The notes below the pieces were generated by a model. That model ran no database searches, was not told the origin of the DNA, and saw only the letters and a program-made list of their open reading frames with translations. 44,007 nucleotides of DNA from a virus. Below, one piece after another: positions 1-44,007 of this stretch. The stretch spans positions 1-44,007 of the IMG/VR virus record IMGVR_UViG_3300030116_003639; one strand, given 5' to 3'. Positions within the stretch are counted from its first letter, which is position 1. Each line of letters begins with the position of its first letter. Both the position numbers and the translations under genes were made by a program.

Positions 1-626
1 TTCCAAAGAGTCCGGACCATTCTCCATTGCAAAGGTGAGAGGTCCTGTGCTTCGTCAATAAATAATACGTCAAAAGTCGGTGAAATATCTTGTTCAATAA
101 ATTGTTCCAGCATGTCATCATAATCTACCAGACCTTTTTCTTTTTTATATCTTCTAAGTTCTTGATCTAAAAGATATAATAGATCTCGCTCTATATCTAG
201 AGTGTGTCTATAGTTATCGTATTCGTCTAATACGTCAACACCTTTTACTCTAGCTTTGTTAATTATTCTTAAATATTCATTGTCAGAGCTAAAAACCCCG
301 TCTTCTTCGCTGTGCCACGCTGACTTAATAGGAATGCCACATTTTAATCCAAACTCTCTGTAGTCAGTGTGTTTCATTACTCTTTCTTTACTTATGTTAA
401 GTGATCTAAATGCTAGTGAGTGCAATGTTCTAAAATATGGAATGTCTTTTGCATCCAACAAAAATTTTTCTTCTGCTCTGTGCTGTGCTTCGTAGGCAGC
501 TTTACGTGTAAAAGAAAAGTAACCTATCTTTTTTATATCTACGCCGTCACGTAAAAATTCTTCCACCAAACCTAATAGTGTAGTTGTTTTACCTGTTCCT
601 GGTGGTCCTAGTATTATTGTTTTCAT
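1..626 (-). CDS. Superfamily 1 DNA helicase, UvrD/Dda-like (3' end outside window)
   Basis: The minus-strand frame opens with ATG at 626 and stays open to base 1, so the C-terminal part of the protein is missing. The start reads MKTIILGPPGTGKTTTLLGL, a Walker A motif at about residues 7-14. Near the truncation is DVLFIDEAQDLSPLQWRMV, the Walker B (DEAQ) motif II of SF1 helicases. Between them lies an SFTRKAA segment typical of motif Ia in UvrD/PcrA/Dda proteins. Expected role: ATP-driven 3'-5' or 5'-3' unwinding at the phage fork or in recombination. The ATG overlaps the stop of the upstream 111-aa gene (ATGA), so the two are probably translationally coupled. Motifs III-VI cannot be seen, so UvrD versus Dda subtype is undecided. 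Confidence 0.9.
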   Translation of the reverse strand, partial: MKTIILGPPGTGKTTTLLGLVEEFLRDGVDIKKIGYFSFTRKAAYEAQHRAEEKFLLDAKDIPYFRTLHSLAFRSLNISKERVMKHTDYREFGLKCGIPIKSAWHSEEDGVFSSDNEYLRIINKARVKGVDVLDEYDNYRHTLDIERDLLYLLDQELRRYKKEKGLVDYDDMLEQFIEQDISPTFDVLFIDEAQDLSPLQWRMVRTLW

Positions 627-958
627 TTATACTTTAATATCTCCGCTGTTAAATCATTTGCTTCTTTAGAGTTATCGTGTCTATCCGGGTGAATAAATTT
701 TAATATTCTTTTAATAAGATCTCTTGGAAGATCATTAGGATTTATTTCTGGCTCTGCTGTTTGTTGTGCTTTGTTATAATTTTCATTCCAAAATTTATCA
801 TAAACAAAAGCTTCGGCCATTCGCCCTTCACCAGTTTCTGTAATGAACATATTATGTATAACAGATTTAGGTAACCAAAACTCAACTCCATCAACCGCTA
901 ACAGAATTGCTTTCTCTGTTTCTCTAACTATTTCAAACTCTTTGTGTATGTTTGCCAT
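623..958 (-). CDS. Small protein with C-terminal J-domain-like HPD segment
   Basis: 111 aa. The N-terminal half (about residues 7-35, containing ILLAVDGVEFWLPKSVI) looks like a small beta domain often met in phage replication-module proteins. The C-terminus has LIKRILKFIHPDRHDNS followed by a short amphipathic helix: helix II, the HPD tripeptide (90-92) and helix III of a DnaJ J domain, without helix I in its usual place. J domains stimulate Hsp70 ATPase. Here it could bring host DnaK to the replication complex, but that role is inferred. The gene overlaps the primase stop by one base (TAATG) and the helicase start by four (ATGA). The alternative is a chance HPD in an unrelated helix pair. 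Confidence 0.75.
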   Translation of the reverse strand: MANIHKEFEIVRETEKAILLAVDGVEFWLPKSVIHNMFITETGEGRMAEAFVYDKFWNENYNKAQQTAEPEINPNDLPRDLIKRILKFIHPDRHDNSKEANDLTAEILKYK

Positions 959-2511
959 TAAAAAGGTACCTCCTCATATTTTATGGGACTAATAGAAGGG
1001 TCTAATTTTTTCATAGCCTTAATCTTTATCAGTCTTATGTTTTGATTTTTTATCTCTTTCCTGACCTCAGTCACAAAAATATCTGGCCGTCCATCCTCGC
1101 CATCTAACTGTTGTATCATGTTGGTTGTCTCCATACGTTTTGCTTCCCAGTTATTTCTTTTTGCAAAAGCATAGAAGTCATCCATTCTAAAATACGTAAA
1201 CCCTTCGTCTGTCCACGCCATCTTGTTAACTATATCGTCTGCTGTTCTTGCTTGAACTCTGTTAACTGTAAACTGTTGTAATAATCCAACCAATATATCC
1301 CTTGGTTCAGAAGACTTTAATGGCTGTACAGTCTGTATGTTTGCAAACAATTGCTTCAAATAAATTTCTTTCCAGTCTCTCAGCTTAGGTGTAGTTACTA
1401 TGATTACCTCTGCTTTATCCATAACCTCTATACAAAATAAGTTAGGGTTGTGTAATTGTTCCTTTGTTAGTTCTACTCGTTTACCATCTACATCTAAAAA
1501 ATATTGTGATGGTGTTGATGCTATTTTAGTTAGCGTTCCTAACTCTGGCATCTCTTCTTCACCATAACCTACACCATGCTTCTTTGTTCTACATCTGGCA
1601 GGATTACAAACAGAACAAATAGGTTGTTCTTTACATCTATATCTGTCGTAATCTTTTTTGTTCATAGATTTAAGTGTTACTTGAACCTCTTGATAACTTA
1701 GTGGTGGGTCCATATATTTCATATTGTACTCACCAACTTTATTTTCCCACTCATCCGGAAAAGCTTTTTTACAAAACACAGCAACGTTAAATAAAGCATT
1801 GTTCCTGGAGCCCTCGCCAAAACCTTGCTCTGCTAATTTATTTAAACACGGTGGACCATCAGGAAAAGCTTCATCCCTTTTAACTTTTTCTTTTGGGTTA
1901 GTATTAATTGCTTGTATTTCTTCTTTTGTTTGTGCCCATTCATCATAGATATCAAAAAACTCTTCTAGTTTTGCAGCTTCACCACCAGCTTTAAATGTGT
2001 ATCGTAAACCTTTGTGTCCTTCGTGGTATGGCAAGTTTAAAAAATTACCAGTGTCCCCACGATCCATAAATATTTCTGTTTGTTTTGGAAAAATTTCGCT
2101 ACCTTCAAAATCCAATGCTTTTGCCATTGCTTTTAGTTTTGACTGCATCAACCCTGCAGGTATAAACTCTTTTGCAAATAAAAATAAATGTGCACCACCT
2201 GACTTTGATCTAAATGTTACCAAAGGAAAGCCCATGCCTTTGATGTTTCTCATCAAAACTAAGTGATCTAGATTATATACATCTACATCTATACACCCCC
2301 ACTTACACATATTATTTTCGTTAATAGGTATTATGCCAAGTGCAGGATCCTTACCATCTAAATGATCTTGCCATAAGTTATCTGTAACTGGAGCTCTTTT
2401 TATAAAAGCTTTAGCAACAGCTTTTCCTTTTTCTGTTACCTCACCAGTAAGTTTCATAATGCCATAAGCACTATTATTACCTTCAAATATATTTTTAAAT
2501 TTCTCTAACAT
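958..2511 (-). CDS. DNA primase, archaeo-eukaryotic (AEP/TOTE-like) type
   Basis: 517 aa. Residues about 70-160 carry the AEP catalytic pattern: the metal-binding DVD at 75-77, then SKSGGAHLFLF with His108, then SEIFPKQTE. Residues about 215-310 resemble a PriCT-like C-terminal primase region (GSRNNALFNVAVFC) ending in a four-cysteine cluster (C293, C299, C302, C307). The last five residues are EEVPF, an acidic-Phe tip like that of SSB-type proteins. Expected role: primer synthesis for phage DNA replication. It sits between the J-like protein and a tiny zinc-finger gene in the replication operon. No helicase Walker motifs are visible, so it is a stand-alone primase or primase-polymerase. Confidence 0.8.
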   Translation of the reverse strand: MLEKFKNIFEGNNSAYGIMKLTGEVTEKGKAVAKAFIKRAPVTDNLWQDHLDGKDPALGIIPINENNMCKWGCIDVDVYNLDHLVLMRNIKGMGFPLVTFRSKSGGAHLFLFAKEFIPAGLMQSKLKAMAKALDFEGSEIFPKQTEIFMDRGDTGNFLNLPYHEGHKGLRYTFKAGGEAAKLEEFFDIYDEWAQTKEEIQAINTNPKEKVKRDEAFPDGPPCLNKLAEQGFGEGSRNNALFNVAVFCKKAFPDEWENKVGEYNMKYMDPPLSYQEVQVTLKSMNKKDYDRYRCKEQPICSVCNPARCRTKKHGVGYGEEEMPELGTLTKIASTPSQYFLDVDGKRVELTKEQLHNPNLFCIEVMDKAEVIIVTTPKLRDWKEIYLKQLFANIQTVQPLKSSEPRDILVGLLQQFTVNRVQARTADDIVNKMAWTDEGFTYFRMDDFYAFAKRNNWEAKRMETTNMIQQLDGEDGRPDIFVTEVRKEIKNQNIRLIKIKAMKKLDPSISPIKYEEVPF

Positions 2512-2517
2512 ATCTTT

Positions 2518-2670
2518 CTATTTCTTTTTCCTAGCAGCAACTGGACCTCTGTATCTATCATTAGCTGTATTGTAATAACCTTGACTACATACAGCTGAGC
2601 AATATCTCTTAGTCTTTTGCCACTTAGTTATACTAAATTCTTTACCACAGGTTTCACATTTTTTAAACAT
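2518..2670 (-). CDS. Tiny zinc-finger protein
   Basis: 50 aa, read from ATG at 2670 to TAG at 2518. The sequence begins MFKKCETCGKEFSITKWQKT and carries C5-x2-C8 and C24-x3-C28, a plausible single zinc site, with a Lys/Arg-rich tail. A purine-rich stretch precedes the ATG. It overlaps the upstream 62-aa frame by about 43 nt and ends 6 nt before the primase start. Small treble-clef or zinc-finger proteins of this kind are common beside phage replication genes and may bind nucleic acid. The function is not otherwise recognisable. Confidence 0.75.
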   Translation of the reverse strand: MFKKCETCGKEFSITKWQKTKRYCSAVCSQGYYNTANDRYRGPVAARKKK

Positions 2671-2816
2671 TTCTTTTTATCTCTTTCTTTTTTTTGTCTT
2701 ATAGACTCTTGCATACTAATTTCTAGCAGTTCATTTTCTGTTTGCCACTGCTCATCAAACGTTTTAGACTCCGAAGGGCCCTTGAAAGGGGGAGTTTTCT
2801 TGGGCCCTTCAGCCAT
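2628..2816 (-). CDS. Small charged hypothetical protein
   Basis: 62 aa starting MAEGPKKTPPFKGPSESKTF, followed by a Glu/Lys/Arg-rich helix (about 25-50) of likely coiled-coil character. Its ATG lies 2 nt after the stop of the ssDNA-binding-like gene, which fits the tight operon packing. The last 43 nt overlap the zinc-finger gene in another frame. The first 14 codons contain a 9-bp perfect inverted repeat (2773-2781 with 2802-2810) that could fold in the mRNA. No family is recognised. It may be a real gene or a leader-type ORF; the start position and gap filling favour real. Confidence 0.55.
   Translation of the reverse strand: MAEGPKKTPPFKGPSESKTFDEQWQTENELLEISMQESIRQKKERDKKKCLKNVKPVVKNLV
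2773..2810 (-). promoter_or_regulatory. Inverted repeat (mRNA hairpin) after SSB-like gene
   Basis: GAAGGGCCC at 2773-2781 pairs perfectly with GGGCCCTTC at 2802-2810 across a 20-nt loop. It begins 6 nt beyond the ATG of the 62-aa gene and 9 nt past the stop of the SSB-like gene. No U-tract follows, so a terminator is unlikely. It could stabilise the upstream mRNA end or limit translation of the 62-aa frame. Confidence 0.4.
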
Positions 2817-2818
2817 GA

Positions 2819-3580
2819 TTAAAACGGTACGTCGTCCGATTTTTTGGACGCTTTATCGTCTCCACCATGTTTTACTTCAACACTACCCACAGTGGAAGCA
2901 AACTGTTTAGCGGCCTCATATACACTTTTATCTTGTATTGGACCTACCTTAGACACACTCCAACCAAACCAAGTTCCCTTGTCATTTGATTGTTGTACTG
3001 TCTTAAGATTATACACGTGACTGTAAGCTGCCGGCGTGAATAGACCTTCCTTACCTTGAAGTTTGATACTATTCATCATCGAGTTCCAGTTCCTACTTAC
3101 TTTTAACTGTGTAGACTTCATAGTGATCACTGCTGTTTGCAGATCCTCAGTCAACACAAAGTAAGAGGCTGTGTTTTCTAGATAGTTACCATTAGGTAAT
3201 CTATCTTTCCAGTCAGCACCCCTTGTAGCTTCTTTTATGATGCCACTGCTAACTGGGTGGATAGCAACAGGAGCACTTGTGCCCTCGCCTCTATCACTCC
3301 ACTCAACATACTCTCGTTTGTATCCACAAACGATTACATTGAGTCCCTTCTCACCATCATATGTCTGCTTAGTCACGGTATTAAATATCATACCTGGTTC
3401 AGCACCTTCTACATACTTGGCGTCCCGTTTGTTTGTCTCGGGTGACAGCTGTCCTAGCACACGTAAGAAAGGCATCGCAAAATCATCGCGATCCATTCCC
3501 TGCATACCAGCAGCTTTATCTTCCTCAAACATACTCGCTAGAGCTACGTCTGATTTTTCTTTTTTACTTACTTGATTCAT
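2819..3580 (-). CDS. Putative single-stranded DNA-binding protein with acidic DDVPF tip
   Basis: 253 aa. No exact family is claimed, but three things point to a phage SSB: location in the replication operon beside a primase and two helicases; a mixed beta core (about 30-215) with many aromatic and basic residues; and a charged linker (about 235-248) ending in DDVPF, the acidic-plus-terminal-Phe signature of bacterial SSB (DIPF), T7 gp2.5 and similar proteins, which binds replication partners. A strong Shine-Dalgarno (AAGGAG) lies about 9 nt upstream of ATG 3580. The primase ends in a near-identical EEVPF. The alternative is an unrelated replication accessory protein. Confidence 0.65.
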   Translation of the reverse strand: MNQVSKKEKSDVALASMFEEDKAAGMQGMDRDDFAMPFLRVLGQLSPETNKRDAKYVEGAEPGMIFNTVTKQTYDGEKGLNVIVCGYKREYVEWSDRGEGTSAPVAIHPVSSGIIKEATRGADWKDRLPNGNYLENTASYFVLTEDLQTAVITMKSTQLKVSRNWNSMMNSIKLQGKEGLFTPAAYSHVYNLKTVQQSNDKGTWFGWSVSKVGPIQDKSVYEAAKQFASTVGSVEVKHGGDDKASKKSDDVPF

Positions 3581-3605
3581 GGTTCGTTTCTCCTTGTTTC
3601 ATGAT

Positions 3606-4166
3606 TCATTTTTTCCGGCTGATTTTAGTTTTATCTTTTACAAATAAATGAAAAGAATCGGAAGGCATGTCGAGGCCGGCCTCGACACGCTCCCTATAGA
3701 GCGCCCTTAAAGTACTAGGCTCAATCTTTTGATCTTGACTGGGCTCGTACCCTTTGGACACTGCAAGGTCCAGGAGTTCCTGTGCCTTGTTATCTTCGCC
3801 TTTTCCGAACGATACGGCAACTTGATTTTTAATCAAATCACCTAGTTCGTTTTCTCGAAGCCATTGATACGCTGACTCTTTGTTTTCTTTATTAACAGTA
3901 CAGCTATAGGTTTTCATAACCTCTATAGAACTGCCGTCAGCTAATTTCAGAGTAGATAATCCCTGCTCCGCGAGCATATTGGGTATGATCTCTGATGCAA
4001 TCTTATCTGCTTTTTCTTTTACTTTTCTTAGTTCTTCTTCTTTAGCAGCTATATCATCTTCTAAAGCTTGAAGTTCTAAACAGTAACCAGATAGTTGCTG
4101 AATATCTGTTTTCTCTATTACTTCTTGTTGATCTTGTTCAAGATCTTGCATTGTTAATGTTGACAT
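3606..4166 (-). CDS. Coiled-coil protein of the replication module, function unknown
   Basis: 186 aa. Residues about 25-60 form a heptad-like, Glu/Lys-rich coiled coil (LEDDIAAKEEELRKVKEKAD). A compact beta region follows (STLKLADGSSIEVMKTYSC, about 75-93), then a helical C-terminal part. Similar coiled-coil/beta proteins sit near recombination or nuclease genes in many phages, but no specific family is claimed. It ends 26 nt before the SSB-like start, and its own ATG is 2 nt from the end of the 154-aa gene. A 20-bp perfect DNA palindrome lies inside its C-terminal coding part (3668-3687). Confidence 0.7.
   Translation of the reverse strand: MSTLTMQDLEQDQQEVIEKTDIQQLSGYCLELQALEDDIAAKEEELRKVKEKADKIASEIIPNMLAEQGLSTLKLADGSSIEVMKTYSCTVNKENKESAYQWLRENELGDLIKNQVAVSFGKGEDNKAQELLDLAVSKGYEPSQDQKIEPSTLRALYRERVEAGLDMPSDSFHLFVKDKTKISRKK
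3668..3687. repeat. 20-bp perfect palindrome inside a coding region
   Basis: Bases 3668-3687 read TGTCGAGGCCGGCCTCGACA, identical on both strands, with GGCCGGCC at the centre. It is far more GC-rich than its surroundings and lies within the 186-aa gene, where it encodes VEAGLD. It could be a protein-binding site or extrude as a cruciform. Coincidence of codon choice is possible. Confidence 0.6.
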
Positions 4167-4167
4167 A

Positions 4168-4632
4168 TTAAAATCCTCCTACCATACCTCCGGTGCTGAA
4201 GCTCATTCTTCCACCGGAGGGTTCCCCATCAACCTCTATTTTCTCATAAAGATCAAAGGTTAACGGGTAATATCTTTTTTCTTGTCTATCCCACTTTAGC
4301 ATGTTGAACACACCTTGTGTTATATCACTAGCTATAGCTGTTGATAGTCCTATAATAGAAGGATCACCAGTGCATAAAATGAAATCTCTTGGTTTAAAAT
4401 CTCTTAAGTTTTTTCTCATTTTTCTAATAAAAGGAGCAGAACTAAATAACATCTGTGAGTTTTCTGGTAAACAAATAACCAGATAACCAAAGTCAGATGC
4501 AGATAAAATATTTATATTTTGAGGTGGGTGTTGTAATACATACACCATAGGTTCTTCTGGGTTTTTCTTAATAAACTCCAGGAATTCAGCCAATTGTTTA
4601 GGCCGGTATAGTTCAAATAATTTATTTCTCAT
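4168..4632 (-). CDS. Hypothetical protein, first gene of the leftward early operon
   Basis: 154 aa, no family recognised. It is a mixed alpha/beta protein with a glycine-rich tail SGGRMSFSTGGMVGGF (about 139-154). This tail resembles the GGR(V/I)GxxxGG motif found in the virion proteins of this window. It is the gene nearest the divergent promoter region on the leftward side, so it should be transcribed first of the replication block. Its ATG at 4632 is about 20 nt from the predicted transcription start. Confidence 0.65.
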   Translation of the reverse strand: MRNKLFELYRPKQLAEFLEFIKKNPEEPMVYVLQHPPQNINILSASDFGYLVICLPENSQMLFSSAPFIRKMRKNLRDFKPRDFILCTGDPSIIGLSTAIASDITQGVFNMLKWDRQEKRYYPLTFDLYEKIEVDGEPSGGRMSFSTGGMVGGF

Positions 4633-4651
4633 AATTTTCTTTCTGTTTATA

Positions 4652-4679
4652 TTGACATCAATATAGTTATGATTATATA
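4652..4679 (+). promoter_or_regulatory. Sigma70-type promoter for the SNF2 helicase
   Basis: Consensus -35 TTGACA at 4652-4657, 16-bp spacer, -10 TATATA at 4674-4679. Predicted start is near 4686, 22 nt before the ATG at 4708. It overlaps completely with a leftward promoter on the other strand. Confidence 0.7.
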
Positions 4680-4687
4680 AGTGTCAA
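4660..4687 (-). promoter_or_regulatory. Sigma70-type promoter for the leftward replication operon
   Basis: On the minus strand, consensus TTGACA at 4687-4682, 16-bp spacer, TATATT at 4665-4660. Predicted start is near 4653, about 20 nt before ATG 4632. Together with the rightward promoter it forms a dyad TTGACA-N3-ATATA-N8-TATAT-N3-TGTCAA, so the two polymerase sites are mutually exclusive. Confidence 0.7.
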
Positions 4688-4707
4688 GTAAGAAAGTAAA
4701 ATAAATT

Positions 4708-6153
4708 ATGATAAAAGATTATAGGTTTAAAACCAAGCCATACGCGCATCAGCTAGAGGCATTGGAAAAATCATGGGCTCAAGATACTTATGCCTTATTT
4801 ATGGAAATGGGTACAGGTAAATCTAAGGTCCTTGTTGATAACATAGCTATGTTATATGACAGAGGCGCGATCCGCGGTGCATTAATAATTGCACCAAAAG
4901 GTGTGTATAAAAACTGGGATCAGATAGAGTTCCCAGTCCACATGCCTGACCATGTAGAACACACAAAAGTTTTATGGGAAGCAAACATCACGAAGAAAAA
5001 ACAAATGGAACTTGACACTTTATTTGATGATAAAGAAGAACTTAAGATATTGATAATGAACGTAGAAGCATTTTCTACATCAAAAGGACTGGACTTTGCG
5101 CACTCTTTCCTTAACATGTTATGCGGAAGAGCTTTGATAGGGATTGATGAATCTACGACGATCAAGAATCCGACAGCAAAGCGAACAAAAAATATATTAT
5201 CCATAGGGAATCTTGCGAAGTATCGTAGAATCTTAACGGGCTCTCCAGTCACAAAGTCACCTCTTGATTTATATAGTCAATGTGAATTCTTAGACCCTTA
5301 CCATTTGGGTCATCAGTCTTACTATACTTTCCGCGCACGTTACGCTCACATGATAGATAGAAACTTTGGCGGTCGTCGTGTACAGATTGTAGGTAGTTAT
5401 CGTAGACTACCAGAACTTACAGAAAAACTAGAAAAGTTTTCTTATCGTGTACTAAAAGAAGATTGTCTCGATCTACCAGAAAAAGTATTTACAAAACGAT
5501 TTGTAGATCTGACTGCTGAACAACAAAAAGTTTACAAAGAAATGAAACACATGGCTATTGCAGAACTAAACGGTGGTGTTATGTCAACTATGAATGTAAT
5601 AACACAGTTAATGAGACTGCATCAGATAACTTGTGGTCATTTCAAATCAGACGATGGTAAAGTCACACATCTAAAAAATAACAGAGTAGACTCTTTGATG
5701 GAGTTGTTAGAGGAAACAGAGGGCAAGGTTATAATCTGGGCAAACTACAGGGAAGATATAAAAAACATAGTCGAAAAATTAAAAAAAGCTTACGGAGAGG
5801 CCTCTACAGTCGAATATCACGGTGGGGTGGACCCTACCCTCCGCCAGGAGAACATTGCTCAGTTTCAGCAAAAAAACGGCCCTACACGCTATTTTGTAGG
5901 AAACACTCAAACTGGGGGCTATGGAATCACACTTACGGCTGCTAACACGGTAGTATACTATTCTAACAACTATGACCTTGAGAAAAGACTACAGTCAGAA
6001 GATCGAGCACACCGTATCGGCCAGACTGGCAGTGTTACCTATGTTGACCTGATTGCAGAAAAGACTATAGATGAGCGTATTGTAAGAACATTAAGGAAAA
6101 AAGTAAACTTAGCTAATGAAATTATGGGAGAGGATATTAGAGACTGGATCTAG
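4708..6153 (+). CDS. SNF2-family (SF2) DNA helicase/translocase
   Basis: 481 aa and the only plus-strand gene. Motif I MEMGTGKSK (residues 32-40), DEST Walker B variant (147-150), motif III LTGSP (176-180), motif V region TGGYGITLTAAN (402-413) and motif VI QSEDRAHRIGQ (429-439) are all present, so both RecA-like lobes are complete. The family uses ATP to translocate on double-stranded DNA and remodel bound proteins. In phages it is thought to help replication or recombination. The DES in place of DEAH is usual for phage members. It is preceded by a consensus promoter and only a weak AAGAAAG Shine-Dalgarno. Its TAG stop lies in a CTAG that also encodes the endolysin stop on the other strand. 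Confidence 0.92.
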   Translation: MIKDYRFKTKPYAHQLEALEKSWAQDTYALFMEMGTGKSKVLVDNIAMLYDRGAIRGALIIAPKGVYKNWDQIEFPVHMPDHVEHTKVLWEANITKKKQMELDTLFDDKEELKILIMNVEAFSTSKGLDFAHSFLNMLCGRALIGIDESTTIKNPTAKRTKNILSIGNLAKYRRILTGSPVTKSPLDLYSQCEFLDPYHLGHQSYYTFRARYAHMIDRNFGGRRVQIVGSYRRLPELTEKLEKFSYRVLKEDCLDLPEKVFTKRFVDLTAEQQKVYKEMKHMAIAELNGGVMSTMNVITQLMRLHQITCGHFKSDDGKVTHLKNNRVDSLMELLEETEGKVIIWANYREDIKNIVEKLKKAYGEASTVEYHGGVDPTLRQENIAQFQQKNGPTRYFVGNTQTGGYGITLTAANTVVYYSNNYDLEKRLQSEDRAHRIGQTGSVTYVDLIAEKTIDERIVRTLRKKVNLANEIMGEDIRDWI

Positions 6154-6611
6154 AGAAGTATTGTTTCGTATTTGGTCCGTCCTTCTACTTTGCTCGCTCT
6201 TAACACTTGTTTTCTTGGCGCTTCCGTCACCGCTGAGCAGTGAACCCATCCAGAATTTGGATCACCTTCATTATAAAATTCCAGAATTAGTTGGTCAAAT
6301 TCCGTATTTTTACTAATCCACGTTGCAAGTTCCTTGTTGTCAACTCCATGTATCTCGAAGTCTGCTGCCTCACCCCTGGCATGTTGTGACTTAGACGAAG
6401 AGCCGATAGCTTCGCACAACGCTGGGCTACGATAGCCTGAAGATATCATGACCGGTTTACCAAAATGCTCACGCACTGGTTGCAGGACGGCCTCCGCTAG
6501 GTGAATAAGGTTTTCTATTTCCGCGGTCCCCGGTTCGTTGTTAATGCCTTTGCGTACCGCGGTCTGCGACTTAGTTAATTCTGATAGTGAAAAGTTTTCT
6601 GATAGTTTCAT
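6150..6611 (-). CDS. Endolysin, peptidase M15A-type (D-Ala-D-Ala carboxypeptidase-like)
   Basis: 153 aa. The zinc-peptidase M15 signature is clear: SSGYRSPALCEAIG (58-70), SQHARGEAADFE (75-86, with His77 and Asp84) and GWVH (121-124, with His124), together giving the His-Asp-His zinc site. These enzymes cut peptidoglycan cross-link peptides, and in a phage this is the lysis enzyme acting in the periplasm. No signal peptide is visible, so export would rely on a holin. It starts by ATGA overlap with the 205-aa gene and is the last gene of the late leftward unit. It converges with the helicase, sharing CTAG as the two stop codons. Confidence 0.9.
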   Translation of the reverse strand: MKLSENFSLSELTKSQTAVRKGINNEPGTAEIENLIHLAEAVLQPVREHFGKPVMISSGYRSPALCEAIGSSSKSQHARGEAADFEIHGVDNKELATWISKNTEFDQLILEFYNEGDPNSGWVHCSAVTEAPRKQVLRASKVEGRTKYETILL

Positions 6612-7225
6612 ACTCTGCCCCCTTGTTTCAATTTACTTATATCTCCAAAAAATAATTTTCTCAATATTTCTCTTTGTTTAGGATCTTTTATTTTTCTTAT
6701 TAAATCTCTTAGTCCATAAAACTTTTTATATTCTGGCAAAGAATCAGGTATTCTAGAACCTGCACTTTTAGCAAACTTATACATAGGAGATGTGTACATC
6801 ATTGCTGATTTTATATTCTCCATAATACTTCTACCTCTATCTACAGGGAACCGAGCTCTACCTGGATCTAATTTCATCATTTGAGGGTAGTCTTTAAATC
6901 TAAAAAAAGCATGCCCATAAGGATCATCTGTAGCTATTTCTCTAAAAGTTGGAGTTATTTTTTTTGATCTAATAATAGGAACACCAGAATCCATTGCTCC
7001 TTGTGCGTATGTGCTGGCTGTAGCACGATTTCTTGTGACATCCCTACCTTGTATTCCAGGGCCAAACATTTTTTTACCCCCGACCCTAGCTTGCATTCCC
7101 GCTATACCTGAAGAGTAAGGTAAAGTTTCTCCTCGCATGTATAGCTCTTTAACTTTGGAAGGTTTAATTTTTTTAAGACCTGGTTTAGCTGCTGCTATTA
7201 TACCTCTTATTGCTAAAGGAATCAT
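6608..7225 (-). CDS. Basic hypothetical protein ending in GGRV
   Basis: 205 aa, unknown function. It is rich in Lys/Arg, with an N-terminal hydrophobic-basic stretch (MIPLAIRGIIAAAKPGLKK) and an otherwise mixed fold (about 75-180). The last residues are QGGRV just before the stop, one copy of the GGR(V/I) motif shared with the large virion proteins. It lies between the membrane protein and the endolysin with ATGA overlaps on both sides. It could be a lysis accessory or a late virion protein; position alone does not decide. Confidence 0.7.
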   Translation of the reverse strand: MIPLAIRGIIAAAKPGLKKIKPSKVKELYMRGETLPYSSGIAGMQARVGGKKMFGPGIQGRDVTRNRATASTYAQGAMDSGVPIIRSKKITPTFREIATDDPYGHAFFRFKDYPQMMKLDPGRARFPVDRGRSIMENIKSAMMYTSPMYKFAKSAGSRIPDSLPEYKKFYGLRDLIRKIKDPKQREILRKLFFGDISKLKQGGRV

Positions 7226-7482
7226 AACATGCCCAATAGTGTCTCAATAACAATTAAACCAACGGCACCCACCGTGGTAAGAACTACCCAATAGATTTTG
7301 TCTATCTTGCCCCCCAAAGCTTCTACGTCTTGATGTACATGTGTAATCTTATCATCTAGGTGTTTAAGATGGTTTGTTTTTATAACTTCTATTTCACGTT
7401 CTACACCTTTTAAGTGACCATATAAAGAGATCACGTGTTCTCTATCTGATTCTGGTGTTATGCCTTTAACTGTATCGTTCAT
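7222..7482 (-). CDS. XhlA-like coiled-coil plus membrane-anchor protein, possible holin or lysis accessory
   Basis: 86 aa. A charged coiled-coil (about 20-62) is followed by one C-terminal membrane segment (about 64-86, starting YWVVLTTVGAVGLIVIE). This is the layout of XhlA/hemolysin-type phage lysis proteins, which sit in the inner membrane and help release the endolysin. It lies two genes upstream of the endolysin. The ATG overlaps the stop of the 1920-aa gene by one base (TAATG). It could alternatively be a membrane anchor for the ejection complex. Confidence 0.65.
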   Translation of the reverse strand: MNDTVKGITPESDREHVISLYGHLKGVEREIEVIKTNHLKHLDDKITHVHQDVEALGGKIDKIYWVVLTTVGAVGLIVIETLLGML

Positions 7483-10400
7483 TATCCGACTCCAAAGATA
7501 GAATCGTTAGCGCCAAATACTTGTTGGCCTTTCATTGCTGTTTGTTGCAGCTGTTGTTGCACTGGTTGTCCAATAGTTATTGATCCGGTTGAGGCTGGAC
7601 TGTTTGTTAGACCTTGAAAGATTGGTGATTGGCCAATAGGGATCTGACCTATTATGCTTTGTTTAAATGGATTATTAGAATCAGGTAACTCTAATCCTAA
7701 AGGCATACCATCATAAAGTTTTATTAATCTATTTATTAATGTTTTTACTCTTTGATACGGATCAGGTTGTCCTACGGCTCTTGCATTATCTGCAAATGCT
7801 TTTTCAATATTTTCTGATGGTATAAAAGGTTTAAACACCCCACGTTTTATGGCTTGTAGTTGAACATCAGAAATCCTGTCAGCAAACTTTAAATCTAAAG
7901 TAGTGACAGGAGTTCCAAGAGTCCTAGCTGCCAAATAATCTCTGTGCATTTTTTCTTGTACTTTATACAATGCTTCACTTGCTACCTTATATCTATCTAC
8001 AATTGTTGCAGGATCAACTGGTCCTCTAAGAGTTGGTCCTGTAAACTCACGACGTGCATTGTTTATACCTGTTCTAAAGTCAGCAATCTTAAAGTCCATG
8101 GCTCTTAAAGGGTTTACCTCAACAGCTCGCATACCAGCAAAACCTAACAATTCATCACCTAATTCAAAACTTTGACCATACTTATCAAACTTACCTTTTG
8201 TTAAAATGTCTACTGGTTCTATAGCTAAGTCTAGTCGTTTAAATGTTTGTAAAGATCCAGGGAACTGAGTTTCAGCTGCGTGCATGATAGCTTTACTCAT
8301 CATCTCTCCCCAAGGAGTTTCGTCTGTCCATAACCTGTTACCTTCTCTAGTACGACCACCTCTTATAAATATATCTGATATAGCTGATGTCCAAATTGAT
8401 TCACTAACGAATGGAGACAAAGTTTCTTTTGTACCTTCCCACATACCCCTAAGAACTTCTCTACCTATTGCATTCTCATCCATACCTCTTTGTAGTCCTG
8501 TGTACATTGCTGTAATAGGTCTAATCATTGTGTCGTATGCATTAGCGTGAGAAAAATCTATGTATTTTAAATCACCGTCTTCACCACGTATTGGTACAAG
8601 TGTTGAGTTTTTAGACCAGTCAGGAACGAATCTTCTCATCGCTTGCATCTCGTCCTCTGTTACACCATAAATAGCTTTAGCTGCTTCTACTGTTCCGTAA
8701 GGAATAGCTACTACTGTAGTGCCTAGACCAAACAATCTTTTATAACCTATACTTTGTAGAGGTTTAACTATTCTACCGTCATCTAACGTGTGAGTCATAT
8801 TGATTTCTTTTATTGCTCTGTTTAAAATATTTGCAGTAGTACGCATAATTTCAGCAGGGAAAGACACAAAGTTTCCTAAAGGTAGTTTTCGTGTAGCTCT
8901 AATAAAGTCGTTAACCATGTCATAGTTTGGTATCTGATTTCTAATTAAGTCAGCAGCTTCTTCATCTAACTCATCTATGGTTTTATTTATTCCATACTTC
9001 TTGTATGCATTTGCTAGTTGTCTTCTCTCTAATGCGTAAGAAGTTATTTTCCAGAAGTCATCCTCAGCTGTATACATATCTTCTGTCCATTTTTTAAGTT
9101 TAGATAAAGGACGCATCAAATTTCTCATTGCCTTTGTAGAGTTAATTGTCTCACCAAAGTTAGTGTCTTTTAATAATTTTTGTAAATCACCTAGTCTAAC
9201 GTTACTGTTAACAACACCTAGTGATAATAGTTTTCTGTATTCATCATTAGCCATTCTTGATCCAGGTATCTGTAATGCTTTGTATGCATCTTTCATAGCC
9301 GCCGCTATTTCATCTGGAGCTTGTAAGAATAAACCATTAGAGGATGCAAAAGCACCCGCAGAAACAAAGTTTCTAATGTGTGTTACAGGACTTAAAATTG
9401 TTTTAGCCATTTGTGAAGTAGCTTTAGGATATAAAACAAAACTATCATACAGCTGTTGCAGTGTTGATTTATCTCTAGCTAACATAGAAGATTCTTCTAT
9501 AGCCTCAGCAACACCTTTCTCTGCGTATTTACCGTGTAAAGGATTCGTAATCCCCGCTTCGATAGTCCTGCTTGGATCTATATCTATCTTCTTTATGTTT
9601 TGACCAAAAGCTTCTACCGCTTCTCTTTCTGTTTCTCTAAAGAAACCTCTCATAGTAGCAGGTGTAACTCCACCAGGATTTTCCTCTAAAAACTTAGCAC
9701 GTTCCGCGGCCATTTTCTTATCGCTTCCTAGTAACTCATTAAAGAACTGGTTACGTCTTGCAATCAAAGATAGTCTGTTTGTACCTGTTAACATAGTTTG
9801 CATAGGGTCTTTAACTTTACCAAACAATTCTTCAAATGCTTTCTTGTCAGAATTAATAACATCTTCTAAAGCAACTGTTCCTCTGCCTTCTAACTCACTT
9901 AGTGTTGTTCTGTTTACAAAAAAATCAGGAGCATCAAAATATATACCCGATGTTCTTTCACTAGCAGTTGCTAAATCTCTTGGTAGCTTAGCTGTTTCTA
10001 CAACTTGATTTGCATAGAACTCTGCTTGTTCTTTTGTAATAGGTTTACCTGCATCCTTTGCTGAGTCTTGAAATATTTTTATAACTTTGTCTAAAGATTC
10101 TTGTGTAGGTTTATATCTAAACAACGGTATTAAAGATTTATTCTGGAACATTTCGTATGTTGATCCAAGATAGTCTTTAAATTTTTTAGAAAACAATGGA
10201 GCAAAACCATCCCTAACTTCATCATCCATGGTGGTACCAAGACGACTAAACATTCTTCCCCATCTTCCTCGTATGGCTTCAAATGAATCAAACACACCTT
10301 CGATGTCTGCTTTCGCAGCTCCTCTAGATCTCATTATGCTTTCTACTTCTTCTTTTAAAGCTCTGTCCATGGGCCCAAACTCTACCTTACCAATTGCATT

Positions 10401-13244
10401 CATAGTAGATTCACCAGATAAAAGTGTTTCATTTAATTTATCCATAAACTTTGATCTACCTTCGTTACCCATTTGATTAAAAGGATTTTTTACAAAAGGA
10501 AAAATAGCATCAATGTGCTTGTCTAATTTACGAGCTTCTTGACTGGCAAAGTTAATGTCAGTAGCACGCACACCTATGTTCCTTCTTTCTAAATCAAAGT
10601 ATTCTTGAGACTTCTGACCTCTAGGTCTAAACGCTCCTAAGAATTTATCTATGGCATCATTGTTAGAAGCTAAATCGTTTCTTCTTCTGTATAAAGATTT
10701 TATAGAAGAGCCAGCACCACCAACCAAACCTAAGAACAAAGATCCATCTACACCAAATTTCATTCTGTTTAATATTTCTCTAGATGCAATCTTCTCGTCG
10801 TTAGGATCTAGTTCTGTTGGACCACCTCCAACCATATCTCCAAATGTACCAACACCTTCTGGGTCTCCTACAAATATAGCATCCGTTACTCCAGCACCGG
10901 CAGCACCACCAAGAGTTGCCATTAATCTACCACCTGCATTTAGTGAAGTATTAAACTTTTCTACAAGTGCAGGGTCAGTTAACTTAAAATAATTCCCGTT
11001 CCGTTTTGCAAGAAGCGCGGTCCTTGCTAATTTTTCACCAGCTTTAAAACCATAATAACCAGGTACACCTAAGTTAACAGCTACCTTAGCAAACTCTCCT
11101 AAGAAATGATCTTTGGCTTTTTCGTCAAAAGTTGTTAGGTCGTCAAAGAAAGCAGAAACTTTCGCTGCATTGTTTGTACCAAAACCTAAATCTAATAATG
11201 ACGCGCCAAGAGTAAAGGCACCCTTTGGTATATCGATCAAACCAGATGCAATACCAGCAAGTAAACTTTCAACAGCTCCAACTTTATTTGTTACATCTAA
11301 ACCAAACTGTCCACCCTTAGTAACAGAGCCTCCACTAAAATAATTATTTCTATCTTTTAAAGGTATAGCCATAGCTCTATCTTTCATAACTTCAAGAACA
11401 GCATCACCAAGACCTAGTCCTGTTGTGTCTTGCATCTGTCTAACCACTGTATCAAAATCTGTTTTTGGATTTGCTATAGGTTGTACGCCTGCTGGACCTG
11501 TGCCTTGTCCATACTCTACACGGCCACCGTCCTCCATATCAACACGGCCACCTTCATCATATCCTTTAAGTAATTCTTTTAAAAAAGCTGTGTCTGTTCC
11601 TTCTTTATAACCTTGTGTCGCTCTTCTACCTTTTCCTAAGGCTTGAAAGAATATATTGTCTGGATTTTTTATGTAAAAATCCATTACGTTTTCTTGATTA
11701 AAAGTTTTTTTTGCAAGCGCATTATATGCATCGTCTATGCCTTGATCAAAACCATCAGAGACAAAGTTAAGTACATTATCTCTGCCCATATCTCTTTCAA
11801 AACTTTGAAAAACACCATCATATTCTTTCCCTAGTTTACCATCACGCCATTTTAAATAATTTTGATGTAGTTTATTAGAGTGTTTTTGATTTTTCATAAA
11901 TTGAAAAATACCAGCAGCTCTTGGACCAACATCGTTTATTTTATCAATATAACGTCTTGAAGCATTAAATGGTGTAACAGTTCCATCATCAGCCATTCTT
12001 ATGTAACCTGGTTTGTACCCGGTTAAATCAGATATAATTTTTCTAGCTTTGTCTACATCGCTATTAAAAGCTGTTGCAGAATATTTTGTAGGCATAGCAG
12101 TTTCAGGATCAATTATTCCTTTAATAGCTCTTTCTCTTTTAGCTACATAATTAGCAAGTCTTGAATCATACCAAGTTTTAAAACGATTTAAAGCAGCACT
12201 AGTATGTTCTCCTTTTATCAAATAACTTCTAGGTAAATATTTACCAACTAAAAATTTAGGAAGTCTATGTTCAAACGCATTTTTTGTATTAGCTATTGAC
12301 CTAATAGCGCTAGTAATGTCATTTTCAAGTTTTACATTTTTTGGACTAAACTTAGCAAGAGATATAACGTCTTGCGTTGTTCTTAACGAAGGAAGAAGTC
12401 TTACAGCTCTTTGTGCTTCTTTTGAAAAAGGAATACCTCTTTTAGTACCCACTCCTGTACTTGCCTGAAATAAACTAGTTACATAACCTTTCATAGATTC
12501 TGGACTTGAAATGTTAAACTCTTCCATCATCTTTGCTAAGAAAGGATAGTTTGCTTTCACTACTGGACTTACTTGATCTAGATTATTCTCAATATACTCT
12601 GCCATTTTTTTAAGTTTTGCAGTTTTAATTTCTCTCTTTGCTGCAGGGCTAGGACCTGCAACACCTAGTTTTTTGTATATTTGATTAACCATGCCTGGTT
12701 CAACCGTATCTAAATTTTTCTGTTTAAGAAGTTTTTTAATTGGCGCTACAGCTGAGTTTGCTGCAATGGTAGGGTTATCTTTTTGAAATTTTTTTATTAG
12801 ATTAAATCTTGTTATGTCAATACTGTTACCAACCTTTTTTGGAGCGTTTTCAAAGACTACTAGTTTTCCAGCTTTTGCCGCCCTCTCCAGTCTTGCTGAT
12901 TGAGACATATCAATACCTGCGTTTTTGAATACGTTACGTGCTAAATTACCTCCGTCATCTTTGACCCCTTGCATTGATTTTCCAGAGGCAGCTGTCCTTC
13001 TTTTTCTGTAGCCAAAAACTTTACCTCCTATTTCGTTGGCTGTTAAGGTGCCTTGTGCTTTTTCATTTTCACGAAGTATTTTGTTTAGATTGGAAATTGA
13101 AATATATTTTCCGCGCCCGTCTGATTTAGTGTATACCCGAACCTTACCATCATAATATTGGTTAGCTTTTTTTCCGTTTTTAATAACTACTTGAGCACCT
13201 TTTATAAGTTCTTTACCAAACTTAAATATTACTTGAGCTGCCAC
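7482..13244 (-). CDS. Giant (1920 aa) putative internal virion/DNA-ejection protein
   Basis: The largest gene, with a GTG start at 13244 and AGGAGG 5 nt upstream. The N-terminal third is Lys-rich and helical. Residues about 565-577 contain two close GGRV motifs, and a GGSV follows at about 635. A Gly/Ala-rich, membrane-like stretch lies at about 650-860 (segments such as LLAGIASGLIDIP and LMATLGGAAGAGV). The rest is long helical sequence. Size, position between small ejection proteins and the lysis genes, and the amphipathic region resemble T7 gp16 or other large ejectosome proteins that form a channel across the envelope. No lytic transglycosylase or protease motif is visible, so the enzymatic role is open. 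It is expected to be packaged in the head and injected with DNA. Confidence 0.6.
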   Translation of the reverse strand: MAAQVIFKFGKELIKGAQVVIKNGKKANQYYDGKVRVYTKSDGRGKYISISNLNKILRENEKAQGTLTANEIGGKVFGYRKRRTAASGKSMQGVKDDGGNLARNVFKNAGIDMSQSARLERAAKAGKLVVFENAPKKVGNSIDITRFNLIKKFQKDNPTIAANSAVAPIKKLLKQKNLDTVEPGMVNQIYKKLGVAGPSPAAKREIKTAKLKKMAEYIENNLDQVSPVVKANYPFLAKMMEEFNISSPESMKGYVTSLFQASTGVGTKRGIPFSKEAQRAVRLLPSLRTTQDVISLAKFSPKNVKLENDITSAIRSIANTKNAFEHRLPKFLVGKYLPRSYLIKGEHTSAALNRFKTWYDSRLANYVAKRERAIKGIIDPETAMPTKYSATAFNSDVDKARKIISDLTGYKPGYIRMADDGTVTPFNASRRYIDKINDVGPRAAGIFQFMKNQKHSNKLHQNYLKWRDGKLGKEYDGVFQSFERDMGRDNVLNFVSDGFDQGIDDAYNALAKKTFNQENVMDFYIKNPDNIFFQALGKGRRATQGYKEGTDTAFLKELLKGYDEGGRVDMEDGGRVEYGQGTGPAGVQPIANPKTDFDTVVRQMQDTTGLGLGDAVLEVMKDRAMAIPLKDRNNYFSGGSVTKGGQFGLDVTNKVGAVESLLAGIASGLIDIPKGAFTLGASLLDLGFGTNNAAKVSAFFDDLTTFDEKAKDHFLGEFAKVAVNLGVPGYYGFKAGEKLARTALLAKRNGNYFKLTDPALVEKFNTSLNAGGRLMATLGGAAGAGVTDAIFVGDPEGVGTFGDMVGGGPTELDPNDEKIASREILNRMKFGVDGSLFLGLVGGAGSSIKSLYRRRNDLASNNDAIDKFLGAFRPRGQKSQEYFDLERRNIGVRATDINFASQEARKLDKHIDAIFPFVKNPFNQMGNEGRSKFMDKLNETLLSGESTMNAIGKVEFGPMDRALKEEVESIMRSRGAAKADIEGVFDSFEAIRGRWGRMFSRLGTTMDDEVRDGFAPLFSKKFKDYLGSTYEMFQNKSLIPLFRYKPTQESLDKVIKIFQDSAKDAGKPITKEQAEFYANQVVETAKLPRDLATASERTSGIYFDAPDFFVNRTTLSELEGRGTVALEDVINSDKKAFEELFGKVKDPMQTMLTGTNRLSLIARRNQFFNELLGSDKKMAAERAKFLEENPGGVTPATMRGFFRETEREAVEAFGQNIKKIDIDPSRTIEAGITNPLHGKYAEKGVAEAIEESSMLARDKSTLQQLYDSFVLYPKATSQMAKTILSPVTHIRNFVSAGAFASSNGLFLQAPDEIAAAMKDAYKALQIPGSRMANDEYRKLLSLGVVNSNVRLGDLQKLLKDTNFGETINSTKAMRNLMRPLSKLKKWTEDMYTAEDDFWKITSYALERRQLANAYKKYGINKTIDELDEEAADLIRNQIPNYDMVNDFIRATRKLPLGNFVSFPAEIMRTTANILNRAIKEINMTHTLDDGRIVKPLQSIGYKRLFGLGTTVVAIPYGTVEAAKAIYGVTEDEMQAMRRFVPDWSKNSTLVPIRGEDGDLKYIDFSHANAYDTMIRPITAMYTGLQRGMDENAIGREVLRGMWEGTKETLSPFVSESIWTSAISDIFIRGGRTREGNRLWTDETPWGEMMSKAIMHAAETQFPGSLQTFKRLDLAIEPVDILTKGKFDKYGQSFELGDELLGFAGMRAVEVNPLRAMDFKIADFRTGINNARREFTGPTLRGPVDPATIVDRYKVASEALYKVQEKMHRDYLAARTLGTPVTTLDLKFADRISDVQLQAIKRGVFKPFIPSENIEKAFADNARAVGQPDPYQRVKTLINRLIKLYDGMPLGLELPDSNNPFKQSIIGQIPIGQSPIFQGLTNSPASTGSITIGQPVQQQLQQTAMKGQQVFGANDSIFGVG

Positions 13245-13249
13245 TGTAA

Positions 13250-13255
13250 CCTCCT
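13250..13255 (-). promoter_or_regulatory. Ribosome binding site that fixes the GTG start of the giant gene
   Basis: AGGAGG on the minus strand, 5 nt from the GTG at 13244. This supports GTG as the true initiation codon of the 1920-aa protein. Confidence 0.75.
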
Positions 13256-15404
13256 AGGTAACAATACCATTTATGTGTTGTTTTGCTCTCTCTAAACTAT
13301 TAAATGCTTCTATGTTTCCGTCCATGTCAACAGCTACATAATAACCACCACTTGCTTGGCTAAGATCAACAAAAATTTGTCCTAATTTTTTACTTAATTC
13401 ATCAGTGTCTATTTCTCCATCATCACCAATGAAAGGTTCAATACCTGGTACACCTTGTTCTTGTGCTTCTTCTTGCACTATCGCTCTTTGTAAGAATGTA
13501 TTATCCCCACCAGCTAGTGCTTGTAGATTAGCTTGTTGTAACATCTGATCACTACCAGTAATATCTGCAAACGCTTGGTTGACCGCGGCTGTATTAATAT
13601 CTTGATCTGATGCTGCTCTAGCACTTACTTCGTCACTAAGTGCTCTGTTTATATTTTTTAAAGCTCCACCAAAACCTTCACCTGAATCTAAAGCCTCAGC
13701 TCCTTCAAACATAGTTTTAGCAAATAAACCTAAGTTGTCCTCTTTAGTTTCTGCTCCTAATAACTCTTTGTAGAACTCAATTTTTTGACGATACTCCTCT
13801 TGCATTTGATCTTGTAGCTCTTCAGCAGTTGCAAATTGAGCAGGTTCAAGTTTAGTTGTATCTATTCCTGGTGCTTCTTCTGGTTTTTCATAACCATAGT
13901 AAGAACTACTTGCTGGTCCAAAACCTCTTAGGTTATCTATAAGATCACTTGGTTTACCTGTAGCCATGTCATAAGAAGATAAGAGAGCTTGCATTGGTAG
14001 TCTACTTAACTGTTGACCTCCAGCTACTAAATAATCTAATACGCTTGAGTCATCATCAAGCTCCTTTGTAGGAATTATAGAACTTGGCATCGATCCTGCA
14101 AGGTAAGCTGCTGGAACAGCTCCTATAGCAGCAGTTCTTCCTATTTGACCAGGTAGAGCCATTATACCTGTTCCTAATCCTTTTCTTCCGTCTCTTCCAA
14201 ATTGTTTTAATAACTCTCTTCGATTAGCAAAAGCTGCTTTCTTAGCGTCTGCAGCTGCTTTAGCTGCTGCTGCAGCATCATCTTTACCTTTTTTACCAGC
14301 TTTTTTAACGGCAGCTTTAGCTGCTTCATCAGCTTCTCTTGCAGCCTTTGCTGCTGCTTGAGCTGCTTTTAGTTCTGCTTGTCTTTGCTGTATAGTTTTT
14401 AATCCTGTTTTACCAAACTTTACATAATCTCCAAATCCACCTTTTGTAAGTGCTTTACTACCTCTAAGAAAAGTTCTAACTCCAGGAGCTACAAAACTAC
14501 CGAGTCCTTTTAATGCGTTTATAATAAAACCTGAGTGACCTTCTCTACCGTTTTGATGAAAAGCTGAGGGTTGATAACCAACTCTTTGAGGTACAAATCC
14601 TTTTGGTAAAACATGTCCGCCTGATTTGTATCCTTGCTTTTTAGTTAAACCAGAGGTTAGTCCAACACCGTGAGACTTATCTACATCTCCTCCCATGCTA
14701 AACATTTTTCTTCTTAGAGCAACAGGTCCACCGTGTGCATATCCACCATAACCACCGTAATAAGCTCTAGCTTCATCTAAATTCATAAAAGGTTGATAGC
14801 CTCCTTGTCTCGCAACACCAGTTTGTTGTGCCATGTTTTGTTGTGTCATGTTTGGGTCTGTTGGGTATGAGTTTGTTGCAACATTAAAAGGTCCTGTTTG
14901 TACTCCTTGAGGTTGAACCGGGGTAGTGTTGATTGGATTAATTGGAGTAACTCCAGGTAAGGTAGTCATAATACGTGTAGGTGCTACACCTTGAGCCATA
15001 CCAGCTGGATCAAATCCAAGAGCGCTTGTGTGTCTATTAAAGTGAGATAAATATCTTTGTGATTTAGCTACCTCTTCTGGTGTTCCATATCTTGGATCTG
15101 TTATATTCCCTGTAAACATTCCTCTTGGATCACCTGCTCTAAGAATAGCTGCTTTGTATGCATCAGCGTCTTTGTATGCTAAAGACTCTTTACCTAAATT
15201 TTTGTGGTATCCTTGAAAGTCAATATCTCTATAAGATTCTTCTCTGTAATTAGGATCTGCAAATTCAGATAGATATCTGTACATATCATCTGTAGACTCA
15301 AAATTACCTTTCCTAGCTTCTTGCCTTGCTTTACGAAGTGCTTCTTCTCGTCTAGCTGTTAGGTCACCGCCACCACCTTGTAAATGTACTCTATCTTCAA
15401 ACAT
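13254..15404 (-). CDS. Putative internal virion protein, Ala/Lys-rich coiled coil
   Basis: 716 aa, no family recognised. The N-terminal 100 residues are Arg/Glu-rich and helical. Residues about 120-230 are Pro/Gln/Thr-rich and low-complexity. GGPV and GGHV near 225-265 resemble the GGRV motif of neighbours. About 345-390 is an Ala/Lys coiled coil (AAQAAAKAAREADEAAKAAV type), and the C-terminal half is helical with a short beta end. It lies between two other presumed ejection proteins and its ATG follows the 398-aa gene by 2 nt. Likely a structural or ejected protein by context. Confidence 0.55.
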   Translation of the reverse strand: MFEDRVHLQGGGGDLTARREEALRKARQEARKGNFESTDDMYRYLSEFADPNYREESYRDIDFQGYHKNLGKESLAYKDADAYKAAILRAGDPRGMFTGNITDPRYGTPEEVAKSQRYLSHFNRHTSALGFDPAGMAQGVAPTRIMTTLPGVTPINPINTTPVQPQGVQTGPFNVATNSYPTDPNMTQQNMAQQTGVARQGGYQPFMNLDEARAYYGGYGGYAHGGPVALRRKMFSMGGDVDKSHGVGLTSGLTKKQGYKSGGHVLPKGFVPQRVGYQPSAFHQNGREGHSGFIINALKGLGSFVAPGVRTFLRGSKALTKGGFGDYVKFGKTGLKTIQQRQAELKAAQAAAKAAREADEAAKAAVKKAGKKGKDDAAAAAKAAADAKKAAFANRRELLKQFGRDGRKGLGTGIMALPGQIGRTAAIGAVPAAYLAGSMPSSIIPTKELDDDSSVLDYLVAGGQQLSRLPMQALLSSYDMATGKPSDLIDNLRGFGPASSSYYGYEKPEEAPGIDTTKLEPAQFATAEELQDQMQEEYRQKIEFYKELLGAETKEDNLGLFAKTMFEGAEALDSGEGFGGALKNINRALSDEVSARAASDQDINTAAVNQAFADITGSDQMLQQANLQALAGGDNTFLQRAIVQEEAQEQGVPGIEPFIGDDGEIDTDELSKKLGQIFVDLSQASGGYYVAVDMDGNIEAFNSLERAKQHINGIVT

Positions 15405-15406
15405 AA

Positions 15407-16603
15407 TTATCCTTGCCCAAATAAGCTTCCTAAGTTAGCTAGTATTCCACTAGTGCTCATTAACCCACTTGCTAAACTTTCGCCAGAACTAGGTTGTGGT
15501 CCTTGAGTAGATCCAATAGTTGTTCCTGTTCCATAACCACCCATCAAACCTGAAATCTGTTGACCAACAAAACCAAGTTGCTCGTAAGGAGCATACTGTT
15601 GTAGTTTGTTTCTGTTAGCCATTGCATCAATACCAGCTTGAGCGTATTTCTGTTGTTGATCACCAAAGCTAGATAGAACACCAAACTGTTGAGCACCTAA
15701 TCTACCAACATCTCCTGCTAGTTGTGTTTGTGCTGCTAGAGCGTTTTGGAATGGTGACATTTGCGAACCAGCTAATTGACCTTGAGCTGTTCCTGCTTGT
15801 TGTAGTGCACCTATATCTTGGCCAGCGTATCCAGAAGCTGCTTGACCTAGAGCTCCTGTCTGTTGACTGATTCCCATTCTATTACTTATATCTTGTTGTC
15901 TTCTACCTGCAGCATCCATGAAAGCTTCTCTTTCAAGTCTACCAGATAATAAATTTCTATTTAACTGATCTTGTTGTGCCTGTGCTATCTGTGCCTGTGC
16001 TGCTCTTGTTCCACCAAACACACCCATCTGACCTTGATTTAATCTTAGATCTTGAATTCTTTGAGCTGCACCTTGATCATAAGCAGCAAGTTCAGCATCA
16101 ATGTAAGCTTGTCTTTGAGGATCAATATAAGAATCAATAGAACCAGGCCCGGTCCCCGCTCCAGGACCCGCTAGTCCTCTTGCGCCCGCAAGGTCAGCCA
16201 TTGCTTGTTGTTGATACGGAGTTGCAGCCCCCGATATCGCTTGAGCTCCTGCTAAGCCTTGCATTTGATTCATTGCTGCTTGAGCATTTGTTAATGCTGT
16301 AGCACCGGCACCTTGAATTTGATTTGCTGCGGTTGTTGCTTTGTCTAAATATGGTTGGAAAGCCGCGATCCCCGATCCGCCGACCGCGCCTGATACTGGG
16401 TCATACGTGAAGCCTTGTTGACCAAGAGCAGTTTTCATTGCTTGTTGTTGCGCTTGGTTTTGTGCAGCTACAGATGGAGCAAACGCATCTGTTTGTATAT
16501 TACCACCAAGTATACCAGATAGCTTAGGGCCAAACATGGCCAACATAGATTCTATATGTGGTGACGATAACGTGGTTGACGTTGTTTCCGCTCTATCTAC
16601 CAT
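15407..16603 (-). CDS. Gln/Ala-rich internal virion (DNA-transfer) protein
   Basis: 398 aa. Most of the protein (about 45-345) is Gln/Ala/Gly-rich helical repeat, with segments such as AQIAQAQQDQLNRNLLSG, and no charged catalytic motif. It closes with a Gly/Ser-rich hydrophobic tail (SGLMSTSGILANLGSLFGQG). This composition is typical of podovirus DNA-transfer proteins such as P22 gp7/gp16/gp20, which leave the virion during infection. It overlaps the 487-aa gene by one base (TAATG). Confidence 0.55.
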   Translation of the reverse strand: MVDRAETTSTTLSSPHIESMLAMFGPKLSGILGGNIQTDAFAPSVAAQNQAQQQAMKTALGQQGFTYDPVSGAVGGSGIAAFQPYLDKATTAANQIQGAGATALTNAQAAMNQMQGLAGAQAISGAATPYQQQAMADLAGARGLAGPGAGTGPGSIDSYIDPQRQAYIDAELAAYDQGAAQRIQDLRLNQGQMGVFGGTRAAQAQIAQAQQDQLNRNLLSGRLEREAFMDAAGRRQQDISNRMGISQQTGALGQAASGYAGQDIGALQQAGTAQGQLAGSQMSPFQNALAAQTQLAGDVGRLGAQQFGVLSSFGDQQQKYAQAGIDAMANRNKLQQYAPYEQLGFVGQQISGLMGGYGTGTTIGSTQGPQPSSGESLASGLMSTSGILANLGSLFGQG

Positions 16604-18066
16604 TATACTTTAGCCTCTAGTTGGTTCATTAAATCATACATTTTTTGTGCACCGACGTTTACATCTCCGTTGCCCAAACCTTTTACAGCATCGCGTGTCA
16701 TGACAAACTCATCTTTTGATAACATTGCTGGTACATCGTCGGCTCGCGGTTTAGTTCCCATAGGAATAAATCCACCACCACGTCCATCTAACTGCATGCC
16801 CATATCAACTGGGTTTTGCATTGTTTGTGGTATGCTTCCAGCATTCATTATACCACCCATGTTTCTATTTACACGACCACCTACTGCGTACCCGTGATCC
16901 ATTTCTTCTATCATGCCCTCTAGTACTTCAATTTCTTTTACAGACAATTGATCTAAAGGTTTTTTATACATGTCCAAAGCTAAATTTTCTAACATATCAA
17001 ATCTTTCTGCCATAGGATCTGGATCAGACATAGCCATCATCATATTACTCATACCTCCACCTTCTAATCCAATACGACCACCGTTTGCTCTTCCCATGTT
17101 TGGATTCATCATTTCTTGCATTTGCATATTGTACATTTGTTCTGCTATTGCATCTTCGTTTGCACCTGGAGATCCTTCAGGGAATAAAGCATCCATTATT
17201 AATTGTCTTTGTAACTCTTCATCATCCATCTGTTCTGTTTCTACTATATCTCCATCCATAAAACCTACACGGCCACCTAAATACATTTCATCACGGTCGC
17301 CTAGGTAACCTCTTTTTTCCATTTCTTTGTAAAGTTCTTCGTTTCCTAAATTTTCAAACTCAGGAAAATCTACTATAAAACGTTCTACTGCATATTTTAA
17401 ATCACCAGGTCCACCGCCACCCATAAGTCCAATACGACCACCATCAGCTGCGCCTTGTGTTGTATAGATTGGATAGTTAGTTCCTGGATACTGTATTCTT
17501 CTACGTTGATTAGGGTTAGCTGCAACTTCTGTATATTCCCCACCCATCATTTGACCTAACGGTCCATAAATAGTGTTTATTTCGTCGTCTGTATAACCAG
17601 CTTTCTCACCATACATTCTCATCATATCATAGTTTGCTTGATTAAGTGCAGCTCTATCAACAGGATCGCTACCTTGTTCTGGACCACCTTTAGAACCTAA
17701 CATCATTCCTAAAGCACCAAGACCACCATAGGTCATTGCTCCTTTAAGTGAAAAAGGATTTTTAAGTCCAGTCATTACTCCTTTTGCAATCGGCGACTTC
17801 ATCAAAGCACCTATTCCTTTTGCTATTGATCCTTTACCTAATGCAAGTTTACCAGCAGTACCAAACAAACCTGAAGTTGCTGGTGCCATTGATGCGGTCC
17901 CATGTAATACAGCTCCCATCGGAGTTGCTGCTGTTCCTAATGCAGCCCCTTTAAGTCCACCCATTAAGGCTGGTCCGCCAAGAGCTATTGCTGCTAAAGG
18001 TAATAATACCTTTGGTCGCATCACCTTCTTAACAACTTTTTTAATCTTCTTTCCGACCGATCCCAT
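16603..18066 (-). CDS. GGR(V/I)G-motif virion protein, possible ejection protein
   Basis: 487 aa. A basic N-terminus (MGSVGKKIKKVVKKVMRPKV) is followed by a hydrophobic Gly/Ala region (about 20-120) that could insert in a membrane. The second half is acidic and Met-rich and carries four GGR(V/I) motifs at nucleotides 17431-17442, 17266-17277, 17071-17082 and 16870-16881, each flanked by further GG pairs. The C-terminal 60 residues (FIPMGTKPRADDVPAMLSKD) look folded. It sits between the HlyC-like gene and the Gln-rich protein. Function unknown; a structural or ejected protein is the best guess from context. Confidence 0.6.
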   Translation of the reverse strand: MGSVGKKIKKVVKKVMRPKVLLPLAAIALGGPALMGGLKGAALGTAATPMGAVLHGTASMAPATSGLFGTAGKLALGKGSIAKGIGALMKSPIAKGVMTGLKNPFSLKGAMTYGGLGALGMMLGSKGGPEQGSDPVDRAALNQANYDMMRMYGEKAGYTDDEINTIYGPLGQMMGGEYTEVAANPNQRRRIQYPGTNYPIYTTQGAADGGRIGLMGGGGPGDLKYAVERFIVDFPEFENLGNEELYKEMEKRGYLGDRDEMYLGGRVGFMDGDIVETEQMDDEELQRQLIMDALFPEGSPGANEDAIAEQMYNMQMQEMMNPNMGRANGGRIGLEGGGMSNMMMAMSDPDPMAERFDMLENLALDMYKKPLDQLSVKEIEVLEGMIEEMDHGYAVGGRVNRNMGGIMNAGSIPQTMQNPVDMGMQLDGRGGGFIPMGTKPRADDVPAMLSKDEFVMTRDAVKGLGNGDVNVGAQKMYDLMNQLEAKV

Positions 18067-18482
18067 TACAGCATATACTCCTTAGTTGTTATTTTCATGT
18101 GACTTCTAATTAATCCATTTGGTGCAAGTCTGAACCATTGAACAGGTTTACCGACTCCTAATAAGTGTGCAAAGAATGTTTTGTAAAAAGTCATAGCTTC
18201 GTTATGTTTCCTTTTAAAAATTGTATCAATGACCCAAACTCTATCTCCGCTATTCCAATCATCAAAATCAATTTCCCTTTTTATCATATAGTTTTGTTCG
18301 GCTTCCTCATCTAAGAAAGCCCAGTTTCGGAAACCATAAACACCCTCTTCGTCAGAATGTATTTTATATTGTCCCAAAACAATAGACGGGTAAATGTGTT
18401 GAAAGATTTCTTTTAGACTATTATCTGACCACAACGGGTATTCAAACTTATATAGTTCGATGATGTCAAAAAGCTCATCCAT
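18066..18482 (-). CDS. HlyC/RTX-type toxin-activating lysine acyltransferase homologue, catalytic His replaced
   Basis: 138 aa. It matches the HlyC family over most of its length: YPSIVLGQY (31-39), FRNWAFLDEEAEQNY (51-65) and DWNSGDRVWVID (75-86) line up with the HlyC segments LPAI..NQY, CSWANLSLE and DWTSGDRKWFID. HlyC uses His23 (in PLHR) and an Asp (92) to move a fatty acyl chain from acyl-ACP to lysines of the toxin. Here the aligned residues are PLWS, so Trp18 stands where His23 should be, exactly 14 residues before the conserved Pro; the Asp (86) is kept. It lies among tail and ejection genes, so a virion lysine could be its partner, or it may be a non-catalytic binder. Confidence 0.8.
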   Translation of the reverse strand: MDELFDIIELYKFEYPLWSDNSLKEIFQHIYPSIVLGQYKIHSDEEGVYGFRNWAFLDEEAEQNYMIKREIDFDDWNSGDRVWVIDTIFKRKHNEAMTFYKTFFAHLLGVGKPVQWFRLAPNGLIRSHMKITTKEYML

Positions 18483-18509
18483 AATTTACCGCAAGGTGGT
18501 CAGCCTTGT

Positions 18510-18752
18510 TTATTCTCCGCTACCTGAACCGATTGGTAGCTGTACGACCTTAACCTGTATATCTTTACCCTTTTGGGCAGCCCACGCTTCACCGCAGTTT
18601 GTACAGTTTCCTGTCGCTTGTTCATCCGAATCTACCTCATTATCACAATTTTTGCAATAAATTCTATGATAGACCTCAGGTTGTACAATAGGTATTTCCT
18701 TGCCCTCAACCCATGTAGTACCCAAAACCTTTGCTTCTTGTATCTTTTTCAT
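18510..18752 (-). CDS. Small zinc-ribbon protein
   Basis: 80 aa from ATG 18752. Four cysteines in two CxxC knuckles (C33, C36, C50, C53; YCKNCDNEV and GNCTNCGEAW) form a zinc ribbon between beta strands, followed by a strand-rich tail. A TTG one codon earlier is in frame, but the ATG overlaps the upstream stop as TGATG, which favours it. The gene lies between two virion-type genes, so it may be a minor virion component. No enzyme family is recognised. Confidence 0.75.
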   Translation of the reverse strand: MKKIQEAKVLGTTWVEGKEIPIVQPEVYHRIYCKNCDNEVDSDEQATGNCTNCGEAWAAQKGKDIQVKVVQLPIGSGSGE

Positions 18753-19108
18753 CAACTAATCTCCACCAAAGAGCAAATAACATGGATTGTGTTAGCTGTA
18801 GAAGCAGTGGCTTTCAATACATCTCCTTCTTCTAATACCAAAGGATGCGTTAATAATTCAGTTGTAGTGGTTGCATTTATGGCTTTGGTCTTAAATAAAG
18901 AAATATCAGCAGGGCCTAAGCTTTTGTCTGATATCTTAAAATCAATGGTCTCGTTTCCTGCAGAATCATTACATATTAATAATGACTTAATTATAGTAAC
19001 TGTAGGTGGTATAGGCGGATTAGCTAACTGAGACGTAGGCACAGTATATATGTTTGTCTCGCCGTTAGTTGTTAAATCCACACTTTTATTTAAATATCTA
19101 TCTGCCAT
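18752..19108 (-). CDS. Small beta-rich virion protein
   Basis: 118 aa from ATG 19108 (MADRYLNKSVDLTT). A TTG five codons upstream is in frame but has the Shine-Dalgarno directly abutting it, so the ATG is preferred; it overlaps the stop of the 55-aa gene (TAATG). The sequence is Thr/Ser/Ala-rich with regular beta strands, the composition of tail or decoration components. It lies just downstream of the hub gene. Role inferred from context only. Confidence 0.6.
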   Translation of the reverse strand: MADRYLNKSVDLTTNGETNIYTVPTSQLANPPIPPTVTIIKSLLICNDSAGNETIDFKISDKSLGPADISLFKTKAINATTTTELLTHPLVLEEGDVLKATASTANTIHVICSLVEIS

Positions 19109-19275
19109 TATATTCCAAACCAACTCCTTGCTGATTGTTGATCTCTTAGGTCGTCTTGATAAGAAAAGTTTAACTGATCTATAAGACTTTCTAGCTCACG
19201 AATCAAGACATCTTGCTGTTCTCGTTTAAATTCGTCTGCTGGTAAAGGTAGTCTTACAACTGAAATCTGTGCCAT
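19108..19275 (-). CDS. 55-aa helical protein between hub and virion genes
   Basis: Read from ATG 19275 to TAA 19108. The protein starts MAQISVVRLPLPADEFKREQ and is mainly one acidic helix ending SARSWFGI. It overlaps both neighbours by one base (TAATG at each end), strong evidence that it is translated. No family is claimed; size and place suggest a small tail accessory. Confidence 0.75.
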   Translation of the reverse strand: MAQISVVRLPLPADEFKREQQDVLIRELESLIDQLNFSYQDDLRDQQSARSWFGI

Positions 19276-21104
19276 TATCTTCCTCCATCCTGTTTTAAGT
19301 CATATCTAATTGTTCCAAATCTCCAATCAGAATCAGCAGCGTTACTAGCTATCTTTATATTAGCTTGTCTGCCCCGACCTCTAACAGAGAAAAATTTAGT
19401 AGTTGAGTTTATTACTTTTGTAAAAGCCCTTGTATTAGTGGATGCTGGATAGTTAGCAAAAGTAGTGGTTACACTTGCATCGCCTGTTAAAACTTTGAAA
19501 TCAGGAATAACTCTACTAACATGATAAACATCATTACCATCTTCTATATCAATATCTCCTGAAGTTATAAAACAATCCATAGCATTTCCATCGTCATTGA
19601 CTCCATCTTCATGAGCATAAAGCTGTGAACATCCTGCGGTCAATCCTAAAATAGTTTCATTGTTTGCAGGAGTAGAAGTAGAATAAGAAGAACCATAAGG
19701 ATTTGCAAACACACCTCTGTCTGTCCACGCTGTTCTAGAAAACCCTGCGTTAGTATACCAAACTTGTTCTAAATAATTATAGGTTACGCTTCTATCTAAA
19801 TAGTCAGAACCTTCACTTGGATAGAACCAAGTAACTTCATTAAAGTCTACATTAAGACCACAGAAAGTTTGTACTTGTGATGATGGACTAACATTACCAA
19901 AAACAAAATCTTGTACAGAACATTCTAACTTTTTAACAGAACCATCAAACATATAGAAAGCAGTTTGTGACATCCAATATGTAACACCATTAACCTCTGC
20001 CCAACAGAAAGGTGATATAGCTCCACAAGAAGATCCAACTTGTTGTAGTCTAAAAATATATTTACCACCAATAGAAGTTAGTGTGTTTAAAGACGTATCT
20101 GACCACACAAGAATACTACCACGAGAACGACAAGCAGCAACTATCTTAGATCCATCTTGGATTCTTTCATCACCAGCAGTTGTTTCAGAAAGAGGCTTAG
20201 CAACCCAGTCTGTAAACACAGCTTGGTTACTCCACCTAATCGCTGTGTTTTCTTTTGTTCCTGGTGTGCCAATAGTTTGTTCAGTACCAAAACAAACTAA
20301 ATGTTGATCATTAGATACAACTATAAAACGACTAGAAGTAGGAGCGCCTGAAACTATTTGAGCTCTAGTAGCTGTTCCACCAGACGTATCCCATTTAAAA
20401 ACAGCTCCGTTATTTCTCATAGCTAATAAGTCTTCTCCTTCATTATCAAAAACCCAATAAGTTGCCTCTAAGAAAATTGATGAAGAAGTACGAGGTGTGT
20501 TCCAAGTGCCCGCGTTCCACGCACCGGTACCAAACCCAAAACTGTAACTACTGGTAGCTGATCCTATGTTTAATTGATAGTTTGCTGTAACACTACTACC
20601 GCCAGCGCTACTAGCAGAACTAACGTTAGCGTTGTGTGTAATCGTGTAACTGTTAGCATTTATAACTGATGTTATTTGATATTCGTTATTTACATCCTGA
20701 CCACCAACTGAAGTTGCACCAGAAAAAGTTACAAAATCTCCTTGTGTTGCACCATGAGAAGTATGGGCAACTGTAATTGTAGTATTCCCTGTAGAGGTAA
20801 AAGGACCGTTTAGTGTAGCAGTAGATCTAATTGGTGTAATGTCAACAGCAGTACCCTCTGAATAAACATAAAGTTTTCTGTCTGTGCCAATTGCTAAATA
20901 TCTAATACCACCGTCGTCATACCAAGCTTTCATTCCACGAACAACACCTACAAGTCTAGTAGCGATTAGCTTTGACCAACCACCAATCTTTTCTGGTAGT
21001 CCTGTTCTAAATCTTACATTCTTAGAATCAATCCAACGACCTTCAGCTCCATAAGTAGTAGTCTGTTTATCTATACCAGCCTGTATATTGACTTTACTCA
21101 GCAT
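19275..21104 (-). CDS. Tail hub/nozzle protein, P22 gp10- or T7 gp12-like beta-propeller
   Basis: 609 aa. The start AGIDKQTTTYGAEGRWIDSK and the following NVRFRTGLPEKIGGW resemble the N-terminus of podovirus hub (packaged-DNA stabilisation) proteins. The rest is repeated short beta strands with Trp/Gly turns (WYDDGG, WSDTSLN, WVFDNEG), typical of a propeller. An inserted module at about 105-175 (HGATQGDFVTFSGA) resembles one in the 334-aa connector protein. The hub closes the connector and passes DNA. It lies after the fibre genes and before the ejection block, as expected. The ATG overlaps the end of the 40-aa gene by 11 nt. Confidence 0.65.
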   Translation of the reverse strand: MLSKVNIQAGIDKQTTTYGAEGRWIDSKNVRFRTGLPEKIGGWSKLIATRLVGVVRGMKAWYDDGGIRYLAIGTDRKLYVYSEGTAVDITPIRSTATLNGPFTSTGNTTITVAHTSHGATQGDFVTFSGATSVGGQDVNNEYQITSVINANSYTITHNANVSSASSAGGSSVTANYQLNIGSATSSYSFGFGTGAWNAGTWNTPRTSSSIFLEATYWVFDNEGEDLLAMRNNGAVFKWDTSGGTATRAQIVSGAPTSSRFIVVSNDQHLVCFGTEQTIGTPGTKENTAIRWSNQAVFTDWVAKPLSETTAGDERIQDGSKIVAACRSRGSILVWSDTSLNTLTSIGGKYIFRLQQVGSSCGAISPFCWAEVNGVTYWMSQTAFYMFDGSVKKLECSVQDFVFGNVSPSSQVQTFCGLNVDFNEVTWFYPSEGSDYLDRSVTYNYLEQVWYTNAGFSRTAWTDRGVFANPYGSSYSTSTPANNETILGLTAGCSQLYAHEDGVNDDGNAMDCFITSGDIDIEDGNDVYHVSRVIPDFKVLTGDASVTTTFANYPASTNTRAFTKVINSTTKFFSVRGRGRQANIKIASNAADSDWRFGTIRYDLKQDGGR

Positions 21105-21216
21105 CTTTATTTTCCTCTAAATATTCTGCAGTGAATTTATCAAATGCGTTTTGAGCAGCAAGTTGCATTTGCATTTGCATAAGTTCTAAATCTTTTTTTG
21201 TTTCTTCATCTATCAT
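21094..21216 (-). CDS. 40-aa helical protein between fibre and hub genes
   Basis: ATG 21216 to TAA 21094, sequence beginning MIDEETKKDLELMQMQMQLA: one amphipathic, Met/Gln/Glu-rich helix. A strong GGAGG lies 5 nt upstream, inside the end of the 577-aa gene. The small size and heptad pattern suggest an oligomeric helix. Function unknown. Confidence 0.7.
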   Translation of the reverse strand: MIDEETKKDLELMQMQMQLAAQNAFDKFTAEYLEENKDAE

Positions 21217-21217
21217 A

Positions 21218-22951
21218 TTAACCTCCGTCTGTCCCTAAATTCTGTGTACCATAATAATGAGATAATTTTATATTTCTTTTATTTTGATTAACAGCGGCAT
21301 TATCTGCTAAATTATACGCTGGTGTAGAATAACTAATAGTTGCTATATCATTACTACCTCCTAATGCACTTGGCCATCCATCAGTTGTATCAATGTTTCG
21401 GTATACAGCTGTACCTCCAGTATTAGATGTAAATCCACCACCTATACCACTTACATATCTAACCCTTACTGTAGTTGAATTAACTTTCCACGCTTCAAAA
21501 AAATTCTCAGCATAAGCACCGGCTGTACCAGTAGCACCAGCTGGACCAGGTCCCGCATACCAAGTTGCTCCATCTTTTTTTCTATTATTTATATTATGCA
21601 TAACACCATCTATAGCACTACCCTCATCTATACCACCTGCAGAGTATTGCGAAAAAAATATATTACCTGCTGAAACATCATCAGATCTTCTACGTTCTAC
21701 TGTTATAGAACCATAATGGTTTTGACCGTAATGCTCTCCATTAGGGCTACTGCTCCATTGACTTGGAGCATTGTTTGTTAACACAGTGGAACTTGAACTG
21801 TTAAGGTATTGCCCTGTATACAAATCATAAGCACCTCCGTTTGAATTAAAATTACTTCGCAATACTCTGTAGTCAGTGCCTGTGTTATTAGTTAGTGATA
21901 GCTGTAAAGTACTTCCACTACCTCCCCAAGAAGTAGACCACCCAGAAGTAGAAAGAGTACCAAAAGCATTTGTAGGATTAGCTGGTCCTCCTCTTACACA
22001 GTTTGCAACTCCTGTTCCATTGTTGGCATGCTGTCCAGCGCCATTAATATAATTAGTTCCAGAACCACCATATGTGTCCCAACCTAGATATCCAGCATTT
22101 CCAAGAGTAAAACCTCTGGCAAATGTTTTATTACTATTGTCGTTCCAAGTTAACGGATACATATAAGGACTATAAATAGTAAGTGGTGTACCTGTGCTTC
22201 TTCCATCGTGAAGTGCACTTACAGTGCACCGAATAAGAATATTGTCTCCGCTTTTTAATATTCCTGGCCACTGTGATGTAAAGTCATAGTTATATGTACC
22301 AGAAGCTTTTGCATCTTCATTACCACCCAAAAAACTAGCACTATAATTTACATCAAAAAAAGGTCTATTGTACGTAACATATTGTGGACTATTACTAACA
22401 GCAGCGAGTGCTATTCCTACGTCTGACCCACCATTAGTTTGTTGTTGGTTTGTGTTTATGTGTATAGCAGAGTTTGTAGTAAAAATGTTTCCTGTAGTTG
22501 TGTTTCCACCAGTAGCAGTAGACATTGTTTGATTTAAATAAATATAGGTATAATTTCCAGTCTGATAAGTGCCTCCAGCACTATACTGTCCTCCGTTGTT
22601 AACAACATTTGATATTAAATTAGAACCTGTAGTATTTTGATCACTAGCAATATAAACAGGAACGTTAACGGTATTATCTAAAGCAAATATAATCACATTA
22701 GAAGCTGCTCTAGCAAAAAACCCAGGATTAAAAGTTGGAGCGGCACTATTAATTGTAAAATGTTGACCTGTCCAACTTATAAACACTATATCACGTTGAC
22801 CATAAGTTGGTGCATATGTTCCACCACCTGTAGGATTATCTGGGTATCTTCCCAAATAATCTCCAAGTCTAATATTAGATTGACCACCAGAAGAGTTGAA
22901 CTCATTCATGATATTAGAAAATGTTATTGGGCCGGATGCTGTAACTGTCAT
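21218..22951 (-). CDS. Tail fibre / adhesin, Asn/Gly/Thr-rich
   Basis: 577 aa, almost wholly Ser/Thr/Gly/Asn-rich beta sequence. The N-terminus has FSNIMNEFNSSGGQSNIRLG (11-30) and the very C-terminus has RNIKLSHYYGT (about 559-569), two related short units as in marine-phage tail tip proteins. Segments with many Tyr/Trp/Asn (about 280-450) could contact glycans. It is joined by ATGA to the S74-ended fibre gene. Role in host recognition is inferred. It has no S74 domain of its own. Confidence 0.65.
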   Translation of the reverse strand: MTVTASGPITFSNIMNEFNSSGGQSNIRLGDYLGRYPDNPTGGGTYAPTYGQRDIVFISWTGQHFTINSAAPTFNPGFFARAASNVIIFALDNTVNVPVYIASDQNTTGSNLISNVVNNGGQYSAGGTYQTGNYTYIYLNQTMSTATGGNTTTGNIFTTNSAIHINTNQQQTNGGSDVGIALAAVSNSPQYVTYNRPFFDVNYSASFLGGNEDAKASGTYNYDFTSQWPGILKSGDNILIRCTVSALHDGRSTGTPLTIYSPYMYPLTWNDNSNKTFARGFTLGNAGYLGWDTYGGSGTNYINGAGQHANNGTGVANCVRGGPANPTNAFGTLSTSGWSTSWGGSGSTLQLSLTNNTGTDYRVLRSNFNSNGGAYDLYTGQYLNSSSSTVLTNNAPSQWSSSPNGEHYGQNHYGSITVERRRSDDVSAGNIFFSQYSAGGIDEGSAIDGVMHNINNRKKDGATWYAGPGPAGATGTAGAYAENFFEAWKVNSTTVRVRYVSGIGGGFTSNTGGTAVYRNIDTTDGWPSALGGSNDIATISYSTPAYNLADNAAVNQNKRNIKLSHYYGTQNLGTDGG

Positions 22952-23733
22952 TTGTTCACCTTGGCGGACAGCTCATTAATTGCTTGCACGAGCAGTCCAA
23001 TTAATTTTTCATACTTCACACCAAGAGTGCCATCTTCTTTTTCTGCAACAACTTCTGGACAAACTTTTTTTACATCTTGTGCAAGAATACCTACGTCATG
23101 TTTTCTAACAAAATACCCATCTTCACCACCACGACTTTTTATATGGTCTGCTTTCCAATCAAACTCAACACCACGAATAGAATTAACTTTTTCTAAAGCA
23201 TCTTCTATCGTTGTTATATTTTCTTTTAACCTTTCATCAGAAGCATAGTAGGCTGTGATTTCATTAGTTGCTCTAACCTCACCAGCAGTTGCACCAACAC
23301 TAGTTGTGCCTACACCTAAAGCTCCTGTAACCTGACAACCACCTGATTGTGTTGCTAAACGCAAAACATTGTTATGATTCAAATTTACAGCTCCATTTGG
23401 AGCTGCGTAAAACAAAGTTTCTGATCCGTCATTGTTTAAAACATAAAAACCATTTAAGGCAGTAATTATACCGTATGTTCCATCAGAATAAATTTTCATG
23501 TCCGTTCCAGCGCCCATTTGTATTTTATCGCTGTCACCAAATACAATGTTGCCTGTCATGGTTCCACCAGATTTTGGTAAGTTAGCTGAGATCTGTGTTT
23601 GTGCGTTTGCGGATAAACTGTTTATGTATTGAAATTCTGTATTATCAACACTACCGTCTGCAATACCTGTAGCACTGATATTGCTTAAGTTTGCTCCTGT
23701 GTGTGCATATTTTTTTGATTCGTATGTTGCCAT
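22948..23733 (-). CDS. Tail fibre with C-terminal S74 intramolecular chaperone
   Basis: 261 aa. N-terminus [10 protein letters not shown], then a module with ADGSVDNTEFQYIN (25-38), a GGTMTGNI repeat (56-62) and short beta repeats. The C-terminal 97 residues are the peptidase S74 chaperone: SDERLKENI with Ser165 and Lys170 forming the self-cleavage dyad. In S74 proteins this domain trimerises the fibre and cuts itself off. The same N-terminal module occurs in the next gene (287 aa), so the two look like paralogues with different ends. Confidence 0.85.
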   Translation of the reverse strand: MATYESKKYAHTGANLSNISATGIADGSVDNTEFQYINSLSANAQTQISANLPKSGGTMTGNIVFGDSDKIQMGAGTDMKIYSDGTYGIITALNGFYVLNNDGSETLFYAAPNGAVNLNHNNVLRLATQSGGCQVTGALGVGTTSVGATAGEVRATNEITAYYASDERLKENITTIEDALEKVNSIRGVEFDWKADHIKSRGGEDGYFVRKHDVGILAQDVKKVCPEVVAEKEDGTLGVKYEKLIGLLVQAINELSAKVNK

Positions 23734-24596
23734 TATGATGTCCTCAAAAATAAACCGGGTCTTCTAAAATGATATGTATCACCGCCCCCTGTGGTTCGAA
23801 CACGTCCAGAAGGTCCAAGACATAACCAAGTTCCTGTGCCTATAGCAGATCCACTTACTTGACAGTCTCTAGTAGCGTTAGACCCTGTATAAATAAAGTT
23901 ACACAAAACACTTCCTGAGTAAGAACTACCAGCAGTATGCGGAGTATCAGATCCACTAGTTGATTTATTTGTGGGATGAACAAACAATCTTAATGCACCG
24001 ACACTACTTGTATCATTAGTTACTGTACCAGATGGTCCTGTTGGTCCTGTTGGTCCTTGAGATCCCGTAGGCCCTTGAGGTCCTGTTGGCCCACTTGGTC
24101 CAGCCGGCCCCGTTGGTCCCGTAGGTAAATTTGACATTCCCGAAGCATCTCCAGTAACAGCAGTCGCTGCTAATGTTCCTGTGACTGTAACCCCAGATGC
24201 ACTGGTAACAAGTTTCTCCACGTTATTATGACGTAACCCTACAGCGCCGTCTGCTGTGGCAGTTAAGTGTGTTTCATCTTCTGCTTGATTCATTAATTTA
24301 ATACTGTCACCAGCAATGCGAAGTTCACCTGTTGTATTATTAATTTTAGAATTATTAGTATCGTGTGAAATAACTAAATCAGTTCCACTACCGATGTTTA
24401 AATTTTGTGAATCATTTATTCTTACACCGCCTGTAAACGTAGCGCCGGCCAAAGCCGCTTTTGCATCTACCTGTGTTTGTACATTAGAACTAACTGTATT
24501 TATAAATTGAAACTCAGCATTGGTTACGGAGCCGTCAGCAACTTGTGTAGCTGCTATTGGAATGGTAGCATATTTTTGTGACTCATATGTCGCCAT
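23733..24596 (-). CDS. Tail fibre with collagen-like repeat
   Basis: 287 aa. The N-terminus ([24 protein letters not shown]) matches that of the 261-aa fibre. Residues 160-190 are ten Gly-X-Y triplets ([13 protein letters not shown] type), able to form a collagen-like triple helix. The C-terminal ~95 residues have a different Gly/Ser/Thr-rich tip ([20 protein letters not shown]). Collagen-like stretches are common spacers in phage fibres. One-base overlap with the 261-aa gene. Confidence 0.85.
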
Positions 24597-24597
24597 T

Positions 24598-25329
24598 TTA
24601 CTTCTCCGTTATTTTCCAGCCGTAAGTTGCTCCTGTGTAGACTATTGAAAATGCAGCACCTTCTGTTGAAACAGTTCCTGGAGCAGCTGCACCAAAAACT
24701 TTATCAGAACCACCTGGTGTAAGTGTTAGTGCATTAGAATCAAAGTTGTCTGCTAAATCCATAAAACGAATTTCAGAACCAACTGGCGGAGTTGTAGGTA
24801 AAGTTAAGTTTACAGTATTAGAAGTTGTGTTTACAAAAATATTTTCTCCAGCATAAACATTGTCTGTTGATGCTGTTACTGTTCTCCATGTTGATGAAGA
24901 GGTTTCTAATGCATACCAAGTTGTTCCATCTGTTGCCAAAAACATTTTTTGGCCAGGAGAAATAATTTGTTGGTTAGCCGAGTTCCCCGTTCCACCAACA
25001 TCCATCGTAATTGTACCTGCACCTGTGCCGTCATTAATAATGTAATATATTTTTTGTACTGCTGGTACGTTAATCCTGAAAGCTGTTGTAAAGTTATGGA
25101 ACCTAATAGCCGCGGATCGTGACTGGTTTGATGCCGCAACAACAGGTCCATCTCCTGATGTTAAAGTTTTAGGAGAAGAATCTGATCCCAGGTCGATTGT
25201 TAAAACACCTGCTATCGCTTCTTCTAATGATCTTGAAAGTGTATTATTGGTTGTGGTACCCCAAGAGTTGGATTGTTCTCCATCACCAATAAGTTCTAGT
25301 TTTAATCTAGTCGAATATGTCGATGCCAT
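24598..25329 (-). CDS. Tail fibre-type structural protein
   Basis: 243 aa. It starts [20 protein letters not shown], then a long Thr/Ser/Gly-rich beta region with a hydrophobic centre (about 75-120) and a C-terminal beta end ([13 protein letters not shown]). No catalytic or S74 motif. It sits in the run of six fibre-like genes, ending 1 nt after the next start, so it is likely a fibre or tip component. Exact role unknown. Confidence 0.6.
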
Positions 25330-26430
25330 TTATTTTGTCTCCGTCCAATTGCTATCTGTTGGTACTGTAACTTCGGACCAAGTAGGGGTCGTTCCCGTAC
25401 TGACCTCAGTCCAAGTTCCACTAGTTGTAGCATTTAATTGCGTCCATGTCGAGCTTGTTCCTGGGTTTAAATTAGCCCAACTCGGGGTTGTAGGTATTGT
25501 TACATCTGCCCACCCTGTAAATAAATCTACGTCGTCTACGGATAAATTTAACTCAAAGCCAGTTACTGGTCTTAGTTGGCTTATAAGAATAGAAGGTGAG
25601 TTTAAAGACATATCTATCTGATTTCCTGATACAAGGGCTATTTTTGTAATTACAGGTAATACATTTCCTGCCGTAAGATTAATTTGTTGACCTGTGGCTG
25701 AAGTAACTGCAAGTCCAGAAATAGTTATATAATTACTAACCGTTATGGTATTACCCATCGCATTACCGTGGACCGTGCAATAGTATCTCAAACTATTTGG
25801 AGCCCCTGCAGGCACAGTAAATTCTACTTTAGCTCCTGCTGTACCAGGAACTCCTGTTCCAACAACACCATCTGTGTATGCATTACCTGCACCATCTTTA
25901 AATCTTAAAGGATGATTAAGATTTGTATTATCACTTTGATCAAAAACATATTTAGTTCCTCTAAACATACTAATAGCAGGATTATTAGAACCATTTAGAA
26001 CAAAAACATTACCTGAACCAGGGTTTGCAACAGTCACTGTATAATTGACAACACTTGGTTGTGAAGAAACAGTTGACTCAAAACCTGTTACCTGTTGCAC
26101 TTGTTGTGCATCAATCGTCACCGTTCCTGGTGTAAGAGTAAGTGCGTTTCCTGTTACATCTATATGAGAATTACAAACAAGAAAATCTTGTCCAGCCCAG
26201 TTAAGAGAAAGGTTTATTTGTTGGTCTATGTTTGCTGGTACTATGTTTCCTACTTCATTACCAAGAGATATTGTTAAACCATTACCTTGAACTTGGTGAC
26301 CCGCATCCGCTGTAAGTTCTTGTGTAAAACCTTCTTGGATTGTCATAGACAATCCACTGACTGGAACAGATATAGCTGCAGTTTGTGATGCAAAAGGCAC
26401 CGTAGCAAAAGGAGAGCCGGCTATACTCAT
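25330..26430 (-). CDS. Virion protein with cupredoxin-like domain and 11-residue Trp repeats
   Basis: 366 aa. Residues about 130-235 look like a cupredoxin: LNHPLRF (His173) and then RYYCTVHGNAMGNTI (Cys218, His221, Met225), the Cys-x2-His-x3-Met spacing of a type-1 copper site (plastocyanin has x4). Residues 307-362 hold six Trp at exactly 11-residue steps (W307, 318, 329, 340, 351, 362) in units like TWTEVSTGTTP. Flanking beta repeats contain VTGFE twice. Copper binding is not demonstrated. It lies in the fibre cluster, so a tail-tip or surface role is likely. Confidence 0.75.
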   Translation of the reverse strand: MSIAGSPFATVPFASQTAAISVPVSGLSMTIQEGFTQELTADAGHQVQGNGLTISLGNEVGNIVPANIDQQINLSLNWAGQDFLVCNSHIDVTGNALTLTPGTVTIDAQQVQQVTGFESTVSSQPSVVNYTVTVANPGSGNVFVLNGSNNPAISMFRGTKYVFDQSDNTNLNHPLRFKDGAGNAYTDGVVGTGVPGTAGAKVEFTVPAGAPNSLRYYCTVHGNAMGNTITVSNYITISGLAVTSATGQQINLTAGNVLPVITKIALVSGNQIDMSLNSPSILISQLRPVTGFELNLSVDDVDLFTGWADVTIPTTPSWANLNPGTSSTWTQLNATTSGTWTEVSTGTTPTWSEVTVPTDSNWTETK

Positions 26431-27851
26431 TATTTAACCTTCTTTAGTTCTTCGATTTCAGCTTTTAATTCTTTTATTGCTTCTATAAGTAAAGGCACAA
26501 TTTTATCATAGTAAACTGTTTTATAGTTAGTATCTAAACTATGTATATCAACTATTGGTGCTTTAGTTACAATTTCTGGTAATACTTTTTCTATTTCTTG
26601 TGCGGATACTCCAACTTCTATACCATCTTTAAAAGCGTCTTCATCAATATCTTTTGCAACATCATTCCATTCATAATAATAACCATTAAGTTGATCTACC
26701 TTGTCTAAAGCATTATCTATTTTACCATGGAAGTTTTTTAATCTCTCATCCGAACTATAGGCTGTAATGTTGCCCGTCGCGCTGAAGGAGCCCGAATATG
26801 AACCAGACATTGTAATAGTACCGTTACCAGTATTTAAACCAATACCATTTCCTGCTGATACAGTTGTTGCACCACCACTTGTAACTTGAGTAAGATATCC
26901 AGAGTTATTTGTAAACTGAGATATGTTTCCTGATAATGCACCAGATATAGTTGTAGCTGATAATGTTCCGACTACTGTAAATCCTGTGCTAGTTGTTTCT
27001 GCCCGTTTTGTATTATCAAAATAAAGGTCGACCCCATTAGTATTGTTAGCGACAAATAATGTTTTATTATCCGCTGCATTGTTTACGGCAAAACTATCTG
27101 TAAGAAATCGTGTTGTTGTACCAGCAGAGTTATCTTTAAATATATTAAAACCAGAACTAACTTCGTGAAATATTTCTAAATCTTGAGAAGCACCAAGTCT
27201 TATTTTAACATCATCGTTAAGATCTAAACCTGTTGCACCTCCAGGTACAGAAGGTGTGCCTGAAACATCTCCATATGCAACTTGTGAAAAAGCTCCGTTG
27301 TGAGCTAGAAAATGTCCTGATGTTCCTGCAGCAGGTACTAAGCCTGAGTTTCCTGTTGCTTGCCCTGCATTAAAAGTAATGTTCCCAGTCATTGTACCGC
27401 CAGCTTTTGGTAAAGCTGCGTTTGCTGTAGTTGTAGTGTTAGTTAATACAGTGTCTCTTGATGCAATATCTACACCATCAACTGTGCCACCAACAGTTAT
27501 GTTGTTTCCAACAGAAATATTATTAGAGCCGTCTTCTACAATTGCTTTAGCAGCCGGCAATGTACAAAAAACAGTTTTTGTTCCTGCACCAAAGTTAACA
27601 GCAGCATCACCATTTGAACTTGATAATATTGTGTCTCTAGAAAGTGTATCAGTACTAGCATCAGTAACAGTACCTAAACCAACCTCAAAGTCATTTGATC
27701 CTGCTAAAGTAATACAATAATAGGTTGTATTAGTATTACCTATGCCAGCAACAAAAGTTTCAAAACCAGTTTGTGCACCACCTAAATCTAAAGTGCCCGT
27801 CCCGGTTGTCGTGGTTGTTTCCTTGACTCTATCGTTAATTACGAAAGCCAT
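26430..27851 (-). CDS. Tail fibre with C-terminal S74 intramolecular chaperone
   Basis: 473 aa. N-terminus MAFVINDRVKETTTTTGTG resembles phage fibre attachment ends. The shaft is a run of beta repeats (GGTMTGNI at 151-158; GLDLNDDVKIRLG). The C-terminal domain carries SDERLKNFHGKIDN with Ser367 and Lys372, the S74 dyad, and ends in a long helix (about 445-473). Expected to trimerise and release the chaperone domain by autoproteolysis. It overlaps the cupredoxin-like gene by one base (TAATG). Confidence 0.85.
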   Translation of the reverse strand: MAFVINDRVKETTTTTGTGTLDLGGAQTGFETFVAGIGNTNTTYYCITLAGSNDFEVGLGTVTDASTDTLSRDTILSSSNGDAAVNFGAGTKTVFCTLPAAKAIVEDGSNNISVGNNITVGGTVDGVDIASRDTVLTNTTTTANAALPKAGGTMTGNITFNAGQATGNSGLVPAAGTSGHFLAHNGAFSQVAYGDVSGTPSVPGGATGLDLNDDVKIRLGASQDLEIFHEVSSGFNIFKDNSAGTTTRFLTDSFAVNNAADNKTLFVANNTNGVDLYFDNTKRAETTSTGFTVVGTLSATTISGALSGNISQFTNNSGYLTQVTSGGATTVSAGNGIGLNTGNGTITMSGSYSGSFSATGNITAYSSDERLKNFHGKIDNALDKVDQLNGYYYEWNDVAKDIDEDAFKDGIEVGVSAQEIEKVLPEIVTKAPIVDIHSLDTNYKTVYYDKIVPLLIEAIKELKAEIEELKKVK

Positions 27852-27860
27852 CTAAACCTC

Positions 27861-28307
27861 CTAACCTAACCTAAGTATCTCTGATCCACCACCTGCTGTT
27901 GGGAATTGAATTGTAAATGTTCCATTACTTGCTGTAAAATCTCCGCCAAAAGCTAGTACACATACAGCATCAGTATTAGACAAGTTATTATCTGAACGAT
28001 AAATTAAAGCACCATTCGCTGTGAATGAAGCACTTGTCCAAGAGATATCGTCAAAGTCAACATACGCTGGAGTAGTACTTGAGCCACCTGTAACTGAAGG
28101 GTTCTGTAATTGTTTACCCCCTGCAGAATAAGCAGATCCTGAAGTATTAGTTATTTCGTTTGTCGTGACGTAATGTGTAGTAGTAGCTCCCATAGTAGCA
28201 GAAGAAGTGTACATAGCTATTTTGTATGTAGCGCCACCATCAAAATCATGGTTGCCCTTTAACAAATTCATTTTAAAAACATTACAAACTGCTTGTGATA
28301 TTGCCAT
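27861..28307 (-). CDS. Small beta-rich virion protein
   Basis: 148 aa, starting MAISQAVCNVFKMNLLKGNH. The first 20 residues are helical; the rest is Ser/Thr/Gly-rich beta sequence with FGGDFTASNGTFTIQFP near the end. It is preceded by AGGAG and lies between the adaptor gene and the fibres. Such proteins are usually head or tail decoration components. No family is named with confidence. Confidence 0.6.
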   Translation of the reverse strand: MAISQAVCNVFKMNLLKGNHDFDGGATYKIAMYTSSATMGATTTHYVTTNEITNTSGSAYSAGGKQLQNPSVTGGSSTTPAYVDFDDISWTSASFTANGALIYRSDNNLSNTDAVCVLAFGGDFTASNGTFTIQFPTAGGGSEILRLG

Positions 28308-28320
28308 AGTATTCTCCTAA

Positions 28321-29019
28321 TTATGGATTCGCACTAGGAATAGGAATTCTAATAACTCCATCCCTGTACTCATCTCTACGTTTTTTACCCATCTGTTCTT
28401 GTGCAAGTGCAGTAACAGATTCTCTATAAGACTGCTCATACACTTGTTGGTCTTGTGGAGCTTTCAAGAACTTAAAAGCTTCACATAAAGCTGCGTACAA
28501 AAGTACTCTAGGGGCGTTTACGCTTACCCAAGTTTCAGTATTACTACTTGATAATCCTGTAGGTAATCTAGTAAATCCCACTTCAAATTTATATATCGCA
28601 TTAGGAGTAGGCGCAAGAACTATTGTCCCCTCGTCCCACTGGGCATAGTACTTAGGCATAGTTGTAGAGCCAGTTTCTGGTGTATCATAGTACTCATTCA
28701 TAAAATCAGCATCCACTCTAACTAGCTTGTGTCTAACTTTAGTACCTGAATCTAGGTAGATAGTTACATATCTGATAGTAGTAAAATCTGACAATCTAGG
28801 TGTAATAGCGGAGCTTGTTTGTCCTGGTAATGGAACCCATCTAACGTTTTGTGCAGTTGCTCCGTTTTGTACATCTTTATAACAATCTAAATCTACGTCT
28901 TTAAATATTCTAAGTTCAGCATGTTCTATAAAATCATTAACAATAGCATCAGTCAAAACCTGGCTATCTGTCTCTGTGTAATCTCTAATCTGTGTTACTA
29001 ATTCTGCGTATGTTGTCAT
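28321..29019 (-). CDS. Head-tail adaptor-like protein (P22 gp4/SU10-type)
   Basis: 232 aa. The start MTTYAELVTQIRDYTETDSQ, with helices about 1-35 (VLTDAIVNDFIEHAELRIFKD), resembles the adaptor proteins that join portal to tail in podoviruses. A beta barrel at about 55-150 and long helices at about 165-215 complete the pattern. It lies immediately after the HAD-fusion gene (ATGA overlap) and before the decoration-like gene. The connector role is inferred from position and fold-like pattern. Confidence 0.6.
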   Translation of the reverse strand: MTTYAELVTQIRDYTETDSQVLTDAIVNDFIEHAELRIFKDVDLDCYKDVQNGATAQNVRWVPLPGQTSSAITPRLSDFTTIRYVTIYLDSGTKVRHKLVRVDADFMNEYYDTPETGSTTMPKYYAQWDEGTIVLAPTPNAIYKFEVGFTRLPTGLSSSNTETWVSVNAPRVLLYAALCEAFKFLKAPQDQQVYEQSYRESVTALAQEQMGKKRRDEYRDGVIRIPIPSANP

Positions 29020-30020
29020 GCTAATTCTGTTATTGGTCCTACGGACGCCTTTAACCCTCCAAAATCTTTTATACCACCACTTTCATAATATTTAAAGCCT
29101 AGACCTCCAGCAGCTTCAAATTGATCTATGTAGGTAGTTCTATCATCAATTAACAATTTATTTGCCCCACCATAAGGCCCTTTATTTAAATCTGTAGCAT
29201 AATCTGCGCCAGCTGGAGCCCTAGCACCAGTAAGATTAGCAGCTATCCATGCATTTTTTTGTGCGGTTACAGATGCTCCTGAGGTTGTAGATAAGATTCT
29301 GTAACTTCCGTTCTTAGCTACTACTAAATCAATTAATGCGTCTGCTTCTGCTCTTTTTGCAAGAGTTTGAAAATAACTACCTGAAGAAGCAATAGCCGCT
29401 GCTTCTATAGCTGGTGTTAAGTCATACCAATCACCACCTGAGTCTAGTAACCCTTGTGATGTAGCATACGTTGCTACTGCTTGATAGTATTCTGTTAACA
29501 CACCATCCATATCAACATAAACAGTTGTAGTTCCAGGATTACAATTTGCTGTTAACCATTCGTCTAAAATATCATTTGGTGTAAAAGAAAATTTATCATC
29601 ATTTATTTTTGTAACTATGTGACCAGCAGCTGCATTTATATCATGGTCAACTATTCTAGAAACTTCTGGGTATGCTGGCCATTTAGCTGTTGCATCTCTA
29701 AATCTAACGCGGTCCCCGGTGCTGTAGCCGTGGCCCGGGTCTGTAACGTTAACAACAATACTATCTCGTACACCAGCAGAAAATGCGTTTTGACCTAGTA
29801 AATGAGAAACAGGTGGTTCTGTTCTTGCTGGTCTTGCGTGCTGCAATCCTTGTGTATCACCTTTAAATGTTCTTGGTACTAATTGTGGGTGCTTTTGTTC
29901 AAACTCACTTTTGTGTACCCAAGATCCATTCCACTCTTTTACCATTTCACGATATGGAAATGCAACTCCACTTCTATCCGATATTGCTTTTGCGTATTTA
30001 CCTGAAGAAAAATTAGACAT
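29016..30020 (-). CDS. Virion/connector protein fused to a HAD-type phosphatase
   Basis: 334 aa in three parts. Residues 1-80 are a structural N-terminus (KYAKAISDRSGVAFPYREMV). About 84-150 is a small beta module with GHGYSTGDRVRF. From 165 to 310 there is a HAD-superfamily domain: motif I DMDGVL (Asp170, Asp172), motif II LSTTSG (243-248), a Lys in the QKNAW helix (255) and motif IV IDDRTTYIDQF (Asp292, Asp293). The layout is like NT5C/5'-nucleotidase-type HADs, so dNMP or another phosphate ester is a possible substrate. The gene sits between two connector genes, so the enzyme may be carried on the virion. A start-region overlap of 8 nt with the 248-aa gene supports the ATG. Confidence 0.8.
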   Translation of the reverse strand: MSNFSSGKYAKAISDRSGVAFPYREMVKEWNGSWVHKSEFEQKHPQLVPRTFKGDTQGLQHARPARTEPPVSHLLGQNAFSAGVRDSIVVNVTDPGHGYSTGDRVRFRDATAKWPAYPEVSRIVDHDINAAAGHIVTKINDDKFSFTPNDILDEWLTANCNPGTTTVYVDMDGVLTEYYQAVATYATSQGLLDSGGDWYDLTPAIEAAAIASSGSYFQTLAKRAEADALIDLVVAKNGSYRILSTTSGASVTAQKNAWIAANLTGARAPAGADYATDLNKGPYGGANKLLIDDRTTYIDQFEAAGGLGFKYYESGGIKDFGGLKASVGPITELA

Positions 30021-30759
30021 TTGGGTAATAAGCCTGTGGAGTTATATAAGTGCTAGTAGAAGATCCATCTTCAACAAGAGCTCTATTAAATTCATCTTCG
30101 TACAACATTTTCATTTGTTGAACTAGTTCAGGCTTTTCTTTTTGAGCAAGATAAAAAGATAATCCTGAAACCATACAAGGTATAAATCTATATGGGGCAT
30201 CAACTGTGTTTTGGTATGCGCCTACATCTTGAATTCTTTTTATATAGTACAACCCAACGTAATTACCTGCAGCAGTAGCATCAGGACATTGGTACAGAGT
30301 TAGCACAGTTTTATCTATAAATCTTTGTACAAAATATTGTGTGGGTTGGCCTTTTTGTTTTTTATTAGATAGACCAGAGTAAGTTGACCTATTTATTTTT
30401 GTAAGAGCAGAATCACTTTGTGAGGTAGTATTATAGTTAGTTCTATAGACAGCTTCTAAAACATCATCAACACCATAAATACCATTGGTAGGTACAGTAG
30501 TTGCACTTGTTCCATCAGTAGCTGATCTATAGAAAATGTACTCTGCTTGTCCTTCAACAAGATCAACATTAGTATTAGCTATTTCCCAATAGTGCAATCC
30601 ACGGTTTGCCCATTCTTGAAACATTATATTTAAAGAACGCCTAGCTGATCTTAATTGATATCCACTAACAGCATGAATACCTAAACGGTCATAAGCTTCC
30701 TGTATAATGTCATCTATTGCAAAACCACTTTCAAAAGTAGTTGTTCCTGATGTTGCCAT
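30013..30759 (-). CDS. Head-tail connector-like protein
   Basis: 248 aa. N-terminal helices (IDDIIQEAYDRLG and SARRSLNIMFQEWANRGLHY) followed by a beta region and C-terminal helices with GLSFYLAQKEKPELVQQM. This matches the usual helix-beta-helix layout of podovirus adaptor proteins next to the tail. It overlaps the HAD-fusion gene by 8 nt. The exact ring position cannot be told from sequence alone. Confidence 0.6.
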   Translation of the reverse strand: MATSGTTTFESGFAIDDIIQEAYDRLGIHAVSGYQLRSARRSLNIMFQEWANRGLHYWEIANTNVDLVEGQAEYIFYRSATDGTSATTVPTNGIYGVDDVLEAVYRTNYNTTSQSDSALTKINRSTYSGLSNKKQKGQPTQYFVQRFIDKTVLTLYQCPDATAAGNYVGLYYIKRIQDVGAYQNTVDAPYRFIPCMVSGLSFYLAQKEKPELVQQMKMLYEDEFNRALVEDGSSTSTYITPQAYYPNV

Positions 30760-30767
30760 CTAGCCTC

Positions 30768-31049
30768 CTAGTTGAACGTTACTGTAACGCCACCAGTAGT
30801 TGTTAAATCTAAATAAACACCGGTTTTAAATCTTATTCCACTTCCAGGGAAATAGATTTGTAGTCCCTCTGTATCAAACAAGAAAGTATGTGCTGTACCT
30901 GCTGCAGAAGTATTGTCATAAAGTATAACACTGCAGTTACTTCCACCTTTTGCTTGTATAGATGTAACTCTACAAGGACCTGTTACTAGTTGTCCGTCAG
31001 CTGTTAGATGAGCTGTCTTTTGGTCAGATGTAAATGATCCACCGCCCAT
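30768..31049 (-). CDS. Small virion protein
   Basis: 93 aa, starting MGGGSFTSDQKTAHLTADGQ, all-beta with Gly/Thr-rich loops (TAHTFLFDTEGLQIYFPGSG). A GGAGG lies 7 nt upstream, just after a UUCG hairpin. Likely a capsid or tail accessory by place. No family recognised. Confidence 0.6.
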   Translation of the reverse strand: MGGGSFTSDQKTAHLTADGQLVTGPCRVTSIQAKGGSNCSVILYDNTSAAGTAHTFLFDTEGLQIYFPGSGIRFKTGVYLDLTTTGGVTVTFN

Positions 31050-31069
31050 AATATAATCCTCCTAAATTT

Positions 31070-31087
31070 GTGGGGCCGAAGCCCCAC
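31070..31087 (-). promoter_or_regulatory. UUCG hairpin between two small virion genes
   Basis: GTGGGGC (31070-31076) pairs with GCCCCAC (31081-31087) around CGAA (TTCG on the minus strand). No U-tract follows on the minus strand; instead AGGAGG of the 93-aa gene comes about 8 nt later. It could act as an mRNA-stabilising or processing hairpin, or a weak attenuator. Confidence 0.5.
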
Positions 31088-31099
31088 ATTAATTAATTG

Positions 31100-31501
31100 T
31101 TACGCTATTGTTGCGCCTTGAACTGAAGTTGCAACCCAGCCAATCGCACTATTCCAAACTAAAGTAACTGATTCAGCTACTGCATCGAACGTAACTGTCG
31201 AGCCGTTTGCAAAAGTAGTTGGGGTTAAGGTTCCATCTCCGCCATCAACTATCATAGTAATGATTTTAACTTGTCCTGAAGTTGTACCATCAGCTAGAGT
31301 TAATGCATTAGCTCCAGTAGTAGTTAGCTCAGTGATTAGATTATCTGTATCAACTGCGCCAGCACCTGATAGCTGCTGAACTCCACCTCTTATACTTTTG
31401 CCATAAACAGCATTAGTTGTGATAGTACCCGTAGCACTTTTAGTTATATCATTAAAACCGTTCTCTGATCGGACCGGTCCTGAAAAAGTAGTTGTACCCA
31501 T
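31100..31501 (-). CDS. Small virion protein, first gene after the capsid terminator
   Basis: 133 aa, starting MGTTTFSGPVRSENGFNDIT, beta-rich with GGDGTLTPTTFANGS and a hydrophobic C-terminal strand (VTLVWNSAIGWVATSV). AAGGAGG lies 7 nt before the ATG. The gene has its own predicted promoter (31567-31595) and a leader stem, so it may be highly expressed after the capsid unit. Probably a decoration or structural protein. Confidence 0.6.
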   Translation of the reverse strand: MGTTTFSGPVRSENGFNDITKSATGTITTNAVYGKSIRGGVQQLSGAGAVDTDNLITELTTTGANALTLADGTTSGQVKIITMIVDGGDGTLTPTTFANGSTVTFDAVAESVTLVWNSAIGWVATSVQGATIA

Positions 31502-31524
31502 ATGTGTATCCTCCTTATAAATTT

Positions 31525-31560
31525 AACACAGTCGCGAGGCCGTCTGGTCAAGTCTGTGTT
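31525..31560 (-). promoter_or_regulatory. Leader-stem inverted repeat before the 133-aa gene
   Basis: AACACAG (31525-31531) and CTGTGTT (31554-31560) are a 7-bp inverted repeat with a 22-nt loop. They begin near the predicted start site (about 31560), so they could form a 5' leader stem. It is followed by AAGGAGG of the gene. Confidence 0.4.
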
Positions 31561-31566
31561 TGATCC

Positions 31567-31595
31567 ACTATACTCTTTTAAAATACTGTTTGCAA
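31567..31595 (-). promoter_or_regulatory. Sigma70-type promoter candidate, post-capsid unit
   Basis: On the minus strand: -35 TTGCAA (31595-31590, 4/6), 17-bp spacer, -10 TATAGT (31572-31567, 5/6). It lies directly after the capsid terminator and before the 133-aa gene. Confidence 0.5.
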
Positions 31596-31620
31596 ATAAA
31601 AAGGGGCGCCGAAGCGCCCC
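31594..31620 (-). terminator. Strong intrinsic terminator after the major capsid gene
   Basis: GGGGCGC (31603-31609), loop CGAA (31610-31613), GCGCCCC (31614-31620), extended by AAA/TTT to a 10-bp stem. Read on the minus strand the loop is TTCG and the stem is followed by TTTTTATTT. It lies about 35 nt after the capsid stop, in the only spacer longer than 150 nt in the window (31502-31653). Confidence 0.85.
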
Positions 31621-31653
31621 TTTAAATTAGGTAGTACCTAACAGTGCTACTTA

Positions 31654-32565
31654 TTAAGCAGAACCGTCAGAACCGTAGATACCTCTCCAGTCAGACCAGC
31701 CGAAGCTGTATCTTTCTCTGGCTTTGTATCTCATGTTACCAGTTTCAAAATCGCCTTCCATGGCAGTTTTGATTGGTACACGTACCATATGTTTCATTCC
31801 ATTAGGAACATCAGTTTTAATGAAGAACGCATCTGGATCAGTTAGGTAGTTGTTCACTACATAACCTTGAGGGATCATTCCCATTGATTTTAGTGCGTTG
31901 ATATCATTATCAGCTGTTCCTACACGTTGAGCAGACTTCATAAGTCTTTCAGCAACGAACTGGTTCTCTGAAGGTATAATTAGTTTCATACCTCTTGCAG
32001 CAATTTTTAGACCACGCTCATCTTTGAACTGTCCAATGTCAATCATTGCTTGTTCAAGAGAAGTCTCAGACAAGTCAGACAAAGTAGTTGGTCTGTTGCT
32101 TAGGTTACCAGCGATAGTTGGGTGAGCGTTTCCGATTAGGGACTCACCGTCACCACCATTATAACCAGAAGCTTGGAACGCATTGTTTAATACATTCGCT
32201 GCTTTGGTTTGCTTCGTTTGAGCCATAGATCTTGCTAGTGCTTTAGTGTAACGAGTAGAAATCTTATCATACAAGTTATCTTCAACATTTTCCTCAGTTA
32301 GTGAGAAAGCGAGAGCGATTGTCTCATGTTGGTATCTTGCAGTGAAAGTTTCCTGCGCGCTATCATAAGTCACAGCAGCACCTTCTGACTTAACGGCTGC
32401 TTTGTCGAAACCAGATAACATTACTTCTTCTTCAAAAGCTCTGTCACTGTTTTCCGTGTCGAAAATCTCCGCGTGTTGATTTTCGTAGTTTTTGTACTCT
32501 AGTCCAAATAATGCATTCAGACCAGGCTCTAGCTCTTTTGCGAGCTGTTGTCTTGATATAGCCAT
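31654..32565 (-). CDS. Major capsid protein
   Basis: 303 aa. It lies after scaffold and decoration genes in the normal order, has an ideal AGGAGG 5 nt before ATG 32565, and is followed by the best terminator of the window, all signs of very high expression. The sequence (TEENVEDNLYDKISTRYTKA at about 93-112; AARGMKLIIPSENQFVAERL; a C-terminal beta end SFGWSDWRGIYGSDG) fits an HK97-fold capsid subunit of marine podo/siphophage type. No separate protease gene is seen. Assembly uses the upstream scaffold and possibly the phage GroES. Confidence 0.85.
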   Translation of the reverse strand: MAISRQQLAKELEPGLNALFGLEYKNYENQHAEIFDTENSDRAFEEEVMLSGFDKAAVKSEGAAVTYDSAQETFTARYQHETIALAFSLTEENVEDNLYDKISTRYTKALARSMAQTKQTKAANVLNNAFQASGYNGGDGESLIGNAHPTIAGNLSNRPTTLSDLSETSLEQAMIDIGQFKDERGLKIAARGMKLIIPSENQFVAERLMKSAQRVGTADNDINALKSMGMIPQGYVVNNYLTDPDAFFIKTDVPNGMKHMVRVPIKTAMEGDFETGNMRYKARERYSFGWSDWRGIYGSDGSA

Positions 32566-32570
32566 AATTA

Positions 32571-32576
32571 CCTCCT
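32571..32576 (-). promoter_or_regulatory. Ideal ribosome binding site of the capsid gene
   Basis: AGGAGG on the minus strand, 5 nt from ATG 32565. It fixes the capsid start. Confidence 0.8.
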
Positions 32577-32580
32577 GCTA

Positions 32581-33135
32581 TTATTTGTACTTGTGTTCAG
32601 TAATCGTAACATTGTAAACGATATTGTCTGAACCAACGTCAGAACGTCCTTGCTTCTTAGAGAAGCCTACGATTCTTACGTTGTTACCAGTTCCAATATC
32701 AGTTGAATCTAGTTCCGTATTACTTACACCGGTTACTGTTGAACCCGCCGCTATTGCTAAGTCAGCGTGCTTTGATATGTCGGCTTGGGCTGAAGCGCCG
32801 TCACCTTGTACTTCGAACATTTGATATGGATCGTCGTACACAAAGACATCTGCTAGCTGAGAGGCTGGTCTTGTATTTTTAAAAGTTGGTTTACCATCTG
32901 AATCATCGAAAGAGGATCCCCAAAAAACACCTACCGCGTTAGTGGCATCTGTGCCACCTTCTGACGCTACAAAAAGTTGTACATCACCTTCAGCTTCGTC
33001 GACTTTTACGACATCGCCTTGTGAGATGATAGTAGCGTAGTTTGCAAACGCTTTATAAGAGTTCATTGCCGGATCTGTTCCGCCGCCGATTTTTCCAATT
33101 GGAGATAAACCAAAAGGGGCATCTAAATTTGCCAT
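32581..33135 (-). CDS. Head decoration-like protein
   Basis: 184 aa starting MANLDAPFGLSPIGKIGGGT, beta-rich, with a long acidic segment (SFDDSDGKPTF at about 74-84) and a C-terminal strand pair (VTITEHKYK). It lies directly upstream of the capsid gene, preceded by AAGGAGG 8 nt from the ATG. Decoration or capsid-stabilising proteins of podoviruses usually sit here. Role by position and composition, not by a recognised family signature. Confidence 0.65.
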   Translation of the reverse strand: MANLDAPFGLSPIGKIGGGTDPAMNSYKAFANYATIISQGDVVKVDEAEGDVQLFVASEGGTDATNAVGVFWGSSFDDSDGKPTFKNTRPASQLADVFVYDDPYQMFEVQGDGASAQADISKHADLAIAAGSTVTGVSNTELDSTDIGTGNNVRIVGFSKKQGRSDVGSDNIVYNVTITEHKYK

Positions 33136-33184
33136 ATTGTTATCCTCCTTAAAGGGTTAAGTTAAATCGATGGTTAAACAAAGA

Positions 33185-33649
33185 CTAGTCTTTATTTGAG
33201 CCACCAAAAGTTACACGAGTCTGTCGATCTTGATTGATCGGCATACTTGGGTGCTGTTCCTTCAAGACATCGTTTTCTAATGCTTCGTTGCGATCAGCAG
33301 TTTTTTCTGCGAAATACTGCTCTCGCGACTTTGCGAGCTCTTCGGATATCCTTGCCAGCACAAGGCCACCAACCCCGATTACTCCTGCATATTTACCTTC
33401 ACTGATGATTGGATAATCACTATCAGGATATTCGTCGGATCTTACCAACTCCCATCCAGATCTGATTTTGCCTGAGATGTTCTTTGTATCATCAAAGCCC
33501 ATACTCTCCGCACGCAACCATCTATGTCTGTACCCGTCTGGTGCAGGTGGTGCATCTAGTGATGATGGGGGAGTCCATACTTTAGGCTTTTCACTTTTAG
33601 CCCTAGTTTGACTCGCGCGGGAAGCTTTATTATTAGTTTTCTTTTCCAT
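33185..33649 (-). CDS. Hypothetical protein of the head module
   Basis: 154 aa. The basic N-terminal ~25 residues (MEKKTNNKASRASQTRAKSE) look disordered. The core contains GYRHRWLRAESMGFDDTKN (about 39-57) and a GVIGVGGLVLARISEELAKS helix, and the end is charged and Gln-rich. It is found between scaffold and decoration genes, so probably a capsid assembly or internal head protein. The function cannot be fixed from sequence. Confidence 0.65.
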   Translation of the reverse strand: MEKKTNNKASRASQTRAKSEKPKVWTPPSSLDAPPAPDGYRHRWLRAESMGFDDTKNISGKIRSGWELVRSDEYPDSDYPIISEGKYAGVIGVGGLVLARISEELAKSREQYFAEKTADRNEALENDVLKEQHPSMPINQDRQTRVTFGGSNKD

Positions 33650-33653
33650 ATGC

Positions 33654-34631
33654 TTATACCTCCTTCGCGGCTAATTGTTTCGCATATTCTTCTAGCGGCA
33701 CACCTAGTCTTTTAGAAATTGCTACCTGTGATGGTGTGAGTTTCACAGTTTTTCTGCGTCCTTTATTTGCCGGACGTTTAGCACTTGCAACAGTCTGGAC
33801 CGGAGTCTCGACTGCAGATTCCTTATTTGTATCAAATTTGTGTGGGAATTCAAGTCTTATTCGCTTATCAACCTCAGAATAATATTCGTCAGATTGTGGA
33901 TCAAAACCTTCCTCCTCTACAAGTCTTCGATGTATATCAAATGCAGTGTAAGTCATTGCATTATCAGTACCAAACCAGGTATTTTTAGCTGACCAAGCCT
34001 CTGCTTTTGGGTCAATTTGCTGTGCAGCTTGATATATTTCATTCTGCGTAGGCATTTCTTGAGCCATTTGAGCATAGTTTTGTGGGGGTGGAGCCTGTCT
34101 TACAGGTCTATTTTCCCTAGCTTCTTTGATTTGATTAAGTCTATTCTCTTCCATAGCCATAGTAGCTATTTCTTTTTGAGCTTCAACTTGCAAATCAGCG
34201 TTGCCTTCAGCTATTGCTTGTTTAAGTTTTGCATGAGCAGACGCCATACCATTATGAACTTTTTTCTCTAGTTCTTCTGTGTACTTACCACCAAGGTGAT
34301 CAAAGTTAGTTCTAACTCTGTTTGCTTGCTGCTGTACGTTCTGTGCATACTGAATAGCTTCTTCTTTTTGCCTTTCAGCTTCTCGCATTTTACGAGTAAG
34401 TTTAGCTATTCTTTTTTGGACGCCTTCTGAATATTCATCAAGTTCGCTTTTCTGAACAGCAGACTGCTGATCAGATTCCGCAGATGCGTCAGCGGGCTGA
34501 CTATCGTCTTCAATGATTTCTTCAACTTGTACCTCCTCTTCTAATGATTGTTCTGGTGCCGGAGCATCTAGATCAATCTCTGTAGCTTGCTCATCGGCTT
34601 CGCCGACGTCAATTCTATCTTCATCTAGCAT
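33654..34631 (-). CDS. Capsid scaffold protein
   Basis: 325 aa. It has a very acidic N-terminus (about 1-65), a long coiled coil (about 68-165, QKRIAKLTRKMREAERQKEE type), a Pro/Gln linker (about 170-195) and a basic C-terminus (KRPANKGRRKTVKLTPSQV). That pattern, plus its place one gene before decoration and capsid, is typical of phage scaffolds, with the basic end touching the capsid. AGGAGGA precedes the ATG. Confidence 0.8.
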   Translation of the reverse strand: MLDEDRIDVGEADEQATEIDLDAPAPEQSLEEEVQVEEIIEDDSQPADASAESDQQSAVQKSELDEYSEGVQKRIAKLTRKMREAERQKEEAIQYAQNVQQQANRVRTNFDHLGGKYTEELEKKVHNGMASAHAKLKQAIAEGNADLQVEAQKEIATMAMEENRLNQIKEARENRPVRQAPPPQNYAQMAQEMPTQNEIYQAAQQIDPKAEAWSAKNTWFGTDNAMTYTAFDIHRRLVEEEGFDPQSDEYYSEVDKRIRLEFPHKFDTNKESAVETPVQTVASAKRPANKGRRKTVKLTPSQVAISKRLGVPLEEYAKQLAAKEV

Positions 34632-34650
34632 AGTTAATTCCTCCTATGAA

Positions 34651-35088
34651 TTACATTGCGTGAATAAGGTCTTTTGGATCATCTATAGTTCCAAGTACCT
34701 CATCATCGTTTAACATTCTTATCTCACCACCTTCAATCTCCATACGTGATCCTGCATATCTTGCAAAGATCACCCAATCTTTTGGTTTGCACCACGGACC
34801 TGTTGGATATCTATCTTCGTCTTTGTAACAAAGTGGTCCCATCTTCAAGACATAACCAACTTGTACAGCTGCTCTTGCTCTATCTAATGTTTCTTGTGCA
34901 ATAATAATTCCGCCTTCGCTCTTCTCTTTCACTCTAAAAGGCATAACTAATAATCTCCAACCTGTAGGGTTAGGTAATTTTTCTAAATTTGTTTTTGTGG
35001 GTTCTTTTTCTGCTTCGTGTTGTGCAATCTTTTTTGCATCGTCCTCAGCGTTATATTTATTTTCTAATGCGTGTGACGTTTGTGTCAT
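34651..35088 (-). CDS. Phage GroES-type co-chaperonin
   Basis: 145 aa. After a ~40-aa charged N-terminal extension, the GroES fold is recognisable: PTGWRLLVMPF (41-51), a mobile loop EKSEGGIIIAQ (55-65) with the hydrophobic III where GroES has IVL, a VGYVLKMGP strand (77-85), GPWCKPKDWVIFARYAGSRM (97-116), and NDDEVLGTI near the C-end. The mobile loop docks on host GroEL. T4 gp31 does this so that its capsid protein fits the cage. Lying in the head module, this one likely serves the same job. Shine-Dalgarno AAAGGAG precedes ATG 35088; it overlaps the 78-aa gene by 32 nt. Confidence 0.85.
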   Translation of the reverse strand: MTQTSHALENKYNAEDDAKKIAQHEAEKEPTKTNLEKLPNPTGWRLLVMPFRVKEKSEGGIIIAQETLDRARAAVQVGYVLKMGPLCYKDEDRYPTGPWCKPKDWVIFARYAGSRMEIEGGEIRMLNDDEVLGTIDDPKDLIHAM

Positions 35089-35293
35089 GTGGTTCTGGCT
35101 CCTTTGGTTCTAGCAGGTTAGAGAGTTCCTGATTTATTAAGTCGATTCCATGAATCTTACCTATTATATACTTATAATCTTCCATGCTGTCAATCCCGCC
35201 GTTTGCTAGAGCTTGTACTAGATCGTCCATCTGAGTCTGCATGCTCTTTTTTAGTCGGTATATGACGCTTATTGGGTCTGTAGCTTCTGACAT
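35057..35293 (-). CDS. Small helical protein overlapping GroES
   Basis: 78 aa, starting MSEATDPISVIYRLKKSMQT, two or three helices (about 5-30 and 38-62) and a disordered tail. It ends 32 nt inside the GroES frame. An AGGAG lies about 15 nt upstream of its ATG. Similar small helical proteins near portal/scaffold genes are common in marine phages. Function unknown. Confidence 0.65.
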   Translation of the reverse strand: MSEATDPISVIYRLKKSMQTQMDDLVQALANGGIDSMEDYKYIIGKIHGIDLINQELSNLLEPKEPEPHDTNVTRIRK

Positions 35294-35366
35294 ATTTTTT
35301 ATCTTTGTCTCCTAGTCTTTCCCAGAATTCATCAAGTGGATTCTTGGGTTTATCTTCTTCCCCCAT
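35190..35366 (-). CDS. Small charged ORF in the overlapping micro-gene nest
   Basis: 58 aa from ATG 35366 (a TTG at 35378 is in frame but the GGGGG Shine-Dalgarno fits the ATG). Begins MGEEDKPKNPLDEFWERLGD and turns into a Lys/Arg/Ser-rich tail. It covers the 100-nt gap between the holin-like gene and the 78-aa gene, then overlaps the latter by 104 nt in another frame. Likely translated, but the C-terminal part may be incidental. Confidence 0.45.
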   Translation of the reverse strand: MGEEDKPKNPLDEFWERLGDKDKKYVRSYRPNKRHIPTKKEHADSDGRSSTSSSKRRD

Positions 35367-35395
35367 TTTTTCCCCCAATGTAAGATTAAGTCAAT

Positions 35396-35773
35396 CTATT
35401 TTTTCTTGAAAATATCTACGCCCTTCAAACCGTATATACTCGCAACGACCCCGACGAATAGGGTCTGGTACCAGAAAGGGAGATTATTAAACTGCTCAAA
35501 GAACATGTGCAGTTTAGCTTGAATGTCTGGATCTTCACTAAAGACACTCCATATCAACAATATCACGGGCGCACTTACGAGCAAAAGCACGAACTCGTCT
35601 TTCCATCCCTTGTCGTTTGACTGTCTTACGGCTGCCTGATACTCGATTTCACCATTAGCCATTTTCTGTGCGTGCAACATTGCAGCATCTGACTCGAGCA
35701 TTTTGCGCTGCTGTCTGTTTTTCATAATGTGGGTGCCAGCGCCGATTGCTAGTTTGACTACGTCAAGTATCAT
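35396..35773 (-). CDS. Holin-like membrane protein
   Basis: 125 aa. An amphipathic N-terminal helix and a charged coil (about 20-58) precede two membrane segments (FVLLLVSAPVILLIWSVF at 61-78; TLFVGVVASIYGLKGV at about 104-119) and a KKK tail. This matches small phage holins that make the inner-membrane lesion for the endolysin. It sits far (about 29 kb) from the endolysin, in the head region, so timing by late expression is possible. It could be another membrane protein. Confidence 0.65.
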   Translation of the reverse strand: MILDVVKLAIGAGTHIMKNRQQRKMLESDAAMLHAQKMANGEIEYQAAVRQSNDKGWKDEFVLLLVSAPVILLIWSVFSEDPDIQAKLHMFFEQFNNLPFWYQTLFVGVVASIYGLKGVDIFKKK

Positions 35774-35777
35774 GTGA

Positions 35778-35891
35778 TTATGTGATTATTCCTATTATAA
35801 TTATAACGATAACAGCGGCACCGATGACTTTAGTTTTCCAACCCATCTCAGACCACTTGTCTATAATTTTTTCTCTTAAGTCTTGGATCAT
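35778..35891 (-). CDS. 37-aa single-pass membrane protein
   Basis: ATG 35891 to TAA 35778. N-terminal charged helix MIQDLREKIIDKWSEMGWKT, then an all-hydrophobic segment (about 22-37, VIGAAVIVIIIIGIIT) that would cross the membrane. It has a very good GGAGG, and its ATG overlaps the stop of the DUF6496-like gene (ATGA). It is placed just before the holin-like gene, so it may be a holin regulator or antiholin-like partner. Function inferred. Confidence 0.75.
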   Translation of the reverse strand: MIQDLREKIIDKWSEMGWKTKVIGAAVIVIIIIGIIT

Positions 35892-36052
35892 GTCGTCCTC
35901 CTCTTTTTTTTCTTCTTAGAAACACCCGCTTCGCTGAGCGCGATAGCGATTGCTTGCTTTTTGTTTACCACTTTTTTCTTAGATTTACCAGATTTAAGTT
36001 TACCAGACTTAAACTCTCTCATCACTTTGCTGATTTTCTTTTCTTTTTTCAT
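35888..36052 (-). CDS. 54-aa Lys-rich protein, DUF6496-like
   Basis: ATG 36052 to TGA 35888. It begins MKKEKKISKVMREFKSGKLK and contains KKQAIAIALSEAG (about 31-43), the pattern of the small DUF6496 phage family. The gene overlaps the end of the 859-aa Hint-domain gene by 44 nt and the start of the 37-aa gene by 4 nt. Very basic, so likely DNA- or RNA-contacting. The function of the family is unknown. Confidence 0.75.
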   Translation of the reverse strand: MKKEKKISKVMREFKSGKLKSGKSKKKVVNKKQAIAIALSEAGVSKKKKKRRTT

Positions 36053-38588
36053 GTAATTTTTTATTTAAGTCTTGTCTTACTTTTTCAAAATAAGGTTCCC
36101 AATCTTCATCTGTGCCTGATTCAAAGTCACCAAACTCTATGCCTTTAACCCACATTCTTTGTTTAGATGTTTTCATAGAATAAACAGGTTCAAACATATC
36201 TGTTTTAATTCCATGCTTACTGTCTTCAACAGCAATTAATTGATTGTCTTCCACAACCCAGTGAGTTCCAGAAACTTTTACTCCTTTGTAATCCCAAATA
36301 TCGACTGGCAGTCCTTGTAGAACAAACTCAACTGTACCACCTCTTGTTTCCATTCCAGGAGTAATAGTTGTAATTTCTTTTGTAGTGCCGTCAGCCATCT
36401 CAACCATAGTACCTTTAACAAAACATCTAGACTGACCTTGTTTTCCGCCATGATCTGCTCCACCACCATGGTAACCTCCGCCACCACCACTATTTTTATT
36501 CTTATCCTTATCCTTATTCTTATTCTTATTTTTATTCGCATTCATTGCAGCGTTGACTTGAGATTGAGTAGCTGTGCTCATTGAGCTGTGAGGAGACTGA
36601 GCTCCCCCTGTATATCCTGATACTGTTCCGCCACTAAATGTTCCTGTGCCACTAGGTTTATTATCTCCACTTCCAGTTCCACCACTATATTGATTAGCTG
36701 CATATGTTTCTTTTAAAGTTTGTGCTTCCTCTTCTGCTGCTGCTTCTTCTGCTGCTTTTTGAGCTGCGGCTGCTTCTCTCTCTTCTTTTTCTTTTTTCTG
36801 TCGCTCTATAACTTCTTGTGCTGTTTTTTGATTAAATTCTGCTATTTCATCGTCAATTTCTTTTTGTTTCTGATCAAAACCAAATAAACCACCAAGTAAA
36901 TTAAGTCCTGCAAACAATGGAGAAGCTATTGGCACTTCATCTCCAGGCACTACTCCGGTTCTAAGGTATGGATTAACATTGTCGTATACCAGTTTGCCAT
37001 CTACAAATTTCATAGTAGTTTGGTTAGCTGGATTTGAAAAACTAAGTGGGTTATCTTGTGGTCTAAACCCTTCCATTCTATCTTCTGGTCCTTTGCTTCC
37101 TAGAGGTTTTATATTTTCTGGACCAAGAGATCCAAAACCTTCTGGCGGCATAGGACCTGTCGCACCAGAATTATTCGCGTCTGGATCAAGAATAGGTTGA
37201 ATTGCAGGCGGTACTATTGTTGGAACATTAAAGTTTTGGTTATAGTATTGCGCTGCATAATTAGGAGCCATAAAAGGTGTGAAAGGCAAACCTCCAGCTT
37301 GTAATCCAACACGACCGCCGTATGCCATTTCACCTTCCATTTCCATTCCTGCAAAAGGATCAGTTGGATCGTTCATATATTGAGGAAACTTATCTTCTAT
37401 AATATCCATTATCTGTTCAGGAGCTACGTCAGAAAATTGTTCAGTCATTTGTTTAAAAGCTTCCATACCAGTCGGGTTTAAATCGTCCATGTATCTTCCT
37501 TTTAAATCGTATACCTCTTCACTTATCGGTCCACTACCATCATAGAAAGACTTATCAGAATAACCTTGTACTCCTTCTTCATTAGTTCCATCAGCATAAT
37601 AAACACGACCACCTGTATTCATGTCATCTCTCATAACACCAGCACGTTTCATTACTTCCATTTGCTGTTCTGGTGACATCATTTCAAATTCTATAAGTTC
37701 TCTTTCAGTTAACCCTTCAGCAAAACGTTCTATTACATCTTTAAAACCCATGCCTCCGTCCATAAAGCCTATACGACCACCGTCTGCTTTTGTATTAGAC
37801 CCTACTTCAAAGTCTTCATCTCCTCTAATCATATCCATAAAATTACCAGCACTTTCACCAACAGCATCTTCAAAGTTACCTACATAATCCTGTTCTATAT
37901 ACCCTTTATCTGCAAGGTACCCACTCCCTGCTTTAGCCCCCATATAAGCAAGATCACCAAGCAAAATAGCTATACCTAAGGGACCAGTTCCCATCAAAGC
38001 AGCTCTCATTGCTATTTTCTTTGCTAATTGTCCTTTAATACCTGGAGCGTTAAGAGCTTTTTTAATTGTATTTTTTACAGATTCTCCGCCTCTAATTTTA
38101 CCTTGAGCAGAATCAACCAGATCTAAAGCTTGTCTAGCTCCTAAATATTGTGCTGCTGGTCCGCCTCCTAACATACCTCCTGCTGACATTATGTCTTCAC
38201 CAAGTTCAGATGCTTCTAATGCAGCTTGATCCTCTGGTGTGTATGTGTAGGCATCATCGGACGTCATGGCTTGTACTGCTGCTGCATTTGCGTTTAATTC
38301 TTTACTTAGCTGTGCTGCTTCTGCTTCTGCATTAGCTTGTTCAAAATAAGCATCTAAAGGATCTGCTTCTGGTTCATCGGGATTCAAGAGAGCTTTAAGA
38401 GCAGGAATTGTACTGTTTGTAAAATCATCTTTTAGTTCTGCTTTCTTTGCAGCTCTATCTGCTAAGTACTCATCCATTACAACTTTAGACTCGTCTCCAC
38501 CATACATCCAAGAAGTGCTACCTTGCCCAGGTCGCATAGCAAACGTAGGCATAACTCCTTTTCCAAATGTACTAGTGTAGTCAACCAT
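36009..38588 (-). CDS. GGR(V/I)G-motif virion protein with C-terminal Hint (intein-like) domain
   Basis: 859 aa. The N-terminal third is Ala/Asp/Glu-rich helix with a hydrophobic segment (about 195-225). GGRI/GGRV motifs lie at nucleotides 37770-37781, 37602-37613 and 37308-37319. A Pro-rich region, a Lys/Ala/Glu coil (about 590-645), and a low-complexity NKNKNKNKDKDKNKN linker (about 683-698) follow. From Cys722 comes a Hint domain: CFVKGTMVEMADGTTKEI and VSGTHWVV (His776). There is no C-terminal HN or extein, so it is like a hedgehog/BIL-type self-processing end. Cleavage would release the upstream part. It lies upstream of portal; probable virion or ejection role, inferred. Confidence 0.75.
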   Translation of the reverse strand: MVDYTSTFGKGVMPTFAMRPGQGSTSWMYGGDESKVVMDEYLADRAAKKAELKDDFTNSTIPALKALLNPDEPEADPLDAYFEQANAEAEAAQLSKELNANAAAVQAMTSDDAYTYTPEDQAALEASELGEDIMSAGGMLGGGPAAQYLGARQALDLVDSAQGKIRGGESVKNTIKKALNAPGIKGQLAKKIAMRAALMGTGPLGIAILLGDLAYMGAKAGSGYLADKGYIEQDYVGNFEDAVGESAGNFMDMIRGDEDFEVGSNTKADGGRIGFMDGGMGFKDVIERFAEGLTERELIEFEMMSPEQQMEVMKRAGVMRDDMNTGGRVYYADGTNEEGVQGYSDKSFYDGSGPISEEVYDLKGRYMDDLNPTGMEAFKQMTEQFSDVAPEQIMDIIEDKFPQYMNDPTDPFAGMEMEGEMAYGGRVGLQAGGLPFTPFMAPNYAAQYYNQNFNVPTIVPPAIQPILDPDANNSGATGPMPPEGFGSLGPENIKPLGSKGPEDRMEGFRPQDNPLSFSNPANQTTMKFVDGKLVYDNVNPYLRTGVVPGDEVPIASPLFAGLNLLGGLFGFDQKQKEIDDEIAEFNQKTAQEVIERQKKEKEEREAAAAQKAAEEAAAEEEAQTLKETYAANQYSGGTGSGDNKPSGTGTFSGGTVSGYTGGAQSPHSSMSTATQSQVNAAMNANKNKNKNKDKDKNKNSGGGGGYHGGGADHGGKQGQSRCFVKGTMVEMADGTTKEITTITPGMETRGGTVEFVLQGLPVDIWDYKGVKVSGTHWVVEDNQLIAVEDSKHGIKTDMFEPVYSMKTSKQRMWVKGIEFGDFESGTDEDWEPYFEKVRQDLNKKLHEKRKENQQSDERV
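36490..36540 (-). repeat. Hexanucleotide low-complexity repeat (Asn-Lys/Asp-Lys linker)
   Basis: Runs of a 6-nt unit (TTATTC / TTATCC on the plus strand) encode NK and DK pairs between the virion part and the Hint domain. It looks like a replication-slippage microsatellite that sets linker length. Confidence 0.8.
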
Positions 38589-41089
38589 TAATCACTCCTC
38601 TTTTCTAAGATACTTGCTTTCATCTCTTTTATACCGTCTTTTGCCAAAGATACTGAAGCTCTTAGTTTTTGGTGCTGATCATTTTGCTCCATTTTATCTT
38701 CAGCTATCTCTTTAGCTTGTAACATTTTAGATCTCTCTAAGTTTAACTTATCTTCTGCCTCACTTTGTCTAGCTTGTTCTTGTGCTGCTTTGATGTCAAG
38801 TTCTCTGTCTTTTAATTTTAATAACGGATCACCTTCTATCTGATTAAGTGTTTCTTTTTCAGCTTTTGCATAATCTTCCATAAACTCAGAAATTAATGTT
38901 GCTTTACGTGCCTCAATAGCCACTTGTAACTCTGCTTGTTGCTGTTGAAACTGCTGAATTTGCGGATTTTGCTGCATCATTTGCGGATTTTGCTGCATTT
39001 GTTGGATGATTGGTGCCATTTGCTGTGATAATTGCTGCATACGCTGAATTTCTTGCTGATATTCCATCTCAACGTGCTCTCCAGCCATCAAAACTATGTG
39101 TTCCATGCAATTTTGCTGTAAAATTCCTAACGCTTGAGGATTATTTCTGCAAATAGTCGTACCCATAAACAATAAATGCGATTTCATGTGCGCTTGGTGA
39201 TCTTGTTTTGGAAATGCTTGTATCTTTTTACCATTTAACGCCAAAACATTCTCTGTACCAGGGTCCATTGCTTGTGGTTGTGGCGGTGGTGGTAGTACCA
39301 TATCGATATCTTTTACACCTAACGCTTCATACATGTGTCTGTATGCATGATAAATATTGTGCATAGCAGGATTTGACATTGCAATTTGTAATTCACTTTG
39401 TGCAATAGCAATTCTTTGTGTCTGTGAAAAAATATTTGGATCAGCAACTGGAACGATGTCTACTTTTTGATCAAAGTCTGCTTTAAATATTTCATTCTGA
39501 CCACCAACAACATCATATGGATAAATAGATGGTAGATAAGTTACAAAACATCTTTCTAAAAGCATAAACTCGCATTTCATTGCTGCATAAATTCTTTTGT
39601 GTATTGCTGACATAACCCGCGATCCGCGCTCCAAGAGCGCAACTGTAGTACCAACAGCTGCTGACTGATTACCGTCACCAACTTGTAGGTCTGCTATACT
39701 CGCGAATCGTTGACCAGCGCTTACTACAACACCCATCAACTGTAATAACGTGCCATCAGGACCTTTGAAAGGTAATGGCATAAATGCATCTTTAAGGTTT
39801 CCACCAGGTGCATCAACGTCACGGAACTCGCCCGGCTGCAACGGTTGAGCTTCGTCTCTGACCCTGATGCCTCGCATCTTGAATCCGGCCGGTAAATTTG
39901 ACAAGGTGCCGGCGTCTAAAAGTTGTCTTAGTGCTGCTGTTGCAGTTCTGGACAATCCGCCGATCATGTGAATTAAGCCGAACCCGTAAAATCCGAGTCC
40001 TGGTAGAAATTTAAAGTGGACGAAATAATCTTTACGTTTTTTGGTCTGGTCTTGTTCATCCCAGTTCCTTTTTACGCTTAAGACTTCTCCTGAACCTTCG
40101 TCCAAGGTTACTATGTAAGGAAACTTGACTCCTGTAGACTCATTTGTTTTTGGATCTATGTCCTCAAATCCTTCTATTTCTAAATGGACATGAGCCTCAA
40201 GGATTGTAAATGTTTCGTTCTTATCTGGATCAACACCAGATAGTTCATCTTTTTTATCTGAGACAGCGTCTGGATTAACAGATCCACTTTCTCCTAAATC
40301 AATATCTCTATATACACCTGCTAGTTGTTGCATGATGACATCATTTTTAGTCATCTGTATTTTGTGAATAATGCACTCTGTATCGTCTAATGACGTTGCA
40401 GTATAAGGAACATATAAATCTTCTGCTGGTACAAACTTAGATACACATCTTGCAAGAACTGCATCGTAATAAACTTTTTTAAATGTAGAACCAGACAACG
40501 GTAAATTAAATAACATTTGATCAAACTCAGGTTCATACTCTTTCATGTTTATCATTAGCTGATAGTTCATGAACTCTCTTACACGTTTTGACTGCTTTTG
40601 TTTCTCCGGTGTTTCTAATCCTATAATCTGTGTTCTAACAGGACCACCTGCAGGCATAAGTTCTTTGTAAGCTAGTGCTTGAAACTGTGTTACTGCTTCT
40701 GCAAGAACTGGGTGGGTAGCCCCACTTGATCCTTGGAAAGGCTCAGTTCTGTCTTCGTACTTAAATCCAAGTAAGTCTAATCCGTTTACGTAAGTTTGTT
40801 CCCAATCACTTCTAGCTGACTTGCAGTCTTCGTATTGTTCCATAACTTCGTTTGATATTTCATTAAGAACATTTTCGTCTAAGACTTCTGCTATGTTTTC
40901 TTGGTGACCAGCCATAGGTTGTTCCTGTTGTGGTTCACCAAAATTTATAACAGCACCACCATCTTCAAACATCTCTACGTTAGAAGGTTGTGGGTCTTCT
41001 GCTTCTAGTTCTACTTCCTCATCATAAACGGTAGTTGGATCTTTTAATTCATCCACTCCTTGATCAGGTATATTTTTATCTATCGCCAT
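38588..41089 (-). CDS. Portal protein (P22-type, large)
   Basis: 833 aa. It follows terminase and a 691-aa gene as expected for a portal. Recognisable segments are SSGATHPVLAEAVTQFQALA (about 120-139), a long alpha/beta core with GLGFYGFGLIHMIGGLSRTA (about 365-384), and a C-terminal helical barrel with Gln-rich repeats and a coiled coil (about 670-830). The N-terminus has an EDGGAV segment akin to the GGRV motif. Portals form the 12-mer ring through which DNA enters. Strong AAGGAG before ATG 41089. A 21-bp tandem repeat lies in the Gln-rich part (38959-39000). Confidence 0.85.
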   Translation of the reverse strand: MAIDKNIPDQGVDELKDPTTVYDEEVELEAEDPQPSNVEMFEDGGAVINFGEPQQEQPMAGHQENIAEVLDENVLNEISNEVMEQYEDCKSARSDWEQTYVNGLDLLGFKYEDRTEPFQGSSGATHPVLAEAVTQFQALAYKELMPAGGPVRTQIIGLETPEKQKQSKRVREFMNYQLMINMKEYEPEFDQMLFNLPLSGSTFKKVYYDAVLARCVSKFVPAEDLYVPYTATSLDDTECIIHKIQMTKNDVIMQQLAGVYRDIDLGESGSVNPDAVSDKKDELSGVDPDKNETFTILEAHVHLEIEGFEDIDPKTNESTGVKFPYIVTLDEGSGEVLSVKRNWDEQDQTKKRKDYFVHFKFLPGLGFYGFGLIHMIGGLSRTATAALRQLLDAGTLSNLPAGFKMRGIRVRDEAQPLQPGEFRDVDAPGGNLKDAFMPLPFKGPDGTLLQLMGVVVSAGQRFASIADLQVGDGNQSAAVGTTVALLERGSRVMSAIHKRIYAAMKCEFMLLERCFVTYLPSIYPYDVVGGQNEIFKADFDQKVDIVPVADPNIFSQTQRIAIAQSELQIAMSNPAMHNIYHAYRHMYEALGVKDIDMVLPPPPQPQAMDPGTENVLALNGKKIQAFPKQDHQAHMKSHLLFMGTTICRNNPQALGILQQNCMEHIVLMAGEHVEMEYQQEIQRMQQLSQQMAPIIQQMQQNPQMMQQNPQIQQFQQQQAELQVAIEARKATLISEFMEDYAKAEKETLNQIEGDPLLKLKDRELDIKAAQEQARQSEAEDKLNLERSKMLQAKEIAEDKMEQNDQHQKLRASVSLAKDGIKEMKASILEKRSD
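38959..39000. repeat. Two tandem 21-bp repeats in the portal Gln-rich barrel
   Basis: TTTGCGGATTTTGCTGCATC is repeated head to tail (copies about 38959-38979 and 38980-39000), encoding QQNPQMMQQNPQ-type residues. Likely slippage product. Confidence 0.75.
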
Positions 41090-41090
41090 G

Positions 41091-43166
41091 TTATCTCCTT
41101 GTTCCGAATAAATTTCCTACACCAAAGCCTGACATACCACCTAATACTTGATTGCCAAACATATTATTACCGTACGGGTTAACTCCATTATTATTATCGT
41201 TTCTTAATTGTTGTAATATTTGTCCTTGTCCTTGGGATAGCCCTCTTCCTAAACTCTCTAGTTTTTGATCTAAGCCCACACCAACTTGTTGAAAATCGTC
41301 CATACCAGCATATGTATCTGCTAGTCCTTGTTGAGCTTGCATTTCTTGCATTCTATAGTTTTGCATTTGTTCGTTTTGTCTTAACTGAAACTCTTGATTT
41401 TGTTTTCTTGCTTCTGCAAAAAAGGGATTGCTCGCCAGCTGACTTATTCGATCTTGAAAAGGTGACATCTGTTGATTAATTCCATACAAGTCTTCGTTAG
41501 TCATTGCATTTCGTTGCGCTACTGTAGATTCTGGAGCTGCAAGAGTATTAACAATACCACCTGATGCAAAACCTGACTCACTGCCGTGAAGTCTATAGAC
41601 CATTCTAATGTACATGTCTGTACCTTCTGGATCTATCTCCATCAGTTTTTGTAACTTAGCATCATCATACAAAATGTGTGCTCTAAACTTCTCGTAATCT
41701 ATTTCTTGGAGCATTCCTGTTTGCATTAAACCTTTATAACGAGGTGAATCCAAAACCATTTGTTCTATTTCTGCATACTGATCTAAATCTAAACCTGGCT
41801 CTGATCTAGACATCCTTCTCATCTGTTGTAGGTCTGCAACAACATCTGGTTTGTGTCCAGTGTCAAAAGGTTTTCTTGGAAACATTGATTCTTCGTCTGC
41901 GCCTACAAGTCTTCTTATTAAATTGGCAATGCCTCCACCTTTTAATCCTACTCTTCCACCGCTTGCATTAGGTTCTCTTAGTTTGTTGTACGCATCTATA
42001 AATTTTTGAATTGCTTCTCTTGGAGGAACGCCATCTTGTAAGTCTTTTACAAGATCATCTAACATCATTTCTTTTTGTCTCATTCCTCTTACAGCAAAAT
42101 CAGCTTCAGCTACATAATTCTCTGATTGTCTTTTCATAGACTCCATGTCATCCATCATTTTTCTAATCTCATCATCAAGTTTGCTGGTACTCATAATACC
42201 TTCTCCTTTGACAGGCCCTCTAGCAAAACCTTCTCTCATGTGTCTTGCAAAAACTGGGTTTGACATTCTTGAAACACTTCTAGGTAAACCAAGATCTATC
42301 ATGTTTTGGAACATCTCATTATCGACTTGAGATTCACCCATTATGTACTCCCTAAACCTTGGATCTCTGTCCATCAAACTTGTTCTAGCTACTCTCATGT
42401 CTAATTCATTATCAGGAACTAAATTTCTCATGGATATGTTGCCGGCAGGAGTTTTAGGTTGCATCATTGATCCAATACCTTTGTCACCTCCTATACCTAA
42501 AAGTTTTAACAGGTATCTAATAAAACCACCCTTTGCTGCGCCTACGCGTCCACCAAGTCTATAGTTTTCTGGAAATGGGTTTTGGTAATAAATCCATTTT
42601 TCTGGATCTACTTCGTTCTTTAAAAATTCTGCGTATGTGCCTTCATAATTTTCTCTTAAATATCTTCTAAGTAATTCTACTTCACCTGGAGCTTCTTTCA
42701 TCATTCGCTCTATATTAGCTTTTATAATTCCTTCTCTACCAGGAAAGTTTCCGTATGGTGCGCCTTCTAATTGTAAAGATTGATTGGCCGCGCTCCGCGC
42801 TAATTGTGCCGGTTCTATATTTGTAACGTTGTTCGCGCCGCCCGGACCAAACACATCATCTGAAAATTTATACATTGCATTTGTGTGTCTTAAAATCTGT
42901 TGGTCATCACCCATAGCTATTGCTTTTGCAACTAAGTCTTCTAATCTTTCTTTTGCAGCTGTAGGAAAAGTTTCATTGATCTGCATGTACTCTTTGACAT
43001 TGTTTGTAAAGTCATCGCTAATGTGGAAAGCGTCTCTTTTTGCAAACTGTGGATCCATACGAAGATCAACATTGCCATATTTCATTTTAGCAATCTGTTG
43101 AATTTTGTTCGAGTCAAGTCCAGCTTTGGTACTTGCTTTCAATAATGACATCACAAAATTACTCAT
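41091..43166 (-). CDS. GGRVG-motif protein upstream of portal, function unknown
   Basis: 691 aa. The start MSNFVMSLLKASTKAGLDSN is hydrophobic-helical; the middle is helical and acidic. GGRV copies lie at nucleotides 42543-42554 and 41949-41960, plus a GGIV at about residue 537, each next to a hydrophobic helix (FIRYLLKLLGIGG; IANLIRRLVG). The C-terminal 120 residues are Gln/Asn-rich. Its place between terminase and portal is unusual for ejection proteins, but the motif links it to the 487- and 859-aa genes. One-base overlap with terminase (TAATG). Confidence 0.65.
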   Translation of the reverse strand: MSNFVMSLLKASTKAGLDSNKIQQIAKMKYGNVDLRMDPQFAKRDAFHISDDFTNNVKEYMQINETFPTAAKERLEDLVAKAIAMGDDQQILRHTNAMYKFSDDVFGPGGANNVTNIEPAQLARSAANQSLQLEGAPYGNFPGREGIIKANIERMMKEAPGEVELLRRYLRENYEGTYAEFLKNEVDPEKWIYYQNPFPENYRLGGRVGAAKGGFIRYLLKLLGIGGDKGIGSMMQPKTPAGNISMRNLVPDNELDMRVARTSLMDRDPRFREYIMGESQVDNEMFQNMIDLGLPRSVSRMSNPVFARHMREGFARGPVKGEGIMSTSKLDDEIRKMMDDMESMKRQSENYVAEADFAVRGMRQKEMMLDDLVKDLQDGVPPREAIQKFIDAYNKLREPNASGGRVGLKGGGIANLIRRLVGADEESMFPRKPFDTGHKPDVVADLQQMRRMSRSEPGLDLDQYAEIEQMVLDSPRYKGLMQTGMLQEIDYEKFRAHILYDDAKLQKLMEIDPEGTDMYIRMVYRLHGSESGFASGGIVNTLAAPESTVAQRNAMTNEDLYGINQQMSPFQDRISQLASNPFFAEARKQNQEFQLRQNEQMQNYRMQEMQAQQGLADTYAGMDDFQQVGVGLDQKLESLGRGLSQGQGQILQQLRNDNNNGVNPYGNNMFGNQVLGGMSGFGVGNLFGTRR

Positions 43167-44007
43167 TAGTAATACGTCCTTCTACGTTCAGGAAGTTCCT
43201 CGTCCTCGTAATCTTCGGGGTGTTCAACGAAACCACCTTGTCTAAATCTCATTAATGCTTGAGTCATACTATCCACGAGGTCATCATGTTCACCAAGTGG
43301 GAATGCAGCGCACTCCTCAATCATCTCATCAGCAAATTTGCGATCCGGGTACCAAACCATTCCAGCTTCGAACAACGGAGCAACAGAATTTACTCTAGTA
43401 TGTTTATCATTTCCTTTGCTTGGTGTAAAGTTAATAACTGGTATACCCATTTTTCTTAATTCATAGGTTAATGGCAGTCCTGATGCCTTTGCCTCAACAA
43501 TTACAGTCTCGGGTTTCCAATAATCGTATTGTTCTTTGGCTTTTGTACGTAATTCTGGGAATTCGTACCTATCTTTGAGTACATCAAGTAAAATAATCCG
43601 CGGTCCGCCGTCCTCGAGCTCAAATACACCCCAAGTACTGATCGCGGAGTAGTCAGCAGTCTCTTTTTTCATAAATGCAGTATCATATGACTGAATTACG
43701 TGTTGAAGTGCTGGTAGTTTGTCGTGTGGCCACTTTTTCCACCACTCTCGTTTTATAATACTACCTTCAGCCGCTGTTGGGTTCTGCTGGTACTGCGCAT
43801 TCCATTTTAGTATACTTACGGATGCTTTCACCGCTTCTAATTCTTCTAGTTTCCAGTATCCTGGCCATACTGGCTTGCCTGATGGTAATATTGCGGGGAA
43901 CTCGATCACTTCCCACTGGTCTGACTTTGCTTCTTTTTGTGCTTTCATTAGCTTACCTGTCAGGTCAGCAACTGACCATCGAGTCATCACAACAATTATC
44001 CTACCTC
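43166..44007 (-). CDS. terL: Terminase large subunit, C-terminal part (5' end outside window)
   Basis: The frame stays open to the right edge (residues GRIIVVMTRWSVADLTGKL run past a GTG/ATG at 43990-43985, so that is not the start). The VMTRW segment is the ATPase coupling region; the nuclease domain follows with SYDTAF, an IVEAKASG strand and HDDLVDSMTQALMRFR, the Asp/Glu residues that bind metal for headful or cos cleavage. The ATPase Walker A/B lie outside the window. It packages DNA into the prohead through the portal and is the first gene of the leftward late unit seen here. Confidence 0.92.
   Translation of the reverse strand, partial: GRIIVVMTRWSVADLTGKLMKAQKEAKSDQWEVIEFPAILPSGKPVWPGYWKLEELEAVKASVSILKWNAQYQQNPTAAEGSIIKREWWKKWPHDKLPALQHVIQSYDTAFMKKETADYSAISTWGVFELEDGGPRIILLDVLKDRYEFPELRTKAKEQYDYWKPETVIVEAKASGLPLTYELRKMGIPVINFTPSKGNDKHTRVNSVAPLFEAGMVWYPDRKFADEMIEECAAFPLGEHDDLVDSMTQALMRFRQGGFVEHPEDYEDEELPERRRTYY

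Follow-up and report, generated by a model that had tools for sequence, protein, structure and literature searches.

A conserved GGR(V/I) motif and a C-terminal tag on probable internal virion proteins of a Pelagibacter-phage-like virus

The tetrapeptide GGRV or GGRI recurs in several proteins of the window, the 44,007-nt IMG/VR viral record analysed here as a whole, which is akin to the Pelagibacter phages HTVC027P and HTVC023P and to 023Pt_psg01. The locus raises the question of whether these repeats form a real protein motif and what such a motif might do. The first-pass annotation had listed 12 sites, shared by at least five proteins, and had offered three roles for them: a docking tag for co-packaging, a processing site or a membrane contact. 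All 12 sites were found where they had been placed, on the minus strand, in five open reading frames. A 13th GGRI, at 556-567, falls within just 13 codons that separate two stops and is presumably due to chance. The genes and motif copies are listed below.

43166..43990, minus strand: terminase large subunit, C-terminal part
41091..43166, minus strand: 691-aa protein with two motif copies, one degenerate copy and a C-terminal tag
42543..42554, minus strand: motif copy RLGGRVGAAKGG, 691-aa residue 205, 24.2 bits
41949..41960, minus strand: motif copy ASGGRVGLKGGG, 691-aa residue 403, 26.2 bits
41550..41561, minus strand: degenerate copy ASGGIV, 691-aa residue 536, both Gly kept in all 32 aligned sequences
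38588..41089, minus strand: portal protein (phrog_1216)
36009..38588, minus strand: 859-aa protein with three motif copies and a predicted C-terminal Hint domain
37770..37781, minus strand: motif copy KADGGRIGFMDGG, 859-aa residue 270, 29.9 bits
37602..37613, minus strand: motif copy MNTGGRVYYADGT, 859-aa residue 326, 10.9 bits, the weakest accepted
37308..37319, minus strand: motif copy MAYGGRVGLQAGG, 859-aa residue 424, 32.3 bits
31654-32565: major head protein, 303 aa
16603..18066, minus strand: 487-aa protein with four motif copies, opening a probable ejection cluster
17431..17442, minus strand: motif copy AADGGRIGLMGGG, 487-aa protein, 24.7 bits
17266..17277, minus strand: motif copy MYLGGRVGFMDGD, 487-aa protein, 18.6 bits
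17071..17082, minus strand: motif copy RANGGRIGLEGGG, 487-aa protein, 24.3 bits
16870..16881, minus strand: motif copy YAVGGRVNRNMGG, 487-aa protein, 20.9 bits
7482..13244, minus strand: 1920-aa virion protein with a motif pair in its extra N-terminal part
11541..11552, minus strand: motif copy YDEGGRVDMEDGG, 1920-aa residue 565, 16.8 bits
11517..11528, minus strand: motif copy MEDGGRVEYGQGT, 1920-aa residue 573, 14.4 bits
6611..6622, minus strand: KQGGRV at the C-terminus of the 6608-7225 product, listed at first but unsupported as the same motif

Our results showed that the GGR(V/I) motif is real. Within-protein shuffling of the 41 gene products (2000 rounds) gave a mean of 0.54 and a maximum of 4 occurrences against the 12 real ones, and the other 11 letter orders of the motif yielded 7, 4, 2, 1, 1 and 1, the rest zero. 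The consensus learned from other contigs extended over 13 residues, roughly [FYK]-A-[DT]-G-G-R-[VI]-G-[ML]-x-x-G-G. With a profile from portal-anchored relatives only, 11 of the 12 window sites scored at least 10 bits, while 200 shuffles gave a mean of 0.015 and a maximum of 1. The original profile had 118 training windows, four of which belonged to an unrelated terminase element; retraining on the other 114 again recovered 11 sites (shuffles: mean 0.04, maximum 1). Among these 114 windows, G was present at +8 in 113 and at +9 in 106, neither position having been selected for, and R occupied x in 75 of 76 instances of A[DTNES]GGx[VI]G. The motif scan returned 73 matches against 7 in a codon-permuted control, with one to six copies per protein; the contigs behind these and the following counts are related to each other and so are not independent samples. 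Permutations, shuffles and codon-permuted scans ruled out chance and composition as the origin of the motif, which was far commoner than Gly/Arg content predicts.

Some parts of the first description had to be narrowed. Eleven sites in four genes fit the profile, but that of the fifth gene did not gain support: the KQGGRV at 6611..6622 had no motif flanks, and a blastp comparison with 1978 ORFs gave no relative of its protein. A similar GGRV stands at the extreme C-terminus of the tape-measure protein of Caulobacter phage GB2A. The flank pattern held in part: of the 12 copies, 8 have GG at +8/+9 and 7 have G at +4. The proposed variants GGRM, GGPV, GGHV, GGAV and GGIV all exist, but four of them scored below 0 and GGHV fell outside the 40 best, and neither they nor the 6611 site should be counted, except the GGIV of the 691-aa protein.

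The motif was conserved in the 691-aa protein, encoded between terminase and portal, and in the 859-aa protein, encoded downstream of the portal. GGR(V/I) was kept in all 46 blastp relatives of the 691-aa protein (44 distinct sequences) and in all 26 of the 859-aa protein (23 distinct sequences). In the alignment folded for the 691-aa protein, which comprised the window protein and 31 of its 46 relatives, 13 columns were invariant across the 32 sequences; five of these were G403, G404, R405, G411 and G412 of the second copy, and two were the GG of the degenerate copy, where several relatives have GGRVG. Judged from this alignment, the GGIV at residue 536 is a true degenerate copy. R426, G432 and G433 of the third copy were likewise invariant across the 20 sequences folded for the 859-aa protein (the window protein and 19 of 26 relatives). 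In the two models, every one of the five exact copies fell in a stretch with pLDDT below 50, which suggests a low-confidence, linker-like position. A Hint (intein/hedgehog-type) domain was predicted at residues 722-822 of the 859-aa protein (36123..36425, minus strand), with Foldseek matches to BIL2 and DnaB inteins (best E 4.4e-5, prob 1.00).

Little else in these proteins was recognised. Pfam gave no match at 0.01 for the 859-aa protein and a sub-threshold FliD_C alone for the 691-aa protein; PHROG gave none at 0.001 for the 487-, 691-, 859- and 1920-aa proteins, PDB sequence searches none at E 0.1 for four window proteins, and tblastn against 50,697 phage records none at E 0.01 for the 691-aa, the 859-aa and the five-copy protein L164. 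From other contigs, the alignments covered 105 of 130 non-redundant motif proteins, the others being left out as unrelated or for size; one aligned protein matches terminase. Pfam on the 105 returned Hint-type models, one AXH, one terminase fragment and isolated weak matches, and 59 were also compared with PHROGs; the scans further took in 77 of the 121 genes next to motif genes and 60 of 62 second genes. The conserved GGR of these alignments was rejected as evidence, because the proteins had been chosen for GGR(V/I), and the sole informative addition was a nearly invariant +8 G in one alignment.

The motif was concentrated around terminase and portal and in a distal virion-gene cluster. Within the distal cluster, the 487-, 398-, 716- and 1920-aa genes are placed like gp82-85 of HTVC027P, and 11 of the 12 blastp matches of the 1920-aa protein fall inside residues 650-1837. 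As first proposed, the motif is well supported at the protein level; its carriers are late and probably virion-internal proteins. Among the named relatives, HTVC027P (4) and 023Pt_psg01 (5) alone gave profile matches. With one exception these lie between terminase and portal or in the distal cluster of virion genes; the exception, URG13088, is encoded downstream of the portal. The motif withstood both refuting conditions named at first, a frequency no higher than composition predicts and absence from related phages: relatives of the 691-aa and 859-aa proteins keep it, but HTVC023P has no GGR(V/I), and by its sequence the motif is dispensable in this close relative.

Proteins encoded between terminase and portal have a C-terminal tag in common, which the first-pass annotation missed. 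Its general form is G-phi-x-x-L-phi, usually followed by basic residues, and its classes include GxGNLFGxRS, GMGTLYRRK, GGLATMF, GGIARMLGE and GPxSQGLxxLMKR; it is a short conserved terminal peptide on otherwise dissimilar proteins. The one clear example in the window is on the 691-aa protein.

41094..41123, minus strand: C-terminal tag GVGNLFGTRR of the 691-aa protein

The C-terminus NLGSLFGQG of the 398-aa protein was set aside as a tag because its syntenic counterparts lack it. In portal-anchored contigs, the tag was present in 32 of 36 terminase-portal proteins against 4 of 131 elsewhere, with a pattern written after viewing tails from the same loci, and GGR(V/I) in 33 of 36 against 18 of 131. 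This comparison drew on 53 of the 80 loci, those in which terminase and portal both occur, with these two proteins excluded; genes had to be complete and 120 aa or longer, and proteins with identical final 30 residues were entered once. Codon-permuted scans support the tag independently of this comparison, with at least 120 matches against 25 for GGLATMF and at least 120 against 0 for an MLGE terminus. Among 282 proteins directly upstream of the portal, 85 matched none of the defined classes. Judged by eye, the C-termini of HTVC023P gp30, HTVC027P gp41 and URG13084 resemble the tag.

Two candidate extensions were rejected. GGRI or GGRV is held by 42 of 54 terminase fragments from portal-anchored loci, but in a different conserved segment, QRLQPGGRII[VL]VMTRW in all 12 shown, which we take to be the ATPase region. 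Host mimicry was considered for 103 stretches with YADGGR(V/I)G in a genome collection, and these hits look like chance: in the 80 listed, none had GG at +8/+9 (40 of 73 viral loci) and none a second copy of at least 15 bits (31 of 73).

Text searches of the literature returned no description of the motif or the tags, which are apparently undescribed. At a probability of about 0.5, we propose that GGR(V/I) and the C-terminal tag are docking peptides through which variable cargo is brought into the head or to the portal. GGR(V/I) would be the core of a short peptide, present in one to several copies on proteins that end up inside the phage head, and terminase-portal proteins would bear a second, C-terminal form. 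Both peptides occur on divergent bodies, in flexible linkers or at the extreme C-terminus, which argues for a constant peptide joined to variable cargo. During procapsid assembly they would bind a repeated inner-head surface (the major capsid protein, the scaffold or the portal ring), and the cargo loaded in this way would later be ejected with the DNA. We infer packaging, the binding partner and ejection from the motif, its conservation, its linker-like position, the tag and the gene slot. That the bodies are cargo is also inferred, as they are almost without recognisable domains. Of the three roles first put forward, docking fits best with the linkers, the divergent proteins, the one to six copies, the gene clusters and the tag. 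Against it, GGR(V/I) is missing from HTVC023P despite a tag-like C-terminus, a single window protein has a clear tag, 85 of the 282 proteins upstream of a portal fall outside every tag class, and there are several such classes, which one binding site need not explain.

An unlikely alternative is a membrane-active module, in which GG-R-(V/I)-G-x-x-x-GG is a hinge and the hydrophobic, cationic segment behind it enters the host membrane once ejected. The 14 residues from +10 to +23 were indeed more hydrophobic (mean -0.05 vs -0.75, p 9e-15) and more positive (0.89 vs -0.56, p 5e-7) than segments drawn at random from the motif proteins, in a set of 126 instances unpurged of terminase copies. Tat-like [RK]RxF[LM][KR] occurred in 12 of 167 motif proteins against 3 of 1725 others, an excess that holds per residue (96,426 vs 410,325 residues), though the motif proteins are longer. 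The amphipathic moment, however, was raised only slightly (p 0.01), the most hydrophobic 19-mers of the window lie away from the motifs except in the 691-aa protein (value only 1.01), and neither the tag nor the fixed Arg is explained.

Proteolytic maturation, with a virion or host protease cutting at the glycines, is improbable. The GG does lie in low-confidence, probably flexible sequence, one motif protein has a predicted Hint self-processing domain, and the head protein matches 'major head and protease protein' (8.5e-10) and 'head maturation protease' (3.6e-6). But these matches span profile positions 402-643/644 and 416-603/668, on the 303-aa head protein itself, and need not imply a protease; a scan of 20 of the window's 41 gene products brought up no maturation protease distinct from it. 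Conservation over 13 residues with a fixed Arg and the +8/+9 glycines is wider than a simple cleavage site needs, and cleavage at the C-terminal tag would remove little. The processing role thus found little support.

Slightly less probable again is nucleic-acid contact, with Gly-Arg peptides keeping internal proteins on packaged DNA: the fixed Arg is flanked by glycines and many tags have basic residues, but Asp precedes the motif in 61 of 114 windows, and the GGIARMLGE and GGIAGVL classes are not basic. A nucleotide-level element or compositional by-product is very improbable and already largely refuted, for although CGT encodes the motif Arg in 9 of the window's 12 copies against 12-15% of the window's other Arg, a bias that qualifies the correct first-pass remark that codons differ between copies, and in 65 of 127 relatives' copies against 17% of other Arg, those 127 copies comprise 55 distinct 15-mers with CGT (65) and AGA (41) both common, the motif is far above composition, and conservation reaches residues beyond the core.

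If the docking peptides do load cargo, they would mark which unknown proteins of marine phages enter the particle and provide a handle for placing chosen proteins in phage heads. With HTVC027P on HTCC1062 as a cultured system, they also open the selection of internal proteins by short-tailed phages to direct testing.

Several known systems resemble this arrangement. The capsid-targeting sequence of T4 is likewise a short peptide that directs several internal proteins into the prohead, but it is N-terminal and removed by the prohead protease, whereas the window motifs are internal and the tags C-terminal. The ejection proteins of podophages (T7 gp14-16, P22 gp7/16/20) are matched by the position of the 487-, 398-, 716- and 1920-aa genes in a late virion cluster, although the 487- and 398-aa proteins have no sequence match to solved structures. 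Polyvalent proteins (Iyer et al. 2017, PMC5512222) are large and variable, are encoded with the virion genes of terminase-portal phages and presumably accompany the DNA into the host. The motif and tag proteins are also encoded with virion genes of a terminase-portal phage, but no polyvalent or effector domain was recognised in the scanned proteins (Pfam on 59, 46 and 60), and the excerpted text of PMC5512222 mentions no tag. A PcfJ-like protein occupies the terminase-portal slot of freshwater phage DSL-LC04; it was not counted as support because the word PcfJ is absent from the paper as a whole.

A further comparison is encapsulin cargo loading. As described in excerpts of PMC7355545 and PMC5959871, encapsulin also uses a short, mostly C-terminal peptide on diverse proteins, encoded next to the HK97-fold shell gene; that of Myxococcus is LTVGSLRR. 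Some phage tags resemble it in combining hydrophobic residues with G[ST]L (VGSLRR against GMGSLFRRK, GIGTLYKLK and GVGNLFGTRR of the phages), a likeness limited to four or five residues: phi-G-[ST]-L is shared by GMGSLFRRK and GIGTLYKLK and absent from GGLATMF and GGIARMLGE. Unlike encapsulin cargo, the phage tag carriers adjoin terminase and portal and not the shell gene, several tag classes coexist with an internal Arg motif, and shell binding is only putative. We tentatively suggest an ocean-phage lineage with a peptide address code, the internal Arg motif plus the C-terminal tag, that places interchangeable proteins inside HK97-type heads or on the portal, a viral counterpart and perhaps a relative of encapsulin cargo loading; such tags would bear on its possible viral roots.

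The window derives from an IMG/VR virus contig of 44,007 bp and encodes terminase, portal, major head protein, GroES, tail protein, M15 endolysin, primase and helicase. Its 8-kb terminase-portal end resembled the Pelagibacter phages HTVC023P and HTVC027P and the phage 023Pt_psg01 (66-69% DNA identity, with 22-35% of the stretch covered), and its portal shared 51-59% protein identity with theirs. All 12 GGR(V/I) sites listed in the first-pass annotation were present at their positions, in five minus-strand ORFs. The motif was not attributable to composition, since shuffling each protein (2000 shuffles) gave 0.54 expected sites and at most 4, and the other 11 orders of the motif letters occurred 7, 4, 2, 1, 1, 1 and 0 times. 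To train a profile, distinct GGR(V/I) instances were taken from contigs chosen by portal similarity only, leaving out the three contigs nearest the window; the set comprised 118 sequence windows, or 114 once four terminase windows were taken out. Both versions scored 11 sites in the window at 10 bits or more, located in the 487-, 691-, 859- and 1920-aa proteins, and shuffled window proteins (200 shuffles) yielded one site at most. The twelfth site, which is C-terminal, was without profile support as a member of the motif. The features concerned are as follows.

6611-6622, minus strand: twelfth GGR(V/I) site
7482-13244, minus strand: 1920-aa virion protein, with an N-terminal extension of roughly 650 residues beyond the region matched by most relatives
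16603-18066, minus strand: 487-aa protein, first gene of the probable ejection cluster
16699-16743, minus strand: ADDVPAMLSKDEFVM-type segment close to the C-terminal end of the 487-aa protein, also present in HTVC027P gp82 and URG13127
36009-38588, minus strand: 859-aa protein, downstream of the portal
36123-36425, minus strand: Hint (intein/hedgehog-type) domain, C-terminal residues 722-822 of the 859-aa protein, preceded by a Gly/Asn/Lys-rich linker
41091-43166, minus strand: 691-aa protein, between terminase and portal

The 114 instances defined a longer pattern around the core: position -2 was A in 86 and -1 was D in 61; +3 was V (101) or I (13), +4 was G in 88 and +5 was M, L, A or F in 102; +8 and +9 were G in 113 and 106, respectively. 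In A[DTNES]GGx[VI]G instances, x was R in 75 of 76. Copies lay 8 to 451 residues apart, mostly 45-300, in a set partly picked by motif. The variation of codons among copies was borne out, as 127 copies comprised 55 distinct 15-mers. The motif Arg in the window was CGT in 9 of 12 copies versus 14% for the remaining Arg, the usual codon being AGA; part of this preference may come from sequence context, because Arg following Gly outside the motif is also frequently CGT in relatives (37%).

Relatives were sought by blastp among 1978 ORFs of related loci. GGR(V/I) was present in every relative of the 691-aa protein (46, of which 44 differ in sequence) and in every relative of the 859-aa protein (26, of which 23 differ), with shifting places and copy numbers, and in none of the 12 matches to the 1920-aa protein. 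Eleven of these 12 fell inside residues 650-1837; the other one, a protein whose gene stands two places after terminase in locus L108, matched residues 149-465. The motif pair of the 1920-aa protein (residues 565 and 573) lies in the N-terminal extension, ahead of the shared region, an arrangement suggestive of a fusion between a cargo protein and an internal virion protein. The AlphaFold2 models of the 691- and 859-aa proteins had mean pLDDT values of 55.5 and 53.5, with values below 50 at all five exact motif copies and at the 691-aa C-terminus; these low-confidence models argue for a linker position of the motif rather than a fold.

Profile matches of at least 10 bits numbered 11 in the window, 5 in 023Pt_psg01 and 4 in HTVC027P, and none was found in HTVC023P (these last three completely covered), in CRP-901, DSL-LC04, GB2A, Pag-Yong1 and HTVC010P (77-97% covered), or in the one third of HTVC008M covered. 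Despite this, the C-terminus of HTVC023P gp30, GGGMARMKPTKMY, resembled the GGIARM tag by eye. In DSL-LC04 (L090, 10344-12821), a PcfJ-like protein occupied the terminase-portal slot and carried, towards its N-terminus, three GGxV repeats lacking Arg. The ADDVPAMLSKDEFVM-type segment of the 487-aa protein resembled, by eye, SDSIKANLSDGEYVI of the GB2A tape-measure protein.

Alignment of the 691-aa family revealed a conserved C-terminus (GVGNLFGTRR, GIGNLFGARS, GMGTLYRRK, GMGSLFRRK) on divergent bodies, and the same region of other contigs contained GGLATMFxxKR, ASGGIARMLGE and KAKGGIAGVL. Where two genes lay between terminase and portal, the second frequently ended in a PPxSGPNSQGLQGLMKR-like sequence; 51 of 118 second genes contained GGR(V/I). 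In 53 portal-anchored loci that also held terminase, the tag was found in 32 of 36 proteins of the interval versus 4 of 131 elsewhere, a comparison that is not independent because the single regular expression used was composed after viewing the tails of the same loci; for GGR(V/I) the counts were 33 of 36 and 18 of 131. One of the four untagged interval proteins (GGGVETLFQRKAM) was a visible tag variant, and all four tagged proteins outside lay just downstream of the portal. With incomplete genes counted, 27 of 28 distinct GGR(V/I) proteins outside the interval adjoined the portal. Among 282 complete proteins directly upstream of a portal in the full set of loci, many picked for motif or tag, 197 fitted a tag class and 85 fitted none, some of the latter being visible tag variants and others not.

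The collection scans were independent support for the tag. The GG-x-A-x-MLGE terminus gave at least 120 matches versus 0 for the codon-permuted control, and GGLATMF at least 120 versus 25. Because the MLGE pattern contains the stop codon, a C-terminal position is built into it, but the identity of the upstream neighbour is not; upstream of 77 such genes among the matches listed were terminase (29), a contig end (28), another ORF (17) and an opposite-strand ORF (3). GGLATMF was C-terminal, by script count, in 59 of 65 genes among the matches listed, with terminase (33), a contig end (23) or another ORF (3) directly upstream, and three more genes had an end tag behind an earlier copy. Both elements were fused at the C-terminal end of some proteins, e.g. 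DGGRVGFKKGGLATMFKLKG. YADGGR(V/I)G was found in 73 viral stretches versus 7 with permuted order, and the neighbours of 45 motif-protein clusters (77 scanned) included the portal family phrog_1216 in 20 and the terminase family phrog_38 in 19.

Other features were seen in motif proteins. Pfam Hom_end_hint matched 5 of 105 scanned, and Vint, Hint and PT-HINT matched one each among 59, perhaps the same proteins. Within multi-copy motif proteins of several loci (L109, L148, L159, L164 and others), a hydrophobic stretch came after a Tat-like sequence, RRxF(L/M)K or KRxFLK; the Tat-like sequence was found in 12 of 167 motif proteins versus 3 of 1725 others.

The segment after the motif exceeded random segments of these proteins in both hydrophobicity and cationic character. 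Membrane contact is the strongest rival explanation. The motif copies repeated in linkers, the peptide conserved at the C-terminus, the variable protein bodies and the fixed terminase-portal slot are together what would be expected of docking peptides for virion cargo. We favour docking within the head or on the portal, with a probability of about 0.5, in which the multi-copy linker motif and the C-terminal peptide would both serve as docking peptides. In open-access full text, GGRIG and GGRVG gave no phage paper by title and the longer motif strings and tag strings (GGIARML, GGLATMF, GMGTLYRRK) gave no match; the available passages of the HTVC023P-type genome paper (PMC9599517) contain no description of the motif. 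Encapsulins, which are described as HK97-fold shells, load cargo by C-terminal peptides such as LTVGSLRR (PMC7355545, PMC5959871), to which the phage tag GMGSLFRRK bears a short likeness that could be convergent.

Follow-up and report, generated by a model that had tools for sequence, protein, structure and literature searches.

A nucleotidase-type HAD phosphatase nested in the barrel of a putative tail accessory protein of marine short-tailed phages

In the IMG/VR virus record IMGVR_UViG_3300030116_003639 (positions 1 to 44,007, a stretch of 44,007 nucleotides hereafter called the window), we found that a gene lying between two genes for adaptor-like proteins encodes a member of the phrog_28581 family into which a HAD domain is inserted: this domain is nested in the last hairpin of a small beta-barrel, and the C-terminal tail of the host protein resumes after it. 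We consider it probable (about 0.6) that the product is a tail accessory protein with an active phosphatase of the 5'(3')-deoxyribonucleotidase (NT5C) type inserted into the barrel of the protein encoded at this position, or slot, while the full claim that this phosphatase is borne on the tail and acts on a small phosphomonoester at the cell envelope is put forward only tentatively.

The features of the gene and of its neighbours are collected in Table 1. We found no internal start codon in this open reading frame (ORF) that could yield a free HAD domain, and the gene shares 4 bases with the next one (29016-29019) and 8 with the one before it (30013-30020), as expected of a compact operon. When the protein was searched against PHROGs, its residues 1-147 matched phrog_28581 (E 1.5e-42) and its residues 164-311 matched phrog_2643, annotated as 5'-3' deoxyribonucleotidase (E 4.8e-13). 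Since the whole protein gave no match at the Pfam or NCBIfam cut-offs or in a sequence-only search of the PDB, and since a profile of the HAD domain matched none of the PDB sequences, this kinship with nucleotidases is visible only through PHROGs, profile-profile comparison and fold. The initial annotation had described four intact HAD motifs, and D170/D172, LSTTSG (243-248), K255 and D292/D293 were all found where it had placed them; K255 is present and invariant, but K280, which is also invariant, is the better candidate for motif III.

Table 1. Position of the nested-domain gene, its parts and selected neighbouring genes in the window
Feature	Position (strand)	Remarks
Downstream adaptor, 232 aa	28321..29019 (-)	PF24175 SU10_adaptor, E 4.2e-26
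Slot protein (phrog_28581) with nested HAD phosphatase, 334 aa	29016..30020 (-)	One unbroken ORF, 0 internal stops
N-terminal anchor, residues 1-66	29823..30020 (-)	ISDRSG..FPY..M..EWNG..VH..E...K.PQL; near-invariant in all homologues
First part of small beta-barrel (endosialidase / E1-FCCH type), residues 76-147	29580..29795 (-)	
Inserted segment, residues 148-320	29061..29579 (-)	Missing from 165-aa homologues (alignments)
HAD phosphatase domain, 5'(3')-deoxyribonucleotidase type, residues 160-312	29085..29543 (-)	
HAD motif I, D170-M171-D172 (in DMDG)	29505..29513 (-)	Both Asp unchanged in 41/41
HAD motif II, S244-T245 (within LSTTSG 243-248)	29286..29291 (-)	Ser or Thr at each, 41/41
K255, invariant	29256..29258 (-)	Pairs with K of KYAWV in human 5'(3')-deoxyribonucleotidase
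K280, invariant; preferred HAD motif III candidate	29181..29183 (-)	
HAD motif IV, D292-D293 (LIDDR)	29142..29147 (-)	Invariant in 41/41
Resumed C-terminal tail of host protein, residues 321-334	29019..29060 (-)	GG-x5-GP-x5
Upstream adaptor-type protein, 248 aa (phrog_12985)	30013..30759 (-)	39% identical (E 7e-57) to DSL-LC04 gene annotated as Pam1 adaptor protein
Major capsid protein	31654..32565 (-)	PF25209, E 1.3e-13; phrog_371
Portal protein	38588..41089 (-)	phrog_1216, E 2e-59; 59% identical to HTVC027P protein

When IMG/VR was scanned with the full-length protein, 13 loci encoding the same long protein were found, along with many encoding a short homologue, mostly of 163-167 residues (range 163-207), that lacks the inserted segment. 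A typical phrog_28581 protein of about 165 residues consists of an N-terminal anchor followed by a small beta-barrel, and the short proteins finish with GG-x5-GP-x5. In the window protein the terminal sequence is GGLKASVGPITELA, in which the spacing to the last residue is the same as in the short forms, although it lies about 170 residues later. When its terminal 14-mer was scored with a profile built from the tails of the short proteins, none of 20,000 shuffles of its C-terminal region scored as high, and the GG-x5-GP-x5 spacing to the C-terminus is found in 30 of the 31 short homologues and in 31 of the 40 fused ones. One fused subclade of eight (L009, L010, L012, L131, L134, L139, L141 and L144) lacks the terminal GP pair and is two residues shorter there. 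Structure prediction, which the initial annotation had suggested as a check, agrees with these alignments: in the model of a short form, a strand at residues 136-140 leads on to strands at 152-153 and 159-161, and in the model of the window protein the whole HAD domain comes between a strand at 143-146 and strands near 321 and at 326-328. Since the strand order is otherwise the same in both models, the insertion site of the phosphatase is the final hairpin of the barrel. The fusion that the initial annotation had proposed thus stands as an unusual combination of domains, but the two parts are not joined end to end.

The barrel of the short-form model matched the barrel of phage endosialidases in fold (4hiz, E 4.7e-4, probability 1.00; 3gvk, E 7.2e-4) and also resembles the FCCH domain of ubiquitin E1 enzymes. 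Sub-threshold Pfam matches to the endosialidase barrel and to E1_FCCH fit this fold match, the latter being weak and found in 7 of 18 homologues (best E 9.8e-4, with one recorded bit score of 13.7 lying below the cut-off of 29.5). Phage endosialidases (4hiz, 3gvk, 1v0e) share their barrel fold with the slot protein and carry it on a tail-associated protein, as the slot protein probably is too, but their barrel belongs to a tailspike whose main chain is the enzyme, whereas the enzyme of the window protein is nested inside the barrel. The most conserved part of the host protein is its N-terminal 66 residues, and the first 60 are modelled with low confidence. In freshwater relatives, the N-terminus displays zinc-ribbon-like CxxC...C patterns, as in the slot genes L416:3629-3904 (MinM2) and L327:3995-4399 (DSL-LC04), while the marine versions have lost these cysteines.

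By its profile and its predicted fold, the inserted domain is 5'(3')-deoxyribonucleotidase (NT5C)-like. An AlphaFold2 model of the window protein had a mean pLDDT of 81.5, with most of the HAD domain above 90, and the top PDB match of this model in Foldseek was a deoxyribonucleotidase-like protein (3bwv, E 7.4e-5); matches to HAD structures had a probability of 1.00 with a moderate TM (0.61 of target, HAD domain). The domain displays the features of the HAD superfamily, with a DxD motif I, a Ser/Thr motif II, a motif III Lys, an acidic pair in motif IV and a Rossmannoid fold, and it is similar to the NT5C-specific profile phrog_2643; hhalign, moreover, aligned it with free phage nucleotidases at a probability of 96.7 (E 3.8e-10). 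Because the gathering cut-off of PF06941 was not reached (1 of 10 members matched, at E 0.32), we call the domain nucleotidase-like rather than a member of the Pfam NT5C family. The free phage nucleotidases XacN1 ORF172, L338C gp152 and EniLVp02_0186 align with it across all motifs, and the profiles of these free enzymes reach the PDB nucleotidases 4mum, 1mh9 and 2jao, which include structures of human 5'(3')-deoxyribonucleotidases. Through the same free enzymes, K280 aligns with the TRDK lysine that precedes LIDD in human 5'(3')-deoxyribonucleotidase, and it is this alignment with a lysine ahead of motif IV that makes it preferable to K255 as motif III.

The free phage enzymes (phrog_2643) share with the window domain the HAD motifs, the K..W pair, the lysine before LIDD, the cap aromatics and a GG after motif IV, but they are encoded by separate genes for about 160-190 residues in non-structural neighbourhoods, whereas the window domain is nested in a protein whose gene flanks adaptor genes. 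Cellular NT5C enzymes (PF06941; 1mh9, 4mum, 2jao; 3bwv) share its fold and the order of its motifs, but the window domain has a shorter cap, belongs to a phage-only lineage and has no PF06941 match at the curated cut-off. The cap aromatics of NT5C-family enzymes hold the base, and the corresponding W198 and F217 are invariant in all 41 distinct fused proteins, which, by analogy, favours a nucleotide as substrate. The best viral structure match was the BFVD entry A0A6J5LP47, a protein of 339 residues that is 32% identical over the HAD part and possibly represents a second, more divergent case of a HAD part within a protein of similar length. One of the weaker structural matches was the polynucleotide kinase/phosphatase of Colwellia phage 9A.

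The same architecture, which the initial annotation had proposed to look for in other marine phages, recurs as a fused ORF in scores of independent viral contigs, and copies from different metagenomes diverge by up to about 40%. Both catalytic Asp, both Lys (K255 and K280) and both Asp of motif IV show no variation among the 41 distinct fused proteins. The HAD domain has a median pairwise dN/dS of 0.19 (Nei-Gojobori, with saturation in many pairs), against 0.25 in the host part and 0.63 in the stretch running from residue 313 to the C-terminus, so that the HAD domain is under purifying selection no weaker than that on the host part. Two profile scans of viral contigs with different lead sequences, whose underlying contigs overlap, placed the HAD domain nearly always in the slot gene (best 80 of 104 and best 80 of 119 relatives), the few exceptions being cut by contig ends; no free-standing copy was found among these relatives, and none of eight related records has a separate NT5C gene. 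In a tree of the N-terminal 112 residues, every HAD-bearing protein lies on one side of a branch with a support of 97/91; one acquisition therefore suffices, and the tree fits a single acquisition of the domain. The GC and GC3 of the insert match those of its surroundings, so the insertion is not recent, and a pattern-based scan of 84,980 cellular genomes for a source found no relative.

The location of the gene between two head-tail connector genes and the structural character of its N-terminus, both noted in the initial annotation, are borne out: both flanking products are adaptor-like by homology, and residues 1-147 belong to a conserved slot among structural genes. Counting only loci with room to see adjacency, the adaptor-slot-adaptor order was observed in 39/39 and 34/34 fused cases, in 31/32 and 32/33 short ones, and in all other variants too. 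The labels "connector" and "structural" are used here on the basis of homology and gene order. The adaptor proteins of phage SU10 link the portal to the nozzle and anchor long fibres (PMC9509320). Where they can be aligned, the structural genes of the window share about 70% DNA identity with those of HTVC027P and 023Pt_psg01, and its portal is 59% identical to the portals of both, making SAR11 a plausible host. Papers describing HTVC023P-type genomes do not mention a nucleotidase (PMC9599517). Elsewhere in the window, positions 6150-6611 encode a Peptidase_M15_3 protein (E 1.3e-22) that is likely a lysis or cell-wall enzyme, and a phage GroES co-chaperonin (34651-35088, phrog_3188) is encoded between the portal and capsid genes. 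A related record of 64.7 kb (L329-L332) encodes a carbamoyltransferase, TauD, several 2OG-Fe(II) oxygenases, Coq4 and a TOTE-type primase domain.

The content of the slot varies between phages while the gene order is nearly invariant: it may hold nothing, the HAD domain, a beta insert, or repeats with a laminin-G domain. Slot proteins of HTVC023P/HTVC027P-type pelagiphages (phrog_28581) share the anchor, the barrel, the tail and the gene order with the window protein, but they lack its HAD domain. The HTVC027P type instead carries a different, beta-type insert of about 100 residues before the same GGG..AGP tail (L082:8001-8870, which is HTVC027P gp65, L164, L193 and L196). Proteins of the CRP-901/902 roseophage type have long GVAGTGAIG repeats in their C-terminal half, and in one such homologue (L294:3001-4758) residues 196-334, among these repeats, match Laminin_G_3 (PF13385, E 6.4e-20). 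Two other homologues, within a range of 546-706 residues (L287:532-2649 and L273:3001-4638), contain YYYCSVHSGMGG-like segments that look plastocyanin-like by eye; in Pfam, L273 has a weak CBM_4_9 match only. Neither the HAD domain nor any recognised extra domain was found in the slot genes of the freshwater (zinc-ribbon) type or of the 023Pt group. Such varied inserts at a fixed gene position support the idea that the slot may serve outward-facing accessory domains.

The closest rival to a tail-borne phosphatase is a cytoplasmic nucleotidase that happens to be encoded by a late structural gene, would be abundant late in infection and would take the phosphate off (d)NMPs inside the infected cell, either to adjust nucleotide pools or to clear breakdown products of host DNA, any presence in the virion being incidental. 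This is possible rather than probable. The closest kin of the domain are intracellular 5'(3')-deoxyribonucleotidases, enzymes that the free phage homologues resemble too, its invariant cap aromatics are typical of a base pocket, and the cytoplasm is where virion proteins are synthesized. Yet a metabolic enzyme needs no nesting in a protein encoded beside adaptors, and neither a free copy (among the best 80 of 104 and of 119 relatives) nor an internal start releasing the HAD domain was found; expression would moreover be late, when most DNA synthesis is already over, and the Pfam matches of 29 non-structural ORFs in the related 64.7-kb record include no nucleotide-salvage gene.

Other readings fare less well. 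The HAD fold could act as a module that binds a phosphate ligand or simply as a bulky decoration, turnover being unimportant, and other inserts of the slot are indeed of a binding type or repeats (laminin-G, weak CBM_4_9, the beta insert, GTGAIG repeats); since D170, D172, the motif-IV Asp pair and both Lys are invariant in 41/41 proteins, when some loss would be expected from binding alone, we regard this as improbable. Like the HAD 3'-phosphatase of polynucleotide kinases, the domain might instead dephosphorylate DNA ends, here those of the phage genome at packaging or ejection, as the position of the gene near those of the portal/adaptor channel and the match to the Colwellia phage 9A enzyme could suggest. 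This is very unlikely, considering that the nearest profiles and folds are nucleotidases, that the invariant aromatic cap suits a mononucleotide, and that neither a kinase partner nor a DNA-binding part could be identified in the window protein. An assembly chimera or an annotation join of two separate genes has a negligible probability: we found no support for it, purifying selection acts at the codon level across the junction, and the idea is refuted by the recurrence of the uninterrupted ORF, free of any frameshift, in dozens of contigs that come from different metagenomes and diverge by up to about 40%.

We therefore return to a tail accessory phosphatase as the preferred reading and propose how it might work. 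A single insertion, in the common ancestor of one lineage of marine phages, would have brought in a complete and catalytically competent NT5C-type HAD domain, which purifying selection then kept. The accessory protein of these short-tailed phages would be co-produced with the head-tail adaptors, and its N-terminal part and barrel would put it at the adaptor region of the tail in several copies per particle, with the nested phosphatase facing outward. With Mg2+, D170 would act as the nucleophile and D172 as the acid/base, while K280, D292 and D293 would surround the phosphate, which would be removed from a small phosphomonoester encountered during adsorption or entry; a nucleotide is the likeliest substrate. 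More broadly, the slot may be an exchangeable display site on the tails of marine short-tailed phages, at which this lineage displays an active nucleotidase acting at the envelope during adsorption or entry; we offer this as a conjecture that is somewhat doubtful in its entirety.

Phage tail proteins that bear enzymes include tailspike depolymerases and esterases, in which, as proposed here, an enzyme domain lies on a tail-associated protein. The enzyme of the window differs from these in being a nucleotidase-type HAD phosphatase. A literature search covering few subscription journals returned no virion proteomics or enzyme assay for this phage group, and no virion-borne nucleotidase or HAD domain in a phage structural protein; as far as our searches reach, the way in which these known domain families are combined, and the place of the combination, are unreported. 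Should the protein prove to be an active component of the virion, a small-molecule phosphatase would join the enzymes carried by phage tails, in relatives of phages that infect SAR11 in the open ocean, where phosphorus is scarce. A fixed gene position that is repeatedly given different extra domains would also be a place to seek host-interaction functions in uncultured marine phages.
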